Shown: in pieces, positions 1 to 64,000 of the stretch
Layout: each line of letters starts with the position of its first letter
Position numbering within the stretch: position 1 is the stretch's first letter
From: Neolewinella aurantiaca
GTDB taxonomy: Bacteria > Bacteroidota > Bacteroidia > Chitinophagales > Saprospiraceae
NCBI RefSeq assembly: GCF_008014675.1
Contig: NZ_VOXD01000006.1
Span: 8,521 to 72,520 of the forward strand
Reading direction: 5' to 3'
DNA: 64,000 bases
Position numbers and translations under genes: made by a program
Notes under the pieces: generated by a model
What the model was told of the DNA's origin: nothing
Database searches by the model: none
Seen by the model: the letters and a program-made list of their open reading frames with translations, nothing else

Positions 1-1830
1 TCCCTCTCCCCCGGCCCCTCTCCTCGGGAGAGGGGAGACGTAATAGGCGGCAAGTTCCGTAACGGAAAGCAACGAACAGAGTTCCGGACCCTCCGGCTTC
101 GGCCTTGGTACCGGCAGTGGAACCCGGTTTTTGAAGCCGTTAAAAAATGGAAACTATCTGAGCGTTCTCAAGGCTCAGGAAGTAACCACCCAGACCGCAA
201 CGAACCGATGGGTTTAGAATCAACCCGACCAACGCCGACGCGAGTTTTTCCATTTTAGGCGTCAAAAATTGGATTCCACGATCAGCCGGTGGCACAGCCT
301 TGATTTTTTTGGTTCGTTTTTTATCAAGAAAAAAAGGAACGGGTAAAACGGGAAGAAGCGCAGTTCTCGGGCACCGGTGGAGGAGTTTTACTCTAACTAA
401 ACCCCTACCCCTACGTGTCAAATACGCGACCGGAGGTCCCCCAGGGCTAACGCATAGGCTAATTAAGCCGTGTTACCCCCCCCTCCCCAACCCCTCCCCA
501 CGGGGGATGGGCTAGTGTAAACGCTACGCGTTTTGGGTTGCGAGCTCTCAGGCGGTGACTATGACCTCGAGCTAAAAACTTAAAATCGAATCCTATGCGT
601 CAGCCCTCTCCCCCGGCCCCTCTCCTCGGGAGAGGGGAGACGTAATAGGCGGCAAGTTCCGTAACGGAAAGCAACGAACAGAGTTCCGGACCCTCCGGCT
701 TCGGCCTTGGTACCGGCAGTGGAATCCGGTTTTTGAAGCCGTTAAAAAATGGAAACTGTCTGAGCGTTCTCAAGGCTCAGGAAGTAACCACCCAGACCGC
801 AACGAACCGATGGGTTTAGAATCAACCCGACCAACGCCGACGCGAGTTTTTCCATTTTAGGCGTCAAAAATTGGATTCCACGATCAGCCGGTGGCACAGC
901 CTTGATTTTTTTGGTTCGTTTTTTTATCAAGAAAAAAATGAACGGGTAAAACGGGAAGAAGCGCAGTCCTCGGGCACCGGTGGAGGAGTTTTACTCTAAC
1001 TAAACCCCTACCCCTACGTGTCAAATACGCGACCGGAGGTCCCCCAGGGCTAACGCATAGGCTAATTAAGCCGTGTTGAGCCCCCAACCCCACGGGGGAT
1101 GGGCTAGTGTAAACGCTACGCGTTTTGGGTTGCAAGCTGATAGGCAGGGACAATGACCTCGAGCTAAAAGCTTAAAATCGAATCCTATGCGTTAGCCCTC
1201 TCCCCCGGCCCCTCTCCTCGGGAGAGGGGAGACGTAATAGGCGGCAAGTTCCGTAACGGAAAGCAACGAACAGAGTTCCGGACACTCCGCCTTCGGCCTT
1301 GGTACCGGCAGTGGAACCCGGTTTTTGGAGCCGTTTAAAAATGGAAACTGTCTGAGCGTTCTCAAGGCTCAGGAAGTAACCACCCAGACCGCAACGAACC
1401 GATGGGTGTAGAATCAACCCGACCAACGCCGACGCGAGTTTTTCCATTTTAGGCGTCAAAAATTGGATTCCACGATCAGCCGGTGGCACAGCCTTGATTT
1501 TTTGGTTCGTTTTTTATCAAGAAAAAATGAACGGACAAAACGAGAAGAAGCGTAGTTCTCGGGCACCGGTGGAGGAGTTTTACTCTAACTAAACCCCTAC
1601 GTGTCAAATACGCGACCGGAGGTCCCCCAGGGCTAACGCATAGGCTAATTAAGCCGTGTTACCCCCCCTCCCCAAACCCTCCCCACGGGGGATGGGCTAG
1701 TGTAAACGCTACGCGTTTTGGGTTGCAAGCTGATAGGCAGGGACAATGACCTCGAGCTAAAAGCTTAAAATCGAATCCTATGCGTTAGCCCTCTCCTCGG
1801 GAGAGGGGAGACGTAATAGGCGGCAAGTTC
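1..1830. repeat. Tandem array of a ~592-602 bp non-coding repeat (three copies plus a stub)
   Basis: Three near-identical units begin at about 2, 604 and 1196, each opening with the same pyrimidine-rich box and a CTCCTCGGGAGAGG palindrome; a fourth copy starting at 1789 is cut off after about 40 bases. Unit lengths are 602, 592 and 593. Copies differ by scattered substitutions and by homopolymer lengths (T runs near 305, 905 and 1498, C runs near 475 and 1660). Each unit contains the box CGCTACGCGTTTTGGGTTGC and a CCCCACGGGGGATGGG hairpin. Short reading frames on the minus strand of each copy share a peptide stretch, but they are not bounded consistently and one is frameshifted by a T-run change, so I treat the region as non-coding. 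Related fragments occur at 18846-19013 and, inverted, at 54993-55050. No transposase is encoded. The left end may continue beyond the window. Confidence 0.9.
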
Positions 1831-1867
1831 GTGATAGTAGTACATCTCGTGACACCCACTCGTTCCC

Positions 1868-1950
1868 CCGGCTCAAAGCCGGAGCCCGTAGCGAACCATC
1901 TTTTTTCGGGTAAGGCTTTTCCCGCTACGCCCCCAGCCTGAAGGCTGGGG
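1868..1950. repeat. Small hairpins downstream of the TolC-type gene
   Basis: Two perfect short palindromes occur here: CCGGCT-caa-AGCCGG at 1868-1882 and CCCCAGCCT-ga-AGGCTGGGG at 1931-1950. The second lies 7 bases beyond the stop codon of the minus-strand gene and could act as its transcript end, although no T run follows. The AGCCTGAAGGCT core resembles the hairpins at 61837 and 62733, so it may belong to a dispersed palindrome family. Confidence 0.5.
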
Positions 1951-1956
1951 AACCAG

Positions 1957-3321
1957 CTAGTCCACAATTCCGCCCGTGAGGCGGAGTACTTCGGTTTCGG
2001 TGTTTTTCAGTCCGAGGAGAGCGTTGAGCAGTTGAAACTCGGCGTTGATGTAGTTTACCTGAATGGCGCGGTAATCGAAACTATTGATGGTACCGCCCTT
2101 GAACCGCTCTTCGGCGATGGCGATGTTTTGCTCGGCGTTTTCGATCAGGCGGCGGGTGATGCTGATGACTTCGCGCTGGTTCTCGTACTGATCCAGCGAA
2201 GAAGCGAGGGCAGAACGGAGCTGCTGCGCAACAGCATCCACGTTCAGGTTAGCGGTGATTTCCTGAAGTTTTGCGGTTTGAACGCGCACGTTGCGTGCGC
2301 CTCCGTCGTACAGCAGGTAATTGACCGTCAGGCCAACCGAACCGCTCAGGGTTCGCGCACCAATTCCCGGCAAAGAGCGCTCATCGGGCGCTCCGGTACC
2401 GAAGTCGAACGTTTGGCTTCCCGTTGCCAGGTTGTAATCGTAACCCGCAGCTGCCGCGAAATTGATGGTGGGCTTTTTTTCGGCTTCGATCAGGCGGGTA
2501 TTGATGTCGGCCAGGGTTTTACTGACGCGCAGTGCCGAAAGCTGGCTGTTGGCCTCGAGTAACCGACTCTCCAGGGCATTGCGGTCGTAATTTTCCGTTA
2601 CCTCATCGAGCTCGGTGGTGAGGGTGATTTGCTGGTCGAGGTCATCGGCGCCCATCTGTTGCAACAGGTTGCGGACGGCAATTTTGTACTGAAGTTGTTG
2701 GCCAACCAGCTGGGTGGAATCCGACAGGTAAGCATCGCGGGCCTGCAGTTCGTCGAAGGTGCCTCCCTGACCAAACTCCGCACGGACTTCCTGGTAACGG
2801 ATACGATCACGGCTAAGGTCGAGCACCCGCTGTAGTACTGCAATTTGCTCCTCGGCAACAACGGCGTTGTAGTAGGCATCCACGATGTCGGCCACGCTAT
2901 TCTCGACCTGAACCTGCAGCTGTTCCCGGCTCTGGTAGGCGAGGGTTTCGAAGCGTTCGCGGTTCATCGCGATGCGGCCTCCGTTGAAAAGCGTCCAGCT
3001 GAGACTGGCGCTGGGGCCGATACCGTAGCTAAAAGTCGACGACTTGGCGACGATGCTTGCCGGGTTGGAGTTGTTACTGTAACTGATGCCGGGGTCCAGG
3101 CCCAGAGTGATGGTCGGCAGCTTGCCCGTCAGGGCATCGTTTACGTTGTTTTCGGCAACGGCCACATCGGATTGTGCCAACCTGATTTGATAGTTGTTCG
3201 CCAGGCCTTCCTGGATAGCGTCGCTCAGGCTTAGAGTTTTCGCTGCGCGGCTGCCTGAGGCGGTTTGGGCGCTGACGCAGGTGCAGAGGAGGAGTAGAAG
3301 GCAGAGTATGGTTGATCTCAT
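1957..3321 (-). CDS. TolC family outer-membrane efflux protein (454 aa)
   Basis: Outer-membrane channel subunit of a tripartite efflux pump. The N-terminus is a signal peptide ending in CTCVSAQ (about residues 13-19). The mature part is mostly long alpha-helix with two repeats of the outer-membrane efflux (OEP) fold and short beta segments such as the glycine-rich stretch near residue 330, as expected for TolC, and the length is normal. It is the last gene of a minus-strand cluster with an RND pump and adaptor, so it probably supplies the exit duct for that pump, although two unrelated genes lie between. The signal-peptide end is encoded by a copy of the dispersed 20-mer (3268-3286). The ATG start was chosen because the signal peptide begins there. 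Family call is firm, substrate unknown. Confidence 0.9.
   Translation of the reverse strand: MRSTILCLLLLLCTCVSAQTASGSRAAKTLSLSDAIQEGLANNYQIRLAQSDVAVAENNVNDALTGKLPTITLGLDPGISYSNNSNPASIVAKSSTFSYGIGPSASLSWTLFNGGRIAMNRERFETLAYQSREQLQVQVENSVADIVDAYYNAVVAEEQIAVLQRVLDLSRDRIRYQEVRAEFGQGGTFDELQARDAYLSDSTQLVGQQLQYKIAVRNLLQQMGADDLDQQITLTTELDEVTENYDRNALESRLLEANSQLSALRVSKTLADINTRLIEAEKKPTINFAAAAGYDYNLATGSQTFDFGTGAPDERSLPGIGARTLSGSVGLTVNYLLYDGGARNVRVQTAKLQEITANLNVDAVAQQLRSALASSLDQYENQREVISITRRLIENAEQNIAIAEERFKGGTINSFDYRAIQVNYINAEFQLLNALLGLKNTETEVLRLTGGIVD
3268..3286 (-). repeat. Dispersed 20-mer copy (signal peptide of the TolC-type gene)
   Basis: Minus-strand copy of the TTGCACCTGCGnnCGCGCC family with a CAG where the consensus has nCG. 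It encodes the CTCVSA end of the TolC-type signal peptide. Confidence 0.65.
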
Positions 3322-3404
3322 GTTTGGTCTTTTGCTCCGGGACTCCGCGCTCGACTTCGTCGCTCGCTTCGTCCGGGTTAAAACAGTTGGACTCTTTCGG
3401 AGCC

Positions 3405-3914
3405 TTAAGAGTTGTAGTTTTTAGTTTTATTCTTGGAGTCAGCAGTTGGGGGATCTTGCTTTTCAACGTTCGTTGCATCCTGCGGCCGCGCCCCTTCAAA
3501 GACCCTCCGCTTTGCGTAGAAGTTATAGAAGAAAACGATGCCCGTAGCGGCGCCCTTGATGATCCATTCCTGATCGCCGAGGTAAGGAAACTGATGCAGG
3601 CCGGTAACGATGAGCCAGTCGAGCAACATCCCGCCTGCGCTGACCAGCATACTGAGCACAAAGGCACTCTGAACGGACCGCCGCAACTCGAAAACGAAGT
3701 AGCGCTGCAGAACAAAATTGACCAGTACGCTGCTGGAGTAAGCAACCATTGTTGCTGGCCCCGGCGGCAGAAAACGATCGACCAAAAGAAGGTACATCCC
3801 GAAGTTGATCCCCGTGGCTACGATGCCGCTCAGGAGAAAAGGGATTTTCTCAAGAACGAAGGGGGGGATCATTTTCCGCACACTTTCCGGCAAATAGTTC
3901 TCGGGTTTCATCAT
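3405..3914 (-). CDS. GtrA-like family membrane protein (169 aa)
   Basis: Small inner-membrane protein of the GtrA/DPMS family, which generally moves or helps move polyprenyl-linked sugars for surface polysaccharide modification. Four hydrophobic helices are visible (about residues 25-45, 55-75, 85-105 and 115-135), with the family-typical pattern FLLSGIVATGINFGMYLLL and FVLQRYFVF. Its ATG overlaps the end of the upstream nucleotidase gene by 4 bases, so the two are translationally coupled. A charged non-membrane tail of about 30 residues follows and contains a copy of the dispersed 20-mer. The role beside an efflux pump is unclear. Confidence 0.8.
   Translation of the reverse strand: MMKPENYLPESVRKMIPPFVLEKIPFLLSGIVATGINFGMYLLLVDRFLPPGPATMVAYSSSVLVNFVLQRYFVFELRRSVQSAFVLSMLVSAGGMLLDWLIVTGLHQFPYLGDQEWIIKGAATGIVFFYNFYAKRRVFEGARPQDATNVEKQDPPTADSKNKTKNYNS
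3473..3494 (+). repeat. Dispersed 20-mer copy (CATCC variant)
   Basis: Plus-strand copy with ATCCTGCG in place of ACCTGCG, identical in variant form to the copy at 23455. It lies inside the C-terminal tail of the minus-strand GtrA-like gene, outside its membrane domain. Confidence 0.75.
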
Positions 3915-4462
3915 GCCTGCATTGCTCGTGTCCGGTTGCGTTCTTCCTGGAAGTACGTCCGTACTTCTTCCCAGTTGTGTACCCGGTGGTACTCTTCGTC
4001 GTAATGGTTATCGAGCGCATCGAACAGCAAACCTGTGCCGTTGAATCCCTTCAGGTTGCTGACTTTATCGTCGATCATGAAGTCTCCGTGAACGATGCTT
4101 TTGTTCCCACAAAAGACGATCCGCTGGAAGCTGATGAAAGGGAAGTGTTCCTCGAGCCACTCCCACTTATCGCGGTAGCTGTGTTTGAATTCGGAAGCGG
4201 TGGAAACGATGTAGACTTCGTAGTTGTCGTACAGTTCCTTCATCACCTCTACCGCTCCGGGCAACACCTCGAGATCACGGAAGAAACCTTCTTCGTGCAT
4301 CGCGTTGCGGATATCAGCTGCGCCTTCCAGATCATAGACCTTGCGGCCAAGTAATTCTTCGTGCGTTGGCCGGCGGCCGAAGGCCGCCTCGTAACGATCG
4401 ATGAACTTGACGTAAGTGTTGGCGAGCACGCCATCCATGTCCACTATTATTCTTGGCATCAT
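3911..4462 (-). CDS. 5'(3')-deoxyribonucleotidase-like HAD hydrolase (NT5C family, 183 aa)
   Basis: Cytosolic HAD-superfamily phosphatase resembling the NT5C group, which dephosphorylates pyrimidine deoxynucleoside monophosphates. Visible motifs are DMDGVLANT (motif I, with nucleophile and acid aspartates, residues 8-16), VSTAS (motif II, serine/threonine) and DFMIDDKVSNL (motif IV with the metal-binding aspartates). Length fits the family. It overlaps gtrA by 4 bases and sits 82 bases downstream of the RND pump gene on the same strand, so it is probably part of the same transcript. Its link with efflux is not obvious. Either of two adjacent ATG codons could start it. Confidence 0.85.
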   Translation of the reverse strand: MMPRIIVDMDGVLANTYVKFIDRYEAAFGRRPTHEELLGRKVYDLEGAADIRNAMHEEGFFRDLEVLPGAVEVMKELYDNYEVYIVSTASEFKHSYRDKWEWLEEHFPFISFQRIVFCGNKSIVHGDFMIDDKVSNLKGFNGTGLLFDALDNHYDEEYHRVHNWEEVRTYFQEERNRTRAMQA

Positions 4463-4544
4463 TGAGAATCAATTGAAAGAAAAGAATGTCTTAATCTCCG
4501 CATTACAGGACGGAACCGCCAGCGGTACGCTGGAGCAACTAAGC

Positions 4545-7500
4545 TCAGTCAACGCCCCTGGCTACTGGTTCTTCTTCGGCGTGGTAATCATCGCCGTGGA
4601 GTTGTTTGTAAGCAGGTTCCACTTCATGATAATCGGGGTCTGTCCCCTGGAAAGCGCGGGTCCAGTTGTACCGGAAGCGGTTCAGCAGCACGAGCAGTGC
4701 GGGTAGTAACACCAGCAGAATCACAGTAATTGCCAACAGACCGAACGCGACCGAAATAGCCATCGGGATGAGGAATTGCGCCTGCCGGGATTTATTGAGC
4801 AGCAGCGGCGCCAGCCCGGCGAAGGTGGTGACCGACGTGAGCAGGATCGGGCGGAAACGACTCCGCCCCGTATCTTTCAGAGCTTCCATCATCGACATTC
4901 CCGCCCGGATGTTGTCGTTGTAGCTAGCGACGAACACCAGGCCATCGTTGACGACAATCCCTACCAAAGCGATCACACCGAGGATAGAGAAAAGCGAGAT
5001 CGGCTTATCCATCAGCCAGTGGCCCCAGATCACACCGATCATACCAAAAGGAATAAGTAAAAACAGAACGACAGCCTGCATGATCGAGCGGAAGGTCAGC
5101 GCGATCACGAAGAACATCAAGCCTAATACCACCGGTACAACGATGGAGGCCGAATTAGCTGTTTTCTCCTGGTTACGTACCTGGCCGTCGGTTACCGTTC
5201 CTACGCCCGGGTATTTATCGAGTACCGCGGGGAGGATCGTGCTTTGCACCTGGCTGTTGACGTCGGTAACAGAAACGGAGTTGTCGGAGATGTCGGCTTC
5301 TACCTTCACTTCGCGTTTACCATCGACGTGATTGATGGCAATTACGCCACGTTGCGGCTTGAGTTCGACTATTTCGGAGAGCGGGTACTCTGCTCCGTCG
5401 GGTAACCGGATGCGCATGTTCTGGAGATCTGCGATACTGCGGCGGCTGTCTTCTCCGTACCGGAGCCACACGCGGACTTCATCTTCTCCTCTCTGTAAGC
5501 GTTGGGCTTCGGAGCCGAAGAAAGCGGAACGCACCTGACCGATCACGTCGGAAAGATCGAGCCCCAGGTAGCGGGCCTTTTCTTTGAGTTCGATGTTGAT
5601 TTCGCGCAGGCCTTCCTGGTTGTTGTCGACAACATCGGTGAGTTCAGACATTTGCTCCAACTCTGCCTTCAGGTCAGCGGTGGCTGCTTCGAGTTCGGGT
5701 AGGTTGTTGCCGACGAGAGATACGCTGACGGGCTTACCGAAGAAACTGTTTCCTCCGAAGCTGAGCACTTCTGCTTCATCGATAGCCCCCACTTTGTCAC
5801 GGATTGCATTGGTGACGCTCCGTTGGCTGATCGGGTCGCGCTCCTCTCCGGGGATGAGGGCTACGGTAACCGAGCCCTGGTAGGTTGTGGGGCCCAGTTT
5901 GACCTCAACGCGCTCTACCAGTTCTTTTTCGCCTCCGTAGACCTCTTCACTCATCTCGCGGTTTACGGTTTCGGCGGCGGCGGCGATTCGGTCCAGAAGT
6001 TTTTTAGTTTCGGTCTCCGGGGTTCCTGCGGGCAACTGCAGCGTGATGCTTACGTCGTCTCCCTCGATGATCGGGAAGAAAGTCGTTTTGACAAACCCAC
6101 CGGAAACCATCCCGAAGCTCAGGAACAGGACCATCACACAGAGCGACATAGAGATGAATTTGTTGCGCATCGTCCAGTCAAGAACCGGCATGTACATGCG
6201 GTCGCGCAGCAGGTTCATGAGGCGATCGAACTGACGCTGAACCCAGTTGGGCTCTACACCACGGTTCAGTGCTTTTGAGTGAGCAACGTGGGTGGGCAGG
6301 ATGACTCCGCCTTCCACGAGGGAGAAGATCAGTGACCAGATTACCACTACGGCCATTTCCCGGAAGAAGTCTCCCAGCGAACCGTCGAGAAAAAAGAAAC
6401 TGGAAAACGCGATTACGGTAGTCACGATGGCAGCAAAAACGGCACTAAGTACATTGCTGGTTCCATCGATAGCGGCGCGGATTCTGGGTTCCCCTTTTTC
6501 ATGGTAACTAAAGATATTTTCCCCGATCACGATCCCGTCATCTACGAGAATACCGATTACCAGAATCATACCGAAGAGAGAGATTACGTTGAGCGTGATA
6601 CCCAAAAAGTTGGCAATGATGAACATGCCCGCAAAGCTGATCGGGATAGATAGTGCCACCCAGAAAGCAAGCCTCCAGTGGAGGAAAACAGCAAGCAGCA
6701 CACAAACGATGAGGAACCCTTGCCAACCGTTCTGAATCAGGGTATCGATACGTTCGCGCAGCGTAATACTGGCATCTGAGATGATGCTTGCCTGGATGTT
6801 GGTATTCTCGGCGTTGAAGGTTTTGATGTACTCCTTCACGTTGTCGGTTATTTCGAGCATATCCTCCTGAAGGGTGTTCTGAACAACAATGCTCACCGAA
6901 GGTGAGCCATCCAGGTAAGTGCGGTTGGGCTGATCTGCCCAACGGTCACGGACCGTTGCCACCTGACTCAGGCGAACGATACCTCCGTCGGGGCTACTGG
7001 CGACTACGATATCACGCAGGCCATCAGCGTAGTATTCTTTGTTGCGCGCCCGCACGATCAACTCTTCTTCCAGCCCTTTTACTCTACCTCCCGTTACATC
7101 AACGTTGGAGCCCCGAACCGCCTGTGCTGCCTGATCGAAGGTGATACCATAGGCCTGGAGGTCTTCTTCCCGGAAGGCGATTTCAATCTCTTCGTCGGGG
7201 AAACCAGAGAGTTCTACTTTGCTGAGGCCTTCAATTGACAGCAGGTCGTCTTCAATCTGGCGGGCGGTGGTTTTCAGAGCGCTCAGGCTTACGTCGTCTC
7301 CGGACAGCGCAAGCGTGATGGCCCGGCCAAGTCGCTCCTGCTTGTAAATTACCGGAGGTTCCATCCCGACCGGAAAACTGCTGATGCGGTCAACTTCGTT
7401 CTTTACATCCTGCAGAATCAGGTCGGTGTCGTAACCTTTCAGTACCTCGACGGTGATGGTACCGGAACTCTCCGAGCTTACACTGGTGTAACGCTCCAGG

Positions 7501-7730
7501 CCGGTAAGGCCTTTGAGTCCTTCTTCTACTTTGTGGATAATCCCTTCTTCCACTTCCTCCGGGCTGGCACCGGGGTAGATCATCTGAATGCTAATGGTCC
7601 GGCTTTCGAATTCAGGGAAAAAGGTAGCCTTCATCTGGAGCAGGCTGATGACGCCCATGGCCAGCAGACCAAACATGATCAGGTTGGCCGCTACCGGGTA
7701 CTTTACAAAATAGGCTATGAATGATTTCAT
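4545..7730 (-). CDS. RND family multidrug efflux pump (AcrB/HAE1-like, 1061 aa)
   Basis: Proton-driven inner-membrane pump of a tripartite efflux system. The standard internal duplication is visible: one helix near residues 12-30, a large periplasmic loop, a helix bundle at about 340-480, then the second copy with its loop and bundle at about 860-1000. Transmembrane segment 4 carries GILVDDGIVIGENI, whose paired aspartates match the proton-relay residues of AcrB. The second half has VGIVVNDGLVF. Length is normal for the family. It follows the adaptor gene by 173 bases on the same strand. The acidic C-terminal tail is short. Drug class cannot be told from sequence; the MarR gene at the head of the cluster suggests induction by small aromatic or cationic compounds. 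Confidence 0.95.
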   Translation of the reverse strand: MKSFIAYFVKYPVAANLIMFGLLAMGVISLLQMKATFFPEFESRTISIQMIYPGASPEEVEEGIIHKVEEGLKGLTGLERYTSVSSESSGTITVEVLKGYDTDLILQDVKNEVDRISSFPVGMEPPVIYKQERLGRAITLALSGDDVSLSALKTTARQIEDDLLSIEGLSKVELSGFPDEEIEIAFREEDLQAYGITFDQAAQAVRGSNVDVTGGRVKGLEEELIVRARNKEYYADGLRDIVVASSPDGGIVRLSQVATVRDRWADQPNRTYLDGSPSVSIVVQNTLQEDMLEITDNVKEYIKTFNAENTNIQASIISDASITLRERIDTLIQNGWQGFLIVCVLLAVFLHWRLAFWVALSIPISFAGMFIIANFLGITLNVISLFGMILVIGILVDDGIVIGENIFSYHEKGEPRIRAAIDGTSNVLSAVFAAIVTTVIAFSSFFFLDGSLGDFFREMAVVVIWSLIFSLVEGGVILPTHVAHSKALNRGVEPNWVQRQFDRLMNLLRDRMYMPVLDWTMRNKFISMSLCVMVLFLSFGMVSGGFVKTTFFPIIEGDDVSITLQLPAGTPETETKKLLDRIAAAAETVNREMSEEVYGGEKELVERVEVKLGPTTYQGSVTVALIPGEERDPISQRSVTNAIRDKVGAIDEAEVLSFGGNSFFGKPVSVSLVGNNLPELEAATADLKAELEQMSELTDVVDNNQEGLREINIELKEKARYLGLDLSDVIGQVRSAFFGSEAQRLQRGEDEVRVWLRYGEDSRRSIADLQNMRIRLPDGAEYPLSEIVELKPQRGVIAINHVDGKREVKVEADISDNSVSVTDVNSQVQSTILPAVLDKYPGVGTVTDGQVRNQEKTANSASIVVPVVLGLMFFVIALTFRSIMQAVVLFLLIPFGMIGVIWGHWLMDKPISLFSILGVIALVGIVVNDGLVFVASYNDNIRAGMSMMEALKDTGRSRFRPILLTSVTTFAGLAPLLLNKSRQAQFLIPMAISVAFGLLAITVILLVLLPALLVLLNRFRYNWTRAFQGTDPDYHEVEPAYKQLHGDDYHAEEEPVARGVD

Positions 7731-7903
7731 ACTCGTTGGGTGGTTGGACCTTGAGGTCAGGTTCTTTTGTTGGGGCGGATAACGGGCGAATCACCGGGTG
7801 GCGCTAAACGTCGTGCTTGCTGCGCTTCGCTGTTTCCTCTGCTGAAGACGAAGCAAACACGCTGCGGGGTGAAGCAGGCCGGAAGCCCGGCGGTATCAAT
7901 TCG

Positions 7904-9043
7904 TTATTTAGAGACGGCGGATTTCAGTTTAACCCGCATACCATCGTAAGCTCCGGCAACATCGCTGGTGAGAAGTTGGGTGCCATCGGGAAGACCGGAC
8001 ACGATCACGGTTTCCCGGTTGAATTTCCGGACCGTTACGGGCAGGAGCACGAGCAGGGTATCGTTCTGTATTGCGTATACGCTGCTGTCATCGATCAACA
8101 GATCACGTTCAATTTCCACCACATCGCTGAGTGCTTTCGCGGCTGCTTCGCCCCGCAGGTACATTCCCTCGCGCAGGTCTTTGCCGGTAACGCCTACGTA
8201 GACCCCCACCGTCTGGGTTTGCGGATCGATCTGGTCGCTGATGCGCTTCACCTTTCCGGTCCATTCGCCTTCAATGTCTTCGCTGTAAAGCTTTACTTCG
8301 CCTCCCGGCTTCAGGAAGTTCAACTGGCTGAGTGGCACGGTGGCCAGCATTTCGTAGTACCCGGTCGCCATCAACTCCCCGAGTACCTGACCGGTGCGGA
8401 TTACAGCACCGTTGTTGATGCTGGCCGTAGTCAGAACCCCACTAAAAGGTGCGTAAAGCGTGTATTTGCTCAAACGTTCCTCCTGGCTCTTAATCGTGTA
8501 GTATTGCGACTGCAGGTTGCGGCCGGCAATGAAGAGTTTCTCCCGTTGGTTGGCGGGCTCCGGCATTGCTTTGATCGGGCTGTCGATATCAAAATTCTTC
8601 AGGTATTCCTCCCAGGCGGGAAAGCTTTCCGGATAGTCGATTTTCAAGTCCGGCATAATCGCGGCAATACCATTGAGTAGTGTTGCCTTCTGCGCCTGAA
8701 TGTTGAGCCGGGCTTCCGTATCATCCACCCGTAACATTACGTCTCCTTTACCGAAATAGGTACCTTTTTTGAAGGGTTTGGAAGTAGTGACCGCGCCGCC
8801 GACTTCGCTGAACAACTCAATTTTATTGTACGCCTCTAACCGGCCCTGTACGGTAAGGTCAGTAGTAACGAGACTGTTGTTCACCGTAGTGGCTTCTACC
8901 GTTTTGATCCGCTTAGGAATTTCCTTTTTGGGCGGGTCTTGTTTTAGTCCGCTCATATACTGGAGGCCAAACCAGCCAATCGCAAGAACGGCAAGGCCAA
9001 TAACGATGGATAGAATGGTGCGTGGAATATTACGCTTGCTCAT
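7904..9043 (-). CDS. RND efflux periplasmic adaptor (HlyD/AcrA-like membrane fusion protein, 379 aa)
   Basis: Bridges the RND pump and the outer-membrane channel. There is one N-terminal membrane helix (about residues 10-30), then a split lipoyl-like domain (around LEAYNKIELFSEVGG and LYAPFSGVLTTASINNG), a relatively short helical hairpin, and beta-barrel and membrane-proximal domains ending in GMRVKLK. Its start overlaps the marR stop by 4 bases (ATGA type), showing coupling to the regulator. The 173-base space to the pump gene contains no other gene. Family assignment is firm. Confidence 0.93.
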   Translation of the reverse strand: MSKRNIPRTILSIVIGLAVLAIGWFGLQYMSGLKQDPPKKEIPKRIKTVEATTVNNSLVTTDLTVQGRLEAYNKIELFSEVGGAVTTSKPFKKGTYFGKGDVMLRVDDTEARLNIQAQKATLLNGIAAIMPDLKIDYPESFPAWEEYLKNFDIDSPIKAMPEPANQREKLFIAGRNLQSQYYTIKSQEERLSKYTLYAPFSGVLTTASINNGAVIRTGQVLGELMATGYYEMLATVPLSQLNFLKPGGEVKLYSEDIEGEWTGKVKRISDQIDPQTQTVGVYVGVTGKDLREGMYLRGEAAAKALSDVVEIERDLLIDDSSVYAIQNDTLLVLLPVTVRKFNRETVIVSGLPDGTQLLTSDVAGAYDGMRVKLKSAVSK

Positions 9044-9504
9044 TGGTCGATGCTTTGATGGGGGAGACTCAGTTGTTTGTGTAAGTTGCTGTACATTTTA
9101 CCTAATACGCTGGCGCATACCTTCAGGTCCTCGTCGGATATATCCTTCTGGGCGCAGGTCATTACCTGCTCCGATTGGCTGCGGGAGTAATCCCAGAGGC
9201 GACGCCCCTTCTCGGTCAGGTAAATGCGCTTTTGCCGACGATCGTTGAGGTCGACCTCCCGGCGGATGAACCCTGCGGCCTCCAATTGCTTAAGGGAACG
9301 GGCCACCGTTCCCTTGTCCTTAATCGTAGAAGTGGCCAGATCCTGCTGCCGTTGCCCCTCTTCCAGAACAATATCTGAGAGCAGGCCCATGTGCGGTCCC
9401 TGAGGCATGAACTCTTCGAACTCGATGCGTTCAAGCATCAGGCGGGCAAGCTGACGGCCTACACGATTGGTCAGAAAAATCAGGTTTTGATGGGGGGTGG
9501 TCAC
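9040..9504 (-). CDS. MarR family transcriptional regulator (154 aa, GTG start)
   Basis: Winged-helix regulator, probably a repressor of its own efflux operon. The recognition-helix region STIKDKGTVARSLKQLEAAG and the wing DLNDRRQKRIYLTEKG (residues about 85-100) are classic MarR features. Length is typical. The start codon is GTG; there is no ATG nearby that keeps the N-terminal dimerisation helix. It is the first gene of the minus-strand efflux cluster and overlaps the adaptor gene. A perfect inverted repeat 46 bases upstream (9550-9569) is the likely binding site, giving negative autoregulation. Confidence 0.93.
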   Translation of the reverse strand: MTTPHQNLIFLTNRVGRQLARLMLERIEFEEFMPQGPHMGLLSDIVLEEGQRQQDLATSTIKDKGTVARSLKQLEAAGFIRREVDLNDRRQKRIYLTEKGRRLWDYSRSQSEQVMTCAQKDISDEDLKVCASVLGKMYSNLHKQLSLPHQSIDQ

Positions 9505-9549
9505 GCTGGAGAATTGGATAAGACAAATGAGAAACGGGCAATCCGGAAA

Positions 9550-9569
9550 TTAGTTGCAATCGCAACTAA
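9550..9569. promoter_or_regulatory. Probable MarR operator (8-bp inverted repeat, 4-bp spacer)
   Basis: TTAGTTGC-aatc-GCAACTAA is a perfect dyad of the size and TTGCnnnnGCAA shape bound by many MarR proteins. It lies between marR (minus) and the methyltransferase gene (plus), 46 bases from the marR start and 46 bases before the plus-strand -7 box. It could therefore also influence the divergent gene. Confidence 0.75.
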
Positions 9570-9614
9570 ATAAAATTACGAAGGTAGATGCGGCAGGCGA
9601 GTTCTCAAGACTAC

Positions 9615-9622
9615 TATCTTTG
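9615..9622 (+). promoter_or_regulatory. Bacteroidota -7 box (TATCTTTG) for the methyltransferase gene
   Basis: A perfect TAnnTTTG element ends only 4 bases before the ATG at 9627. Transcription would begin at about 9626-9627, which decides the start codon and predicts a leaderless mRNA. No clear -33 TTG is visible at the expected spacing. Confidence 0.6.
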
Positions 9623-9626
9623 CCAA

Positions 9627-10841
9627 ATGCCAGCAACTACCTCTTTGAAACAATTTTGGTCGGCGGCGAGAGCCGCCGCTGCCGCGGGGGAACTCCTGAA
9701 ACTGACCCTGAGTAAACCGGTGTACGGAAGTTCCGACCTGCCCCGCAACCGCTACGGTCGGTTGGTGGAAATAAAAGGCCGCACCTTGCTGCAGATCACC
9801 CACCGTTACGCAGACCGCGAGGAAGTGAAGAACCACCCCATCAACGAAGGATTAGCGCTGATGGAGAACGCCCTCGGCACAGATTATTACAACGCCGACC
9901 TGTTCAGCACTACCGAAAAATTCAGTCTTATCCTCAGCCGGAAGGGCAACGCACGCGTGCTTCGTCAACCCGCTTTGCACCCGCGGCCGCGCCCTGATGT
10001 ATCGTTGCCCAAACTGAAGGACCTCGTCGTCACCGATCACAACCGCGAAAAGCACCGCGACATCCCCGCCGACCGGCCCTACCTGCAACACCTGGGCATC
10101 ACCAACGCCAGAGGCGAGGTGCTGCGCGATGGCAAACGGAAGTTTAAGCAGATCAATAAATTCGTTGAAATCATCGCCGCCCTGCTGCGCGAACACCCAC
10201 TGCCCGATGACGCTCACATTGTCGACATGGGCTCCGGGAGCGGCTACCTCACCTTTGCGCTGTACGACCACCTGGTCAATACGCTCGATCTCAACGTCCG
10301 CATTACCGGCGTGGAACTGAGGCCCAAACTCGTGGAAAAATGCGCACATATTGCGAATAAAAACGGCTTCAAGAACCTCACCTTCGTCGAGGGCTACATC
10401 GACGATTTCAAGCCTAAGAAGATCGACATGCTCATCGCCCTCCACGCCTGCGACACGGCAACGGACGATGCGCTTTATAAAGGCATTGTTGCGAAAGCCG
10501 AAATCATGGTGGTAGCACCCTGCTGCCAGAAACAGGTTCGCCGTGACATGGAAGTTCCTGCCGATCTGAAACCTCTGCTCGGCAACGGCATCCTGCTGGA
10601 GCGCCAGGCCGCCATGCTCACCGATGGTATGCGCGCGCTGCTCCTCGAAGCCGAAGGTTATAAAACCAAACTCTTCGAGTTCATCCCGCTGGAACATACG
10701 GCCAAGAACGTGATGATCACCGCCGTAAAAGGCCGCAAACGCCCCAAGGCACTAGAGGAATTCCGAACGCTGCGGAAGCGGTTTGGCGTGAAGAAACACT
10801 ACCTGCGGAAGCTGATAAAACAGGAAAAAGCGAAAGCCTGA
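9627..10841 (+). CDS. SAM-dependent methyltransferase (GSTCD/Methyltransf_32-like, 404 aa)
   Basis: Class I Rossmann methyltransferase. Motif I is VDMGSGSGYLTFAL (about residue 195), followed by the acidic SAM-ribose position in ITGVELRPKLVEKC and the downstream block LIALHACDTATDDAL. The segment VVAPCCQKQ fits a family related to the methyltransferase-like domain of eukaryotic GSTCD, often annotated as acting on tRNA or RNA. The first ~150 residues form a separate basic domain. A longer reading frame begins 13 codons upstream, but the -7 box lies inside that extension, so the ATG at 9627 is preferred. Substrate is not known. A dispersed 20-mer copy lies at 9974, in the linker RQPALHPRPRPD. 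Confidence 0.8.
   Translation: MPATTSLKQFWSAARAAAAAGELLKLTLSKPVYGSSDLPRNRYGRLVEIKGRTLLQITHRYADREEVKNHPINEGLALMENALGTDYYNADLFSTTEKFSLILSRKGNARVLRQPALHPRPRPDVSLPKLKDLVVTDHNREKHRDIPADRPYLQHLGITNARGEVLRDGKRKFKQINKFVEIIAALLREHPLPDDAHIVDMGSGSGYLTFALYDHLVNTLDLNVRITGVELRPKLVEKCAHIANKNGFKNLTFVEGYIDDFKPKKIDMLIALHACDTATDDALYKGIVAKAEIMVVAPCCQKQVRRDMEVPADLKPLLGNGILLERQAAMLTDGMRALLLEAEGYKTKLFEFIPLEHTAKNVMITAVKGRKRPKALEEFRTLRKRFGVKKHYLRKLIKQEKAKA
9974..9994 (+). repeat. Dispersed 20-mer copy (inside the methyltransferase gene)
   Basis: Matches the consensus with CCCGCG in place of CCTGCG and GGCCGCGCCC at the right end. It encodes the low-complexity linker LHPRPRP between the N-terminal and catalytic domains. 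Confidence 0.75.
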
Positions 10842-10884
10842 GCTCGTAGCATTGCAAAATAAGCATCAACATAAAGCAGTATCA

Positions 10885-11310
10885 ATGAAAGGATTTTTTG
10901 TTGCTCTGGCCGTCTTCATTGCGTTTACTTACGGTTGCGCCCCTAAACCAACCTTTGGGGAGCAGATCGCCTTTGAATCCGCCAATCACGTACCGGGTTA
11001 CTATTCCATCGTTCTCAATACCGAACCGTTTGAGGACCAACTGAGGATTGCCAATCTGGACAGCCTGAGCTTTTACGGAACGGGCGGGCGACCATCTCTC
11101 GCCGAAATTGAAAGCCGTAATTATCAAACTGTACGGAGGCAGCTCGATGATTGTTGCCGAATTGGTGATAAGCTCAACGGGAAGTGGGAAAACCAAAGAG
11201 GCCTCACCTCCTACGGAATCAAAGTAGATGCCATTCAACTGACAAATGATGACGTTGCCCGGCTGCGGGAAGCGGCGATTGTGCGGCAATTGTTGCCATT
11301 GAATAGATAG
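10885..11310 (+). CDS. Hypothetical lipoprotein (141 aa)
   Basis: Not recognised. Starting at the ATG at 10885 gives a clean lipoprotein signal: MKGFF, a hydrophobic stretch, then the lipobox FTYGC with Cys near residue 18. The mature ~120 residues are polar with no membrane segment. They contain a pair of cysteines (DDCCRIGD) and no motif I can name. A slightly longer frame starts at 10852 but would put a charged tail before the signal. It follows the methyltransferase gene by 43 bases on the same strand and may be cotranscribed. Confidence 0.65.
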   Translation: MKGFFVALAVFIAFTYGCAPKPTFGEQIAFESANHVPGYYSIVLNTEPFEDQLRIANLDSLSFYGTGGRPSLAEIESRNYQTVRRQLDDCCRIGDKLNGKWENQRGLTSYGIKVDAIQLTNDDVARLREAAIVRQLLPLNR

Positions 11311-11385
11311 CACGCCCAAGGGGATAAACATCGTCCCCGAATGAAACAAGGGTCAAGGGCTTGTAGCCCGAATAAATTATGAGTA

Positions 11386-12450
11386 ATGCAAATAGCCGTA
11401 AACGCCATTCCTGCTGTTACCGGAAACGTCAACGAAAGAACGTTCGGCTACGGCGTTTTAACGATTATTCCAGGCTTAATGCCTCATCACTCATTTTATT
11501 TCGAGCAGGATTTTGATAACGATCTGCTAAAGCCCCCAAACGTTACGGGCATTCATTTTGGAGAAGCGGTGGATGATTCAATTTACCTCTCAATCGGTCG
11601 GCCACATTACCTCAATTCAGATTTTTCACCCGTTGTAATAGCTTTCGTGGAAGCCGATCATATTGACTTTCCGGAGCGTGTCTGGTGGAGGTTTGGCCGG
11701 CAGACTATTGACCCCGTGCAGGTAGATATTGAAGCATCTACAGCTATTTTAGTCCCCCACGAAAGACTACGAAAGGTAATAGCCGATGCCTATCCACACT
11801 CCTCCAGCAAGGTAACTATCGTCGGCCACGGCCCCAACCCGAACCCCATCCTTCCCGCCGACGAAGTAACCCGCCGCATCACAAAAGAAGTCTACGGCAA
11901 AGAGCATTCCTACTTCTACGCTCCGTCTTCCGGCCACGAATCCGACAACCTGGAGCGGCTGTTTGCAGCTTACGATATTTTCCGGGCGCGTGTCCCCGAG
12001 CCGGTGCGCCTGCTCGTGCAACAACCGGAAGACGCCAAGCACTCCCGCGCGGTGCGCAAGGCCGGTAAGCGGGCAAAATTCAGCAGCGACATCGTTTTCC
12101 TGCCCGGGCTGTCCGATCACGACCACCGCAATGTTTTTAGTTCGGCGCGGGCCATCGTGTTCCCGTCTTTATCCACCCGTTTTCCGCTACCCGTGCTGGA
12201 TGCCTGGACGGCGGAAATCCCCGTTTTGTACACCGACAACGACATTCTTCGGGGCGCCGGAGCGCTGGTGCAGGGAACGGATGAGAAGAGCATTGCCGAG
12301 GGGATGGTCGCGTTGGTAACGACGCCGTTTTTGGCGTCCGGCCTCGTCGACAACGGCAAGCAGCGTTTGCAGGCTTTTTCCTGGGAATCGGTCGCCGAGC
12401 GGGTGGCGGAGGTTTTGCGGGAGGTGGGGACCAAAACCAAAAAAACATGA
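11386..12450 (+). CDS. Glycosyltransferase, GT-B fold / GT4-like (354 aa)
   Basis: Likely transfers a sugar from a nucleotide donor. The C-terminal half carries the usual GT4 layout: YFYAPSSGHESDNLERL (phosphate-loop start), VFLPGLSDHDHRNVFSSA, then ARAIVFPSLSTRFPLPVLDA. The EX7E motif is altered: the first Glu is replaced and the second is Asp (PSLSTRFPLPVLDAW), so donor handling may differ from the type members. The N-terminal domain is short and atypical. The stop overlaps the next gene by 4 bases. Glycosyltransferase identity is likely; the acceptor is unknown. Confidence 0.7.
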   Translation: MQIAVNAIPAVTGNVNERTFGYGVLTIIPGLMPHHSFYFEQDFDNDLLKPPNVTGIHFGEAVDDSIYLSIGRPHYLNSDFSPVVIAFVEADHIDFPERVWWRFGRQTIDPVQVDIEASTAILVPHERLRKVIADAYPHSSSKVTIVGHGPNPNPILPADEVTRRITKEVYGKEHSYFYAPSSGHESDNLERLFAAYDIFRARVPEPVRLLVQQPEDAKHSRAVRKAGKRAKFSSDIVFLPGLSDHDHRNVFSSARAIVFPSLSTRFPLPVLDAWTAEIPVLYTDNDILRGAGALVQGTDEKSIAEGMVALVTTPFLASGLVDNGKQRLQAFSWESVAERVAEVLREVGTKTKKT

Positions 12451-13037
12451 ATTATCCGATCGACATAGGCTTCAAGAAGTGGCGGATATACCTTTTGCTG
12501 GCTGCAACGCTGGCCTTCGTGCTGTTGTGCGGCTGGTACATTACCGGCCCAACGGAAGGTTTTCCGTTTCCACCGTGGGTGCTGATGACCATCGGCTGGG
12601 TAGGCTTGCTGTTCTTCAGCGTAACATTATTCTACATCGGTCGGATGCTGCGCCGTAACCTGCCTGCTCTGCGCATCGACACGACCGGGCTACACGATCA
12701 AACAACGGGTACAGCCATAGGGCGTATTGGTTGGGAGGACATTGAAGGCTTCAGGTCTGCCTCTATGCTTGGCAATCATTTCATCCTGGTCGATGTTTCC
12801 AACCCTGAAGCATACCTTCTCCGCGGCGAAGGACAGCTTGCACAAAGAGGCCTCCGGGCGAACCATAAGAAGTACGGCACACCGATTGTTATCGTTACCA
12901 ACAACCTGAAAACGAAACACGAAGAGCTGCTGGCGCTCCTGCAAGACGAGCTCAAAACCTACCGCGCCCTGCCCGAAGACTTACGGACGGAACTGCGGGA
13001 GGCGTTGCCCGGGGAGCTGCGGGACCGGAACAGATAG
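12447..13037 (+). CDS. STM3941-like membrane protein with a PH-like domain (196 aa)
   Basis: Two adjacent membrane helices (about residues 14-32 and 42-66) precede a soluble region with the pattern IDTTGLHDQTTGTAIGRIGW and DIEGFR, characteristic of small bacterial PH-like proteins of the STM3941 type. The function of this family is not established. Its ATG overlaps the glycosyltransferase stop (ATGA), so the pair is translationally coupled. The C-terminus is a charged helix. Confidence 0.6.
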   Translation: MNYPIDIGFKKWRIYLLLAATLAFVLLCGWYITGPTEGFPFPPWVLMTIGWVGLLFFSVTLFYIGRMLRRNLPALRIDTTGLHDQTTGTAIGRIGWEDIEGFRSASMLGNHFILVDVSNPEAYLLRGEGQLAQRGLRANHKKYGTPIVIVTNNLKTKHEELLALLQDELKTYRALPEDLRTELREALPGELRDRNR

Positions 13038-13044
13038 GTACACG

Positions 13045-13297
13045 AACTCGACAGGCGAACTTTTTCGCAGTGCATCAAGAACGATGTTCAGTAAAAGCTG
13101 ACAGGCAGTTTTTTTGGCAAAAATTATCCCCAACTTTACGGGCGAAAAAGAATTCGACTGGCGAGTCTCCGTCAGCTCGCCAGTCGAATTCTTTTTTGTT
13201 TTCAGGACCGGAAACAACCTTCAGCAAAGCAATTTAAAAATGATCATGAAGCAAAATCAGACTAAGTGGAGCGACAAAAAAGTTCGCCTGTCGAGTT
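13045..13297. repeat. Outer 21-bp inverted repeat around the TonB-dependent receptor leader
   Basis: The 21 bases at 13045-13065 are the exact reverse complement of 13277-13297. The left arm begins 7 bases after the stop of the preceding gene; the right arm lies in codons 13-19 of the receptor signal peptide. The core, TTCGCCTGTCGAG with an A/T run, is a variant of the inner hairpin core TTCGACTGGCGAG, and a looser fifth relative (GCTGACAGGCAGTTTTTTT) lies at 13091-13109. Confidence 0.85.
13145..13196 (+). terminator. Perfect 21-bp hairpin with T run in the receptor leader (terminator or attenuator)
   Basis: Arms 13145-13165 and 13176-13196 pair perfectly around a 10-base loop, and the right arm ends in a run of T. 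It has the form of an intrinsic terminator. It could end the glycosyltransferase transcript or act as an attenuator or stability element for the receptor gene, whose ATG is 44 bases further on. Confidence 0.65.
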
Positions 13298-15402
13298 GGG
13301 CAGGCTACTTCCTCCCTCTACTCCTCTCCACCCTCACCCCCTTACTAGCCCAGGACACCCTCTCCTTCGGCGGTATTTATGATTTGCCGGGGGCGGAAGT
13401 CCGCGCAAGCTACACGCCGGTGAGTCCGCTGGCGCAAAGTTTCACCATTGAGGAGGTTTACCGCCTGCCCGGTACCTTCTACGATCCTGCCCGCCTCGTT
13501 GCTCTGCTGCCCGGCGTAGTGCAGACCAACGACCAGGCCAACCACCTCAGCGTGCGCGGCAACACGCCCAACGCCAACCTCTGGCGCCTCAACGGGCTGG
13601 CCATCGTGAACCCTAACCACACCGCCAATGCGGGTACTTTTTACGACTTCCCGACGCTGAGCGGCGGCGGTGTCAACGCCATCTCGGCCCAGATGCTGGG
13701 CAACTCCGGCTTCCTCGCTGGCGGCCTGCCGGTGGAGTACGGTTTCGCGACCGGCGGCACTTTCGACCTTCGCCTCCGGCCCGGCAGCAAAACCCGCCGC
13801 AAGTACCAGGCCCAGGCCGGCTTCATCGGCTTCGACCTAATGGCAGAGGGACCGATCGGCGATTCTGGAAAAACCAGCTACCTAGTCAATGGTCGCTACA
13901 GCTTCACCGGCCTGCTGGCCGATATGGGCGTAGATTTTGGTGGGGAAGAGATTCGGTTCTATGACATAAATGCCCATTTAGATCACACGACGGAAAAGGG
14001 CCGCATAGGAGCCTTTGCCATCTTCGGCAACAGCACCAATGATTTCCTGGCACCAGACCCCGCTGAATCCGAAATAACCGAGCAAAAAGAATTATTTGAC
14101 ATTGAATTCTCCAACGATCTCGCAGTGATGGGCTTCGATTTTGACCGGCAGATCGGCGGCGGCACCTTAAGTGGCGGCTATGCCTTTTCGGACATTTCCG
14201 CGTTTAGAGATCAGTATTTCCGGATGAATAGCCCTGCGGGCAGAGCCGTCCAAACCAATAACCTAAGTCGCAATAATGCGAACCTGAAGTGGCGGGAAAC
14301 CATAGGCCGGAACGGGGAACTAACCATAGGAGCAGAATACCTGCGTGAAACCGGCGGAATCAGCTATGTATTTGAAGGCGGTAGTAGAGACATCTTTCAG
14401 AACGGTGGTGTTACTGCCGATGCCGTCAGCCCGTTTGTAAGTTACAAAATGGTAACCGGTCCGTACGCCCTGGAAGGCGGCTTGAGGTATTCCTTTTACT
14501 CAGCTTCCACCAATAAAAGTATTGCTGAACCTCGCCTGCGCATCACCCGGAGGGGAGATGTAGCCCAGGTTACCCTGGCCGCCGAGATAAACAGTCAGCG
14601 TTCTTTAGCGGCGGGTTATACCAGTTCATTTGGCGGCGAGGCGAGTAACGTTCCTGCGGTTGCTACGCAGCAAGTCAGTTTGGCTTACGGGCGTTCGCTT
14701 GGCAAACTCAATACGCGGATAACGCTGTTCGGGCAACGCACACCGGAGGAACTGGCAGCTTCGGCACTAGCATTTGGCCCGGAAGAATTTCTCGTCAGCG
14801 CAAACAACCTGCTGGAAATCGGTCCTGACCTCACCTTCGACAAAACGACGACGACCCGGCGTTACGGCGTTGAACTCGAAGCCGGTGGCGGCAGAAAATC
14901 CGAAGGTTGGTACTACCGGGGCAATCTCACCCTTCTACGTGCCGAGACGGAGCAATTGGATGGTAGCTGGTCTAAAGACCGTTACTCTTCAGACTTCATC
15001 ACCAAACTTACCGTTGGTCGCGAATGGGAAGGACAGGATAAAAAAGAACGTGTTCGCACCTACGGTCTCAATCTCGCTCTGATTGCTTACGGAGGAGAAC
15101 GTTATGGCGAAACACCCCTCTTCGAGCCATCACCAACCGATGACATTCTCCTGTACTTTGCCGGACAAGATTTGCGGAACGGTTTCATCAATTCCACCGG
15201 CACCTACTTCCGCCCCGACCTTCGCCTCTACAAAACCAAAATCCGCCCAAAAACCACCACTACCCTCGCGCTCGATCTCCAGAACGTGGCGGGCATCGAG
15301 AACCTCGCCAATGTCTACTACGACGCCTTCCTGGAGCAGCCCAATGAGCGCTATCAGCTGGGGCTGATCCCCGTACTGAGTTACCGGGTTGTTTGGCGGT
15401 AG
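13240..15402 (+). CDS. TonB-dependent receptor, plug-domain type (720 aa)
   Basis: Outer-membrane beta-barrel for TonB-driven uptake. The signal peptide ends LLAQ (about residue 36). The plug domain follows, with YDPARLVALLPGVVQ, LSVRGNTPNANLWRLNG and VEYGFATGGTFDLRLRPG, all standard plug landmarks. The rest is alternating beta-strands of the barrel, ending in a C-terminal aromatic-rich strand (YRVVWR). It lacks the N-terminal carboxypeptidase-like domain of SusC proteins and has no SusD neighbour, so a siderophore, cobalamin or metal ligand is as likely as a glycan. The frame is open further upstream, but that segment is the hairpin leader, so the ATG at 13240 (or 13246) is chosen. Confidence 0.88.
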   Translation: MIMKQNQTKWSDKKVRLSSWAGYFLPLLLSTLTPLLAQDTLSFGGIYDLPGAEVRASYTPVSPLAQSFTIEEVYRLPGTFYDPARLVALLPGVVQTNDQANHLSVRGNTPNANLWRLNGLAIVNPNHTANAGTFYDFPTLSGGGVNAISAQMLGNSGFLAGGLPVEYGFATGGTFDLRLRPGSKTRRKYQAQAGFIGFDLMAEGPIGDSGKTSYLVNGRYSFTGLLADMGVDFGGEEIRFYDINAHLDHTTEKGRIGAFAIFGNSTNDFLAPDPAESEITEQKELFDIEFSNDLAVMGFDFDRQIGGGTLSGGYAFSDISAFRDQYFRMNSPAGRAVQTNNLSRNNANLKWRETIGRNGELTIGAEYLRETGGISYVFEGGSRDIFQNGGVTADAVSPFVSYKMVTGPYALEGGLRYSFYSASTNKSIAEPRLRITRRGDVAQVTLAAEINSQRSLAAGYTSSFGGEASNVPAVATQQVSLAYGRSLGKLNTRITLFGQRTPEELAASALAFGPEEFLVSANNLLEIGPDLTFDKTTTTRRYGVELEAGGGRKSEGWYYRGNLTLLRAETEQLDGSWSKDRYSSDFITKLTVGREWEGQDKKERVRTYGLNLALIAYGGERYGETPLFEPSPTDDILLYFAGQDLRNGFINSTGTYFRPDLRLYKTKIRPKTTTTLALDLQNVAGIENLANVYYDAFLEQPNERYQLGLIPVLSYRVVWR

Positions 15403-15567
15403 AGAGTTGGGGAGTAGTGAGTCCGGAGTCCGGAGTCGCTACCGCGAGTACCTCACTCCAGACTCCAGACTGACAGAGCGGTAGAGAACAGAAAGCAGAT
15501 TGCAGAAATCAGGTACGCTGCGTTCTGCATTCTGCCTTCTGAACTCTGCACTTATTATCTTCACCCC
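15403..15567. repeat. Intergenic spacer made of two degenerate hairpins
   Basis: Two imperfect inverted repeats fill the space: GAGTCCGGAGTCCGGAGTC facing ACTCCAGACTCCAGACT, and CAGAAAGCAGATTGCAGAA facing TTCTGCATTCTGCCTTCTG. They may end the receptor transcript. No gene is seen. Confidence 0.5.
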
Positions 15568-17007
15568 ATGCAAGACACCAAAGTAGTAAGGCAGATTTCC
15601 GCCATGGACGGTCGCGAGCGCGAGCGCCTGCGGCAGTTCGTACGCAGCCCCTACTTCAACCGGCACGCAGCAACGTCGAAACTGCTCGATTTTATCCTCA
15701 AGGAGTTGGGCAAGACCAAACCGAAGCTGGAAGAGGCGCGGGCGCAGGATGCCGTGAAGGGTACCGGCACCGACCAGAAACTAAACGATCTGCTCTCCGG
15801 ACTGATGAAGCTCATCAATCGGTTCTTCGCCGTCGAGCAACTGCAGAGTGAGGCTTTCCGCGAGGAGGTCCTCACCCTGAAGCGTACCAAAGAGCTCCAC
15901 CGCTACAAACTGCTCGACAACCGCGGTAAACGACTGGACACCAAAGTCGCTAAGCACAAGTTCCGCGATGCAGACACCCACCTGGCCGCCTACGAATGGA
16001 AAAACATCAACGGTTACCTTCAGGGAGAAACCAACCGGACCGACACCCGCGAGATGCAAGCCATGCTCAACCACCTGGACCGCTTCTACCTCGTCGAAAA
16101 ACTCCGCCACGCCTGCCAGCTCACCGCAAACATGATGATGCTGAGCACGCACTACGAGCTGCTCTTTCTTGAGCCCATTCTGGCTTACCTCGATTCCGAA
16201 GATGGCCAGAACCTGCTCAAATCCGGTAAGGAGCCCAGCATCGATGCCTACTATCACATTCTGATGAGCCTCCGCGAACCCGACGATAAGAGTTATTACG
16301 AACGAATGCTCTATTACCTCGACGATGGCTTCGAATACCTCCCCCTGCGCCACCAGAAAGACATCTACATCTTTGCCAGTAACTACTGTATCGCCCGCGT
16401 CCGCAAGGAGCCCGAATACCTTAAGGAGTTGATGAACCTCTACCGCCGTGTCCTCCAGAACGGCATCATCTACGAGAAAGACGAAATCAGCGAATACGAC
16501 TACAAAAACATCGTCACCCTCGGCTCAGCGACGGGAGAATTCGACTGGACAGAACGCTTCATCGAAGAAAACCGCGAACGCCTGCCCGCCCCTAAACGAG
16601 ACAATGCCTACGCCCTCAACAAAGCTCGGTTCCTGTACAGCCTCGGCCGTCTTGACGAAGCCGCGCAACTCCTCGTTACCGTTACTGACTCCGACGTGGT
16701 GTACCACCTCGCCCGGGTAATTCTGGAGGTCCGCATCGCCTACGATCAGCAAGACCAGGAATACACCCTCAACCTGCTCGAAACCTTCCGGCTCTACGTC
16801 CGCAGGAACCGCAAGATGAGTACCAAAGACAAGCGGAGTTACATCAACTACACCCGTTTCACCAAGTCGCTCGTCAACCTTAAACACCAAAAAGATTTCA
16901 TGGCCAGGTCGGCTTACACCAAAAAACTCGCAGCTTTGCATACTACTGTAGAGGAAACAGAACTCGTCGTGGAGCGAAACTGGCTGTTAACCGAAAGCAA
17001 GGAATAG
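15568..17007 (+). CDS. Unrecognised cytoplasmic helical protein (479 aa)
   Basis: I do not recognise this protein. It has no signal peptide or membrane helix. The composition is highly charged and leucine-rich with many aromatic residues, and predicted helices run throughout (for example the stretch around YHILMSLREPDDKSYY), giving the look of a TPR- or HAT-like helical repeat scaffold, without a clean TPR consensus. The N-terminus contains the short motif LRQFVRSPYFNRH, which is common at the start of Bacteroidota hypothetical proteins of this length. It is convergent with trigger factor, separated by a palindromic terminator. Confidence 0.75.
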   Translation: MQDTKVVRQISAMDGRERERLRQFVRSPYFNRHAATSKLLDFILKELGKTKPKLEEARAQDAVKGTGTDQKLNDLLSGLMKLINRFFAVEQLQSEAFREEVLTLKRTKELHRYKLLDNRGKRLDTKVAKHKFRDADTHLAAYEWKNINGYLQGETNRTDTREMQAMLNHLDRFYLVEKLRHACQLTANMMMLSTHYELLFLEPILAYLDSEDGQNLLKSGKEPSIDAYYHILMSLREPDDKSYYERMLYYLDDGFEYLPLRHQKDIYIFASNYCIARVRKEPEYLKELMNLYRRVLQNGIIYEKDEISEYDYKNIVTLGSATGEFDWTERFIEENRERLPAPKRDNAYALNKARFLYSLGRLDEAAQLLVTVTDSDVVYHLARVILEVRIAYDQQDQEYTLNLLETFRLYVRRNRKMSTKDKRSYINYTRFTKSLVNLKHQKDFMARSAYTKKLAALHTTVEETELVVERNWLLTESKE

Positions 17008-17020
17008 TACAGTCATTAAA

Positions 17021-17054
17021 AAAACCGCTTCACTCATATGAGTGAAGCGGTTTT
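17021..17054. terminator. Bidirectional terminator (34-base perfect palindrome)
   Basis: Arms AAAACCGCTTCACTCAT and its complement meet without a loop, flanked by A and T runs on both sides. It lies between two convergent genes, so it can stop transcription from both. Confidence 0.85.
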
Positions 17055-17105
17055 AAAAACACGGCCTGTGGCATCGGGACCACCTGCTGTATTCTGTTTT
17101 CCTGG

Positions 17106-18485
17106 TTACTCCTCTTCAGCAGCAGGTGCAGCAGGAGTGTTCTTCTCGTTAAACTCTTTGATGAGTTCGTTGAAAGCATCGGCGTCGAGCGCAGTTTCCT
17201 TGAAGGAAACCTTTTCGCGAAGGGAAGCCATGATTTTCTTTTCGATGGCGTTGCTGGAAAGTTGCTCACGCTGCTTCTCGTCCTGCAGCATCTGGCCTAC
17301 GTAGTTGTCGATGAACTCGTCGGTGAGGAAGTCGGGGCGCTGGCCGCCGAGCATACCCATCAGGCTGGTTACTGCTTCGGCTTTGATGTCTTCGTACTCG
17401 AGTTTGATCTCTGCTTGCTCAGCGTAAGTGTTGCGGATGAGCATCCACTTCACGCCCCGCTGGAACATCTCGAAGTCGTTGTCAGAAGGATCGTCGTCGT
17501 TGATCTGCTTCATGATGTCGAGCGGCAGCTCGATATCGTTACCTTCTACGAGTGCACGCTGGATCTCGAAGTTGGCCATCATTTCGCCCTGGCTGTTGAA
17601 GCCGCTGCTGTTGTCTTCTGCGATCTTATCGCGGAGTTGCGCCTCGGTGGTGATTTCACCGGTTGGGTCAAATTTGGTAAAGAACTCTTCGTTCAGCTCA
17701 GCTTTGGTGATCCGTCCGGCGGAGTTGATCGTCATCTCAAACGACTTGTCGCTGATGTCGGTTTCGGCATCCTCGAGACCGAGCAGGTACTTATTCACGT
17801 AAGCGGGGGTGCTATCCTTTTCGATAGCGGTGATGTCCTTCACCTTCAGGGTACCTCCGATCTTCTTGCCGGTTACCCATTTTTTACCTGCGTCGCTCAG
17901 CGAGTCAACGTACAGCTTGGTGGTGTTGGTGATTTTGTCCTCTACCGGGCCAACCTCCGTGAAGGTTACGTCCAGGATGTCGGTGTCTTCTACTTTGCCT
18001 TCGGTGAAGTCTTCGGTTTCACCGGCAGACTGCAGCATGCGGTCGATTTGCTCGTCGAGGAACTCATCGGTGGTTGCAAGGATGTACTTATCGAAAGTTT
18101 CCTTCGGCAGCTCCAGGGTGAACTCAGGCTCGAGGGCCAGGTCGTACTTGAAGGTGATGTCCTGCAGGGTGCTTGCCGTCAGCATCGGCATGCTCTCGTC
18201 CTCAACGGGCTGAGGGCTGAAGATGAGTTTGATGTCGTTTTCTTCGATGTAACCGAAGAGGCTGCTTTTGATCATAGCGTCCAGTTCCTGACCCAGGATC
18301 TGGTTGCCCATCATTTTGCGGAGAGTAGACAGTGGCGTCTTTCCTTTCCGGAAGCCCTTCATGCTTACTTTCTGCTTCTGTTTCTTTAGCTCGGCGACGA
18401 TTTTTTCGTTCAGTTCGTCCTTAGTGATGGCGACGTCGAGGCGACCGGTTACGTTACTGGTCTTTTCAAATGTTACGTTAGGCAT
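17106..18485 (-). CDS. tig: Trigger factor, ribosome-associated chaperone (459 aa)
   Basis: Binds the ribosome exit tunnel and shields nascent chains. The ribosome-docking signature is present as MKGFRKGKTPLSTLRK (about residues 43-58). The N-terminal domain (about 1-140) and the long helical C-terminal chaperone domain are clear. The middle PPIase (FKBP-like) domain is divergent, as is usual in Bacteroidota. The C-terminus is alanine- and glutamate-rich. A longer frame runs up to 18623, but it crosses the terminator and the tRNA gene; the ATG at 18485 matches the normal trigger-factor N-terminus (MPNVTFEK). It lies just downstream of tRNA-Leu on the same strand. Confidence 0.95.
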   Translation of the reverse strand: MPNVTFEKTSNVTGRLDVAITKDELNEKIVAELKKQKQKVSMKGFRKGKTPLSTLRKMMGNQILGQELDAMIKSSLFGYIEENDIKLIFSPQPVEDESMPMLTASTLQDITFKYDLALEPEFTLELPKETFDKYILATTDEFLDEQIDRMLQSAGETEDFTEGKVEDTDILDVTFTEVGPVEDKITNTTKLYVDSLSDAGKKWVTGKKIGGTLKVKDITAIEKDSTPAYVNKYLLGLEDAETDISDKSFEMTINSAGRITKAELNEEFFTKFDPTGEITTEAQLRDKIAEDNSSGFNSQGEMMANFEIQRALVEGNDIELPLDIMKQINDDDPSDNDFEMFQRGVKWMLIRNTYAEQAEIKLEYEDIKAEAVTSLMGMLGGQRPDFLTDEFIDNYVGQMLQDEKQREQLSSNAIEKKIMASLREKVSFKETALDADAFNELIKEFNEKNTPAAPAAEEE

Positions 18486-18521
18486 AACTTGCTGATTGAA
18501 CCCCGTTGGTTGGGATCGGAT

Positions 18522-18549
18522 AAAAAAAGCCCGTCGGTTAAGACGGGCC
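18522..18549 (-). terminator. Intrinsic terminator after tRNA-Leu
   Basis: Read on the minus strand, GCCCGTC-ttaacc-GACGGGC is followed by seven T. It sits between the tRNA-Leu 3' end and the trigger-factor start, so it should end the tRNA transcript. Confidence 0.8.
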
Positions 18550-18584
18550 AACCACTTCCGGAAAGTTCCGGGAAGTTTTTGGTG

Positions 18585-18666
18585 TGCGGGTGAAAGGACT
18601 CGAACCTTCACGCATTGCTGCACCAGATCCTAAATCTGGCGTGTATACCAATTTCACCACACCCGC
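18585..18666 (-). tRNA. tRNA-Leu (anticodon TAG)
   Basis: The minus strand folds as a class II tRNA: acceptor GCGGGTG/CACCCGC, an anticodon stem CCAGA/TCTGG around the loop TTTAGGA (anticodon TAG), a short variable arm and a T arm with GGTTCGAGTCC. The discriminator base is A. CCA is not encoded. Length is 82 bases. Confidence 0.95.
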
Positions 18667-18704
18667 AGGAGGCTTTTCGCAGAAGGGATTCCGCTAAAGC
18701 GGGG

Positions 18705-18735
18705 CAAAGGTACGGGTTTGTTCTTAAATAATCAA
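18705..18735 (-). promoter_or_regulatory. Promoter of tRNA-Leu (TTG-N20-TACCTTTG)
   Basis: On the minus strand a -33 TTG (18735-18733) and a perfect TAnnTTTG -7 box (18712-18705) are separated by 20 bases, the Bacteroidota sigma-A arrangement. Predicted start is about 35 bases before the tRNA. Confidence 0.75.
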
Positions 18736-18760
18736 GCTATTTCATTAGCAAAGATTCATC

Positions 18761-18779
18761 GGGCGCAAACGCGGGTGCA
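18761..18779 (-). repeat. Dispersed 20-mer copy (intergenic)
   Basis: Reverse-strand copy (GGGCGCAAACGCGGGTGCA) upstream of the tRNA-Leu promoter. Confidence 0.8.
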
Positions 18780-18845
18780 GGGTGAGGATGATGTTGACTA
18801 CATCCCTAACAATCAGCCTGCAATATCGCAGTTGCCCCCCTCTTT

Positions 18846-19013
18846 CCCCAGGGCTAACGCATAGGCTGGTTTAGCCGTGTTACCCCCCCACCCCAAACCC
18901 TCCCCACGGGGGATGGGCTCGTGAAAACGCTACGCGTTTTGGGTTGCAGGCTCTTAGGTGGTGATTATGATCTCGAGCTGAAAGCTTAAAATCGAATCCT
19001 ATGCGTCAGCCCT
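18846..19013. repeat. Solo fragment of the ~600-bp repeat
   Basis: This stretch matches the right-hand part of the 1-1830 repeat, from CCCCAGGGCTAACGCATAGG through the CGCTACGCGTTTTGGGTTGC box to ATCGAATCCTATGCG, with scattered changes. It fills most of the 536-base gap between tRNA-Leu and the hydroxylase gene. The rest of that gap holds only two 20-mer copies. Confidence 0.9.
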
Positions 19014-19052
19014 GCCCCTTTCCCGCTTAAGGCCGCTTGCTTAAAAACCTTC

Positions 19053-19073
19053 TTTGCACCTGCGACCGCGCCC
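19053..19073 (+). repeat. Dispersed 20-mer copy (intergenic)
   Basis: Full match to the consensus with nn = AC: TTTGCACCTGCG then ACCGCGCCC. Confidence 0.85.
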
Positions 19074-19202
19074 TTTTCTGCGGACCTTCAAACATAAGAC
19101 CATTCAGTTTATGTCTTCGACTTGCCATAAAACGCCGGAGCGCCCGTCGTTGCGAAAGCAAAGATGGATTTAAAGGCTGCAACACTTTATGCCCCGGCGG
19201 GG

Positions 19203-20138
19203 CTATCCGTCAGAATACCAGTGGCCCCCTAAAAGCTCACTTTTGCCCCGCTCTTTTAGTTCTTCCTCCTGCAGCTGAACGCTGGTCTTGCGGCTCCCAT
19301 CATGGCTCCATCCCGGAGGGCCAAAAACGTAACCCAACCTGCTCCGCCAGTCTGGAGCCTGCCAGACGTCTTTGCCCATCGCCGCCCATTCGTGCGTTGC
19401 GATCCGGAGCGGATTATGGGTATCAATATTGGTCACCAGGCCATACACCGGCCGCTCCTCCTCTTCCTTGAAAGTACCGAACAGCCGATCCCAAACGATG
19501 AGCACGCCACCGTGGTTGCGGTCCAGGTATTTCACATCGCTGCCGTGATGAACGCGGTGGTGGCTCGGCGTATTGAAAAACAACTCGATGGGCCACCACA
19601 TTTTGTCGATCGCTTCGGTATGGATCCAGAACTGGTAGATCAGGCTCGTGCTGCCAAAGATCGCCACCATAATGGGGTGGAACCCCATTAGCGGCAACCA
19701 GAGCGTAAAGATGAAGGCGCCCGAAATAGTTCCGGTCCAGGTTTGCCGCAGCGCAGTGGAAAGATTGTACTTCTGGCTGCTGTGGTGTACCACGTGACTG
19801 GCCCAGAAATAGCGTACCTCATGGCTCGACCGGTGAAAAACGTAGTAGCTCAGGTCTTCGGCAAAGAAGCAGAGCACCCAGACCCACCAGGCTGCGCCGA
19901 GGTCGAACAGCCGAAACTGATACACGAAGAAGAAGACAGCGATGGTGATCACCTTCGTGAACAGCCTGATGATGGCGTTACCGATGCCCATGCTCAGCGA
20001 GCTGATGGTGTCTTTTGTCTCGTACCAGTCGCGCTGTTCGTAGACCGCCACTCCGATTTCCAGCAGGAGCAGGATGATGAAAGCCGGGATCGCGTAATGG
20101 ATCGCGACGGGATTGTCGGTAAAAATAAAATCTGGCAT
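19203..20138 (-). CDS. Sterol desaturase / fatty acid hydroxylase family protein (311 aa)
   Basis: Integral-membrane di-iron oxygenase. The three histidine clusters are intact: HRSSHE (about residue 103), HVVHH (about 116) and HRVHH near residue 193. Four or more membrane helices precede and separate them. Members hydroxylate or desaturate lipids, sterols or carotenoids; the bacterial substrate cannot be told here. A C-terminal soluble region of about 90 residues follows the last histidine cluster. The gene stands alone on minus, 40 bases after the TonB-type gene at 20179-20724. Confidence 0.88.
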   Translation of the reverse strand: MPDFIFTDNPVAIHYAIPAFIILLLLEIGVAVYEQRDWYETKDTISSLSMGIGNAIIRLFTKVITIAVFFFVYQFRLFDLGAAWWVWVLCFFAEDLSYYVFHRSSHEVRYFWASHVVHHSSQKYNLSTALRQTWTGTISGAFIFTLWLPLMGFHPIMVAIFGSTSLIYQFWIHTEAIDKMWWPIELFFNTPSHHRVHHGSDVKYLDRNHGGVLIVWDRLFGTFKEEEERPVYGLVTNIDTHNPLRIATHEWAAMGKDVWQAPDWRSRLGYVFGPPGWSHDGSRKTSVQLQEEELKERGKSELLGGHWYSDG

Positions 20139-20178
20139 GATCGACGAAATAACTCGCCGGTAAAATAGCGAATCTTCG

Positions 20179-20724
20179 CTACTCCAGCCTAAACTTCACC
20201 GGGAGATTAAACTGTACGGTTACAGCTTTGCCATCCTGCATTCCTGGTTCCCAACGAATGTCATCGGTGATCATACGCTCCACTACCCGGAGTGCTTCTT
20301 CGCCAGTTCCGGCACCGGGGTTGCGCATCAGTTTTGCGTTGGCCACCTGTCCCTTAGCGCTAACCGTGAAACTGATGACGGCCACTCCTTCTACTCCTTT
20401 TTCCGCCGCCTCGCTGGGGTATTGTATGTTGCCGTACACGTATTCGAGCAGCTTTTTGTCAGCGCAGGATTTCTTTGCGTGGTAATCATCAATGTCTTCA
20501 CAGCCGGGGAAGACGGGCATCTGTTCCACTACGTAAGGAGGGGGTGGCGGCGGAGGGGGTGGCGGCGCCATTGGCGCCGGAGGCGGGGGCGGAGGCGGGG
20601 GCAGAGCCGAAGATTGGCTCAGGCCGGTTTCTGATTCAGCTGGCATCGTAGCGAAAAAGGTCATGCCGAGTACGGTAGCGAACAGGGCGCAAATGATGCC
20701 TAATTTCAGGTAGGGGGAGGACAT
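20179..20724 (-). CDS. Energy transducer TonB-type protein with proline-rich spacer (181 aa)
   Basis: Inner-membrane-anchored TonB C-terminal-domain protein. It has one membrane helix (about residues 8-26), a proline-rich periplasmic spacer (about 42-65, long runs of P), then a TonB C-terminal domain with VEGVAVISFTVSAKGQV and RNPGAGTGEEALRVV, ending PVKFRLE. The segment before the domain has FPGCED and a second cysteine 12 residues later (SCADKK), shared with its neighbours. It probably energises outer-membrane receptors. First or last of three adjacent paralogues on minus; the ATG gives the membrane anchor. Confidence 0.85.
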   Translation of the reverse strand: MSSPYLKLGIICALFATVLGMTFFATMPAESETGLSQSSALPPPPPPPPAPMAPPPPPPPPPPYVVEQMPVFPGCEDIDDYHAKKSCADKKLLEYVYGNIQYPSEAAEKGVEGVAVISFTVSAKGQVANAKLMRNPGAGTGEEALRVVERMITDDIRWEPGMQDGKAVTVQFNLPVKFRLE

Positions 20725-20790
20725 GGGTTATTGGGTTGTTTTGTGATGATGCTATTTGCACGGGTTTTGGTGGGTGGGAGTATCTTTTTT

Positions 20791-20807
20791 GCGCGGACGC
20801 GGGTACA
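20791..20807 (-). repeat. Dispersed 20-mer copy (degenerate, intergenic)
   Basis: GCGCGGACGCGGGTACA resembles the reverse consensus with two changes; located between two TonB-type genes. Confidence 0.55.
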
Positions 20808-20845
20808 GGGAAGGGTTAAAGAGCACTGGTCTGGCGGTTGGCAAC

Positions 20846-21295
20846 TTATTCCAACCTGAACTTCACGGGGACGTGATACTGCATTTCCACCGGCTTCCTT
20901 TCCTGGCCTCGCGTTCCGGGCACCCAGGGTGAAGTTTGCTGGGCCATTAGTTTAACGAGGCGCAGGGCTTCTTCTCCGGTTCCTGCGCCGGGATCACGGA
21001 CTACTTTGAAGTTTTCCAATTCACCAGATTCACATACTAAAAAAGAGATCACTGCCATGCCTTCCACACAAACGTCCGGCCCCGGCCAGCGGAGATTTTT
21101 GTAGATGATATGCCTGATGAGTTCGTTGCTGCAGTTGTATTGATCAGTTGGTACTATGCTGTCGCAGACTGCGGGATATGGCATTGTTTCAGGGTAGCTC
21201 CGTATGACATCTTCTTCCTTTACCGGAGGAGGTAGAGGTAGAGTGTCCTTTGCGACGGAGAAGGTTACGAAAAGGAGAAAAGCATAAACCGGCAT
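20846..21295 (-). CDS. Short TonB C-terminal-domain protein (149 aa)
   Basis: An N-terminal hydrophobic segment (about residues 2-15) is followed by a brief linker and a TonB C-terminal domain (MAVISFLVCESGEL, RDPGAGTGEEALRLV, ending PVKFRLE). The proline-rich spacer is almost absent, so the domain would stay close to the inner membrane or be released into the periplasm. The paired cysteines are present in altered spacing (VCDS and NCSN). It is a tandem paralogue of the genes on each side, 10 bases from the larger one at 21306-22277. Confidence 0.75.
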   Translation of the reverse strand: MPVYAFLLFVTFSVAKDTLPLPPPVKEEDVIRSYPETMPYPAVCDSIVPTDQYNCSNELIRHIIYKNLRWPGPDVCVEGMAVISFLVCESGELENFKVVRDPGAGTGEEALRLVKLMAQQTSPWVPGTRGQERKPVEMQYHVPVKFRLE

Positions 21296-21305
21296 TGAGT
21301 AAATT

Positions 21306-22277
21306 TTAATTCAGACTGAAGTTCACGGGAAAGTGAACCAAAACCCTTACAGCCCGACCGCTGGAACCTAAGGGATTGAACTTCAGCCCTTTTTCATTAA
21401 AAAGCTTAAAGACCCGCAAGGCTTCTTCTCCGGTTCCTGCGCCGGGATTTTCCATGATTTTGATTTCTCCAATCCTACCGTCTTTTTCGATGACGAAACT
21501 GATGACCGCCGTTCCCTCTACTTCGTTTTCCCTGGCCAGTGGCGGATAGTGTGTATTGTAGTAAATGAACTCGACCATCTTCTGATCGGCGCATTCCTTT
21601 TGTTCCTCATAAGTTCCTAAATCTTCGCAGCCGGGGAAGAGAGGGATGCGCTCTAAATCTTCGGCGCGGATGACCTCGTCTGCTTTCGGAGGTGGCGGTG
21701 GCGGAGGAAATTCATGGTCTGCCATTTTGAACCTGACGGGTAGATTGAATTGTACCCGCACCGGATTCCCTGCCTGCCGGCCTGGTGTCCAGCGGATGCC
21801 CTGATCCATCATCAGGTTGACGATCCGCAATGCTTCAGCTCCGGTCCCCAGGCCGGGGTCGCGGACTATTTTTGCGTCGGCTACCGATCCATCTTTCTCT
21901 ACCGCAAAGCTGACTACCGCCATTCCCTGAAGGCTGTCTTGCCACGCAGCATAAGGATAGCGCAGGTTATCGTAGACGAATGCGATCATCAGGCTATCTG
22001 CGCATCTTTTCTTGGTTGCGTAATCGGGGTGCTCCTCGCAACCGGGGAATAGCGGCATTTCTTCTCTGATGCCGCCGATGAAACCATCGTATTTATCTTT
22101 TGCCCTGACGTCTGGTCGTGAGGGTACCGGCGGCCCTGGTTGCTGAGCCGTCAGGCTCAGCGGGCACAGCTGTAGCGCTGAAACGACCACCGCTGCGAAA
22201 AAACCGCCCATGAAGAAAGTCGAGAACTGAGCAACCATAGCATTTTTGTTTGCCTTACAGATGTAAAAAGGCGGCAT
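21306..22277 (-). CDS. Protein with two TonB C-terminal domains (323 aa)
   Basis: Two consecutive TonB C-terminal domains (about residues 70-180 and 210-323) follow an N-terminal membrane or signal helix. Each domain has FPGCE, a second cysteine (RCADSL, ECADQK), a MAVVSF/TAVISF strand and a PGxGTGxEALRx motif. A proline stretch separates them. Tandem duplication within one chain is unusual for TonB. A second ATG at codon 14 would give a more typical signal, so the true start is uncertain. It forms a cluster with the two genes downstream. Confidence 0.78.
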   Translation of the reverse strand: MPPFYICKANKNAMVAQFSTFFMGGFFAAVVVSALQLCPLSLTAQQPGPPVPSRPDVRAKDKYDGFIGGIREEMPLFPGCEEHPDYATKKRCADSLMIAFVYDNLRYPYAAWQDSLQGMAVVSFAVEKDGSVADAKIVRDPGLGTGAEALRIVNLMMDQGIRWTPGRQAGNPVRVQFNLPVRFKMADHEFPPPPPPPKADEVIRAEDLERIPLFPGCEDLGTYEEQKECADQKMVEFIYYNTHYPPLARENEVEGTAVISFVIEKDGRIGEIKIMENPGAGTGEEALRVFKLFNEKGLKFNPLGSSGRAVRVLVHFPVNFSLN

Positions 22278-22397
22278 TTAGGTGGATTATGGCTTCAGAA
22301 TGCCTCTTCGGCGGGCAGGATTGCACCTTCGCCGGGAAGAATTGGTAAGGCTCCCTGTTGTTTGCCCAACGACCTTTGCGGCCTAAAAACAACCAAC

Positions 22398-23189
22398 ATG
22401 AAAACGCTACAATTTATCCTCATCTTCCTGATTGCCGGCAGCCTTACGGCCCAGTCTGACGCCAAGGGCGAAAAACTCCTTCAGGACGTCGCCAAAGCTT
22501 ACGGAAGCTGGGATAAGCTCTGGAAACAGAAGGACGTCAGTTTTACCTACGACTATCACTACGCAGGTACCGAGAAACGTGACCTTAGCACCGAGCGCTA
22601 CATTTTTGAAGGTGAGCACTCCTGGGCGAAGTACACCCAGCACGACATCAACGCTGCTCCCGGTATGCCCGGCGAGGTAACGCAATCTGTCGTAGACGGC
22701 AAGCCCTACATTATGGTAGGAGACAAGATGATGGACGATCCCGAACTGCTGGGCGGAACCTCTTTCCTGCGCAGTGCCAATTACTTCTGGTTCACGATGT
22801 TCTACAAAATGGACAACCCAGGCGTAGTTGCCACGTCTAAAGGTCAGGAAACCGTAAACGGTACAACATACGATATCGTGCACGTCACCTATGACCCAGC
22901 TAAAACGGGAAAAGAAGTAAACGATGAGTACATCCTTTACGTCAACCCTACAACAAAGCTCGTTGATCGCTTCTTTTTCTCGCTCCCTGCTGCGGGTGTG
23001 AAAGCCCCTGTCATCCTGATGGAGTTGGACTACAAAAAGATTGACGGCCTGCAGGTTTCTACCGTCCGTCGCGTCTTCCAGCCCGGCCCCGATGGTAAAC
23101 TGCCTGCTTCGCCACAGTTAGTACAAACACTGACCGACATCAAGTTCAACAATGGCTTCACCGCCAAAGACTTTATGCTGGGCAAATAA
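22398..23189 (+). CDS. Exported DUF6503-like protein (263 aa)
   Basis: Signal peptide MKTLQFILIFLIAGSLTAQ, then a beta-rich domain resembling LolA/LolB-like or outer-membrane lipoprotein-sorting folds: paired strands and the lines VTYDPAKTGKEVNDEYILY and LVDRFFFSL. This pattern is common in Bacteroidota periplasmic proteins of DUF6503 type, whose function is not known. An upstream in-frame start at 22362 would precede a weak -7 box (GACCTTTG at 22371-22378); the ATG at 22398 gives the signal peptide. A hairpin with T run follows the stop. Confidence 0.7.
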   Translation: MKTLQFILIFLIAGSLTAQSDAKGEKLLQDVAKAYGSWDKLWKQKDVSFTYDYHYAGTEKRDLSTERYIFEGEHSWAKYTQHDINAAPGMPGEVTQSVVDGKPYIMVGDKMMDDPELLGGTSFLRSANYFWFTMFYKMDNPGVVATSKGQETVNGTTYDIVHVTYDPAKTGKEVNDEYILYVNPTTKLVDRFFFSLPAAGVKAPVILMELDYKKIDGLQVSTVRRVFQPGPDGKLPASPQLVQTLTDIKFNNGFTAKDFMLGK

Positions 23190-23223
23190 TTGCCTGAAGA
23201 CAAGATTGAAACTATCCCTGGGC

Positions 23224-23253
23224 GGGGCATCCTTCGTTGGGTGCCTCGCTTTT
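23224..23253 (+). terminator. Probable terminator after the DUF6503-like gene
   Basis: GGGGCATCC and GGGTGCCTC pair with one wobble around a 6-base loop and are followed by CGCTTTT. It lies 35 bases beyond the stop codon. The remaining sequence up to 23454 shows no gene. Confidence 0.55.
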
Positions 23254-23454
23254 GGCGTAGATATAGCAGCAGTAGCGAGAAGTCTAAAGTCCGGGCCTTC
23301 TATACGTCAGGTAATTGTATTGCGGCTGACAACGAAAAGAACAGCAACGAGCTCTTTGCAGACCTCATATCAGCGATGGTATGTAAAGTAAATGCAGTTC
23401 TTTTGCTCGAGGAAGTTCTTTTACCGTAACACCTCATTTGCACCTCCAACTTGC

Positions 23455-23477
23455 TTTGCATCCTGCGGCCGCGCCCC
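23455..23477 (+). repeat. Dispersed 20-mer copy (intergenic, CATCC variant)
   Basis: Same variant as at 3473: TTTGCATCCTGCG then GCCGCGCCCC. It lies just before the collagen-gene terminator. Confidence 0.8.
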
Positions 23478-23485
23478 GGAAGCCA

Positions 23486-23531
23486 TAAAAAAGAAAACCG
23501 CATCACCCGGGGAAGGGCGATACGGTTTTCT
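23486..23531 (-). terminator. Terminator of the collagen-like gene
   Basis: On the minus strand, GAAAACCG and CGGTTTTC arms with further inner pairs (ATC/GAT, CCC/GGG) form a hairpin followed by a run of T. It lies 49 bases beyond the stop at 23580. Confidence 0.75.
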
Positions 23532-23579
23532 CTCAATCAATCAGCTGAACGAGTCAGCTTACAGCAAAACGGGTTGCGA

Positions 23580-26500
23580 TTAGAATACAACTACCGTTAC
23601 GTGCTCGAGCGAGTCTAAATCCACTGCTTCACCAGCAAAGTTGAAGAAACGGATGATGGCTGCGCCGTCCTCGTAAGTGATCATCTGAGTGACACCGAGA
23701 GTGTTTGCAGACACCTGAACCACGCTATTGAACATTGTGAGGTCCATCTCAAAGAGATCGACACGCAAGTAAGTAGCGTCGCCGTTAGAGCCGTCGTCGT
23801 CCTGCACGGTAAAGGTTACGTTGCTAGCAGCATCGTAAGCTTCTCCCATGCTGTCTACTGAGAATCCAGCAGCTGCGGTCGCTACACCTGAAGGACCACG
23901 GGGTCCAGTAGGACCTTCAGGACCACGAGCACCTTGTGCCCCCTGAATACCCTGCACGCCCTGAATACCCGCGGGGCCACGGGGACCGACAGGACCTTGA
24001 GCACCATCCAGTCCGGCGGGACCTTCAGGACCCATCATACCCATCATACCTTCGATACCCTGGATACCTTGAGGACCTTGTTCGCCACGGGGTCCTTCGG
24101 GGCCGGCGGGGCCTTGAGGGCCTACGGCACCGGTTGGTCCCTGAGGGCCAGCGGGGCCTTGCTCACCGTCGAGGCCGTTGATACCAACGGGTCCTTGGAT
24201 ACCAGTTGCGCCAGTTGCACCCTGAAGACCGCGTGGGCCTTGGTCTCCCTGGGGGCCTTTAAGGCCCATTTCGCCCTGGAGACCGCGTTCGCCTCGTTCG
24301 CCCTGGATACCCTGAGGGCCCATCATACCGGTCAGGCCTTGCTCGCCTTGCTCACCCGGAGCACCCTGAACACCACGTGGGCCTTCGGGGCCTTGCGGGC
24401 CTTGTGGGCCGATTTCACCGCGGGCGCCCTGAGGACCAGCAGGACCTTGTTCACCATCGACTCCGTCTACACCAGCGGGGCCCTGGGGGCCGATCGCTCC
24501 AGTTAAACCCTGAAGTCCTTGAGGACCCTGGTCTCCCTGAGGGCCTTTAAGGCCTTGTTCGCCCTGGATGCCTCGTTCGCCCTGGACACCTTGCGGGCCT
24601 TCCGGGCCTTCAGCACCCTGAATACCCTGAGGGCCTTGTGGACCCTGAATACCCTGAGCTCCATCTTCTCCGTCTATGCCTGCGGCTCCTTCGATACCCT
24701 GAGGGCCTCGTTCACCCTGAACTCCTTGTGGACCTTGAGCGCCATCGGCACCGTCCATTCCGGCAGGACCTTGCTCACCGTCGGCTCCGTCGTTACCAGC
24801 GGGACCCTGAATGCCTTGAGGACCTTGGGGGCCCTGCACACCTTGAGGACCCTGGGCGCCGTCAGCACCGTCCATTCCGGCGGGACCTTGCTCACCGTCG
24901 GCGCCGTTGTTGCCAGCGGGACCCTGGATACCCTGAGGACCCTGGGGTCCCTGAGCACCCTGTGGGCCTTGTTCGCCCTGTGGGCCTTGAGCGCCGTCAG
25001 CACCGTCGATTCCGTCAGTACCATTCGTACCGGCAATACCTTGGTCTCCCTGTGGACCCTGAGGACCTTGGGGTCCCTGTGGACCCTGAGGACCTTGGGG
25101 TCCCTGAGCACCCTGCGGGCCTTGTTCGCCCTGTGGGCCTTGAGCGCCGTCAGCACCGTCGATTCCGTCAGTACCATTCGTACCGGCAATACCTTGGTCT
25201 CCCTGTGGACCCTGAGGACCTTGGGGTCCCTGAGCGCCTTGCTCGCCCTGCGGGCCTTGAGCGCCGTCTACTCCGTCAGTACCGTTTGTTCCGGCAACAC
25301 CTTGAGGACCGCGCTCGCCTTGCGGGCCTTGTTCGCCCTGAGGACCTTGAGCGCCGTCAGCACCGTCGATTCCGTCAGTACCATTTGTACCAGCTATACC
25401 CTGGTCACCCTGTGGGCCCTGAGGACCTTGAGGTCCCTGAGCACCCTGCGGGCCTTGTTCGCCCTGTGGGCCTTGAGCGCCATCGGCACCGTCCATTCCG
25501 TCAATACCGTTTGTTCCGGCAACACCTTGAGGACCGCGTTCGCCTTGTGGACCTTGTTCGCCCTGTGGGCCTTGAGCGCCATCGGCACCGTCCATTCCGT
25601 CAATACCGTTCGTTCCGGCAACACCTTGGGGACCGCGTTCGCCTTGTGGACCTTGTTCGCCCTGTGGGCCTTGAGCGCCGTCTACTCCGTCAGTACCGTT
25701 CGTTCCGGCAACACCTTGAGGACCGCGTTCGCCCTGTGGGCCTTGTTCACCCTGAGGACCTTGAGCGCCATCGGCACCGTCAATTCCGTCAATACCGTTC
25801 GTACCAGCAATACCCTGGTCACCCTGTGGGCCCTGAGGACCTTGAGGTCCCTGAGCACCCTGCGGGCCTTGTTCACCCTGGGGACCTTGAGCACCGTCCA
25901 TTCCGTCGACACCATTGGTACCGTTCGTTCCGGCAACACCTTGAGGACCGCGCTCGCCCTGTGGGCCTTGTTCACCCTGAGGACCTTGAGCACCGTCAGC
26001 GCCGTCGATTCCGTCAACACCGTTCGTACCAGCGATACCCTGGTCTCCCTGTGGGCCCTGAGGACCTTGGGATCCCTGAGCACCCTGCGGGCCTTGTTCA
26101 CCCTGGGGACCTTGAGCACCATCGGCACCGTCCATTCCGTCGATACCATTGGTGCCGTTCGTTCCGGCAACACCTTGGGGACCGCGCTCGCCTTGTGGGC
26201 CTTGCGCGCCGTCTACTCCGTCAGTGCCGTTTGTTCCGGCAATACCTTGAGGACCACGTTCGCCCTGGGGGCCTTGCTCACCTTGTGGGCCTTGCGCGCC
26301 ATCTACTCCATCAGTACCGTTTGTTCCGGCAATACCTTGAGGACCGCGTTCGCCTTGGGGGCCTTGCTCGCCCTGAGGACCTTGAGCGCCATCGGCACCG
26401 TCCATTCCGTCAATACCGTTCGTACCAGCGATACCCTGGTCACCCTGTGGGCCCTGAGGACCTTGTTCACCCTGGGGACCTTGAGCGCCGTCGGCACCGT

Positions 26501-28978
26501 CGATTCCGTCAACACCGTTCGTACCAGCTATACCTTGGTCACCCTGTGGGCCCTGAGGACCTTGGGGTCCCTGAGCACCCTGTGGGCCTTGTTCACCCTG
26601 AGGACCTTGAGCCCGTCAGCACCGTCGATTCCGTCAATACCGTTCGTACCAGCGATACCCTGGTCACCCTGTGGGCCCTGAGGACCTTGAGGTCCCTGAG
26701 CACCCTGCGGGCCTTGTTCACCCTGGGGACCTTGAGCACCGTCGGCGCCGTCCATTCCGTCGACACCATTGGTGCCGTTCGTTCCGGCAACACCTTGAGG
26801 ACCGCGCTCGCCCTGTGGGCCTTGCGCGCCGTCTACTCCGTCAGTGCCGTTTGTTCCGGCAATACCTTGAGGACCGCGTTCGCCCTGGGGGCCTTGCTCA
26901 CCTTGTGGGCCTTGCGCGCCATCTACTCCATCAGTACCGTTTGTTCCGGCAACACCTTGAGGACCGCGTTCGCCTTGTGGGCCTTGTTCACCCTGAGGAC
27001 CTTGAGCGCCGTCAGCACCGTCGATTCCGTCAATACCGTTCGTACCAGCGATACCCTGGTCACCCTGTGGGCCCTGAGGTCCTTGGGGTCCCTGAGCACC
27101 CTGCGGGCCTTGTTCGCCCTGAGGGCCTTGAGCGCCATCGGCACCGTCCATTCCGTCGACACCATTGGTGCCGTTCGTTCCGGCAACACCTTGGGGACCT
27201 CGCTCGCCCTGCGGGCCTTGTTCACCCTGGGGACCTTGAGCACCATCGGCACCGTCCATTCCGTCGATACCATTGGTACCGTTCGTTCCGGCAACACCTT
27301 GAGGACCGCGCTCACCTTGTGGGCCTTGTTCACCCTGTGGGCCTTGCGCGCCGTCTACTCCGTCTGCTCCGGCAGGTCCTTGAGCGCCTTCGGGGCCTAC
27401 AGGGCCCTGGTCGCCTTCTTCACCTTGTTCGCCTCGAAGGCCGCGAGCTCCCTGTTGTCCCTGTAAGCCCTGAACACCCTGAGGGCCTTGTTCACCTTGG
27501 GGACCTTGAGCTCCTTCCGGGCCAGCGGGGCCAACAGGACCCGCCGGGCCTTCCGGACCCCAGGGGCCTTGTTCACCCTGGAGGCCTTGCTCGCCCTGGG
27601 GGCCCTGCAGGCCTTGAGGACCTTGCTCGCCCTGGGCTCCATCGGCACCAGCAGGGCCAACATCTCCTCTTACACCCTGCGGGCCTTGCTCGCCCTGTGG
27701 GCCTTGTTCGCCCTGCAGGCCACGTAGTCCGGGTTCGCCTTGCAGGCCTTGCGGGCCCTGCGGGCCTTCAACGCCATCAACACCGTCTCTTCCGGCGGGA
27801 CCAGCGGGACCTTCGGGGCCGCGTTCTCCCGGCACACCACGTTGGCCATCAGGACCCTGGGGTCCTTGATCGCCCTGAGGACCCTGGGGTCCTTCCGGTC
27901 CTTGAGGGCCCTGAGCGCCGTCTGTCCCTGAGACTCCGGCCGGGCCTTCTGGTCCTTGGGGACCAACATCACCCTGCAATCCCTGGGGGCCTTCTTCTCC
28001 CTGGGGTCCTTGAGGGCCTTCCGGGCCCTGAGGCCCCTCAACACCGCGGGGTCCCTGGTTACCCTGAATTCCCTGAGCTCCTCTGGGGCCAGGCAAACCT
28101 GGAGCTCCCTGAAGGCCTTGTTCTCCTGTTGTACCCTGTGCGCCGCGGGGACCACGTTCGCCAGTTGGTCCCTGAGGGCCCGTAGCACCATCGGCGCCAT
28201 CGGCACCGTTTTCGCCAGCAGGCCCTTGAATTCCTTCAGGACCGCGTTCGCCTTGTTCTCCACGTGGGCCCTGGAGTCCACGAGGTCCCTCGGGGCCTTG
28301 CGAGCCATTTGCGCCATCCTGACCGGCAGGCCCCTGAGGGCCTTGAATCCCTGCCGGGCCCTGAGGGCCCTGTGCACCGTCAGTACCGTCTTGTCCGCGT
28401 TCACCGCGTTCACCCTGAATGCCCTGAAGACCTTGGTCGCCCTGAAGGCCACGAGGACCCTGGGGGCCCTGTGGGCCTGCATCACCATGATGACCGTGTT
28501 CACCCTGAATACCCTGAGGACCTTGCGGGCCTTGAGCCCCCTGGACACCTTGAGGGCCCTGAAGCCCCTGAGGACCTTGCGGGCCTTCAACACCGTTGAG
28601 TGCATAGAGCGCATAAGGGACAGCCCCCAGTTCTCTTTCGGTAAAGAGCGTCAGGTCGTCTTCAGTTGTAATCGTAGTTCTCAGATAGTATGGTCCCTGA
28701 GCCCAGTCAATCGTGAGGAGTTCTCCGTCAGCACCTACTTGTGCGTTTACGATGCCGAAGTCATTGGTTGTGGCATCGACCACTTCCACGTAGACGGTAT
28801 CTCCCGGTGCTTCGATCATTACGAGAGCAAAGGATAGCATTACGTCTTCCTGGGCAAGAATTTCACCGTCAGGCGTGCGTATCGCCGCCTGATAATTTAA
28901 TGCCCCGGTAGTTTGGGCATTCACGTCTACTGCCAGCAGCAGTAGAAATGAAATCAAGAGTAGTATTTTGTTGTTCAT
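23580..28978 (-). CDS. Giant collagen-like exported protein, broken by a one-base frameshift
   Basis: Secreted or surface protein of about 1799 aa if one missing base is restored. Order: signal peptide ending VDVNAQ (residue 22); an N-terminal domain of about 105 residues of the kind found at the start of Bacteroidota tail-fibre and collagen-like proteins ([15 protein letters not shown] to PYALYALNG); about 520 uninterrupted Gly-X-Y triplets (residues ~129-1697), rich in GPQ and GxD; and a ~100-residue beta-rich C-terminal domain starting [12 protein letters not shown]. The frame shifts at 26612-26613, where a repeated GAGCGCCGTCAGC unit reads GAGCCCGTCAGC (one G lost). As read, the first product ends after ~816 residues and the second half is open for another 941. 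28978-23580 plus one base is exactly 1800 codons, so a deletion or a sequencing error is the simplest explanation. No T9SS domain is visible. Confidence 0.85.
23890..28590 (-). repeat. Long Gly-X-Y triplet repeat block
   Basis: A 9-base basic period (Gly-X-Y) with higher-order modules of about 36-45 residues. The modules alternate [19 protein letters not shown] and [14 protein letters not shown] type segments, nearly identical in the centre (about 24950-27350) and more varied toward both ends. Such repeats invite slippage and recombination, and assembly length should be treated with care. Confidence 0.9.
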
Positions 28979-29079
28979 ATTGTTGAAGTGTTGATAGTAA
29001 AATGTAAAAGCGTTATCTGTGCTGACACTACAGGAGTCGGCAGATTTAACGGCACACAGTGCTGTGTATAGCAGAATTC

Positions 29080-29655
29080 TTATTCTTTGATGACCATGAT
29101 GGTGGAGAGCTGGTGAAGCCGGCCATCTTTAGTTATTCCCTGGAGGAAGTAATTTGCGTTAGGCAGGTCTTCAAGCTGGTTGATGGTAACCTGCTCTTGA
29201 GCATTTATACGACGGGTTACCAGAGTTCTTCCGTAGACGTCAACGAGCCGCAGTTCTCTGAAATCTTCGTAAAGCGGCCCCAGATCTACGGTAAGGCTTG
29301 ATATCGTAGGGTTGGGATAAGCTTTCACCGAGACATCGACTACCTCCTCCGGAGCCTGAATTCCGGGTCTGTTCCCGAGGTTGTTCTCAACACCGAGGGA
29401 GCCTGGCTGATGAAATCCGACAGTGATAACGATGTCACCTTCTTCATAACCGATCATTGTTTCACCGAAACTGGCATCGACCTGAAGCTGCTGGGTAGTT
29501 CCTTCAGAAATGCGGGTAGATGTAGTGGCTACTGCTCCTACGAATTCTCTTTCGAGTATCAGCTGCGCATTCACGCCGGCAGTCATGGCTGCCAGCATAA
29601 GGCATGTGGAAAAAAGCCGTTTGAAGCTTTTGTAATAATTATCACGCATAGACAT
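29080..29655 (-). CDS. Small T9SS type A sorting-domain protein (191 aa)
   Basis: Exported protein with a signal peptide ending TAGVNAQ, a short beta-rich central region (about residues 30-95) and a C-terminal T9SS sorting domain: [14 protein letters not shown] (about residue 115), VDVYGRTL and a final LSTIMVIKE. The type IX system should carry it across the outer membrane and anchor or release it. It lies 101 bases upstream of the collagen-like gene on the same strand, suggesting they act together. The frame is open further (TTG at 29718), but the ATG at 29655 gives the clean signal peptide. Confidence 0.82.
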
Positions 29656-30166
29656 ATTTGGTTTAAGTTCTAAAGCCGTGAGAACCCGCCTTGATGCGCG
29701 CAAAAGATCATTAACCAATCAGCGTGATGCTGGAGTGGCATTAAGTGAATAAAGGCGAAATGCCCCTAAGTTCACTTTTTACATGGACCAGGACACAAAA
29801 ACCATGGTCGAACTAAAAAAAACGATTTTCAAGTGTTATCAATAGCAAAGTCTCATGATGTGAATATACGCCAAATAATATACCGCCACGACATCACTAG
29901 AAAGATTTCACTAAGATTTAACCTTCTAATTTATACGCCTTTATGTTGTTTCTGAGCTCTTGTCACCAAAAGATGTTAACACAAAACCTAAAAGGAGTAA
30001 AATACGGTTTCAGGGCGATGTTCAAAAAATTTACATTGCACCTGCGGCCGCGCAAAAAAAGAAATTCCAGGAAAAAATGCCTCCGTGGCACCTGTTCTCA
30101 AAGCAAATGGGAGAACGACCTTGCGATCATCCTCCCATTTACCGATTCAATTATCCATCGGAATTA
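29656..30166. other. AT-rich intergenic region between T9SS gene and pyrophosphatase
   Basis: About 510 bases with no convincing gene. It should hold the promoter of the T9SS and collagen-like genes, but no clean TAnnTTTG box was found. It contains one 20-mer copy (30036) and a weak hairpin AAATGGGAG/CTCCCATTT at 30105-30140 that may mark the end of the pyrophosphatase transcript. Confidence 0.5.
30036..30053 (+). repeat. Dispersed 20-mer copy (intergenic)
   Basis: TTGCACCTGCGGCCGCGC, an exact match to the consensus except for the last base. Confidence 0.85.
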
Positions 30167-32347
30167 TTACACCAGGAACGGAGCAATAACGAGTGACACT
30201 ACAGCCATGAGTTTGAGCAGGATGTTGAGTGAAGGACCGGAAGTATCCTTAAACGGATCACCAACGGTATCGCCCACAACGGCAGCTTTGTGCGGCTCGG
30301 ACCCTTTGTGGTAGATGGTGCCCTGAACGGATGCACCTTCTTCAAACATCTTCTTGGCATTGTCCCAGGCGCCACCGGCATTGGACTGGAAGATGGCCAT
30401 CATGACACCAGCGGAAGTTACACCGGCAAGGAGGCCACCGAGCATTTCGGCACCGCCAGCGAAGCCAACGACAACGGGAGTGATTACGGCAATAAGGCCT
30501 GGCATTACCATCTCACGGATGGAAGCCTGGGTAGAGATTTCCACACACTTTTCGTAGTCGGCTTTACCATCGGCAGCGTTGAAGGTGGCGAGGTCGGCGG
30601 CAGAGTACTTGGACGTGTCGTGTCCTTCGCGGCGCATTACTTCAAGGGCAGCTTTCAGTTCGGGGATGTCATTGAACTGACGGCGAACTTCCTGAATCAT
30701 ATCGTTAGCGGCACGCCCTACAGCCTCCATAGAGAAGGCAGAGAAGAGGAAAGGAAGCATAGCACCGAGGAAGAGCCCCGCGGTTACGTAGGGGTTTGCA
30801 ATATCGATGGTAGTGATCTGAGCCGTAGTCATAAAGGCGGCAAAAAGAACAAGTGCAGTCAGGGCAGCAGAACCGATAGCGAAACCTTTACCGATGGCGG
30901 CTGTGGTGTTGCCCACAGCATCGAGTTGGTCGGTACGTTCACGTACTTCTTTTGGCAGTCCGGCCATTTCGGCAATACCACCGGCATTGTCGCAAATAGG
31001 GCCGTAAGCATCGATGGCCAACTGGATACCAGTGTTGGCAAGCATACCTACAGCAGCGATACCGATACCATACAGACCGGCAAAGTAGTAGGAGCCCATG
31101 ATGGCGATACACAGCACGATAATGGGATAAGCGGTGGAGCGCATACCTACGGCGAGACCGGCGATGAGGTTAGTCGCTGCGCCCGTCAGGGACTGATCGA
31201 CGATACCCTGTACCGGCTTGGTGCCCGTACCTGTGTAATATTCGGTGATGTAACCAATCCCGAGGCCTCCGGCCAGACCGAGAATGATGGCGTACAGCAC
31301 ACCCCAGCGGGTGTAACCGATGCCTTCAACCGCGTACTCGGCGGGAATCATGGTGTAAACAGCTCCTGCGGTACCCGCAAGGAAAAGAACAGCCGCAATC
31401 AATTCGCCGGTGTTGAGGGCTTTCTGTGGGTCACCACCTTCTTTCACACGGACGAAGAACGTACCGATGATAGAAGCGACGATCCCAATGCCAGCGATCA
31501 CGAGAGGAAGCAGCACCGCACCGAGGCCGGAGAACTCACCGCCCGCGAAACCGGTGATGGTCATGTAACCGGCGCCGATTACCATCGTACCGATGATGGA
31601 GCCAACGTAAGACTCGAAAAGGTCGGCCCCCATACCAGCTACGTCACCTACGTTGTCACCAACGTTATCGGCAATAGTTGCGGGGTTGAGGGGATGATCC
31701 TCGGGGATACCTGCTTCTACCTTGCCTACGAGGTCAGCGCCAACATCGGCCGCTTTAGTATAAATCCCGCCGCCAACGCGGGCGAAGAGGGCAATAGAAG
31801 ACGCTCCGAAGGAAAATCCGGTAAGTACGGAAAGAACCTTAAGTACTTCCTCTTCGGTTCCCATCCCAAACTGATTGGAGAACAGGAAGAAGAGCAGGCC
31901 GAGACCGAGCAGGCCGAGACCGACGACGCCGAGGCCCATAACTGCACCACCGTCGAAGGCAACGCCGAGGGCTTTACCAAGGCTGGTACGAGCAGCCTGC
32001 GTAGTACGGATGTTGGCCTTGGTGGCCACGTTCATACCGATGAAGCCTGCTAGAGCGGAACAAATAGCACCAATGATGAAGCTCACGGAAATCATCCAGT
32101 GAGTACCTTCGCTACTGTCCAGCGCAGCGGAAAGGCCAAGGATAGCCGCTACACAGACCACGAATATTGCGAGCACTTTATACTCCGCTTTGAGGAAGGC
32201 CATCGCACCATCGGCAATGTTTTTTCCGATACGCTGCATCAGTTCGTTACCGGGATCCAGCTTTGATACGCCAGCAGACTTGATGAACATGAAAATTAGG
32301 GCGAGGATTCCCAGAACAGGGACTGCCAGTAAAATAGTAGAAACCAT
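30167..32347 (-). CDS. hppA: Membrane-bound ion-pumping pyrophosphatase, K+-dependent type (726 aa)
   Basis: Hydrolyses PPi and pumps H+ or Na+ across the inner membrane. About 16 membrane helices are expected and the hydrophobic pattern agrees. The substrate site is complete: [36 protein letters not shown], and a C-terminal block with [10 protein letters not shown] and [20 protein letters not shown]. The helix-12 motif reads [10 protein letters not shown]; the alanine here (lysine in K+-independent enzymes) marks a K+-dependent enzyme. Whether Na+ or H+ is carried depends on a glutamate position I cannot fix by eye. Single gene on minus. Confidence 0.95.
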
Positions 32348-32651
32348 AAATGATAAGAGATTTACTTGTTTAAGAAGATTGTTAGTCTTCGAAGTACAAG
32401 CGATCTAGATGGCCGCAGGGACGTATTTTAAACATTAGTTATTGCATGATCCCGTACGCTTCAAAAGGTCGTTGACCCGAAAAATCGTCCAAATGTAACC
32501 AATGAAGGTCTTTTGATCAAATTTGGCTCATCTTGCATTACGATACTTTTTAATCTGGCGAGGACGCAGGATGCAAATATTGTTTTTAAAACGAAACCAC
32601 ATACCAGATTTCGAGCTCCCCCGTCCGTTGCTGCGTCAGGCCACCTCAGAA
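32348..32651. other. Intergenic region upstream of the pyrophosphatase
   Basis: No gene seen. It holds one 20-mer copy and presumably the hppA promoter, but no clear -7 box. Confidence 0.4.
32557..32577 (-). repeat. Dispersed 20-mer copy (degenerate, intergenic)
   Basis: GGCGAGGACGCAGGATGCAAA on the plus strand is the reverse form with the ATCC variant. Confidence 0.65.
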
Positions 32652-32710
32652 AACAAAAAAGCATTCAACCGTCATGCCGCCAATCAAGACGCCGCTGAAG
32701 GTTGAATGCT
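32652..32710 (-). terminator. Terminator of the PhoD-like gene
   Basis: On the minus strand AGCATTCAACC pairs perfectly with GGTTGAATGCT across a 29-base loop and is followed by six T. It lies about 100 bases beyond the stop codon. Confidence 0.6.
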
Positions 32711-32807
32711 CTGGTGTTGCCATCAGTAAACTCACTCTGCTCCTCCCCTGTCGGGCCGGTTCTTCTCTTGCAGAGTCATTTTATGTGGTACTTACTTTTT
32801 GTTCTTT

Positions 32808-34889
32808 TTATTTCCGGATAAGGACCTGAGTCGACTGATGATTGCCACTGGCAATCCGGTAGAAATAAGTCCCGGAAGGCAAGTCTGTGACCTCAGAGGC
32901 AAGCGTGTAAAGCCCGGCGGGCTTTCGGCTTTGCTCCAGCTTCTTCACAACCCTTCCGTTGATGTCAACAAGGCTGATGTTCAGGTCCATCGTTTTGTTG
33001 AGCCCGTAGTGGAGGTAAGCAAATTCGCTGGCCGGGTTAGGGTACACCGAAAGTACCCGGAAGCCAGGAAGCTGATCGGGGTTCGCAACCGCGCTAACGA
33101 GTGCCGGCGGAGCCAGCGGTGCGGGAACGTCCTGCACCGTCTTCGGGGCCGTTGGCCCTGTTGCTGCGTTGAGGTGGTTCTCTCCGTTGAGTGTGTACAT
33201 TCCCCGCCCGAAACTCTCGTTGATACTGTCGGTCAGGATGGGCAGGTAGTGGTAATCAGCCTGTACGCTGTCTTCTTTGATGTCGAGGATGAAGTAGCCA
33301 TGCTGCACCAATTCCACGTACTTCATGTGTGGGTTCGGGTTACCGAGGCTGATGCCCGGAGCTGGCACGATCGGGTTGTTGATCTGTGCCTGCAAGCCAA
33401 AAGCAGTTGCGGGATCGATATTTTCGTCGAAGTTGGCAGAGTTGATACTGGGTGTGGCAAACTCAACGGCTACCGAGCCTTCCCCCGTTGTGGGGTTGTA
33501 GTTGGGGCTCGGATCATAGAAAGGAAGCGTACCGACACCCGGCACCTCACGAAATTGAAGATCAACCGGAGGTTGAGCCACATCGAACGCAAAGCTGCTG
33601 TGAAAGTCTCCGGTAAGAAGCACTACGTTGTCGATTTCGTTGTCGGAGATGTAGTCAACCACCTCCTGACGCTCGGCGGGGTAACCGTCCCAGATATCAA
33701 GAAAAAGGTTTTCGGTTTGCTGAAACGAGGCACCGGTTGCAGCTCCGGCCCATCCTACGTTGAATTCAGAAAAAATAACCTGCTGGCCTACAACTTTCCA
33801 CTTTGCGGCAGAAGAACTGAGTTGATCAAAGAGCCAGGACTTCTGTTCAGCACCAAGGATGGTCCGGTCAGCTGCGTAAAGCGCAGGATCTTCGATATCG
33901 TTAATCTGCTGATCCCGACCTTCAATCCGGGTATCCAGCATAATGAGGTCAGCAATGTCGCCGTAAGAGATACTCCGGTAAACCCGCTGTTCACCGTTAT
34001 CGCGGATGGGCAGCCATTCGAAATAAGCTTTACGGGCACGGTTGAGCCGGTCATCCCAGTCGCCTTCGGTATCCGGCTGGTGGTTCTCGGCGCCCCCGCT
34101 GTACGCATCGTTGGCTGTCTCGTGGTCATCCCATACGGCGATGATCGGGTGTTGTTGGTGCAGACGCTGGAGATTCGTGTCCAGGCGGTAGGTAGAGTAC
34201 CGGGCCCGGTAATCGAAAAGGCTGACGATTTCCGTAGACGGCTCAACCTGCCGGTCGGCCCAGATCGAGTCTGACCCGTACACGAAGTCTGCATATTCGT
34301 AGAGATAGTCCCCTAGGTGGATGATGGCATCCAGGTCAGTCCGTGCAGCGAGTGCTCCGTATGCATTGAAGTAACCCGCCTGGTAGTTGCTGCAGCTGAC
34401 TACTCCGAACTTGAGGTGATCAACGGCGTCTGCCGTTGGGGTGGTTTTGGTTTTCCCGGTGAGCGAGTTGGCGCCGAAAGCGGTAAACCCGTAGTAATAG
34501 GTTGTTCCGGATTCAAGGCCGGTCACGTCGACTTTAACGGTGTAATCGCGTGATGAGCTGGTGGTAAAGCTTCCTGTGGCGACGATTTCCGTGAGTGCAG
34601 TATCGGTGGCCATCCGCCACTCCACACTCACCGGACTACCGTCCATCGTTTCGGGCGTTACGCGGGTCCAGATGATTACGCGGTCTTCGAGCGGGTCGCC
34701 CGAGGCGACCCCGTGAAAGAACGGAGCCAAACCTTCGTTGAAAGACTTAGCTGCCGCGTCACGAAAGGGACGGTCGTGCTGAATTAGTGTGCCTCCCTTC
34801 CCGAAGCTGTTGGGCTGGTCGGTCTGGGCGGAAGCACAAAAGGAAAAGAGTACCGCAACGACGGTAAACAGTGAGTAAAATGGGCGCAA
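32808..34889 (-). CDS. PhoD-like alkaline phosphatase with T9SS sorting domain (693 aa)
   Basis: Secreted phosphodiesterase/phosphatase that frees phosphate from organic esters. A signal peptide (ending SFCASAQ) is followed by a PhoD N-terminal beta domain (FFHGVASGDPLEDRVIIWTR, typical) and the metallophosphatase core: LKFGVVSCSNYQAGYFNAYG, IIHLGDYLYEYA, AVWDDHETAND and LLTGDFHSS, which hold the metal ligands. A linker leads to a C-terminal T9SS type A domain (VYPNPASEFAYLHYGLN, DINGRVVKK, QVLIRK), so it is delivered to the cell surface or medium. The start codon appears to be TTG; no ATG gives the signal peptide. Family call is strong. Confidence 0.9.
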   Translation of the reverse strand: MRPFYSLFTVVAVLFSFCASAQTDQPNSFGKGGTLIQHDRPFRDAAAKSFNEGLAPFFHGVASGDPLEDRVIIWTRVTPETMDGSPVSVEWRMATDTALTEIVATGSFTTSSSRDYTVKVDVTGLESGTTYYYGFTAFGANSLTGKTKTTPTADAVDHLKFGVVSCSNYQAGYFNAYGALAARTDLDAIIHLGDYLYEYADFVYGSDSIWADRQVEPSTEIVSLFDYRARYSTYRLDTNLQRLHQQHPIIAVWDDHETANDAYSGGAENHQPDTEGDWDDRLNRARKAYFEWLPIRDNGEQRVYRSISYGDIADLIMLDTRIEGRDQQINDIEDPALYAADRTILGAEQKSWLFDQLSSSAAKWKVVGQQVIFSEFNVGWAGAATGASFQQTENLFLDIWDGYPAERQEVVDYISDNEIDNVVLLTGDFHSSFAFDVAQPPVDLQFREVPGVGTLPFYDPSPNYNPTTGEGSVAVEFATPSINSANFDENIDPATAFGLQAQINNPIVPAPGISLGNPNPHMKYVELVQHGYFILDIKEDSVQADYHYLPILTDSINESFGRGMYTLNGENHLNAATGPTAPKTVQDVPAPLAPPALVSAVANPDQLPGFRVLSVYPNPASEFAYLHYGLNKTMDLNISLVDINGRVVKKLEQSRKPAGLYTLASEVTDLPSGTYFYRIASGNHQSTQVLIRK

Positions 34890-34992
34890 TTGGTTGGTTT
34901 TTTGAAGTAAACAAAGTGTGCCACAAAGGTCCCTTCAACTGGTTAACCAGATGTTGCGCACGGTTTAAACCTTTGTAATTCCGGCTAAGCAC

Positions 34993-35000
34993 TTATTTTG
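34993..35000 (+). promoter_or_regulatory. Bacteroidota -7 box (TTATTTTG) next to the DUF819 start
   Basis: One mismatch to TAnnTTTG. It ends 4 bases before the ATG at 35005, predicting transcription from about the start codon itself (leaderless). Confidence 0.5.
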
Positions 35001-35004
35001 CGGC

Positions 35005-36399
35005 ATGGAACCCATTTTCACCAACGACGCCATCGTCTTCGGCCTTCTCATGGTTACGCTGGCCGTAATCTTCACCACTGCCAACAGCACAGCTTCCTTC
35101 TGGAAGAAGTTTTATACTTACGTGCCTACGCTCCTGCTGTGTTACTTCGTGCCGGCTCTTTTGCACTGGCCCCTGGGTTTGATTGCCTACGACTGGTATA
35201 CGCCCGGGCTGGAAGAGGCACTCACCCAAATGGGCGAAACGCTGCCCCAGGGCTTGTCTTTTGGTGAAACGAATAAGTACATAGAAGATGTATTAGGCAT
35301 GAAGCCCGCTGATTTCAGTGAACATAAAGGCCACAGCAACCTCTACTTCATGGCCAGCCGCTACCTGTTGCCAGCAAGTTTGATTCTGCTTTGCCTCAAC
35401 ATCGACATCAAGGGCATTATCAACCTGGGCCCGAAGGCGATCATCATGTTCCTGGCCGCCACGCTTTCCATCGTAATCGGCGGACCGATTGCACTGCTCA
35501 TCATCACCAACCTGTTCCCCGACCTCATCGGCCTGGACCCCGATCAACTCTGGCGGGGATTAAGCACGATTGCAGGTTCATGGATCGGTGGAGGAGCAAA
35601 CCAGGCGGCGATGAAAGAGATCTTCGAAGTACCCACCGGCATCTTCGGCCAGATGATTATCGTGGATGTGCTCGTAGCCAACATCTGGATGGGTTTCCTT
35701 CTTTTCGGAGCCGGTCGTGCCAATAAGATCGACGGAATCCTGAAAGCCGACAACTCAGCCATTACCGAGCTCACCAAAAAGGTGGAAGCTTACGCTGCGC
35801 AGGTCAAGCGCGAACCTACTTCGCTTTCCTCCTTCCAGATGATCGGCGTTGCCTTCGGGGGCGTTGCCCTCGCTCACCTCGGCTCCGACATCATCGCTCC
35901 TTTCTTCGACCAGTACTCCGACACCCTGGAAGCCTGGCGACTTACCACCCTCAAGAGTGGTTTCTTCTGGCTGGTCGTAATCGCCACAACGGTCGGATTT
36001 CTGCTCAGCTTCACGCCCGCCCGTAAGCTGGAGGGCGTAGGCGCCAGCCGTTGGGGCTCGGTCTGCATTTACATCCTCGTCGCCACCATCGGAATGCAGA
36101 TGAACATCGGCGACATCTTCAGTAACCTCGGGCTTTTCGCCATCGGATTGATCTGGATGCTGATTCACGTCATCATTCTCCTGTTCGTAGCCTGGCTCAT
36201 CAAGGCACCGTTCTTCTACGTTGCGGTTGGTTCGCAGGCCAACGTTGGTGGTGCCGCTTCGGCACCGGTAGTGGCCTCGGCCTTCAGCCCCGCGCTGGCC
36301 CCGGTGGGGGCAATTATGGCGGTCATCGGTTACGCCCTGGGTACTTACGGAGCGTTGCTGTGTGCTTACCTGATGGAGGTAGCAGCGGTAGGAGGGTAG
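35005..36399 (+). CDS. DUF819 family membrane protein (464 aa)
   Basis: Polytopic inner-membrane protein with about 11-12 helices and no signal peptide. Features of the DUF819 (YjcL-like) family: GSWIGGGANQAAMKEIF (about residue 190-206) and SQANVGGAASAPVVASAF near residue 412-429, two glycine/alanine re-entrant-like repeats in opposite halves, suggesting a transporter with inverted-repeat symmetry. A polar segment of about 40 residues separates the halves. Its transported solute is not known to me. It is longer than the usual ~400 residues owing to the N-terminal loop around residues 60-110. Confidence 0.8.
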   Translation: MEPIFTNDAIVFGLLMVTLAVIFTTANSTASFWKKFYTYVPTLLLCYFVPALLHWPLGLIAYDWYTPGLEEALTQMGETLPQGLSFGETNKYIEDVLGMKPADFSEHKGHSNLYFMASRYLLPASLILLCLNIDIKGIINLGPKAIIMFLAATLSIVIGGPIALLIITNLFPDLIGLDPDQLWRGLSTIAGSWIGGGANQAAMKEIFEVPTGIFGQMIIVDVLVANIWMGFLLFGAGRANKIDGILKADNSAITELTKKVEAYAAQVKREPTSLSSFQMIGVAFGGVALAHLGSDIIAPFFDQYSDTLEAWRLTTLKSGFFWLVVIATTVGFLLSFTPARKLEGVGASRWGSVCIYILVATIGMQMNIGDIFSNLGLFAIGLIWMLIHVIILLFVAWLIKAPFFYVAVGSQANVGGAASAPVVASAFSPALAPVGAIMAVIGYALGTYGALLCAYLMEVAAVGG

Positions 36400-36416
36400 G
36401 TGCTCAGTCCCTCTGA

Positions 36417-36596
36417 TTACTTTACCGTTGCACCCACGACTACCCGCACAATCTCCCGCGGGCATTTGTACCGCAGCGGTAGGGTGTCCCCTAATCCTCT
36501 GCTGACAAAATAAGCCAGTCTGCCATCCCGCCATTCCAGAAAATTGTTTCGGTAGAAGAACTTTCCAAAGTCGAGGTTACAATGGACTTCTGACGG
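36417..36596 (-). pseudogene. C-terminal remnant of a metallophosphoesterase (59 codons)
   Basis: On the minus strand a frame with no start codon, preceded by an in-frame TGA, ends at TAA (36417-36419). It encodes a stretch with DFGKFFYRNNFLEWRDGRL then AYFVSRGLGDTLPLRYKCP and REIVRVVVGATVK. The pattern of VSRGLG, LPLRY, CPREI is the conserved end of YkuE-like metallophosphoesterases. The catalytic histidine/aspartate region is missing. So this is probably a decayed gene left between the DUF819 gene and the efflux operon. Found by reading the strand directly; a database search would settle it. Confidence 0.6.
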
Positions 36597-36672
36597 TCAA
36601 ACCGAACCAATCAGAAAAGCATACCCGACCCGAATCTGACAAGTTAAGCCAACATCAAAACCGCACACCTCC

Positions 36673-36688
36673 TGTTCAAAAACGAACA
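36673..36688. promoter_or_regulatory. Candidate enhancer site for the NtrC-type regulator
   Basis: TGTTC-aaaaac-GAACA is a 16-base dyad lying about 80-95 bases upstream of the predicted sigma-54 start, the usual distance for an enhancer-binding protein. A second palindrome, AATACGTATT, is at 36704-36713. Neither has been tested. Confidence 0.4.
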
Positions 36689-36740
36689 CATTCCATATTA
36701 AAAAATACGTATTCAGCTAAAAAACAGCGCACATTTTTTT

Positions 36741-36755
36741 TGGCACGTTTCTGGC
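36741..36755 (+). promoter_or_regulatory. Sigma-54 (-24/-12) promoter of the ABC efflux operon
   Basis: TGGCACG-tttc-TGGC matches the consensus TGGCACGnnnnTTGC at every position but one, with the required GG-to-GC spacing. A sigma-54-type regulator lies in the same operon. The predicted start is about 36767, a base before the ATG at 36768, so the transcript would be nearly leaderless. Confidence 0.7.
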
Positions 36756-36767
36756 TGAGCAATTGGC

Positions 36768-38015
36768 ATGGATCGCAAAATCGACAAATCTGCCATTAAT
36801 AGAAAGCGCAACGGGCGCATCCTGAAGTGGACGTTACTTTCCGTCGCGGTAGTAACTCTTGCGTGGTTTGGCCTTAGGGCATTGCGGCCCTCGGCCGACG
36901 AGGGCAACCTGCGCTTTGCAATCGTTGAGACCGGAGACGTCCTCAACACCATCAACGCAACAGCGCTGGTATTGCCCGCTTTCGAAGAACAGGTTAACGC
37001 CCCCGTGGCCACTACCATTAAGGAAGTGATTCTGACGGCGGGGACGCAGGTGCAAAGCGGGGATATCCTGCTTCGTCTCGACCGCGAGTACGTCGGTCTT
37101 CAGCTCGACGGACGGCGCGACCAGCTGGCACTCAAGGAGAACAGCATCGGGCTGCTGCAACTGGAATACGACAGGGACCTCAAAGAACTGGGCTTCGATG
37201 CCGAGATCAAAGAACTGCAACTTGCCGAAGCCGAAGCCCGCCTGGGCGATGCCCGCCGTCTCCTGAAAGTTGGCGGCGCAACCGAAGAAGAGGTTGAAGC
37301 TGCAGAACTGGCCGTGAAGATCACCAGGCTTGAAGCCGAAAAGCTGAACAATCAGCTCGCTTACAGCCGCAACAGCCTCGCTGGCCGCGAGCGGAAGCTG
37401 CAACTTGAAGTCGGGATGGAAGAAAAAGAGGTTCAGCAACTGAGCCGTAAACTCCGCGAAACCGACGTCCGGGCACCCCGTGCCGGGGTGGTTACGTGGG
37501 TAAACGAGAACCTCGGCCAGCAAGTTGCCGAAGGCGCGCCTCTGGCGCGCATCGCTAACCTGGGTCGCTACAAAATTGAAGGCTCCTGTTCAGACCGGTA
37601 CGCCGAGCAACTCTCAGTTGGCATGCCCGTCGAACTACGTCTGCCCAAAGCAAAACTCTCCGGTATCCTGACCGACATCCTCCCCGAAGTAACCAACAAC
37701 ACCATCCGCTTCCGGGTGGAGCTGGACGACTCCTCCGACGAAAACCTGCGCCCCAACCTCCGCGCCGAACTGAACGTGATCACCGACAAGCGTGAAGGCG
37801 CCCTGCGGGTTAAAAACGGACAGGCATTTCGGGGCGGCAAGCGGCAATCGGTATTCGTGGTACGTGGCAACGAAGCCATCCGGACAGAAATCCGAACCGG
37901 CCTCCGCAACGGAGACTTTGTCGAAATAGAGAGCGGGCTAAAGGCCGGCGATAAGATCGTCATCTCCGACACTGAAGAATACGAACGAATGAGCAGTTTT
38001 CAATTAAGTCAATAA
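36768..38015 (+). CDS. HlyD-family periplasmic adaptor of an ABC efflux system (415 aa)
   Basis: MacA-like membrane fusion protein. One N-terminal membrane helix (about residues 20-38), a lipoyl half at VNAPVATTIKEVILTAGTQV, a long coiled-coil hairpin (about 110-230, rich in E, L, K and R), the second lipoyl half (VRAPRAGVVTWVNENLGQQV) and beta-barrel domains to the C-terminus. It is the first gene of a five-gene efflux operon with TolC, ATPase and two permeases and is preceded by a sigma-54 promoter. A 20-mer copy at 37037 encodes the AGTQVQ turn. No downstream ATG gives an intact membrane helix, so the ATG is kept despite the missing leader. Confidence 0.9.
   Translation: MDRKIDKSAINRKRNGRILKWTLLSVAVVTLAWFGLRALRPSADEGNLRFAIVETGDVLNTINATALVLPAFEEQVNAPVATTIKEVILTAGTQVQSGDILLRLDREYVGLQLDGRRDQLALKENSIGLLQLEYDRDLKELGFDAEIKELQLAEAEARLGDARRLLKVGGATEEEVEAAELAVKITRLEAEKLNNQLAYSRNSLAGRERKLQLEVGMEEKEVQQLSRKLRETDVRAPRAGVVTWVNENLGQQVAEGAPLARIANLGRYKIEGSCSDRYAEQLSVGMPVELRLPKAKLSGILTDILPEVTNNTIRFRVELDDSSDENLRPNLRAELNVITDKREGALRVKNGQAFRGGKRQSVFVVRGNEAIRTEIRTGLRNGDFVEIESGLKAGDKIVISDTEEYERMSSFQLSQ
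37037..37056 (-). repeat. Dispersed 20-mer-like copy inside the adaptor gene
   Basis: GGCGGGGACGCAGGTGCAAA on plus is the reverse motif. It coincides with a conserved adaptor turn (AGTQVQSG), so partial coincidence is possible. Confidence 0.55.
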
Positions 38016-38162
38016 CAACGCTCTGTTCCCCGATCCATCCAGACAAGACGAGGCCGGTTCCCCCCCCCTAAAGAAAAGACAATGAATAACCACAAATTAC
38101 CAGCGTTGCTTCCCGAAACATCCGCCTTCCCCTTCATTACTCCGGGAAAGGAAGGTAGCTTG

Positions 38163-39620
38163 ATGGTGAAAATACTCCCGGTGATATTTGCCCTGCTCTT
38201 TTCAACCGTTTTTTGCACCTGCGTTCGCGCCCAGGAAACCGTCACGCTTGAAATGCTTCAGGAGCAGGCCGCCGCTTCAGCTATCAATGTGCTTACCGCG
38301 CGCCAGCAACTGGACGCCGCAAAACTGGAGCTGGACGCTTACGGCTTTGGCCTGAAGCCCCGCTTAGACCTGGTTGCCAACTTCCCTAACTACTTCCGCA
38401 CCAGCAGCGAGGTTTCTCAGGACGACGGTACCGTTGCCTTCCGCGAAGTAGAACTCAACAACTCTTTTGTGGGCCTGTTTGCCAGCCAGCAGATCGCCTC
38501 CACCGGAGGAACCATCAGCCTGGAAAGCCGCCTGCAACGCACCGATAATTTTGTGCAGGACAATAAGTTTTACAACGGCTCTCCATTGCGTCTTACCTAC
38601 CGCCAGCCCATTTTGGCGTTCAACGCCCTGAAGTGGGATCGCAAGCTGCTGCCGCTGCAGGTAACGGTGAACGAGCGCGAGCTTACCGCCGCCCGGGCCG
38701 GTGCGGCCCTGGAGGCTACCGACCGCTTCTTCGACCTCGTCTCGGCCGATCAGGAACGCCGCATCGCCGAAGTGAACAAGGCTGCCAACGAGCAACTCTA
38801 TACCGTTGCGCAGGAACGATACGAACTCGGCAAAATCAACCGTGGAGACCTGGTACAGCTCCGGCTCGAACTTACTAGTGCTGAGCAAAACCTGCTGCGG
38901 GCCCGGCGCCTCGTTGGTGCAGCCTCTGCGGCCATTTACCGCCTTCTGGGAAAAGCCTACGATATGATTCTGCTGCGCCCTGAGCTGCCCGAAACAGAGG
39001 TAAAAACCAACATCGACACCAAACGGGCGCTTTCCTTGATGCAACACCGCCGACCGGAAATTCTTGCCGCTCAACAGCAAACGCTGGAAGCAGAACGGGA
39101 AGAAGACCGCGTCCGGCGGGACCTCGGCCCGCGGATCGACGTAGAAGCAGGCTTCGGCTTTGTGCGCAACGACGAAGAACTTTCCCCGATCTATTCGGAC
39201 CCTAAGAACGAACGGATCCTAAGCGTCAACCTTACTCTGCCAATTCTGGATTGGGGTGAGCGCAAAGCGCTCACCAAACGCGCAGCATCCGCACGTGACC
39301 TCGCCGAGGAGGTCGCCCGCCGTACGGAACTGGAATTGGGTACAGAACTCGTTCAGTTGCTCGAACAGTGGAAAACGGTACAGGAAGAACTTCGCCTGGC
39401 TACCCAAATAAAAGACCTCGCAACCGAACGCTTCGAGATCAGTAAAGAGAGCTACGAACTGGGCGCTATCCCCCTTTCTCAACTCACCCTGGCCCAGCAG
39501 GCCCGGGACCAGAACACCCGGGCCTACGCCAGTACGCTGCGCGCCTACTGGTTTACTTACGCACAACTGGCCCGGCTTACGCTCTGGGACTTCATAAACG
39601 ATAAGCCGTTAGGAGACTAG
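38163..39620 (+). CDS. TolC family outer-membrane protein of the ABC efflux system (485 aa)
   Basis: Outer-membrane channel. Signal peptide from the ATG at 38163, ending FCTCVRAQ. Two OEP-fold repeats follow with long helices (about 50-230 and 260-450). The conserved PILDWGERKALTKRAASA lies near residue 360. A longer frame starts at 38082, but that start would place 27 polar residues before the signal. The operon ATPase gene follows by 46 bases. The signal-peptide end is coded by a 20-mer copy (38211-38232). Confidence 0.9.
   Translation: MVKILPVIFALLFSTVFCTCVRAQETVTLEMLQEQAAASAINVLTARQQLDAAKLELDAYGFGLKPRLDLVANFPNYFRTSSEVSQDDGTVAFREVELNNSFVGLFASQQIASTGGTISLESRLQRTDNFVQDNKFYNGSPLRLTYRQPILAFNALKWDRKLLPLQVTVNERELTAARAGAALEATDRFFDLVSADQERRIAEVNKAANEQLYTVAQERYELGKINRGDLVQLRLELTSAEQNLLRARRLVGAASAAIYRLLGKAYDMILLRPELPETEVKTNIDTKRALSLMQHRRPEILAAQQQTLEAEREEDRVRRDLGPRIDVEAGFGFVRNDEELSPIYSDPKNERILSVNLTLPILDWGERKALTKRAASARDLAEEVARRTELELGTELVQLLEQWKTVQEELRLATQIKDLATERFEISKESYELGAIPLSQLTLAQQARDQNTRAYASTLRAYWFTYAQLARLTLWDFINDKPLGD
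38211..38232 (+). repeat. Dispersed 20-mer copy (TolC signal peptide)
   Basis: Consensus match with nn = TT: TTGCACCTGCG then TTCGCGCCC. It encodes CTCVRA just before the signal-peptidase site. Confidence 0.8.
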
Positions 39621-39666
39621 CTCCGGTTCTTCAATTCTTCACTCCTGGTTTACAAATTCAACCGCC

Positions 39667-40332
39667 ATGATAGAAATACAAAACGTTACCAAAGCCTACC
39701 GTACCGACACAATCGAGACCATTGCGCTGCATAACATGAACCTGTCCGTTCCGAGCGGTGAGTTCCTGAGTATTATGGGGCCCTCGGGCTGCGGTAAATC
39801 CACGTTGCTCAACATCATGGGCCTGATTGACGAGCCAACCGAAGGCACCGTCAGCCTTGCCGGGAAGCCCATTACGGGCTACAACGGTAAGCAGATCGCC
39901 CGCTTCCGCAACGAGCAACTCGGCTTCATCTTCCAGAGCTTTCATCTCATCAACGACCTTTCGGTGGTCGACAACGTGGAGTTGCCGCTGCTGTACCGCA
40001 AAGTGGGTGGCAAAGAGCGTCGGCGGCTCGCACTCGAGGCACTCGCGCACGTGGGCCTCAGCAACCGGGCCACGCACTTTCCCAACCAACTTTCAGGCGG
40101 GCAAAAACAGCGCGTCGCCATCGCCAGAGCGATTGTTGGCCGCCCCAACATCATTCTGGCCGATGAGCCTACGGGGAACCTGGACAGCCACATGGGCGAC
40201 GAAATAATGGACATCCTTCTGAAACTCAACGCTGAGCTGGGCACCACTATCGTGATGGTAACCCACGACGAGCGGATGGCCAAGAAAACCCACCGGTTGG
40301 TACGCCTCAGCGACGGCGAGCGGGTGAGTTGA
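39667..40332 (+). CDS. ABC transporter ATP-binding protein, MacB/LolD type (221 aa)
   Basis: Cytosolic ATPase driving the FtsX-type permeases. All motifs are present: Walker A GPSGCGKST (about residue 37), Q-loop FIFQSFHLIND, signature LSGGQKQRVAIARA, Walker B IILADEPTGNLD and H-loop MVTHDE. Length is standard for this subfamily. It precedes two permease genes and follows the TolC gene, so the whole set resembles a MacAB-TolC pump split across separate chains. Confidence 0.95.
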   Translation: MIEIQNVTKAYRTDTIETIALHNMNLSVPSGEFLSIMGPSGCGKSTLLNIMGLIDEPTEGTVSLAGKPITGYNGKQIARFRNEQLGFIFQSFHLINDLSVVDNVELPLLYRKVGGKERRRLALEALAHVGLSNRATHFPNQLSGGQKQRVAIARAIVGRPNIILADEPTGNLDSHMGDEIMDILLKLNAELGTTIVMVTHDERMAKKTHRLVRLSDGERVS

Positions 40333-40394
40333 TATGCGACAAACAACATGTGATATTTGATACGCGATTTTGACTACCACCACAATTAGCCGCC

Positions 40395-41708
40395 ATGTTT
40401 AAGAACTATTTACTTCTCTCCCTGAAGGTCCTGAAGCGCAAGCCGTTCTACACCTTCATCAGCCTGTTCGGCATCAGCTTCACGCTGATGATCCTGATGC
40501 TGCTGACCTCGCTCTTCGATGCAACCCTGGGCGACAACCAGCCCCTGACACACCGTGACCGGCTGGTGATCGTCCCCATGCTTGAGCGCACCCGTACCGA
40601 AACCGATACGATCATGAAGATCGACACGCTCGCGACCAGCTACGACACCACCTACACGTACGAAGATGACATCGTCTCGACGTCTAACGGGCCGATGAGC
40701 TACAAATTCGTAACCGAGAACCTCACCAAACTCGAAGAAGCAGAACACTACGCCTTCTGGAACGATGGCTACCATCAGGATGGCTACCTCGACGGACGTA
40801 AGTTTTCCTTCGGGGCCTACTACGTCAACGCTGGCTACTGGGATGTTTTCGACTTTAAATTTCTGCACGGCAGCCGGCTCAACGAACAGGACGATGAGGG
40901 TGCAAACAAAGTCGTAGTCATTACCGACAAAGCGGCGAAAACCTACTTCGGGGAAGCAACCGCCAGCGTAATCGGGCAAGAGATGCAACTTGGTGCGGAG
41001 ACCTTCCGGGTGCGGGGTATTGTTGCCCGCCCGTTGTCTGACAGCCCGATGTTTGCGGGCGATGTGTTCTTCCCCATCACCAGGGTAGACCAGCGGGAAA
41101 TTGACAGCGATGACGTGAGCGGCGGGTTTGGCGCCGCCTTTCTCACCTCCACCTCCGGGCGTAGGGAGGCCCTCAAAAACGAACTCACCTTCCTGGGCGA
41201 CAACTACGATATGTCCGGCGTCGAGTTTTACGACAAGATGCGACTGTTCAACGCTACCTTCTACGAAGGCTACGCCCGGGGGATCCTGCAAGAAGAAGAC
41301 GGTAGTAAAGCCCTGCGGCTGCTTTTTATACCGGTAGTTCTGCTTATCCTCCTCTTTGTGGCTTTACCGCTACTCAACCTGGTGAACCTCAACATCAGCC
41401 GGGTTTACGAGCGGAAGGCTGAGATAGGAGTCCGGAAAGCATTCGGTGCCAACGGCAGCGATATCCTGTACCAGTTCATTTTCGAGAACCTCGTCCTGAC
41501 CTTCATCGGTGGTGTAATCGGGGTCCTGCTGGCCATTGCTCTGATCTCGTACGTGAATACCAATGATTTGCTCGGGATTACCCGCCTGTCTTATTCGTAC
41601 GAAGTCTTTTTCTACTTCCTGGTTGTAATCGTTCTCTTTGGTTTCCTTTCAGGAATCCTGCCGGCCTACCGGATGAGCAGAACCAACGTAGCCGATTCGC
41701 TGCGCTAG
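40395..41708 (+). CDS. ABC transporter permease, FtsX/MacB type (437 aa)
   Basis: One N-terminal helix (about residues 17-39), a large periplasmic MacB-like domain (about 40-305) and three C-terminal helices (about 310-330, 365-385 and 402-424) form the standard MacB topology without a fused ATPase. The motif VYERKAEIGVRKAFGANGSDI follows the second helix, as is typical of FtsX coupling helices. It is one of two permeases in the operon, likely forming a heterodimer with the next gene. Confidence 0.9.
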   Translation: MFKNYLLLSLKVLKRKPFYTFISLFGISFTLMILMLLTSLFDATLGDNQPLTHRDRLVIVPMLERTRTETDTIMKIDTLATSYDTTYTYEDDIVSTSNGPMSYKFVTENLTKLEEAEHYAFWNDGYHQDGYLDGRKFSFGAYYVNAGYWDVFDFKFLHGSRLNEQDDEGANKVVVITDKAAKTYFGEATASVIGQEMQLGAETFRVRGIVARPLSDSPMFAGDVFFPITRVDQREIDSDDVSGGFGAAFLTSTSGRREALKNELTFLGDNYDMSGVEFYDKMRLFNATFYEGYARGILQEEDGSKALRLLFIPVVLLILLFVALPLLNLVNLNISRVYERKAEIGVRKAFGANGSDILYQFIFENLVLTFIGGVIGVLLAIALISYVNTNDLLGITRLSYSYEVFFYFLVVIVLFGFLSGILPAYRMSRTNVADSLR

Positions 41709-41795
41709 GGAAGCAGGCAGCCAGCCCCCTCGGCTACCAGTTCCTGATGCACCCGCAAACGAACCAAATTCCCAACGATCCAAACTACCAATCTT

Positions 41796-42974
41796 ATGTT
41801 CCGCCACCTGCTAAAACTAATGTGGAATAAGCGCCGCGCCAACAGCATGATATTCCTTGAAATATTGCTCGCCTTCGTGGTCTTATTTGGTGTATTTGCC
41901 TTTGTTTTCTACAACATGGACCGCTACCGGTCTCCGCTCGGGTTCAATTACGAGCAAACCATCGGTATCCGGATGGATTTTGACGACGAGTTGGATTCGC
42001 TGGCCGTCATCGAGTTACAAAACCGGATTCATCGTGAGATGATCGCGATGCCTAACGTGGAAGCCGCCAGCTTCATCGGGCCGGTAAACCCCTTTGGTGG
42101 CAATACCTGGCAAACTGGCACTGAGGTAAACGGTCAGCAGATCAGAACGCAAATGCTTTTTGCCGACTACCGCTTCGGGGAAACCGCAGAGGTGACGATG
42201 ACGGACGGGCACTGGTTTACCGAGGACGACATGAAGGGAAAGTATATCCCTACCGTAGTGAATGCAGAGTTTAAGCGCAGGTATTTTCCTGACGTTGAAT
42301 CGATCGTAGACTCGGTATTCGACATCAATGGCGAACATATCGTTGTGGGAGTAACTGGAGACTTCAAGTACAAGAGCAATTTTGCCGAGAACTTTCCTCT
42401 CACCTTCTACCCCCAGATGGAGCGGCTCGGGGAAGGCGACCCTTACGAAATGATGGTCGTCCGCCTGCGCCCCAACACGATGGCCGAAACAGAAGAGGAC
42501 ATCTTCAACCTGCTCGTCGACAATACCAAGAACACCGAAGTCGTAATCTGGAGCATGGCTAAAGACCGGAATAAAGCCAACCGGCCGGTTATGATTCCGA
42601 TGGTTATCCTGCTTGTCATTTCCGGCTTTTTGCTCATCAACATAGCGCTCGGCCTGTTCGGGGTGCTCTTCACTCAAATCAACCGTCGGCGGGCAGAGAT
42701 CGGGCTGCGCAAGGCGATGGGAGCCACTTCAGGGCAAGTTACGCTGCAGTTCGTACTCGAGATTCTGATCGTGACGGTGATGGCATTATTACTCGGAGCA
42801 TTCTTTGCCGTACAGGTTCCGCTCCTCGAGCTTACGCCAATCCCCGGTAAATTTTTCTATTACGGCATTCTCGCGGCAGTCACCATCATTGCGGTCATCG
42901 TTTTGCTGTGCTCCTTTTTGCCCAGCCGCCAGGCGGCGGGTATGCATCCCGCAAATGTTTTGCACGAAGAGTAA
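41796..42974 (+). CDS. ABC transporter permease, FtsX/MacB type, second subunit (392 aa)
   Basis: Same topology as its neighbour: N-terminal helix (about residues 18-40), periplasmic domain and three C-terminal helices (from about 267). The coupling motif is INRRRAEIGLRKAMGATSGQV. Somewhat shorter, with a different periplasmic domain. Presumed partner of the preceding permease. The 87-base gap between them holds no gene. Confidence 0.9.
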   Translation: MFRHLLKLMWNKRRANSMIFLEILLAFVVLFGVFAFVFYNMDRYRSPLGFNYEQTIGIRMDFDDELDSLAVIELQNRIHREMIAMPNVEAASFIGPVNPFGGNTWQTGTEVNGQQIRTQMLFADYRFGETAEVTMTDGHWFTEDDMKGKYIPTVVNAEFKRRYFPDVESIVDSVFDINGEHIVVGVTGDFKYKSNFAENFPLTFYPQMERLGEGDPYEMMVVRLRPNTMAETEEDIFNLLVDNTKNTEVVIWSMAKDRNKANRPVMIPMVILLVISGFLLINIALGLFGVLFTQINRRRAEIGLRKAMGATSGQVTLQFVLEILIVTVMALLLGAFFAVQVPLLELTPIPGKFFYYGILAAVTIIAVIVLLCSFLPSRQAAGMHPANVLHEE

Positions 42975-43019
42975 CCTCCTCCGTGCAACCCTACTCACTA
43001 ACCAAAAGACTTTTCCAGC

Positions 43020-43391
43020 ATGAAGTATATTCTTGTTCTTCTCCTCAGCCTTAACCTCACCACGCTTTCCGCACAATCATCCAGCCAATCGGTATCTGAA
43101 GTCAGCTCAGACGACGGGTATCTGTTTGCGGTAAAACTCGATAAGCAGCAAAAACAAAAACTGCTTTCGGCCTTCGAAAAGATTACCGGTAACGAATTAA
43201 ATGTGAAAGTGACCGGTTTACTAGTCGAGGAATACGAAAACGGTACCGTTGTGGAACTCAACACCCGCAAAAACCGACTATCCGTAAATTACAGCGGCAC
43301 CAACGAGACCGCGAAGCAGGAAGCCCGTAAATTGGCCGTAGCCATTCAGGACATCCTCAACCTTGCACCTGCGCCCGCGCCGCCTCATTAG
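43020..43391 (+). CDS. Small exported protein of unknown function (123 aa)
   Basis: Not recognised. A signal peptide (MKYILVLLLSLNLTTLSAQ) is followed by about 100 polar residues with a lysine-rich helix (KLDKQQKQKLLSAFEKI) and a beta-rich half. It sits inside the efflux operon, 45 bases after the second permease and 77 bases before the regulator start. A periplasmic accessory or sensor role is possible but not shown. The last residues, LAPAPAPPH, are coded by a 20-mer copy, so the C-terminus may have been extended by it. Confidence 0.65.
   Translation: MKYILVLLLSLNLTTLSAQSSSQSVSEVSSDDGYLFAVKLDKQQKQKLLSAFEKITGNELNVKVTGLLVEEYENGTVVELNTRKNRLSVNYSGTNETAKQEARKLAVAIQDILNLAPAPAPPH
43363..43381 (+). 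repeat. Dispersed 20-mer copy at a gene end
   Basis: TTGCACCTGCGCCCGCGCC, an exact consensus match. It supplies the last codons of the small exported gene. Confidence 0.85.
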
Positions 43392-43468
43392 CAGGTAGTC
43401 GCTGTCTTACCGCTCTTCGTTACTTGTTTCGTCTGTACGGCGGCACTACCAATTACATCCCACCAATT

Positions 43469-44833
43469 ATGCCCCACAAAATCCTTATCATCGACGATGA
43501 CACCATGGTGTCCACCAGTTTGGAGCTCCTGCTCAAACGGGCTGGCTACGGTGTAAAAAGTGTGTCCCGCCCGGCAGAAGCGTTGCCCGCCATTGCGGAG
43601 CAGCGACCATCGTTGGTGCTGTTGGATATGAACTTTACGATAGACACCAGCGGAAAGGACGGGATGGCTCTGCTGAAGCGCATCCTGGGGAAACACCCCA
43701 ACCTGCCGGTGATTCAGATGACGGGCTGGGCGACCGTCCAGCTGGCCGTGGAAGGCATGAAAGCGGGTGCGCGCGACTTCATCGCCAAGCCCTGGGACAA
43801 CCGGGAGTTACTCAACGCAGTAGCCATTCAGGTCGATAAATTTCCGGTATGGCATGATTTTTTGGGCGCGGACGCAGGTGCAGGGAAAGTAAGCGACAGC
43901 AACACTCCTTTCGCGGGCATCATCGGTGAATCGGCGGCGCTCACTTCCGTCCTCGAGCAGGCAAAAAGGGTAGCTCCTACCCACGCTTCTGTCCTCATCA
44001 CCGGCGAAAGCGGTACCGGCAAAGAATTGGTCGCCGAGGCCATTCACCTTGCCTCTCAGCGGGCGGGGAAGCCTTTCGTGGCCGTAAACCTTGGTGGTGT
44101 ACCGAAAGGTTTGTTTGAGAGTGAGCTCTTCGGCCACAAAGCCGGGGCCTTCACCGATGCCCGGACCGACCGTCAGGGGCGTTTCGAGCTCGCCGAAGGC
44201 GGCACCCTGTTCCTCGATGAAATCGGAGATTTGGACCTGGCCGCTCAGGTAAAACTGTTGCGCGTACTTCAGGAGCGCCAGTACGAGCGCCTCGGTGAGA
44301 GCAAGGCGCGGAAGACAGATGTACGCATTTTATCAGCAACCAGCAGGGACCTGCAGAGCATGGTCGCCGCAGGAACTTTTCGCGAAGACCTGCTCTACCG
44401 CATCAACCTCATCCACCTGCACCTCCCGCCCCTGCGGGAGCGCCCCGACGACATTCTGCCCCTGGCCGAGCACTTCCTGGCCGGAGCTAAAAAACGCTAC
44501 GAAAGGCCACAACTTGAGTTGGGCCGGGAGGCTAAGTCATGGCTTCGCCGCCAGGCTTTCCCCGGCAACATCCGTCAATTGCAAAACCTGGTGGAGCGCA
44601 CCGCAATCCTCGCACCGGCTACCGTTGTCCAGGTCGAGGACATCGACAAGGGCCAGTCGATGGCGTCCGACAAAGCCTTCGCCCCCGGCGGCATGACACT
44701 AGAGGAAATGGAGATCAAGATGATAAAAGCAGCCCTGGGCCGCCACGGCGGAGAGATTGCTGCCACCGCACGGGAACTGGGCCTTACCCGCGCCGCGCTG
44801 TACCGGCGGATCGAGAAGCACGGGATTGGTTAG
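43469..44833 (+). CDS. Sigma-54-dependent response regulator, NtrC type (454 aa)
   Basis: Enhancer-binding activator. The receiver domain (about 1-125) has IIDDD, the phospho-acceptor in LVLLDMNF and the KPW lysine. The AAA+ domain (about 150-390) has Walker A GESGTGKE, Walker B GGTLFLDEIGDL and GAFTDA in the loop that touches sigma-54 (a known variant of GAFTGA). The C-terminus is a Fis-type helix-turn-helix (IAATARELGLTRAALYRRI). Start at 43469 gives a normal receiver N-terminus; the frame is open 15 codons earlier. The linker LGADAGAG is coded by a 20-mer copy. It likely drives the sigma-54 promoter at 36741. Confidence 0.93.
   Translation: MPHKILIIDDDTMVSTSLELLLKRAGYGVKSVSRPAEALPAIAEQRPSLVLLDMNFTIDTSGKDGMALLKRILGKHPNLPVIQMTGWATVQLAVEGMKAGARDFIAKPWDNRELLNAVAIQVDKFPVWHDFLGADAGAGKVSDSNTPFAGIIGESAALTSVLEQAKRVAPTHASVLITGESGTGKELVAEAIHLASQRAGKPFVAVNLGGVPKGLFESELFGHKAGAFTDARTDRQGRFELAEGGTLFLDEIGDLDLAAQVKLLRVLQERQYERLGESKARKTDVRILSATSRDLQSMVAAGTFREDLLYRINLIHLHLPPLRERPDDILPLAEHFLAGAKKRYERPQLELGREAKSWLRRQAFPGNIRQLQNLVERTAILAPATVVQVEDIDKGQSMASDKAFAPGGMTLEEMEIKMIKAALGRHGGEIAATARELGLTRAALYRRIEKHGIG
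43864..43882 (-). repeat. Dispersed 20-mer copy (receiver-AAA linker)
   Basis: GGGCGCGGACGCAGGTGCA on plus, a near-perfect reverse copy. It falls in the interdomain linker of the response regulator. Confidence 0.8.
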
Positions 44834-44858
44834 CTTGCATACGTAAAAGAAAAGTCTC

Positions 44859-46172
44859 TTGTCCTCTTCCATCAAATACATCCTCTACCTGACCGTGCTG
44901 CACCTTGCACTCGGCGTACTGGCATATTACCAGTTCAGGGGAAACGGGGCCTACGTGCTCGCGGCCGAAGTATTGTTGCTTGGTTCGGGGTACATCGCGC
45001 TGCGCATTTACCGGTCACTGATTTCGCCCTTGCGGTTACTGGGGCAGGGCGCCGCAGCACTCGAAGACAAAGACTTTTCGGTAAAGCTGATGCCCACCGG
45101 AAGCTTCGAGATGGACCGTATCGTGAAGGTTTACAACAACATGATCGATCAGCTGCGGGAGGAGCGAATCAGTGGACGACAACAGGAGGTATTTCTGGAT
45201 CGTCTCCTCCGGGCAGCGGAGCTGGGCGTTGTTGTCCTCAATTACGACGGGGAGGTGGCAAGTATGAACCCCTGGATGGAAGCCCAATGCCAGGACCCCG
45301 CCTTCTACACTGCCATTCTTGAACCCGCTCTGCACCCGCCTTCGGGCCAGGAGGAAAAGGAAGACAACGAAAAACTGCCGCAACAAGCGACCACCACCGT
45401 GCGTACCGGCCCCGGCAACCGCCGCTACCATATCGAACGATCCGGGTTTGTAGACCGCGGATTTGAGCGCGGATTCCTGATCGTACAAGACGTAACGACC
45501 GACCTGATGACCGCCGAGAAAGAAGCCTACGGAAAGGTGATCCGGATGATGGCCCACGAAGTCAACAACTCCAACGCAGCAATTATTTCGGTGCTGCGCA
45601 GTTTACTCGAAGCCGCCACGGAAGGTGAAAGTGAGCTCCCGGAACTAAGCAAAGATTACCTGCCCGCCGTGATCGGGCGAGCGGAGAACATGACCGTGTT
45701 TATGCGCAATTTTGCGCGCGTCGTCCGCCTGTCTTCCCCTAACCGCAAGCGGACCGACCTCAACCAGCTCCTGCGTCGGACCGGCGAAGTGATGGGCCCC
45801 ATCCTGCGGGAGAACAACATCAGTCTCAGCTACGAGCTTGCGCCCTCCGAGGTCATTGTCAGCGCCGATCCCGCCCAACTCGAGCAGGTTATCATCAACG
45901 CACTTACCAACGCACGGGAAAGTATCGGCTCCGGAGGGAACATTCTTATTTCCAGCTCCTCTTTTCCAGCTGGCTTTGTCGTTGCCGACGACGGCCCCGG
46001 AATACCAGCCCCCGCCGCGGGCGATGTTTTCACACCGTTTTTCAGTACAAAACCGACCGGGCAGGGCGTCGGCCTGACGCTTACCAGAGAAATTCTGGAA
46101 GCGCACGGGGCCAGGTACGGCCTGGCAACTGAGGAAGACGGCTGGACACGGCTCAGGGTGGTATTTGGCTAA
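44859..46172 (+). CDS. Sensor histidine kinase (437 aa, TTG start)
   Basis: Partner kinase of the preceding regulator. Two membrane helices near the N-terminus (about 4-20 and 28-48), a HAMP-like segment, a PAS-like region (RAAELGVVVLNYDGEVASMN), the phospho-accepting MMAHEVNNSNAAIISV (His near residue 230) and a HATPase domain with NALTNARESIGSGG, DDGPGI and GQGVGLTLTREI. HEVNN is a recognised H-box variant. It starts 25 bases after the regulator stop; TTG is the only start codon that keeps the first helix. Confidence 0.9.
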   Translation: MSSSIKYILYLTVLHLALGVLAYYQFRGNGAYVLAAEVLLLGSGYIALRIYRSLISPLRLLGQGAAALEDKDFSVKLMPTGSFEMDRIVKVYNNMIDQLREERISGRQQEVFLDRLLRAAELGVVVLNYDGEVASMNPWMEAQCQDPAFYTAILEPALHPPSGQEEKEDNEKLPQQATTTVRTGPGNRRYHIERSGFVDRGFERGFLIVQDVTTDLMTAEKEAYGKVIRMMAHEVNNSNAAIISVLRSLLEAATEGESELPELSKDYLPAVIGRAENMTVFMRNFARVVRLSSPNRKRTDLNQLLRRTGEVMGPILRENNISLSYELAPSEVIVSADPAQLEQVIINALTNARESIGSGGNILISSSSFPAGFVVADDGPGIPAPAAGDVFTPFFSTKPTGQGVGLTLTREILEAHGARYGLATEEDGWTRLRVVFG

Positions 46173-46263
46173 TGCCCCGCTGGCGTAAGCCCTCAACCTT
46201 TAAAATAGGTAAATTTCTAATTCCGGCCCCAGAGGTACTGACAAAAGCGCGAAAACGTTAAAT

Positions 46264-46323
46264 ACTAATGCATTAGTTGTAACTACCAATCCATTAGTAT
46301 ATATTTGTACTAATCAATTAGTA
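46264..46323 (+). promoter_or_regulatory. BlaI-type operator and promoter region
   Basis: A -7 box TATATTTG (46300-46307) and a -33 TTG (46277-46279) are 20 bases apart. Three overlapping dyads surround them: ACTAATGCATTAGT (46264-46277); ATTAGTA at 46293-46299 with TACTAAT at 46308-46314, flanking the -7 box; and that TACTAAT with ATTAGTA at 46317-46323. This is an arrangement for tight autorepression by the BlaI-type product next to it. Confidence 0.8.
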
Positions 46324-46326
46324 ATT

Positions 46327-46689
46327 ATGCAGAAACTAGCCAAACGCGAAGCTCAGATCATGCAGGCCCTCTGGGAACTTGAGCGTGCTTTCGTGAAAGA
46401 CATCGTAGAAATGATGCCCGAGCCACGCCCCCACTACAACTCCGTCTCCACGATGGTAAAGTTGCTCAAACAGAAAGGCTTTGTCGATTTCGAGAAGCAG
46501 GGCAATGCTTACCAGTTCTTCCCCGTCGTCAGCAAAGAAGAGTACCAAAGCAAAGTAGTTGGAGACGTTGTAAAGGGCTTTTTCGATGGTTCTCCGATGA
46601 AGCTCGTCAACTATTTCGCTAAGGAGAAAAAGCTGGACGAAGCAGAACTGGAACGCCTCCTTAAAATGATTAAAGACCAGAAAAAATGA
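46327..46689 (+). CDS. BlaI/MecI family transcriptional repressor (120 aa)
   Basis: Winged-helix repressor of the BlaI/MecI/CopY type, normally inactivated by proteolysis through its BlaR1-like partner. The HTH region reads KREAQIMQALWELERAFVKD, then YNSVSTMVKLLKQKGFVDF, which are family landmarks, and the C-terminal helix is for dimerisation. Its stop overlaps the M56 gene start by 4 bases. Operators lie immediately upstream. Target genes beyond its own operon cannot be told. Confidence 0.93.
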   Translation: MQKLAKREAQIMQALWELERAFVKDIVEMMPEPRPHYNSVSTMVKLLKQKGFVDFEKQGNAYQFFPVVSKEEYQSKVVGDVVKGFFDGSPMKLVNYFAKEKKLDEAELERLLKMIKDQKK

Positions 46690-49247
46690 TTTACCTGATC
46701 CACGCCGGTCTTCTGCTTTCGGGCTGCTTCGCCTACTACTGGTTGTTGCTGCGGAACGAGACCCACTTTTCGCTCAACCGCTGGGTCCTGCTTGGCTGCC
46801 TGGTCGGTTCGCTCGTTTTACCCCTCGTAACGGTGCCTGCCGCCTGGTCGCTCCGGAAAGCGCTGGTGACCGAATCCGTCGTTCCTGATGCAACGGAGCC
46901 TTCTTCGTCCGTAGCTAACACGAGCCTGATTTCCAGGGCCGGTACCAGCGCGACGGAGAGCGCAGCAACCAAGGCAGAGATGACCCCCGCAACGGCTCCC
47001 CCTCCGGCGAGTACCACGACGGGCCAAATCATTACAACGCAAGACCAGCAAACCGCCCGGGCTTCCCTTCCGGCGGGAATCAATTACGGGAAGTTACTGT
47101 GGTTGATCTATCTGGGAGGTGTAGCCATTTTCGGGCTTCACTTTCTGGTTCAACTGGGCTACCTGATCGTGAAGGTGATCCGCCACCCCGGCTTCGATGC
47201 CGGAGGCTTCCACCTCGTGGAGTTGAAAGAAGAGGCGGCCCCCTACTCTTTCTGGAACCGGGTATTCCTGAACCCCGATCGCTACGACCCTGAGACGTAC
47301 CACCAGATCGTACAACACGAGGCGGTGCACGTTCGGCAACGGCACAGCATCGACCTTCTCCTCGCTGAGCTCGTCGTGATTGTGCAGTGGTGCAACCCCT
47401 TCGCCTGGCTCTACCGGCGGGCCATCGAGAACAACCTCGAATTTTTGACCGATGCGGAGGTGATTCGCCAGGGCGAAGACCCGGTCGATTACCAGATGAG
47501 CCTCGTAAAGGTTGCCGTTCCCAATTTCCCTCTCGGCCTCACAACCAGCTACAACCAATCCCTTCTTGAAAAGCGTATCACCATGATGAAATCCAAAAAA
47601 TCCTCCCTGGCTTCCGGCTGGAAGTACCTCACCATCCTCCCCCTGCTCCTGCTTTCCGTGATTCAGTTCAATGCGGTAGCGCAAACAGCGCCGGTGCCCG
47701 CGCCTGACCACGAGGCCGCGTCTCCCGTTGCGATCCCTCACCCTGCACCTGCTGCCGAGCCCGTTTCCGCACCCGCCGAAACGGCTATTGCCGTAGCGGT
47801 AAGCCCCGTAGCGGCTTCGGAGGCGACGTCCTTCCCGTTGCCCGCCATGACCGTTCAGGTCTCCCCTGCCCCCGCGGTAACTCCAGTGCCGGATGTGGTG
47901 ATTCTCCCCGTAGCAAATCCGGCCGTAAGTGCGACCAACGAAGATTTCGACAAGGCCCGCCGCAGCTGGACCGCAGAGATCGAAGACGACGAAGTCTGCT
48001 TCACCTTCATCGTTACCCAGGGCGACCGTCAGCACCTTTCAACCAATAGTCGCTGCTTCCCACGCGCCGAACTGGGAACTCTTCCTACCGGACAGACGGG
48101 CGATTTCTCCCTGCAGCGCGAATCGGGAACCGTCACCTTCAACGGCGTTTTCAACGGCCCCGAAGGCTTAGGCAGCTTCGATTTCCTTCCGGACCCGAAC
48201 TTCAGAAAAATGCTGGCCGCCAAGGGGTACGATGGCTACGAAGACATGGAATTGCTCCACTTTTTCTTCATCGACTTCACCTCCGGCTACCTCGACTACC
48301 TGAACCGCGAAGACTACAAACCTACCGAGCGCGAGCTGTTCAAACTCGCCATCTTCGGCCTTAGCGAAGATGAATTCCGTTCGGCCCTTTCCGGTTACCA
48401 GACCGCAGGTTACGGTAAGCCGGACATGGATAAAATGATCGAACTCCGCATCCATGGCGTAAACGATAAATACATCAACGAACTCTCCGGGCTGGGCTAC
48501 AAAGACCTCACCCTCGACGACGTGATGAAGGCCAGAATTCATGGCCTCAGTGCAGATTTCGTGGAAGACATGACAAAGGCCGGCTTCCGAAAAATGCAAT
48601 TCGACGACATCATCAACCTATCCATTCACGGCGTCTCCAGCGCGTATGTTGCGGAACTCAAAGACCTCGGTTACGACAACCTGAGCCCTGATGACGTGCT
48701 GGAAGCACGCATCCATGGTGTCCGGACCGAACACATCGAAAACCTGCGCGAAGCAGGGTTAGGTAACCTTTCGCTCGAAGATGCCCGCAATGCAGCCATT
48801 CACGGAGTAAACGCAAGCTACGTCAGCGAACTGGCTGAGCTCGGTTACACAAGCCTGAAAATAGACGACGTGATTACCGCTAAAATTCATGGCGTAAGCA
48901 AGCGCAAAATCGGAGATCTTAAAAAGGCTGGCCTTACTGGACTCTCGCTTGATGACGCCAGCAAAGCCGCCATTCACGGTGTGAATGCAGACCAGGTACA
49001 GGAGCTCCGGGACATGGGATACACGGAACTGGAATTCGACGATTACGTAACCGCCCGTATCCACGGCATTACGCCTCGTTTCGTACAATCTTACGAGGTC
49101 CTCGGCTACGGGAAAATTCCTTTTGAGCAACTGACGAAGCTCAAAATTCACGGGGTTTCTGCTGATTACATCCGTAAATACCGACGGGACGGGGATGACA
49201 TCAACGATCTGATCGGCGATAAGATTCGTGGTCGTCACCGCAACTAG
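46686..49247 (+). CDS. M56 (BlaR1-like) membrane metallopeptidase with C-terminal IHG repeats (853 aa)
   Basis: Membrane zinc protease thought to sense a signal and trigger BlaI cleavage. N-terminal helices are at about 5-25, 33-55, and about 140-165; the zinc motif HEAVH (about residue 217) sits in QHEAVHVRQRHSIDLLLAEL with the distal Glu region NNLEFLTDAEVI. Another helix (about 315-333) leads to an Ala/Pro-rich linker, a beta-rich domain, and about eight 29-residue repeats of IHGV-x-Y-x-EL-x-LGY-x-L-x-DD type (about residues 585-825). The repeats are probably extracytoplasmic and replace the penicillin-binding sensor of BlaR1. Coupled to blaI by a 4-base overlap. Confidence 0.88.
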   Translation: MIYLIHAGLLLSGCFAYYWLLLRNETHFSLNRWVLLGCLVGSLVLPLVTVPAAWSLRKALVTESVVPDATEPSSSVANTSLISRAGTSATESAATKAEMTPATAPPPASTTTGQIITTQDQQTARASLPAGINYGKLLWLIYLGGVAIFGLHFLVQLGYLIVKVIRHPGFDAGGFHLVELKEEAAPYSFWNRVFLNPDRYDPETYHQIVQHEAVHVRQRHSIDLLLAELVVIVQWCNPFAWLYRRAIENNLEFLTDAEVIRQGEDPVDYQMSLVKVAVPNFPLGLTTSYNQSLLEKRITMMKSKKSSLASGWKYLTILPLLLLSVIQFNAVAQTAPVPAPDHEAASPVAIPHPAPAAEPVSAPAETAIAVAVSPVAASEATSFPLPAMTVQVSPAPAVTPVPDVVILPVANPAVSATNEDFDKARRSWTAEIEDDEVCFTFIVTQGDRQHLSTNSRCFPRAELGTLPTGQTGDFSLQRESGTVTFNGVFNGPEGLGSFDFLPDPNFRKMLAAKGYDGYEDMELLHFFFIDFTSGYLDYLNREDYKPTERELFKLAIFGLSEDEFRSALSGYQTAGYGKPDMDKMIELRIHGVNDKYINELSGLGYKDLTLDDVMKARIHGLSADFVEDMTKAGFRKMQFDDIINLSIHGVSSAYVAELKDLGYDNLSPDDVLEARIHGVRTEHIENLREAGLGNLSLEDARNAAIHGVNASYVSELAELGYTSLKIDDVITAKIHGVSKRKIGDLKKAGLTGLSLDDASKAAIHGVNADQVQELRDMGYTELEFDDYVTARIHGITPRFVQSYEVLGYGKIPFEQLTKLKIHGVSADYIRKYRRDGDDINDLIGDKIRGRHRN

Positions 49248-49274
49248 AAATTACACGTTGTTGAGTTTTAGTAC

Positions 49275-49316
49275 CGCGGCCCGGAAACGTTTGTGTTTCC
49301 GGGCCGCGCTTTTTTA
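49275..49316 (+). terminator. Strong intrinsic terminator after the M56 gene
   Basis: A perfect 14-bp stem (CGCGGCCCGGAAAC and complement) with a 6-base loop is followed by a T run. It ends the blaI-M56 transcript. Confidence 0.92.
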
Positions 49317-49390
49317 ATCACCCTACATTAACCGGACGATGACAACCCAATGGCCCGACATCCGTTTCTCTGGGTAACAAAACTCATCAC

Positions 49391-50092
49391 ATGTATTCCC
49401 GCGCTTTGTTTTTCATACTATCGGTCTTCATCCTCGTAGGTTGCGGCGACTCCAACGGGCTCGCCAGCATAGAGTCTTCGGATCAACATCCCTTTTACGC
49501 CCGCCACCCGAAAGACCCAAAAACCGGGAAGTACCTGGAAAACGAACTTGGATTCCCCGGCAACCACCCAACCGACCCGGCAACAGGAGCTCCTGCCCCC
49601 GAGCCCGTCCGTGATTGGAATTACATCGATCAGCTTGAGCGTCCCTTCGGCTCCGACAGCCTGCGGGGAAAGGTTTACGTCGCCGAATTTTTCTTCACCT
49701 CCTGCCCCACCATCTGCCCTAAGGTAAAGGGCCAGATGTTGCGCCTGGAAGAAGAATTTGCCGACGAGCCCGACTTCCGGATGGTCTCCTTTACCGTAGA
49801 CCCCAAGCGCGACACACCCGAAAAAATGAAGATGTACGCCGAGCAACTCGGCACAAAAAACATGGACCGCTGGCGCTATATCTACGGAGACCGCTTCGAG
49901 ATCAGTGAGTTGGATGCCGACTACCTCAGCATCGCTGAAGAGAACCCGGATGCTCCCGGTGGTTTCGATCACAGTGGCTACATCGTTCTGGTTGATCGTA
50001 ATGGTTTTGTGCGCTCCTACGCCAGCGGGCTGAAGCCGGAGGAGGTTGACTTCCTGATGAAAGACATCAGGCTCTTGCTCGATGCGAAATAG
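49391..50092 (+). CDS. SCO1/SenC family lipoprotein (233 aa)
   Basis: Thioredoxin-fold copper chaperone for cytochrome oxidase assembly, tethered in the periplasm. The lipobox is ILVGC (Cys 18). The copper site is complete: CxxxC in FTSCPTICP (about residues 109-113) and the histidine in GGFDHSGYIVLVD. An N-terminal linker is proline-rich. Length is usual. It stands alone, ending close to a 121-base palindromic element that separates it from the convergent HD gene. No oxidase genes are in the window. Confidence 0.92.
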   Translation: MYSRALFFILSVFILVGCGDSNGLASIESSDQHPFYARHPKDPKTGKYLENELGFPGNHPTDPATGAPAPEPVRDWNYIDQLERPFGSDSLRGKVYVAEFFFTSCPTICPKVKGQMLRLEEEFADEPDFRMVSFTVDPKRDTPEKMKMYAEQLGTKNMDRWRYIYGDRFEISELDADYLSIAEENPDAPGGFDHSGYIVLVDRNGFVRSYASGLKPEEVDFLMKDIRLLLDAK

Positions 50093-50101
50093 CTTTTTGC
50101 G

Positions 50102-50222
50102 CACTACTGGACATTTCGCTTCGCGGCTTCTTCGAGGTTTGGTTCCCTCTCCGCTGAGCCTTAGGCGAAGCTTGCTGGAGAGGGCGGAGGGTGAGGTGGA
50201 AAATCAAAAATGTCCAGTAGTG
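50102..50222. repeat. 121-base element with 15-bp perfect inverted ends
   Basis: CACTACTGGACATTT (50102-50116) is exactly matched in reverse at 50208-50222. Inside is another hairpin (CTCTCC to GGAGAG). It lies between two convergent genes and could be a bidirectional terminator or a small MITE-like element. No coding potential. Confidence 0.75.
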
Positions 50223-50233
50223 TGAGCCTTTTG

Positions 50234-50839
50234 TTACAACTGCCCTAACTCCCGCTCCAGGTTACTGCGCGCTGCGTCTTCCCACTGCCCGCGGGCGATA
50301 GCGCCGTGGTATATGTATGGCTTTTCCAGAAAATGGCGCAGTGCTTTTTTGCGGCCGGGACGATAAACGAAGTCGGGAAACATCCCGAACTCCTTCCTGA
50401 TGGCGCGGGTGTATTCGTCATAGCCGGCGGGGTCCCGCGCGAGAACAGCGAGGTCCAGGTCCACCAAAAGGGCTTCCTCTTCGGTAGTTGCTGCGTGGGT
50501 TTTGGTGGTCATTATCAGTTGATGACAGCGGCTTTGGCCGGCTTCACTCACGCCCGCTTTTTGCAGAAAAGCCACTGCCTTGACGGCGCTTCGGGCTTCA
50601 TTATCTTTTCGGCCGGCACGGTACACGATGTCGTGGTAAATCAGGGCAATCCCGAATACGGGCTCGGCAGCAGGTGCAGGGGAAGGTAAAAGGCAAGGCA
50701 GATGACCCAGCATTTCTTCCAGGTGATTGAAGTTATGGTACGCACGGCCATCGTATGCTTTTGCTATCGCAGACCATTCGCCCGAAAGCGCTGGCTCCAA
50801 CCCTTTAATACACGCCGCGAAGTAATGGGCTGGTTTCAT
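50234..50839 (-). CDS. Predicted metal-dependent HD-superfamily phosphohydrolase (201 aa)
   Basis: HD-fold hydrolase of the COG4339 type. Conserved metal ligands are visible: H in YHNFNHLEEML (about residue 35), the HD pair in IYHDIVY, and a later H in CHQLIMTTKTH with VDLDLAVLARD. It likely acts on a phosphorylated small molecule, but the substrate is not known. The frame is open to 50869, but that part would overlap the nadC -7 box, so the ATG at 50839 is preferred. Divergent to nadC. Confidence 0.82.
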   Translation of the reverse strand: MKPAHYFAACIKGLEPALSGEWSAIAKAYDGRAYHNFNHLEEMLGHLPCLLPSPAPAAEPVFGIALIYHDIVYRAGRKDNEARSAVKAVAFLQKAGVSEAGQSRCHQLIMTTKTHAATTEEEALLVDLDLAVLARDPAGYDEYTRAIRKEFGMFPDFVYRPGRKKALRHFLEKPYIYHGAIARGQWEDAARSNLERELGQL

Positions 50840-50853
50840 GCTGGTAAAACGAC

Positions 50854-50861
50854 TAACTTTG
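50854..50861 (+). promoter_or_regulatory. Bacteroidota -7 box (TAACTTTG) of nadC
   Basis: A perfect TAnnTTTG element 20 bases before the nadC ATG, within the divergent promoter region shared with the HD gene. Confidence 0.7.
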
Positions 50862-50880
50862 CGGCTCAAAATAAGAAAAT

Positions 50881-51750
50881 ATGTCTACCACTCCAATGTC
50901 CGAACCCCTTCGTCAGCGCATCCTTCAGTTTATCAACGAGGCGTTGGCCGAAGATGTAGGGCCCGGAGACTACACCAGCGAAGCCACCATCCCCGCCAGT
51001 AACCGGGACACAGCCCGCTTATTGGTAAAAGACGTTGGCGTTCTGGCCGGCGTGGAAGTTGCCCAAATGATCTTCCTGGCCGTAGACCCTACTGCAGAGT
51101 TCGAGCAGAAGATGAACGACGGCGACCTGATGCACCCGGGCGACGAAGCCTTCTTCGTTACCTGTAACTCCCGTGCGCTGCTGCAGGCCGAACGCCTGGT
51201 GCTAAACACCATGCAACGGATGAGCGGCATTGCCACCCTCTCCAACCGCTACGCTTTCGAAGTAGAGGACCTGCCCGTAACCGTACTCGATACGCGCAAG
51301 ACAACCCCCAACCTCCGCTTTTTGGAGAAATGGGCCGTTCGTCTGGGTGGTTGCAGCAATTACCGCGACGGGCTTTACGACCGCATCATGATCAAGGACA
51401 ACCACGTTGACGCGGCTGGCTCTATCACCGCTGCCATCGAGGGGGTACAGGCCTTTTTCTCGGAAAACAACATGAAACTACCCATCACCGTCGAGGTTCG
51501 TAACCTTGTGGAGTTGATGGAGGTCCTGAAAATCGGGCAGGTCGACCGTATTATGCTCGACAACTTCGAGGTGCCCATTCTGAAAGAAGCCATTGCCCAC
51601 ATCGATGGCCGCTTCGAGACCGAAGCCAGTGGTGGCATCACCCTGAAGAGCATCCGCCAGATTGCCCAAACGGGGGTAGACTTCATTTCCGTCGGAGCGC
51701 TCACGCATTCAGCTACCAGCCTGGATTTGAGCCTGAAAGTGGTGAAGTAG
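50881..51750 (+). CDS. nadC: Nicotinate-nucleotide pyrophosphorylase, carboxylating (289 aa)
   Basis: Converts quinolinate and PRPP to nicotinate mononucleotide in de novo NAD synthesis. Motifs include TRKTTPNLR (about residue 139), RLGGCSNYRDGLYD, IKDNH (lysine and histidine of the active site), DRIMLDNF and EASGGITL. Length is normal. It has its own -7 box. nadE lies 7 kb further along, with no nadA or nadB in the window. A second ATG five codons in (MSEPL) is also possible. Confidence 0.95.
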   Translation: MSTTPMSEPLRQRILQFINEALAEDVGPGDYTSEATIPASNRDTARLLVKDVGVLAGVEVAQMIFLAVDPTAEFEQKMNDGDLMHPGDEAFFVTCNSRALLQAERLVLNTMQRMSGIATLSNRYAFEVEDLPVTVLDTRKTTPNLRFLEKWAVRLGGCSNYRDGLYDRIMIKDNHVDAAGSITAAIEGVQAFFSENNMKLPITVEVRNLVELMEVLKIGQVDRIMLDNFEVPILKEAIAHIDGRFETEASGGITLKSIRQIAQTGVDFISVGALTHSATSLDLSLKVVK

Positions 51751-51775
51751 GGGGTAGTTTGTAGTAAGGTAGTGA

Positions 51776-51868
51776 GTAGTGCTGCCGCAATTACCGTTCG
51801 CGGCGCTACGTTTACTCACCCAGGGCGAACAAACCTAGCGAAGTAATTGGTTACGGCGGCAGCACTAC
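51776..51868. repeat. Palindromic spacer between convergent genes (12-bp ends)
   Basis: GTAGTGCTGCCG (51776-51787) faces its exact complement at 51857-51868, giving a 93-base hairpin between nadC and the SRAP gene. It may end both transcripts. No gene seen. Confidence 0.6.
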
Positions 51869-51878
51869 CTCCTGCCCG

Positions 51879-52559
51879 CTAACCAATCGGCTGGTGCAAT
51901 TCTGCGCCATTGTTCCGCACATTGCCCACCAGGGGTGAAACGGGATAGTATTCGAGCGTACCGTCGGGCGGCGTGGTGAGCAGGTTGAGAACTTGCGGAA
52001 GCGGTGTTTCCGCTGCCAGCCATTCCTCCTGCGCGGCTTCGTTGCTGAGCAGCATGGGCATCCGGTCGTGGATGGGGTTCATTTCTTTGTTTGGGGCACC
52101 AGTGATGATGGAATAGGTAAAGACAGGTTTAGCGTCGGGTTCTTCCTTTGGTTGCCATTGCTCCCAGATACCCGCCATCACCAGCAAATTGCCGTTGGCG
52201 GGTTTGATACGAAAGGGCTGCTTTTTACCATCGCGGCGTTGCCACTCGTAGAAACTGTCGGCCAGTACCAGGCAGCGCCGCTCGCGGATGGGCTTACGGA
52301 AACTCGGCTTATCCTCAATTCCTTCGCTGCGGGCGTTAATCATGCGGGCGCCGATTTTCAGGTCTTTGGCCCAGAAGGGTACAAGGCCCCAGCGGAAGGT
52401 AGCGAGTTGATCGGGCGCATGGTTGGTCAGCACCAGGCCGTTTTGGGTAGGGGCTACATTATAGTTTTCCGCCAATCCGCCAGCGGGCAATTTCAACTGA
52501 CGGGAGAATTGTTTCCGGAGTTGCTCTTCGGTAATCACAATGCTGTAGCGGCCGCACAT
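51879..52559 (-). CDS. SOS response-associated peptidase, SRAP/YedK/HMCES type (226 aa)
   Basis: Forms a thiazolidine crosslink with abasic sites in single-stranded DNA to protect them. The catalytic Cys2 (MCGRYS), NVAPTQN, FRWGLVPFWAKD, NARSEGI, RCLVLADSFYEW (with Glu) and the histidine in IHDRMPMLL are all present. Length is standard. It stands alone on minus, with no SOS box recognised upstream. A plus-strand reading frame across this gene is a mirror artefact. Confidence 0.94.
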   Translation of the reverse strand: MCGRYSIVITEEQLRKQFSRQLKLPAGGLAENYNVAPTQNGLVLTNHAPDQLATFRWGLVPFWAKDLKIGARMINARSEGIEDKPSFRKPIRERRCLVLADSFYEWQRRDGKKQPFRIKPANGNLLVMAGIWEQWQPKEEPDAKPVFTYSIITGAPNKEMNPIHDRMPMLLSNEAAQEEWLAAETPLPQVLNLLTTPPDGTLEYYPVSPLVGNVRNNGAELHQPIG

Positions 52560-52623
52560 AACCTGAATTTTAATTTAGTGTCTTTTAGTTCAAGGCAGCA
52601 ATGGTTCGTAAGGTTCATTTTAC

Positions 52624-52641
52624 GGGCGCAAACGCAGGTGC
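52624..52641 (-). repeat. Dispersed 20-mer copy (first of an inverted pair)
   Basis: GGGCGCAAACGCAGGTGC on plus. It faces the copy at 52724 with about 80 bases between, so the two could pair as a hairpin. Confidence 0.8.
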
Positions 52642-52723
52642 CACAAAGGTTGGAGCAGCAAGGTACAAACGCATGCGCCCCTTCATTTCGCTTCTCTTTC
52701 GTTGCTCCTCGGTCAACCTGCCC

Positions 52724-52741
52724 TGCACCTGCGTGCGCGCC
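52724..52741 (+). repeat. Dispersed 20-mer copy (second of an inverted pair)
   Basis: TGCACCTGCGTGCGCGCC, a full match apart from the first T; 64 bases before the M3 peptidase start. Confidence 0.8.
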
Positions 52742-52805
52742 AAAGAAAACAAACCACCCCGAAAAAGCCTTTTCCCTAACAAACCAACGAATCAAAGCTC
52801 AAAAA

Positions 52806-54509
52806 ATGTCCACTAACCCACAAGCTGCCTTTCCCGATTTCGACTACCAACGCCCCGATCTGGAGCAAGCCGAGAAAGCATTTCGGGCCGTACTGGCCGA
52901 GTTGGAAGCCGCCGACTCGATCAACAGCGCCATCGCTGCAGTAGAGCAGATCGACAGTATCCGCGCCGGCATCGCAACGATGCAAAACATCAGTTACATC
53001 CGGTACAGCATCAATACGCGGGACGAGTTCTACAAAACCGAAAAGGCATGGTTCGATGAGCACCTGCCCGCCACCCAGGGTTGGAGTATGGACTATTACC
53101 GCGCACTGATCAACAGCAAACACCGCGCTGCACTAGAGCAAAAATTCGGAAGCCAGCTCTTCGACACCGCCGAATTGAGCATCAAAACTTTCAAGCCCGA
53201 GATCATCGAAGATATGCAGGCTGCCAATAAAGGTTACAGCGAGTATACCGAACTGAAGGGCGGAGCCAAAATCGACCTCGATGGTAAAACCTATACGCTG
53301 AGCAGCATCATTCCCCTCGAACAAGTAGCCGACCGCGAAGAGCGCCACCGCGCCAGCAAAGCCAAATGGGACTGGATGGCCGAACATTCAGATCAGTTCG
53401 AGACCATCTATCACGACCTCGTTCAGGTACGCCACGGAATGGCCCAGAAGCTTGGTTACAATAACTACGTAGGCCTCGGTTACGCCAATATGAACCGTAC
53501 CGATTACGGCCCGGAGCAGGTTGCTAATTTCCGTCGGCAGGTAAAGCAACACATCGTTCCCATTGCCCAAAAGCTGGCAAAATCTCAGGCAGAACGCATC
53601 GGAGTGGACCGCCTGACCTACTACGATGTGAACTTCCGCTTCCCCGATGGCAACCCAAAGCCAGTAGGAGAAATGGCCGACACCGTAGCCGCAGCCCGCA
53701 AACTCTACGATGGCCTCAGCCATGAAACCGGAGACTTTTTCCGCCTCCTCGAAGACCGCCAACTGATGGACCTGGAAGCCAAAGACGGCAAAGCAACCGG
53801 AGGCTACTGTACTTACATCAATGATTACGGTGCCCCGTATATCTTCAGTAACTTCAACCGGACGAGCCACGATGTAGACGTCCTTACCCACGAGTTTGGT
53901 CATGCCTTTCAGGTATATTCCAGCCGCCACCAGAAGCCGATGGAGTACAACTGGCCCACCTACGACGCGGCCGAAATCCACAGCATGAGTATGGAGTTCT
54001 TCGCCTATCCCGGCGTACCCGACTTCTTCGGCAAAGACGCCAAGAAATACTACTACGCCCACCTCGAGAGCGCGATGCGCTTTCTGCCCTACGGCTGTGC
54101 CGTAGATGAGTTTCAACACCTCGTTTACGAAAACCCGACCTGGAGCCCGGCCGAACGCAACGCCGCCTGGAAACGCCTCGAAAGCGAGTACCTCCCGCAC
54201 GTAGATTACTCCGACCATCCGTTTCTCGACAAGGGCACCTACTGGCAGAGCCAGCTCCACATCTTCGGCATGCCGTTCTATTACATCGATTACTGCCTGG
54301 CTCAGATCTGCGCCTTCCAGTTCTGGCTAAAAGACGAAGCCGATCATGCAAGTGCCTGGGCCGACTACGTCGAACTCTGCAAAGCCGGAGGATCAAAATC
54401 TTTTCTCAAGCTCGTTGAACTTGCCCGGCTAGAGAACCCCTTCGAAGACGGAGTGATGGAGAAGATTGCAGCCAAGGTTACGGAGCGGTTAGGAGAGTTG
54501 GCCGGGTAG
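52806..54509 (+). CDS. M3 family metallopeptidase, oligoendopeptidase F type (567 aa)
   Basis: Cytosolic zinc peptidase that cuts short peptides. HEFGH (about residues 362-366) and the distal glutamate in AEIHSMSMEFF are present, together with the typical PYIFSNFNRTSHDVD approach and SQLHIFGMPFYYIDY near the C-terminus. Length matches the subfamily. The frame is open for a long way upstream, but only because it mirrors the opposite-strand SRAP gene and then crosses non-coding repeat copies; the ATG at 52806 starts the normal N-terminus. Confidence 0.92.
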   Translation: MSTNPQAAFPDFDYQRPDLEQAEKAFRAVLAELEAADSINSAIAAVEQIDSIRAGIATMQNISYIRYSINTRDEFYKTEKAWFDEHLPATQGWSMDYYRALINSKHRAALEQKFGSQLFDTAELSIKTFKPEIIEDMQAANKGYSEYTELKGGAKIDLDGKTYTLSSIIPLEQVADREERHRASKAKWDWMAEHSDQFETIYHDLVQVRHGMAQKLGYNNYVGLGYANMNRTDYGPEQVANFRRQVKQHIVPIAQKLAKSQAERIGVDRLTYYDVNFRFPDGNPKPVGEMADTVAAARKLYDGLSHETGDFFRLLEDRQLMDLEAKDGKATGGYCTYINDYGAPYIFSNFNRTSHDVDVLTHEFGHAFQVYSSRHQKPMEYNWPTYDAAEIHSMSMEFFAYPGVPDFFGKDAKKYYYAHLESAMRFLPYGCAVDEFQHLVYENPTWSPAERNAAWKRLESEYLPHVDYSDHPFLDKGTYWQSQLHIFGMPFYYIDYCLAQICAFQFWLKDEADHASAWADYVELCKAGGSKSFLKLVELARLENPFEDGVMEKIAAKVTERLGELAG

Positions 54510-54567
54510 CTGTTTCCTTAACGTTTTTTTAGTCTGTAAGCCAGGGTGCGCCTACCGATTACGACCG

Positions 54568-54575
54568 TACCTTTG
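54568..54575 (+). promoter_or_regulatory. Bacteroidota -7 box (TACCTTTG) of the pterin dehydratase gene
   Basis: A perfect TAnnTTTG box 27 bases before the ATG at 54603. It rules out the upstream in-frame start at 54546. Confidence 0.7.
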
Positions 54576-54602
54576 TGTTTTCCGTACCCAAGAACCAAAA
54601 CC

Positions 54603-54848
54603 ATGCCCTTCACCGAAAAAGATAACGCCCTCCGGGCAGAGTTCAAGTTCGAAGACTTTACCCAGGCCTTTGCCTTTATGACCGAAGTGGCCTTTGCTGC
54701 CGAAGCGGCCAACCATCACCCCAACTGGAGCAACGTTTACAATACAGTATCCGTAAACCTGACTACCCACGATGCCGGCAACACCGTGACCCAAAAGGAC
54801 CACGACCTTGCCTCCGCCATCGCCAAGATTTACGGTAAATATGCTTAG
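54603..54848 (+). CDS. 4a-hydroxytetrahydrobiopterin dehydratase-like protein (81 aa)
   Basis: PCD/DCoH-family enzyme that recycles oxidised pterin cofactor for aromatic amino acid hydroxylases or similar enzymes. The signature is clear: ANHHPNWSNVYN (about residues 38-49) with the catalytic histidines, then LTTHDAGN and DLASAI. It is slightly shorter than usual (about 95-110) at the N-terminus. Its last bases overlap the following gene start by 8 bases. No hydroxylase gene is in the window. Confidence 0.88.
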   Translation: MPFTEKDNALRAEFKFEDFTQAFAFMTEVAFAAEAANHHPNWSNVYNTVSVNLTTHDAGNTVTQKDHDLASAIAKIYGKYA

Positions 54849-56529
54849 AGCTTTATTTTTTGCATTAACACTGTTGCTATCAGTGGGTAGTGCTGCTGCC
54901 GCACCATCCTCTGCTGCCACGTCTCTCCTCTCGCGAGGAGCTACCCTCCCTACACAAGTACAAAAACCGCATTTCAGTAGTGATTCTGCACTCAAAACGC
55001 GAAGCGTTTTCACGAGCCTCTCCCTCGTGGGGAGGGGTTGTGGAGGGGGGTTTGCAGCCGATGCAGACTTCTATAGGGAAAGTAGCTCCCAAGGAGCAGG
55101 GCCGGAAGAGAGGGAATCCTCCGATCGTCATTATGCCATGACAACCCAGGCGCAGATCATCTACAACCGGATTCTGGCAATGGAACTGGACGGTGCGCAG
55201 TCGGACCTGGACGTATTCCGCGAGCGTTACCCCACTAACCTGGCTGCGGAGCACCTCGAGAGTTACCTCGATTTCTTTCGCCTCTACCTCAATGGCGACG
55301 AAAGGATCGATGAGCGCCTCTCGGCCCGCTTTGACCGCAGAATAGATGCTCTGGAAGACGGCGAAGAGAGCTCTCCCTACTTTCGTTATGCGCTCGCCGA
55401 AGCGCGCCTTCACCGCAGCCTGATCCACCTTCGTTTCGAACGGCACCTGGCTGCGTTCCGCGAGCTCAATAAAGCCCACAAACTGTTGCGGGACAATGCT
55501 AAGGAATTCCCCGACTTCCTGCTGACGTACAAAGACCTCGGGTTACTGCATGCTGCCGTTGGCAGCATCCCACCTCAGTATAAATGGGGCGTAGAATTGT
55601 TCAGCTCCCTAAACGGAACTATTGCTGAAGGAAGGGCTGAAATCGCGCTCGCGCTGTCCGACGAGAACAACCCTTTTCTCCTCGAGACCCAGGTACTTTC
55701 GGCCTTTCTGGAACTCCACCTTGCCGGGGAACCCGAGGCAGCCTTCGAGAAAATAAACAACCTTGGCCTGAAGCCGAAGACCAACTCACTCCACTGTTTC
55801 ATCCTGGCCAACCTGGCGATGCGCAGCGGCCGCAACGATCTGGCCCTGCGTACGCTCGAGAACCAGCCCCGCGGCGGAGCCGCGGAAGACTTCCCTTACC
55901 TCGACTTTATGCTGGGCCTGGCAAAACTACGGACCCTGGACCCTACAGCACGCCTGTACTTCCAATCGTTCAACGTGCGGTACGCCGGACGGCATTTTAA
56001 GGAAGAAGCGCAGCAAAAAATCGCCTGGGCTTACCTGCTCGGCGGAGACGAAGAAGGGTACCATAAGGCAATGTCGCGCATTGGTGGCGGAAGCAAAGCC
56101 GGTGGCGACCAAAACGCAGCAATGGAGGCAGCCCGCCACCAAATCCCTCAACCGGAACTGCTGCGCGCCCGGCTCCTCTTCGACGGCAACTATTGCACCC
56201 GCGCCCGCGCCCGACTGGAAAAGATCGACATCTCCACCCTCAGCGAAATCGAACGCCTGGAATATTATTACCGTACCGGCCGCGTTCTCGACGGCCTGAA
56301 CGACTACGACGGAGCGCTGTCTTTTTACCTCCAGACTGTCAGGATGGGAAGAGACAACCCCGCTTTTTACGCCTGCAAATCGGCCCTGCAGGCCGGCTTG
56401 ATCGAAGAAAAACGCGGTAATAAGGAGCTCGCACAGAAGTATTTTTCCGATTGTCTCGACATCTCCCCGGCAGAATACAAAACTGGCCTGCACATCCTGG
56501 CCAAATCAGGACTGGACCGGGTCCAGTAA
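54841..56529 (+). CDS. Exported helical-repeat (TPR-like) protein of unknown function (562 aa)
   Basis: Not recognised beyond fold. A signal peptide (MLRALFFALTLLLSVGSAAAA) is followed by about 60 residues that read as translated intergenic repeat (54993-55050, see separate entry), then from about residue 100 a helix-rich body with TPR-like periodicity (for example ALRTLENQPRGGAAEDF and the YYYRTGRVLDGLNDYDGAL segment). It starts within the pterin-dehydratase stop, so the two are coupled. A 20-mer copy at 56193 encodes CTRARARLE. Function unknown; scaffolding in the envelope is a guess. Confidence 0.75.
   Translation: MLRALFFALTLLLSVGSAAAAPSSAATSLLSRGATLPTQVQKPHFSSDSALKTRSVFTSLSLVGRGCGGGFAADADFYRESSSQGAGPEERESSDRHYAMTTQAQIIYNRILAMELDGAQSDLDVFRERYPTNLAAEHLESYLDFFRLYLNGDERIDERLSARFDRRIDALEDGEESSPYFRYALAEARLHRSLIHLRFERHLAAFRELNKAHKLLRDNAKEFPDFLLTYKDLGLLHAAVGSIPPQYKWGVELFSSLNGTIAEGRAEIALALSDENNPFLLETQVLSAFLELHLAGEPEAAFEKINNLGLKPKTNSLHCFILANLAMRSGRNDLALRTLENQPRGGAAEDFPYLDFMLGLAKLRTLDPTARLYFQSFNVRYAGRHFKEEAQQKIAWAYLLGGDEEGYHKAMSRIGGGSKAGGDQNAAMEAARHQIPQPELLRARLLFDGNYCTRARARLEKIDISTLSEIERLEYYYRTGRVLDGLNDYDGALSFYLQTVRMGRDNPAFYACKSALQAGLIEEKRGNKELAQKYFSDCLDISPAEYKTGLHILAKSGLDRVQ
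54993..55050 (-). repeat. Fragment of the ~600-bp intergenic repeat inside a coding sequence
   Basis: The run CAAAACGCGAAGCGTTTTCA and CGTGGGGAGGGGTTG correspond to the reverse complement of the CGCTACGCGTTTTGGGTTGC box and the CCCCTCCCCACGGGG hairpin of the repeat at 1-1830. It is read through in frame, about residues 51-70, between the signal peptide and the helical body. Confidence 0.7.
56193..56212 (+). repeat. Dispersed 20-mer copy (inside the helical-repeat gene)
   Basis: TTGCACCCGCGCCCGCGCCC, with one change from the consensus. It encodes CTRARAR. Confidence 0.7.
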
Positions 56530-56573
56530 ACCGTTAGCGTACGGAGCCGCCCAGGTCAGCGCAATACCCTTCT

Positions 56574-56742
56574 CTTTAGAGCTTGTTCGGGTTTTGCCTT
56601 CTGGCTGATTACCGACAAATTCGATGCTGAACGATGAGCGAGAAACTTGCATAACCATAGCTGTGGAAATTTTGAGCGAAGAAGTGCAGCATTAAATTTG
56701 GTGCAAGCAAGCCGAAGTATTAAACCCGAACAAGCTCTTAAA
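56574..56742. mobile_element. Possible MITE (about 169 bases, 17-bp perfect inverted ends)
   Basis: AGAGCTTGTTCGGGTTT (56578-56594) is matched exactly in reverse at 56722-56738, with CTTT/AAAG extending the ends with one extra base. The interior is AT-richer than its surroundings and has no gene. Size and form fit a non-autonomous element. I see no clear target duplication. It fills most of the 334-base gap before 56864; the rest is unremarkable. Confidence 0.5.
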
Positions 56743-56863
56743 GCACAGCAGCCGTATGCTCTAAATATCTAACTATCAACCCCGGGGTAATAACATCGGG
56801 CTACCCGAAAGAAAAATTGTCTTATCTTATCACACATTTTTCCTTCATCTCTATCCACGCAGC

Positions 56864-57994
56864 ATGCGCGCCCTCCTGTTATTACTACTCCTTTCTTTCC
56901 TACCTGCTTTGAACCTGCAGGCACAGAAAAGAAATACCGACCTCGTCGTCTTTGCTGACGGCACAACGAAAGAGGGTACTGTCCGAAAGTCTGGTGTGTC
57001 CGGCTACGGCCGGGCCATCCGGTTTGCAGAGCGGGGAGTCGAAGATGAGCAGCAGCTGAGTCCCACCAGCGTTTCCGAGTTTACCCTTGCCGGCAACGGT
57101 CGCACTTACCGCTCCGTTACGGCCGAAATTCCTGATCCGGGCCAGCGGGGCAAACCCGTGTTGCAGCAGCGGTTCGGCGAAGTGCTTATTGACGGAGAAA
57201 TTCAACTCATCCGGGTCAATCTCGACGGTAACGAATACGACGCTAAAGCCCTTGGCACAGAGAACTATTTTTACCTGCTGCGTCAGGATGACATAGAGTT
57301 GGTACTGGAGCTCACTACTATCGTCATTTATGAACGGCTGCACGCCAACCCCAGCCGGTTCCGCAACAAATTGAAGTTTTTCGTCAGAAGCTGTGACGAC
57401 GTAATTGAACAAGCCCGCCGGGCCGACTTCAACGACGCCTCGATCATGCGCGTGCTCCGCAATTACAGCGAATGCGAGCACCTGCAGCAGGTCGAGATCA
57501 ACGAAGGTCGTATTCCCAGCCGGATCAACTACCGCCACTCCATCATTGCTTCTAACCTGGTCATGCGGGACATGAATTACGATACGGATCAGTTCTCGCT
57601 TGGCATCAGTTACGAAATCGAAGCTGCGGCCTCCCAACGAATGAAGTGGTTCGGAATGCTGTTTTCCCTCGGCTACGTGTACAACAGTTTTCGCTGGGAA
57701 GAACAGTTCAATGTAGCCCAATCGATGGTGAAGGGAAACGTCTCGTTGGCTTTTTCTCCCGTTCATAAAGAAGATTTCACCGTGCAGCTCACCGCAGGCC
57801 TGAGTAACTACAATGCGTTCGATTCCAGTTTCAACAGTTTCTTTTCCAACAACTACTTCCTGCTCAGTACGGGACTGCGGGTGCGGCACAAGAACGTTGT
57901 GGCTCACCTTAGCTACGAACATACACCCAACCAGATCAAGGAACAACCCGGCAATATTCTGGTCATGGGGCTGGGATACAAGCTACCATTTTAG
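56864..57994 (+). CDS. Outer-membrane-type exported protein of unknown function (376 aa)
   Basis: Signal peptide (MRALLLLLLLSFLPALNLQAQ), then an N-terminal beta-rich segment (about 25-165), a middle helical segment with two cysteines (SCDDVIEQ and SECEHL), and a C-terminal half of alternating strands (about residues 230-376) ending in a beta-strand with terminal Phe (GLGYKLPF). This suggests an outer-membrane beta-barrel. I recognise no named family. Monocistronic; no clear promoter. Confidence 0.7.
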   Translation: MRALLLLLLLSFLPALNLQAQKRNTDLVVFADGTTKEGTVRKSGVSGYGRAIRFAERGVEDEQQLSPTSVSEFTLAGNGRTYRSVTAEIPDPGQRGKPVLQQRFGEVLIDGEIQLIRVNLDGNEYDAKALGTENYFYLLRQDDIELVLELTTIVIYERLHANPSRFRNKLKFFVRSCDDVIEQARRADFNDASIMRVLRNYSECEHLQQVEINEGRIPSRINYRHSIIASNLVMRDMNYDTDQFSLGISYEIEAAASQRMKWFGMLFSLGYVYNSFRWEEQFNVAQSMVKGNVSLAFSPVHKEDFTVQLTAGLSNYNAFDSSFNSFFSNNYFLLSTGLRVRHKNVVAHLSYEHTPNQIKEQPGNILVMGLGYKLPF

Positions 57995-58028
57995 GCGATA
58001 GTCCATCACCTACCGGGAAGAAAGATGT

Positions 58029-58047
58029 GGCGCGGGCGCAGGTGCAA
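58029..58047 (-). repeat. Dispersed 20-mer copy (intergenic)
   Basis: GGCGCGGGCGCAGGTGCAA, an exact reverse match to the consensus, 159 bases before nadE. Confidence 0.85.
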
Positions 58048-58152
58048 AAAGAGCTTATACCAAACCACTCTGACTTAGGTAAAGAATAAGAGACAGAATG
58101 GTAAGCATGCTATCTTTACTCTCAGGCACAAAAACAAGCCCCGCAACTTAGT

Positions 58153-58184
58153 TTTGTTTTTAAACTAACTATATCCTATCTTTG
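58153..58184 (+). promoter_or_regulatory. Promoter of nadE (TTTG-N20-TATCTTTG)
   Basis: A -33 TTTG at 58153-58156 and a perfect -7 box at 58177-58184 with 20 bases between. Predicted leader about 18 bases. Confidence 0.8.
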
Positions 58185-58205
58185 CTGTAACCAAACGAAA
58201 CTGTT

Positions 58206-59846
58206 ATGAACATCGCCCTCGCCCAAATCAATGTCCACGTAGGGAATTTTGATGCCAATCTGGCTAAAATGCTGGATTATACCGCCCGGGCCAAGGCACA
58301 GGGTGCCGACATCGTCGTTTTCCCTGAATTAGCTACCGTTGGCTATCCGCCCCGTGATTTTCTTGAATTCGACGACTTTGTCGAAAAAGCGGAAGCTGTT
58401 ATTCAGGAATTGGCCAAGGCTGCCGACGGAATCGCGATTGTAGTAGGCTCCATCACCCGCAACCCCGTCGTTGAAGGTAAAGACCTTTACAACAGCGCTT
58501 ACTTTCTTGCCAACGGTCGCGTACAGAACATACAGCATAAAACGCTGCTGCCGACTTACGACATCTTCGATGAGTACCGCTACTTCGAGCCGGCCCACGA
58601 GTGGGGCGTGGTGCGATATATGGACAAAACCATCGCCCTGGTTGTTTGCGAAGACAGCTGGAACGTCGGCAACGAGAACCCGCTGTACAAGATCAACCCG
58701 ATGGACATGATGATGGAGCACAAGCCGGACCTGATCATCAATGTCTCCGCCAGCCCCTTCGCCTATGACCACGCCGCCAACCGCATTGAGGTGATGCAGA
58801 CCAACTGCAAGCTCTACAACCTGCCGATGTACTACGTCAACCACGTCGGTGCGCAGACGGAGGTTTTGTTCGACGGGGGCTCCCTCGTCCTCCACGCCGA
58901 CGGGACGGTGATCGATGAGATGCCCTACTTCAAGGAGAGCATGCGGATCTACAACACCGAAGAGGTGAAGAGCAAGGACAACGTCTCCGGTGAAGAGCCG
59001 AAGGACAAGATGACGCTGATTCACGACGGCATCGTGACGGGCATTAAGAACTACTTCGGTAAGCTGGGGTTCAAGCGTGCCATTTTAGGTCTCAGCGGAG
59101 GGATTGACTCTGCGTTGGTAGCCGTGCTTGCCGCCCGCGCCCTTGGCCCCGAAAACGTACGCTGCATCCTGCTGCCGAGCCAGTACAGCTCAGACCACTC
59201 CGTGAACGACGCGCGTGAGCTTGCCCAGAACCTCGGTTGCCAGTACGACATCATCCCTATTGAAGGCATCTACGATGCCTACATGGACGTCCTGAAGCCT
59301 CACTTCTGGGGCAAAGACGAAGGTCTTGCCGAAGAAAACCTTCAGGCCCGCGCCCGGGGAATGCTGCTCATGGCCTTCAGTAATAAATTCGGTAACATTC
59401 TGCTGAACACCTCCAATAAATCCGAAATGGCCGTCGGCTACGGCACGCTCTACGGCGATATGTGCGGCGGTCTCAGCGTGATCGGCGACGTGTACAAAAC
59501 GGAATGTTTCGAGCTGGCCCGCTACATCAATAAAGACGGCGAGGTGATCCCCGACAACATCATTACCAAGCCACCGAGCGCCGAGCTCAAACCCGATCAG
59601 TTCGACTCCGACTCCCTGCCGCCCTACGACCAACTCGACGCCGTCCTGTACCAGTACATCGAGTGCACCAAAAGCCCTCAGGACATCATCGGGATGGGCT
59701 TCGACGAAGCCCTCGTGAAACGCACCCTGCGCCTCGTCAACATCAACGAGTTCAAACGCTACCAGACCGCACCGGTACTGCGCGTAAGCAGCAAAAGCTT
59801 CGGAATGGGGCGCCGGATGCCGATTGTGGCGAAGTATTTGAATTAG
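58206..59846 (+). CDS. nadE: Glutamine-dependent NAD+ synthetase (546 aa)
   Basis: Last step of NAD synthesis: amidates deamido-NAD using ammonia from glutamine. The N-terminal nitrilase-type amidase domain (about 1-260) has the triad Glu41 (FPELATVGYPP), Lys in HKTLLPTYD and Cys in VVCEDSWN. The C-terminal synthetase domain has the ATP loop LGLSGGIDSALVAVLA (about residue 294), NTSNKSEMAVGYGTLYGD and the terminal region with FGMGRRMP. Length is standard for the two-domain form. Its own promoter is visible, and two ADP-ribosylglycohydrolase genes follow on the same strand. Confidence 0.96.
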   Translation: MNIALAQINVHVGNFDANLAKMLDYTARAKAQGADIVVFPELATVGYPPRDFLEFDDFVEKAEAVIQELAKAADGIAIVVGSITRNPVVEGKDLYNSAYFLANGRVQNIQHKTLLPTYDIFDEYRYFEPAHEWGVVRYMDKTIALVVCEDSWNVGNENPLYKINPMDMMMEHKPDLIINVSASPFAYDHAANRIEVMQTNCKLYNLPMYYVNHVGAQTEVLFDGGSLVLHADGTVIDEMPYFKESMRIYNTEEVKSKDNVSGEEPKDKMTLIHDGIVTGIKNYFGKLGFKRAILGLSGGIDSALVAVLAARALGPENVRCILLPSQYSSDHSVNDARELAQNLGCQYDIIPIEGIYDAYMDVLKPHFWGKDEGLAEENLQARARGMLLMAFSNKFGNILLNTSNKSEMAVGYGTLYGDMCGGLSVIGDVYKTECFELARYINKDGEVIPDNIITKPPSAELKPDQFDSDSLPPYDQLDAVLYQYIECTKSPQDIIGMGFDEALVKRTLRLVNINEFKRYQTAPVLRVSSKSFGMGRRMPIVAKYLN

Positions 59847-59854
59847 TCTCATGA

Positions 59855-59903
59855 CTGGGCTGAGCGCCTCCGGCGCGATTCGGGCCAGAGGCGCTCAACC
59901 CAG
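59855..59903. terminator. Hairpin after nadE
   Basis: CTGGGCTGAGCGCCTC and GAGGCGCTCAACCCAG pair with one mismatch across a 17-base loop. There is no T run, so it may be a weak terminator or a processing signal between nadE and the next gene. Confidence 0.5.
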
Positions 59904-59916
59904 ATAGCTCACCACT

Positions 59917-60888
59917 ATGAACCCAATAACCACCGCCCTCCTCGGCCTATCCGTAGCGGACGCCATCGGCGTCCCCGTAGAATTTCAGACCCGGAGCGAA
60001 CTGGATAAAAACCCGGTGACCGACATTCGGGGCTACGGTACGTACTACCAGCCGCCGGGCTATTTCTCCGACGACAGCAGCCTGGCCTTCGGCCTGGCGG
60101 AAAGCCTGGCTACGGGGAGCTTTGATTTGGTGGATCAGTCGAAACGGTTGATCAACTATAAACACCACGGTTACTGGACCCCCAATGATGAAATCTTCGA
60201 CATCGGCATGACGACCAGCCGGGCCATCGACCACCTGGGAAACCTGTTCCGGAACAATAAAACCTCAGAACTGAGCACCCTGCACCAAAGCGCCAAAGAA
60301 TCTGACAACGGCAACGGCGCCCTCATGCGCATCTTCCCGCTCTACGCCTACCTGCGCGACAAGCCCGTGGCGGAGTGGATCGCACCCATCTGGCAGCATT
60401 CGGCGCTCACGCACGGGCACATCCGTTCGGTGTGTTGCTGCTTTTTGTACCTGCGTTTTTGCCATCACATCGTTACCGCTGAGAAGAAGGAGAAAGCATT
60501 GGAGCTGGCCCGCCGGGAGCTGCTCGATTTCCTGATGGCAGCTAATCTGCCCCTCGAGGAACTCGATACTTTAGCGACGCTCATCAAGGCGGACTTTGCC
60601 AGGGTGGCGCGCACGCAGGTGCGGGGTTCGGGTTACGTGGTGCAAAGTTTGGAGGCCGCGCTCTGGTCCATCTTCAATGCTGACAACTACCGCGACACCG
60701 TCCTGAACGCCGTAAACCTGGGCGAGGATACCGACACCACCGCCTGCATCGCAGGCGCCCCCGCCGCACTGCTCTACGGTGTAGAATCTATCCCCGCCAA
60801 CTGGCTGGAAGCCCTCGCCCGCCGCGAAGAGATCATCGACTTAGGAGACAGGTTAAATGCCACCTACCCCACACCCAACGTGCGGTAG
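59917..60888 (+). CDS. ADP-ribosylglycohydrolase family protein, DraG-like (323 aa)
   Basis: Probably removes ADP-ribose from proteins or nucleic acids, or hydrolyses related molecules. Family markers: an N-terminal SVADAIGVPVEF, the metal-binding SDDSS (about residue 51; Ser replaces the usual Thr), SDNGNGALMRIFP, SALTHGH and the C-terminal GEDTDTTACIAG. All metal-binding acidic residues appear intact. A 20-mer copy (60606) lies in ARTQVRGSGY, a region that is itself conserved in the family. Follows nadE by 70 bases. Confidence 0.9.
   Translation: MNPITTALLGLSVADAIGVPVEFQTRSELDKNPVTDIRGYGTYYQPPGYFSDDSSLAFGLAESLATGSFDLVDQSKRLINYKHHGYWTPNDEIFDIGMTTSRAIDHLGNLFRNNKTSELSTLHQSAKESDNGNGALMRIFPLYAYLRDKPVAEWIAPIWQHSALTHGHIRSVCCCFLYLRFCHHIVTAEKKEKALELARRELLDFLMAANLPLEELDTLATLIKADFARVARTQVRGSGYVVQSLEAALWSIFNADNYRDTVLNAVNLGEDTDTTACIAGAPAALLYGVESIPANWLEALARREEIIDLGDRLNATYPTPNVR
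60606..60622 (-). repeat. Dispersed 20-mer-like copy (inside an ADP-ribosylglycohydrolase gene)
   Basis: GGCGCGCACGCAGGTGC on plus, an exact reverse match to 17 bases of the consensus, in a conserved coding stretch. Confidence 0.6.
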
Positions 60889-60954
60889 CAACGTAACACC
60901 TTTCACACCTCCAATTCGCGGCAGCCCTAACGAACCAAAATCCTGTCCTTAACC

Positions 60955-61013
60955 AAAGACTCCGAAGGAGTCAAACGTACCCAACTCCGGATGGAGTCAG
61001 TCGCAAAGCGACT
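60955..61013. repeat. Cluster of small hairpins before the second ADP-ribosylglycohydrolase
   Basis: Three short palindromes stand in a row: GACTCC-gaa-GGAGTC, ACTCC-ggat-GGAGT and GTCGC-aaa-GCGAC. No gene lies in this 164-base gap. Confidence 0.5.
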
Positions 61014-61052
61014 ACGTAATCCGGGGTTCTTCCGAACGCAAAGCAGAGAAAT

Positions 61053-61826
61053 ATGAAAGGAGCCATCCTCGGAGACATCATCGGCAGCCGCCTCGAACGC
61101 AACGGTGCCAAAGACTACGACTTCGACCTCTTCACCACCGAGTGCCACTTTACCGACGACACCGTACTTACCGTCGCCGTTGCCGACGCCATCCTGAACC
61201 AACTCGATTACGGCGAGACCATCAAAGACTACGCGCTCCGTTACCCCGACGCCGGTTACGGCGGCACCTTCAAAAAGTGGATGCGCGATGAACTCGAAGA
61301 AGAATACTCCAGCTGGGGCAACGGTTCCGCCATGCGCGTCAGTCCCGTCGGCTGGCTCTTCAACGACATAGAATCGGTGCTTCGCGAAGCGAAAGCATCT
61401 GCGCTGCCCACCCACGGCCACCCGGAAGGCGTGAAGGGTGCTCAGGCGATTGCCGCTGCGATCTTCCTCGCCCGGCAGGGCGGCGGCAAAGAAGACATCC
61501 GCCAGTACATCACCGAGACCTTTGGGTATAACCTCCGCCGCACCATCGAAGAAATTCGGCCGGACTACGCTTTCGACGTGAGCTGCGCCGGTTCCGTCCC
61601 TGAATCCATCATCGCTTTCCTCGACTCCAAAGATTTGCTCGACAGCATCCGCCTGGCCATTTCCCTCGGCGGAGACACCGACACCCAGGCGGCGATGGCA
61701 GGGAGTATTTCGGAGGCTTTTTACGGCCCGGTTCCAGCTCCGGTTGAAGAGGTGATGAATGCCTTTTTGCCGGATGAATTTATTGACGTGATCGGGATGT
61801 TTGAGCGGGCGCTTCAGGTTGGGTGA
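61053..61826 (+). CDS. ADP-ribosylglycohydrolase family protein, second copy (257 aa)
   Basis: Shorter relative of the preceding gene. It has GAILGDIIGSRLE at the N-terminus, HFTDDTVLTVAVADA (metal-binding DDT), WGNGSAMRVSP, a THGH motif, and SLGGDTDTQAAMAGSISEAF. The catalytic acidic residues are complete. Sequence differs clearly from the first copy, so they are not recent duplicates. Such compact forms resemble plant- and phage-type DraG-like enzymes. Preceded by hairpins rather than a clear promoter. Confidence 0.92.
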   Translation: MKGAILGDIIGSRLERNGAKDYDFDLFTTECHFTDDTVLTVAVADAILNQLDYGETIKDYALRYPDAGYGGTFKKWMRDELEEEYSSWGNGSAMRVSPVGWLFNDIESVLREAKASALPTHGHPEGVKGAQAIAAAIFLARQGGGKEDIRQYITETFGYNLRRTIEEIRPDYAFDVSCAGSVPESIIAFLDSKDLLDSIRLAISLGGDTDTQAAMAGSISEAFYGPVPAPVEEVMNAFLPDEFIDVIGMFERALQVG

Positions 61827-61935
61827 TTTGTTCCGCAGCCTTCAGGCTGCGCTGAAACTTTTCCTCAAGGCTTTCACACTGTATTTTTGAGAGTGTTTGC
61901 GGGCGTTTAGTGCGCTTATCAGCTGTCATTTACCC

Positions 61936-62026
61936 GTAGGCCCGGGTTTGCTTTGCAGCTGCCTACGGCGGTCAGCCGGAGGCTTGACAGCCTAAATTTC
62001 AAGCCTCCGGCTGAAGCCGGGCCTAC
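61936..62026. repeat. Palindromic REP-like element, first copy
   Basis: Outer arms GTAGGCCCGG and CCGGGCCTAC (61936-61945, 62017-62026) enclose inner arms CAGCCGGAGGCTTG and its complement (61973-61986, 62000-62013). An inverted relative occurs at about 62795-62877 on the other side of the GldM-like fragment. A smaller hairpin, GCAGCC-ttca-GGCTGC, lies at 61836-61851. Confidence 0.8.
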
Positions 62027-62029
62027 TGA

Positions 62030-62533
62030 TTACTTCAACTCAAAACTCAAGGTCTCCCCTACTTGGTCCACGAGTGCGCCGGGGCATCGGTAGCGGATTT
62101 TGGTGAAGATGTAGCGATTGCCGGGTTGGGCTTGATCAATAAGTGCCCGGGCTTCAGGCTCGTACTTGCCGCCTTCGTTTGTCACAATTTCGGCGTCGTT
62201 GCTTGTAGATATCCGGATGATCTCGTAGCTGATCGTCTTACAGACGGCACAAATATCAAAGCCTTCAATTTGGGCATATAGGCCTTGCTGTGATTTGAAA
62301 ACAATAGTTCTAACCCATTCCGTAGTCTTAGGGCCATAATTGCCTACTCTAGGTACGGCTGGTAAAGGCTTCGTGTTGAATTGATATTGTTCTCTTGTCC
62401 CGTCTTCCAGCGTCACGGTAATCTCAACAAAGCCTGACTCAGCAGAGCGCAATCTGAAGCCGTAGTTAGTTTGACTTATCTCTAAGGGTATTGCTTCTGG
62501 CTCTTTCTCGTCACCATAAGATGGCCGTACGTC
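62030..62533 (-). pseudogene. N-terminally truncated GldM C-terminal-domain-like gene
   Basis: The frame runs from after a TGA (62534-62536) to the stop at 62030 with no ATG; the first possible start is a TTG at 62452. The readable product, about 165 residues, has the end of one GldM-type domain (FVEITVTLEDGTREQYQF, KPLPAVPRVG) and then a second beta-rich domain (GFDICAVCKTISYEIIR, QAQPGNRYIFTKIRYRCPG, LSFELK). These match the last domains of the gliding/T9SS motor protein GldM or of standalone GldM-C-like proteins. It is flanked by inverted REP-like elements, which suggests it is a fragment. It might still be expressed from the TTG. Confidence 0.55.
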
Positions 62534-62701
62534 AGGTTTACAAACTATAGTTTACGGGAGGCTTCACGCAGACACATAGATTTGAAGTGAATTTACGTTA
62601 ACACCCGCTATTCAGCAAGTAAAGACCTTTTTTTGTGAATTAAACACCATTTCTACCTATTAACCCTATTAATACGCTCTGTTTGAAAACCTGAATTTTC
62701 A

Positions 62702-62720
62702 GGGCGGGGCCGCAGGTGCA
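62702..62720 (-). repeat. Dispersed 20-mer copy (intergenic)
   Basis: GGGCGGGGCCGCAGGTGCA on plus, a reverse copy with two changes, next to a hairpin. Confidence 0.6.
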
Positions 62721-62794
62721 ATAATTGTTCTTCAGGCTTCAGCCTGAAAGGGTTCCACTGCAAGAAACAGCCCGGTTACTACCTGCTTTCCTAT

Positions 62795-62877
62795 CCTTCA
62801 GCCGGAGCTTCACAACTCCAAGCCTCCGGCTGACCGCCGTAGGCAGCTGCGAAGCAAACCCGAGCCTACTGATCAAC
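62795..62877. repeat. Palindromic REP-like element, second (inverted) copy
   Basis: Carries the same blocks as 61936-62026 in reverse: CCTCCGGCTGACCGCCGTAG, then GGCAGCTGC, AAGCAAACCCG and GCCTACTGAT, with scattered changes. Confidence 0.75.
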
Positions 62878-63183
62878 TTATCCTTCCTCCAACTTCCACC
62901 GATTACCCGGTACACACGATTTCTGCTCTCCTCAGGTTGCAGGAGGTACGCCTCGGGCATATCCCGCTTCACTACATCGTTCCCCCTTGCGGGTAAAACC
63001 ACCTGAACCATCAGGTACTAATGCCTGAGTTGGGCGTTTCGCGATACGGTAAAGCAGCAAGAGTTGATACATTGGATCAGCGTACCAAAAGTAACCTGGC
63101 AGGTTTCTCCTCCTTTCCTGAGAAAGGTGACGCCTTTTTCCTTCGAGCACCGCCCTCCTGTACTAACCCATACTTCTTCTATC

Positions 63184-64000
63184 ATGAAATTTACAAGCCA
63201 CAAGCAAGCTGCACCAGGCTGGATCGGAGGATTCGAGCAATCGAATCCTGCTTTTCCTTATCCCAACCCAAAGGCCAACGATCCCCTCCCGGACCTCTCG
63301 TCGCTCCTGATGGAGCAAAACATGACCCACATCAACCTGCTGACGCGTCAGCAGAATGTTCAATGGCCGGAGTTCAGTTGGGAGACCGTTCCTGGCATTC
63401 CTGATTCACGGTGCTACCAGATGTTTTCGCCCTACATCTCCCGGCTGGGCTACACCGATACGGGCAAGGTCTATTCCATCATTTGCCCTCAGCAAGGTTT
63501 ATGGATCAAAGGCTTCGGTACACTGAACGTAGAAGTAACCGTAACGGGCAACCGTGGATGGGTCGACGAAGACACCCGGGAGATTTATGCCGATATGACC
63601 GTCGAACCAAAAATCTGGTTCAGCCCCGACATCGAACAAAGCCCGTTAGGAAAAACAGCCTGGACCATCTTCGAATCCCTTTCCGCCCAGTGGCCTTTCC
63701 CCAGCAACAAGCAGCAAGCTATTCAGCTCAACACCTATAACCCACAGGTACCCGGACAAAAAATCTTCCCGCTGCTGCGCTGGACGACAACCGACTTCCC
63801 CGTTCCGACATTCGCACAACACTACGATGAAGCCTGGAGCGTAGCGAACCTGGAGGTAAAAATTGGAGAGCCTCAACCAACAACTTCCACTTTCGTCGAC
63901 GACTTCAACCGTCTTGTGATGAATGTTTTCAATGCCGGCTCCGGTAACATGCTCCTCGCCGACAACGTTTTGGCCTGGAACGTCTGGTTCAATGCACCAG
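63184..64000 (+). CDS. Unrecognised protein, 3' end beyond the window (272+ aa)
   Basis: The frame opens at ATG 63184 and stays open to the window end, so only the first ~272 residues are visible. No signal peptide or membrane helix. It is rich in Trp, Pro and aromatic residues. Short recognisable stretches such as GLWIKGFGTLNVEVTV and GWVDEDTREIYADMTV suggest a beta-rich soluble domain. I do not recognise the family and make no functional claim. The codon use looks like that of the neighbours, and the ATG is the first in frame after the repeat-rich spacer. Confidence 0.7.
   Translation, partial: MKFTSHKQAAPGWIGGFEQSNPAFPYPNPKANDPLPDLSSLLMEQNMTHINLLTRQQNVQWPEFSWETVPGIPDSRCYQMFSPYISRLGYTDTGKVYSIICPQQGLWIKGFGTLNVEVTVTGNRGWVDEDTREIYADMTVEPKIWFSPDIEQSPLGKTAWTIFESLSAQWPFPSNKQQAIQLNTYNPQVPGQKIFPLLRWTTTDFPVPTFAQHYDEAWSVANLEVKIGEPQPTTSTFVDDFNRLVMNVFNAGSGNMLLADNVLAWNVWFNAP

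Follow-up and report, generated by a model that had tools for sequence, protein, structure and literature searches.

What does a short motif do that recurs on both strands of a 64,000-nucleotide stretch of the Neolewinella aurantiaca genome, the whole of which is called the window here? The initial annotation had described about 19 scattered copies and stated that chance would give essentially none of the better matches. Both statements stood up: the 19-base motif TTGCACCTGCGNNCGCGCC has 17 matches with at most 3 mismatches in the window, while 100 dinucleotide shuffles of the window gave a mean of 0.29 matches and a maximum of 2. Among these 17 matches are 15 of the 19 coordinates given before (some were 1–2 bases off); the copies at 3473, 23456 and 32557 belong to an extra-base form, TTGCATCCTGCGNNCGCGCC, which is one base longer, and that at 20790 is a weak copy. 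Additional copies were found at 47743 and 50661, together with an extra-base copy at 15735. The copies in the window are listed below, where G numbers denote genomes used for comparison.

3268..3286, - strand: motif copy, 2 mismatches, within the signal peptide (CTCVSAQ) encoded by a TolC-like gene
3473..3492, + strand: extra-base form, exact
9975..9993, + strand: motif copy, 1 mismatch, within a predicted coding sequence
15735..15754, - strand: extra-base form, 2 mismatches
18762..18780, - strand: motif copy, 3 mismatches
19054..19072, + strand: motif copy, exact, intergenic
20790..20808, - strand: weak motif copy, 4 mismatches
23456..23475, + strand: extra-base form, exact
30036..30054, + strand: motif copy, 1 mismatch, intergenic
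32557..32576, - strand: extra-base form, 1 mismatch
37037..37055, - strand: motif copy, 1 mismatch, coding, common to G003 and G008; in eight other species the motif is missing without a protein gap
38213..38231, + strand: exact motif copy within the signal peptide (CTCVRAQ) encoded by a TolC-like gene; here the homologue in G007 reads TTGCACCTGCGCTCCGGCG
43363..43381, + strand: motif copy, exact, within a predicted coding sequence at its C-terminal tail
43865..43883, - strand: motif copy, 1 mismatch, in a coding linker (GADAGA); of the 15 species compared, 10 have this slot occupied
47743..47761, + strand: weak motif copy, 3 mismatches
50661..50679, - strand: weak motif copy, 3 mismatches; G003 and G005 have better-matching copies
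52625..52643, - strand: motif copy, 2 mismatches, left half of a divergent pair
52723..52741, + strand: motif copy, 1 mismatch, right half of the divergent pair with 52625..52643
56193..56211, + strand: motif copy, 1 mismatch, within a predicted coding sequence
58029..58047, - strand: motif copy, exact, intergenic
60606..60624, - strand: motif copy, 2 mismatches, within a predicted coding sequence
62703..62721, - strand: motif copy, 1 mismatch, intergenic

The 6.0 Mb genome as a whole contains 1432 matches with at most 2 mismatches (719 forward and 713 reverse), compared with 0 + 1 for the reversed pattern, and the extra-base form occurs 186 times (85 + 101; reversed control, 0 + 0). Thus, neither of the outcomes that the initial annotation had set against its own proposal, a count close to expectation or copies limited to the window, was observed, chance being estimated here from shuffles and the reversed pattern rather than from a codon-matched model. 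The scattered motif is real and genome-wide. Like the DNA uptake sequences (DUS) of Neisseriaceae such as Neisseria and the uptake signal sequences (USS) of Pasteurellaceae such as Haemophilus, it is short, non-palindromic, dispersed on both strands and far more frequent than chance. Its information content is 34.3 bits over 123 aligned sites, 28.4 bits of which lie in the core, whereas 13.0 bits would be enough to mark 1432 places; this excess fits what a driven sequence would show. Among the literature matches listed, all from open-licence PubMed Central, none describes the motif.

Some features, namely the dialects and the strand rule presented below, lie beyond what one window could reveal. 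Pairs of copies on the same strand are strongly depleted within 2 kb (12 observed vs ~109 expected), while opposite-strand pairs show no overall depletion (97 vs 110). Neighbours alternate in strand, with 88 of 343 neighbouring copies on the same strand (p=5.6e-20). For copies with at most 1 mismatch, the counts were 0 same-strand and 29 opposite-strand, and for 109 named loci off the long contigs, 7 and 61. Across 400 control 7-mers, values never went below 0.372 for neighbours or 0.341 for close pairs, those for the motif being 0.257 and 0.110. The rule extends to other species and to both other dialects (1 same-strand vs 12 opposite in G001; 6 vs 19 in G011); by neighbours it is weak in G011 (15/44 same-strand, p 0.05), and G016 shows no such rule (9/16 same-strand). 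Moreover, the copies are evenly spaced in four contigs of 200–300 kb, with a variance/mean of 0.36–0.45 per 10 kb that was equalled by 0–13 of 2000 placement simulations. Even spacing was not significant in the window, in G000_C2 or in G011, was marginal in G001 and was lost in G002 at 20 kb. It should be noted that variance/mean is a weak test for a single contig: in G006_C134 the lowest of 400 control 7-mers reached 0.32, compared with 0.36 for the motif and a control mean of 1.08. Copies that face the same way avoid one another over 2–4 kb, whereas opposite-facing copies as a class do not, and this strand rule suggests a signal acting in one direction over that distance. Among close pairs, the divergent arrangement is commoner than the convergent one, and some of these pairs flank hairpin-like DNA. 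A composite element made of divergent close pairs was rejected, as the intervening DNA differs among the ten pairs compared. Within open-licence PubMed Central, the matches listed contain no description of the strand rule, and none joins an uptake sequence with same or opposite orientation and spacing.

How the copies lie relative to genes bears on two other explanations. In 464 kb of this genome, 69 of 123 sites are intergenic and 54 coding, as judged by a crude gene caller that assigns ~85% of the DNA as coding; the earlier estimate that about half are intergenic is in line with this and with 6/14 in the window. Signal-peptide placement, also pointed out before, recurs in the form of CTCVRAQ and similar peptides. 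Copies are enriched between genes and lie near gene ends, as expected if they regulated promoters or terminators, and the hairpin-like DNA beside some close pairs would suit a regulatory element too. Against this, 54 of the 123 copies lie within genes, 29 of these run against the direction of the gene, and the 7-mers of the same contigs lack the strand rule, which is thus independent of genes; we consider such an element very improbable and reject it. A tiny mobile or REP-like repeat spreading by insertion would equally leave dispersed copies, more of them between genes, and some motif-less homologues are indeed gapped. Coding sites are gap-prone (175/335 gapped vs 169/1675 for controls). Among motif-less homologues with at least 60% protein identity (16 site entries), however, 52 comparisons were ungapped vs 28 gapped, so that an inserted block of REP or MITE type with empty sites was not found, and individual copies may differ. 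Copies on the sense strand use all three reading frames, which, along with even spacing and same-strand exclusion, also speaks against insertion, and we reject a mobile repeat as scarcely credible. Judging from these alignments, copies have often arisen in place, without insertion, at many coding sites. In a nucleotide comparison of close pairs, 47 aligned places had the motif and 5 did not; all 5 absences were gapped, so this set gives origin in place no support, and it is too small to weigh much.

We then consider how far the motif extends among relatives of the host, a marine bacterium of the Lewinella/Neolewinella group (Saprospirales, Bacteroidota). All 20 same-genus genomes carry it, with 6–1617 copies each, whereas the 39 genomes sampled outside the genus have 0–4 copies. 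Two dialects stand out: TTTACCTGCGCTCCGCCGC, which occurs 522 times in G001, 57 times in G007, the sister of G001, and at most 9 times in the 35 other genomes searched, and CATTGCTACTTTGNTAGCC, with 1067 copies in G011 and at most 20 in 36 others. Variants in G004, G007, G013, G014 and G016, for which 60–80 kb each were sampled, are provisional. In a 16-species tree, G001 and G007 nest beside G020, a user of the main form; the dialects follow phylogeny, provisionally so for the five genomes just named. As to whether relatives share positions, a check proposed by the initial annotation, where one species has a site in an orthologous intergenic slot, the chance that the other species has one there is 0.37 instead of 0.05. 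Slot sharing across dialects seemed strong at first and shrank once each region was counted singly (4/9 vs 11/66, Fisher p 0.07). In four genomes from other genera (G021 and G025, 80 kb each; G035, 100 kb; G037, 20 kb), de novo word searches revealed no similar dispersed motif; given that these samples were small, dialect-type motifs may be present there.

These features invite comparison with known uptake systems. USS have a strong core and weaker flanks, and the Neolewinella motif resembles them in this structure, in its lack of overall strand bias, in the position of in-gene copies towards gene ends and in its even spacing. For USS of Pasteurellaceae, the available extracts report no overall strand bias and in-gene copies towards gene ends (PMC2346458), a spacing called even by one cited study (PMC1939737), and uptake that is unaffected by motif orientation (PMC1939737). 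The strand rule is thus unexpected of a plain uptake sequence, and the same-strand exclusion seen in Neolewinella, on genomic evidence, differs from the immaterial orientation of USS in uptake. DUS of Neisseriaceae, in the extract of PMC3630211, are top over-represented words whose species dialects track phylogeny and whose numerous dispersed copies are coding and intergenic, likenesses that the Neolewinella motif shares. It differs from them by a core of 19 bases instead of 10–12, by its strand-specific spacing, of which we found no report for DUS, and by the lack of a convincing pilus motor in the genus. For the type IV pilus motor PF00437, 11 genus genomes gave only partial matches of 19–25 bits, six of them at or just above the cut-off of 24.9, which we read as cross-hits of other ATPases; G035, from another genus, scored 417 bits. 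The type IV pilus uptake machine of DUS and USS was thus not found in these 11 genomes.

A precedent without a pilus exists in the same phylum: Riemerella transforms without pilus homologues (extract of PMC8459023), and R. columbina DNA outcompetes foreign DNA for uptake by its own species (extract of PMC7965970). Neolewinella shares with it the apparent lack of pilus homologues and the possession of ComEC and DprA. In the same extracts no dispersed specific motif is reported for Riemerella, the candidates being A/T-rich words. The Riemerella-type machinery, a DUF5689 protein adjoining a TonB-linked barrel, was found in G011 and in other genera and is absent from the main-dialect Neolewinella searched: DUF5689 occurred in G011 and in none of the 19 others among 20 genus genomes searched, and the barrel in G011 of 21, the 20 others giving weak partial matches. 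All 17 genomes searched contain ComEC, DprA and DUF1343/NamZ, and as these proteins also occur in motif-less relatives, they are not specific to the motif. The surroundings of ComEC in four species held no conserved receptor candidate, and the analysis found no protein that binds the motif. Among the matches listed from open-licence PubMed Central, there was no report of natural transformation in the genus and none joining an uptake sequence with Bacteroidota.

Other directional signals have to be weighed against uptake. Chi sites are directional, dispersed and present once per few kb, and a Chi-like recombination signal, at which a resecting nuclease would read the motif in one orientation, stop degrading and start recombination, would predict regular strand-specific spacing, as breaks approached from both sides need regular sites on each strand. 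It would also account for the copies carried by phage-like contigs, although these would fit a protective signal in general. Known Chi sites, however, have 5–8 bases and show a leading-strand skew. The present motif has a 19-base core and 34 bits in all, its alternating strands would speak against such a skew, and the dialect changes inside one genus; we therefore hold this account to be unlikely. One-way export or packaging on the donor side (by a gene transfer agent, vesicle loading or a secretion system), starting at the motif and running for a few kb, with fragments spreading among relatives, would likewise predict drive and dialects, and with them that same-strand copies exclude each other over a headful length, but known gene transfer agents show little selectivity in the DNA that they package, and we regard this account as improbable. 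A chromosome-organising site with a directional DNA-binding protein, such as a barrier to a loop-extruding motor, agrees with even spacing and strand alternation; its information far above the marking need, the turnover of dialects inside the genus and the lack of a known binding protein leave it no more probable than donor-side export.

On the sequence evidence, the motif is rather likely to be a directional, pilus-independent DNA-uptake signal, a genome-wide mark of self for gaining the DNA of relatives, which would work in the manner of DUS and USS. Of the three roles considered in the initial annotation, a DNA-uptake sequence is thus the best supported candidate, a recombination or nucleoid signal persists as a weaker rival, and the mobile repeat falls on the ungapped comparisons, the even spacing in four long contigs and the same-strand exclusion. 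For uptake, an envelope receptor of the recipient, which probably does not belong to a type IV pilus, would bind the 19-base core and weaker flanks; motif-bearing DNA would enter, go through ComEC single-stranded and recombine, and such biased import would make copies accumulate and stay intact. Processing would begin at the motif and run one way, as the strand rule suggests, so that a nearby second copy facing the same way would be redundant. The excess of divergent over convergent close pairs weakly hints that the DNA delivered is the motif's 3' side. A simple one-sided model would exclude convergent pairs as strongly as same-strand ones, and the counts under 1 kb (convergent, 13 vs 30 expected; same-strand, 2 vs 61 expected) argue against it. 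Tentatively, Bacteroidota may possess a signal for DNA recognition that is directional, has dialects among species and works without a type IV pilus, each copy serving one side over 2–4 kb; in this directional reading, copies would space separately on each strand.

Sequence-specific uptake is also known from Campylobacter as a methylation-dependent case. A 2013 view, in the extract of PMC3630211, held it to be unique to Neisseria and Pasteurellaceae. If our reading is true, the Neolewinella motif would be a third uptake-type signal of independent origin and the first with one-way processing visible in the genomic layout; with such a signal arising separately in a further phylum, convergence would be shown. 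Moreover, the strand rule would provide a footprint by which one-way processing of DNA can be measured, readily sought in Haemophilus and Neisseria genomes, and the motif would offer a handle on the outer-membrane step of Bacteroidota transformation. Its dialects allow a direct test of whether sister species are barred from exchanging genes.

The initial annotation had described a short motif dispersed through the window, and a pattern search bears this out, with 17 matches at ≤3 mismatches against 0.29 expected. Four of the positions it gave fall outside these matches, one being a weak copy (20790) and three carrying an extra base (TTGCATCCTGCGNNCGCGCC). Genome-wide counting, proposed at the same time, gave 719 + 713 copies at ≤2 mismatches in the N. 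aurantiaca genome (5,995,659 bases, 104 contigs), the reversed pattern yielding 0 + 1, and the extra-base form adds 85 + 101 (control 0 + 0). The motif was present in all 20 same-genus genomes, from 6 copies (G011) up to 1617 (G005), and at 0 to 4 copies in the 39 genomes from outside the genus (same family and order). An exact 20-base match occurs in at least 112 stretches of named genomes; among the matches listed, the sources are isolates or MAGs of Neolewinella and Lewinella, apart from two MAGs, one labelled Saprospiraceae and the other classified only to Bacteroidia.

The core, derived from 123 sites in 464 kb, reads TTGCACCTGCG[T/G]CCGCGCC. The flanks are weaker: positions -19 to -12 are rich in pyrimidines, -9 to -6 read AA, then C/A, then C, with a further C at -2, and about +22 to +25 is A/T-rich. 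The motif holds 34.3 bits (28.4 in the core), while marking 1432 places needs 13.0 bits. As previously noticed in the window, about half of the copies are intergenic (69 versus 54 coding sites, a split that comes from our own crude gene caller), the density being ~1/kb between genes versus ~1 per 7 kb within them. The 54 coding copies comprise 25 in sense orientation, using all three frames, and 29 antisense, using two of the three. Placement at signal peptides recurs as well, since sense copies frequently encode the end of one (CTCVRAQ). Other repeats were also observed in the window:

2-1830: ~600-base repeat in three tandem copies, with a 42-base part occurring four times
18846-19013, and inverted at 54990-55050: partial relatives of the preceding repeat
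About 23580-28978: long region of a 9-base repeat in very many copies, collagen-like Gly-X-Y on the minus strand
61929-61986 and 62819-62876: inverted repeat with 58-base arms, 91% complementary, 832 bases apart

Low-copy genomes carry over-represented words of their own. For example, G001 has 9 copies of the main form and 522 of TTTACCTGCGCTCCGCCGC, a word found 57 times in its sister G007 and at most 9 times in 35 other genomes searched. Likewise, G011 has 6 copies of the main form and 1067 of CATTGCTACTTTGNTAGCC, which at ≤3 mismatches does not exceed 20 copies in 36 other genomes (maximum in G033, 20 versus 4 for the control). Smaller dialect shifts in G004, G007, G013, G014 and G016 are provisional, with 60-80 kb read from each. 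A phylogeny of 16 species built on up to seven proteins (G014, with too few genes, was left out) groups G001 and G007 beside G020, a main-form user, and their dialect therefore looks derived.

Relatives share positions, as the initial annotation had suggested examining: coding slot 43865 is occupied in 10 of 15 species (≤3 mismatches). It reads CGGCACCCGCGTCCGCGCC in G013 and G016 and TTGCTCCCGCGTTCCCGCC in G004, in keeping with their provisional dialects, which these same instances helped to define. At slot 38213, G007 has TTGCACCTGCGCTCCGGCG. In orthologous intergenic regions, a site in one species raises the probability that the other has one from 0.05 to 0.37 within a dialect and from 0.06 to 0.38 across dialects, some regions being counted repeatedly; with each region taken once, cross-dialect sharing is 4/9 versus 11/66 (Fisher p 0.07).

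Copies could have arisen in place or by insertion. Site 37037 is common to G003 and G008; among 11 more species with an ungapped homologous protein, 8 are without the motif (≥7 mismatches) and 3 are intermediate. Overall, motif-less homologues at ≥60% protein identity gave 52 ungapped comparisons, from 16 site entries of which some are one slot viewed from several species, and 28 gapped ones; the 27 intermediate comparisons divide into 14 and 13. An in-place origin is demonstrated for a good number of the coding sites, though not for each one. It should be noted that coding sites lie in gap-prone places (175/335 comparisons gapped versus 169/1675 at random positions, with 121 further, unspanned comparisons left out), and that in close-pair DNA comparison the motif was absent in only 5 places, all of them gapped.

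We then consider how copies are arranged. The variance/mean ratio per 10 kb was 0.45 in contig G000_C1, 0.42 in G002, 0.45 in G005 and 0.36 in G006, values reached by 4, 0, 13 and 0 of 2000 placement simulations, respectively. The G002 evenness is gone in 20 kb bins (417/2000), G001 is marginal (149/2000 in 10 kb bins, 57 in 5 kb bins), and by the same measure even spacing is not significant in G000_C2, the window or G011.

Moreover, same-facing copies avoid each other nearby. Among 349 sites (≤3 mismatches; six stretches, four species, 1.27 Mb), only 88 of 343 neighbouring pairs lie on one strand (p 5.6e-20), or 94/372 when the extra-base form is included. Same-strand pairs <2 kb apart number 12 versus ~109 simulated, and opposite-strand pairs 97 versus 110; at 4-5 kb, same-strand pairs are near expectation (41 versus 46). 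Below 1 kb, we found 45 divergent, 13 convergent and 2 same-strand pairs, against 30, 30 and 61 expected. Same- and opposite-strand pairs <2 kb number 0 and 29 at ≤1 mismatch, and 45 and 151 at ≤4. Of 400 control 7-mers, drawn from 1136 of similar abundance, the minimum same-strand share was 0.372 for neighbours and 0.341 for close pairs, versus 0.257 and 0.110 for the motif. In the 112 listed loci of named genomes, which were selected for an exact copy and come in part from the same three species, same- and opposite-strand pairs <2 kb number 7 and 62 (7 and 61 without three loci on main-set contigs); in the 4-8 kb range the counts are 36 and 32. The dialect words behave similarly in G001 (1 and 12; same-strand neighbours 13/58, p 3e-5) and G011 (6 and 19; 15/44, p 0.05); the rule is absent in G016 (9/16).

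An exact copy also occurs in 27 viral contig stretches. Thirteen of these, several near-identical to each other, have a GC of 0.53-0.58 and 2-4 separate copies per 6-15 kb; the others have a single copy, two overlapping ones, or a different GC.

IMG/VR contigs forming the set of 13: L308, L310, L311, L312, L317, L319-L325, L328

Viral copies lie at host-like coding spots (a CTGVRAQ signal peptide, a GADAGA linker). By our reading of predicted products, L308, L311 and L323 encode apparent phage structural proteins, and L311 an apparent integrase-like protein. The phage copies fit chromosome-resident DNA and a protective signal alike.

As for uptake machinery, all 17 genomes searched have ComEC, DprA and a member of the DUF1343 (NamZ) family; they permit transformation and are no marker of it, because motif-less relatives have them too. 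No convincing type IV pilus ATPase match was obtained in 11 genus genomes, partial matches scoring 19-25 bits, six of them at or barely above the cut-off. Riemerella is described as naturally transformable without pilus homologues (PMC8459023). The genes proposed to act as a pair there, one for a DUF5689 protein and one for a TonB-linked barrel, are adjacent in G011 (checked against Pfam), G022 and G033. Besides G011, DUF5689 was not found in 19 other genus genomes, and the barrel gave weak partial matches at most in 20. In loci L304:5673-10601 (G011:C115), L305 and L306, the barrel gene is followed by the DUF5689 lipoprotein gene, and a probable methyltransferase gene adjoins the pair.

Biased DNA import would be expected to leave a high copy number, more information than needed, evenly spaced sites, dialects that follow phylogeny and copies that arose in place, and these traces match published descriptions of Neisseria and Haemophilus uptake sequences (PMC3630211, PMC1939737, PMC7811141, PMC2346458), to which the strand rule is an addition. 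If DNA processing were to begin at the motif and proceed in one direction, a same-facing neighbour within reach would bring no gain, and a back-to-back one would cover fresh DNA. Such one-way processing would account both for same-strand copies avoiding each other and for divergent pairs being favoured over convergent ones, although convergent avoidance appears less strong than a simple one-sided model predicts. The motif probably works like a DNA uptake sequence. We do not class it as a DUS/USS member, because uptake is a candidate function, no pilus was convincingly found in the genus genomes searched and the strand rule is unlike the reported behaviour of USS.
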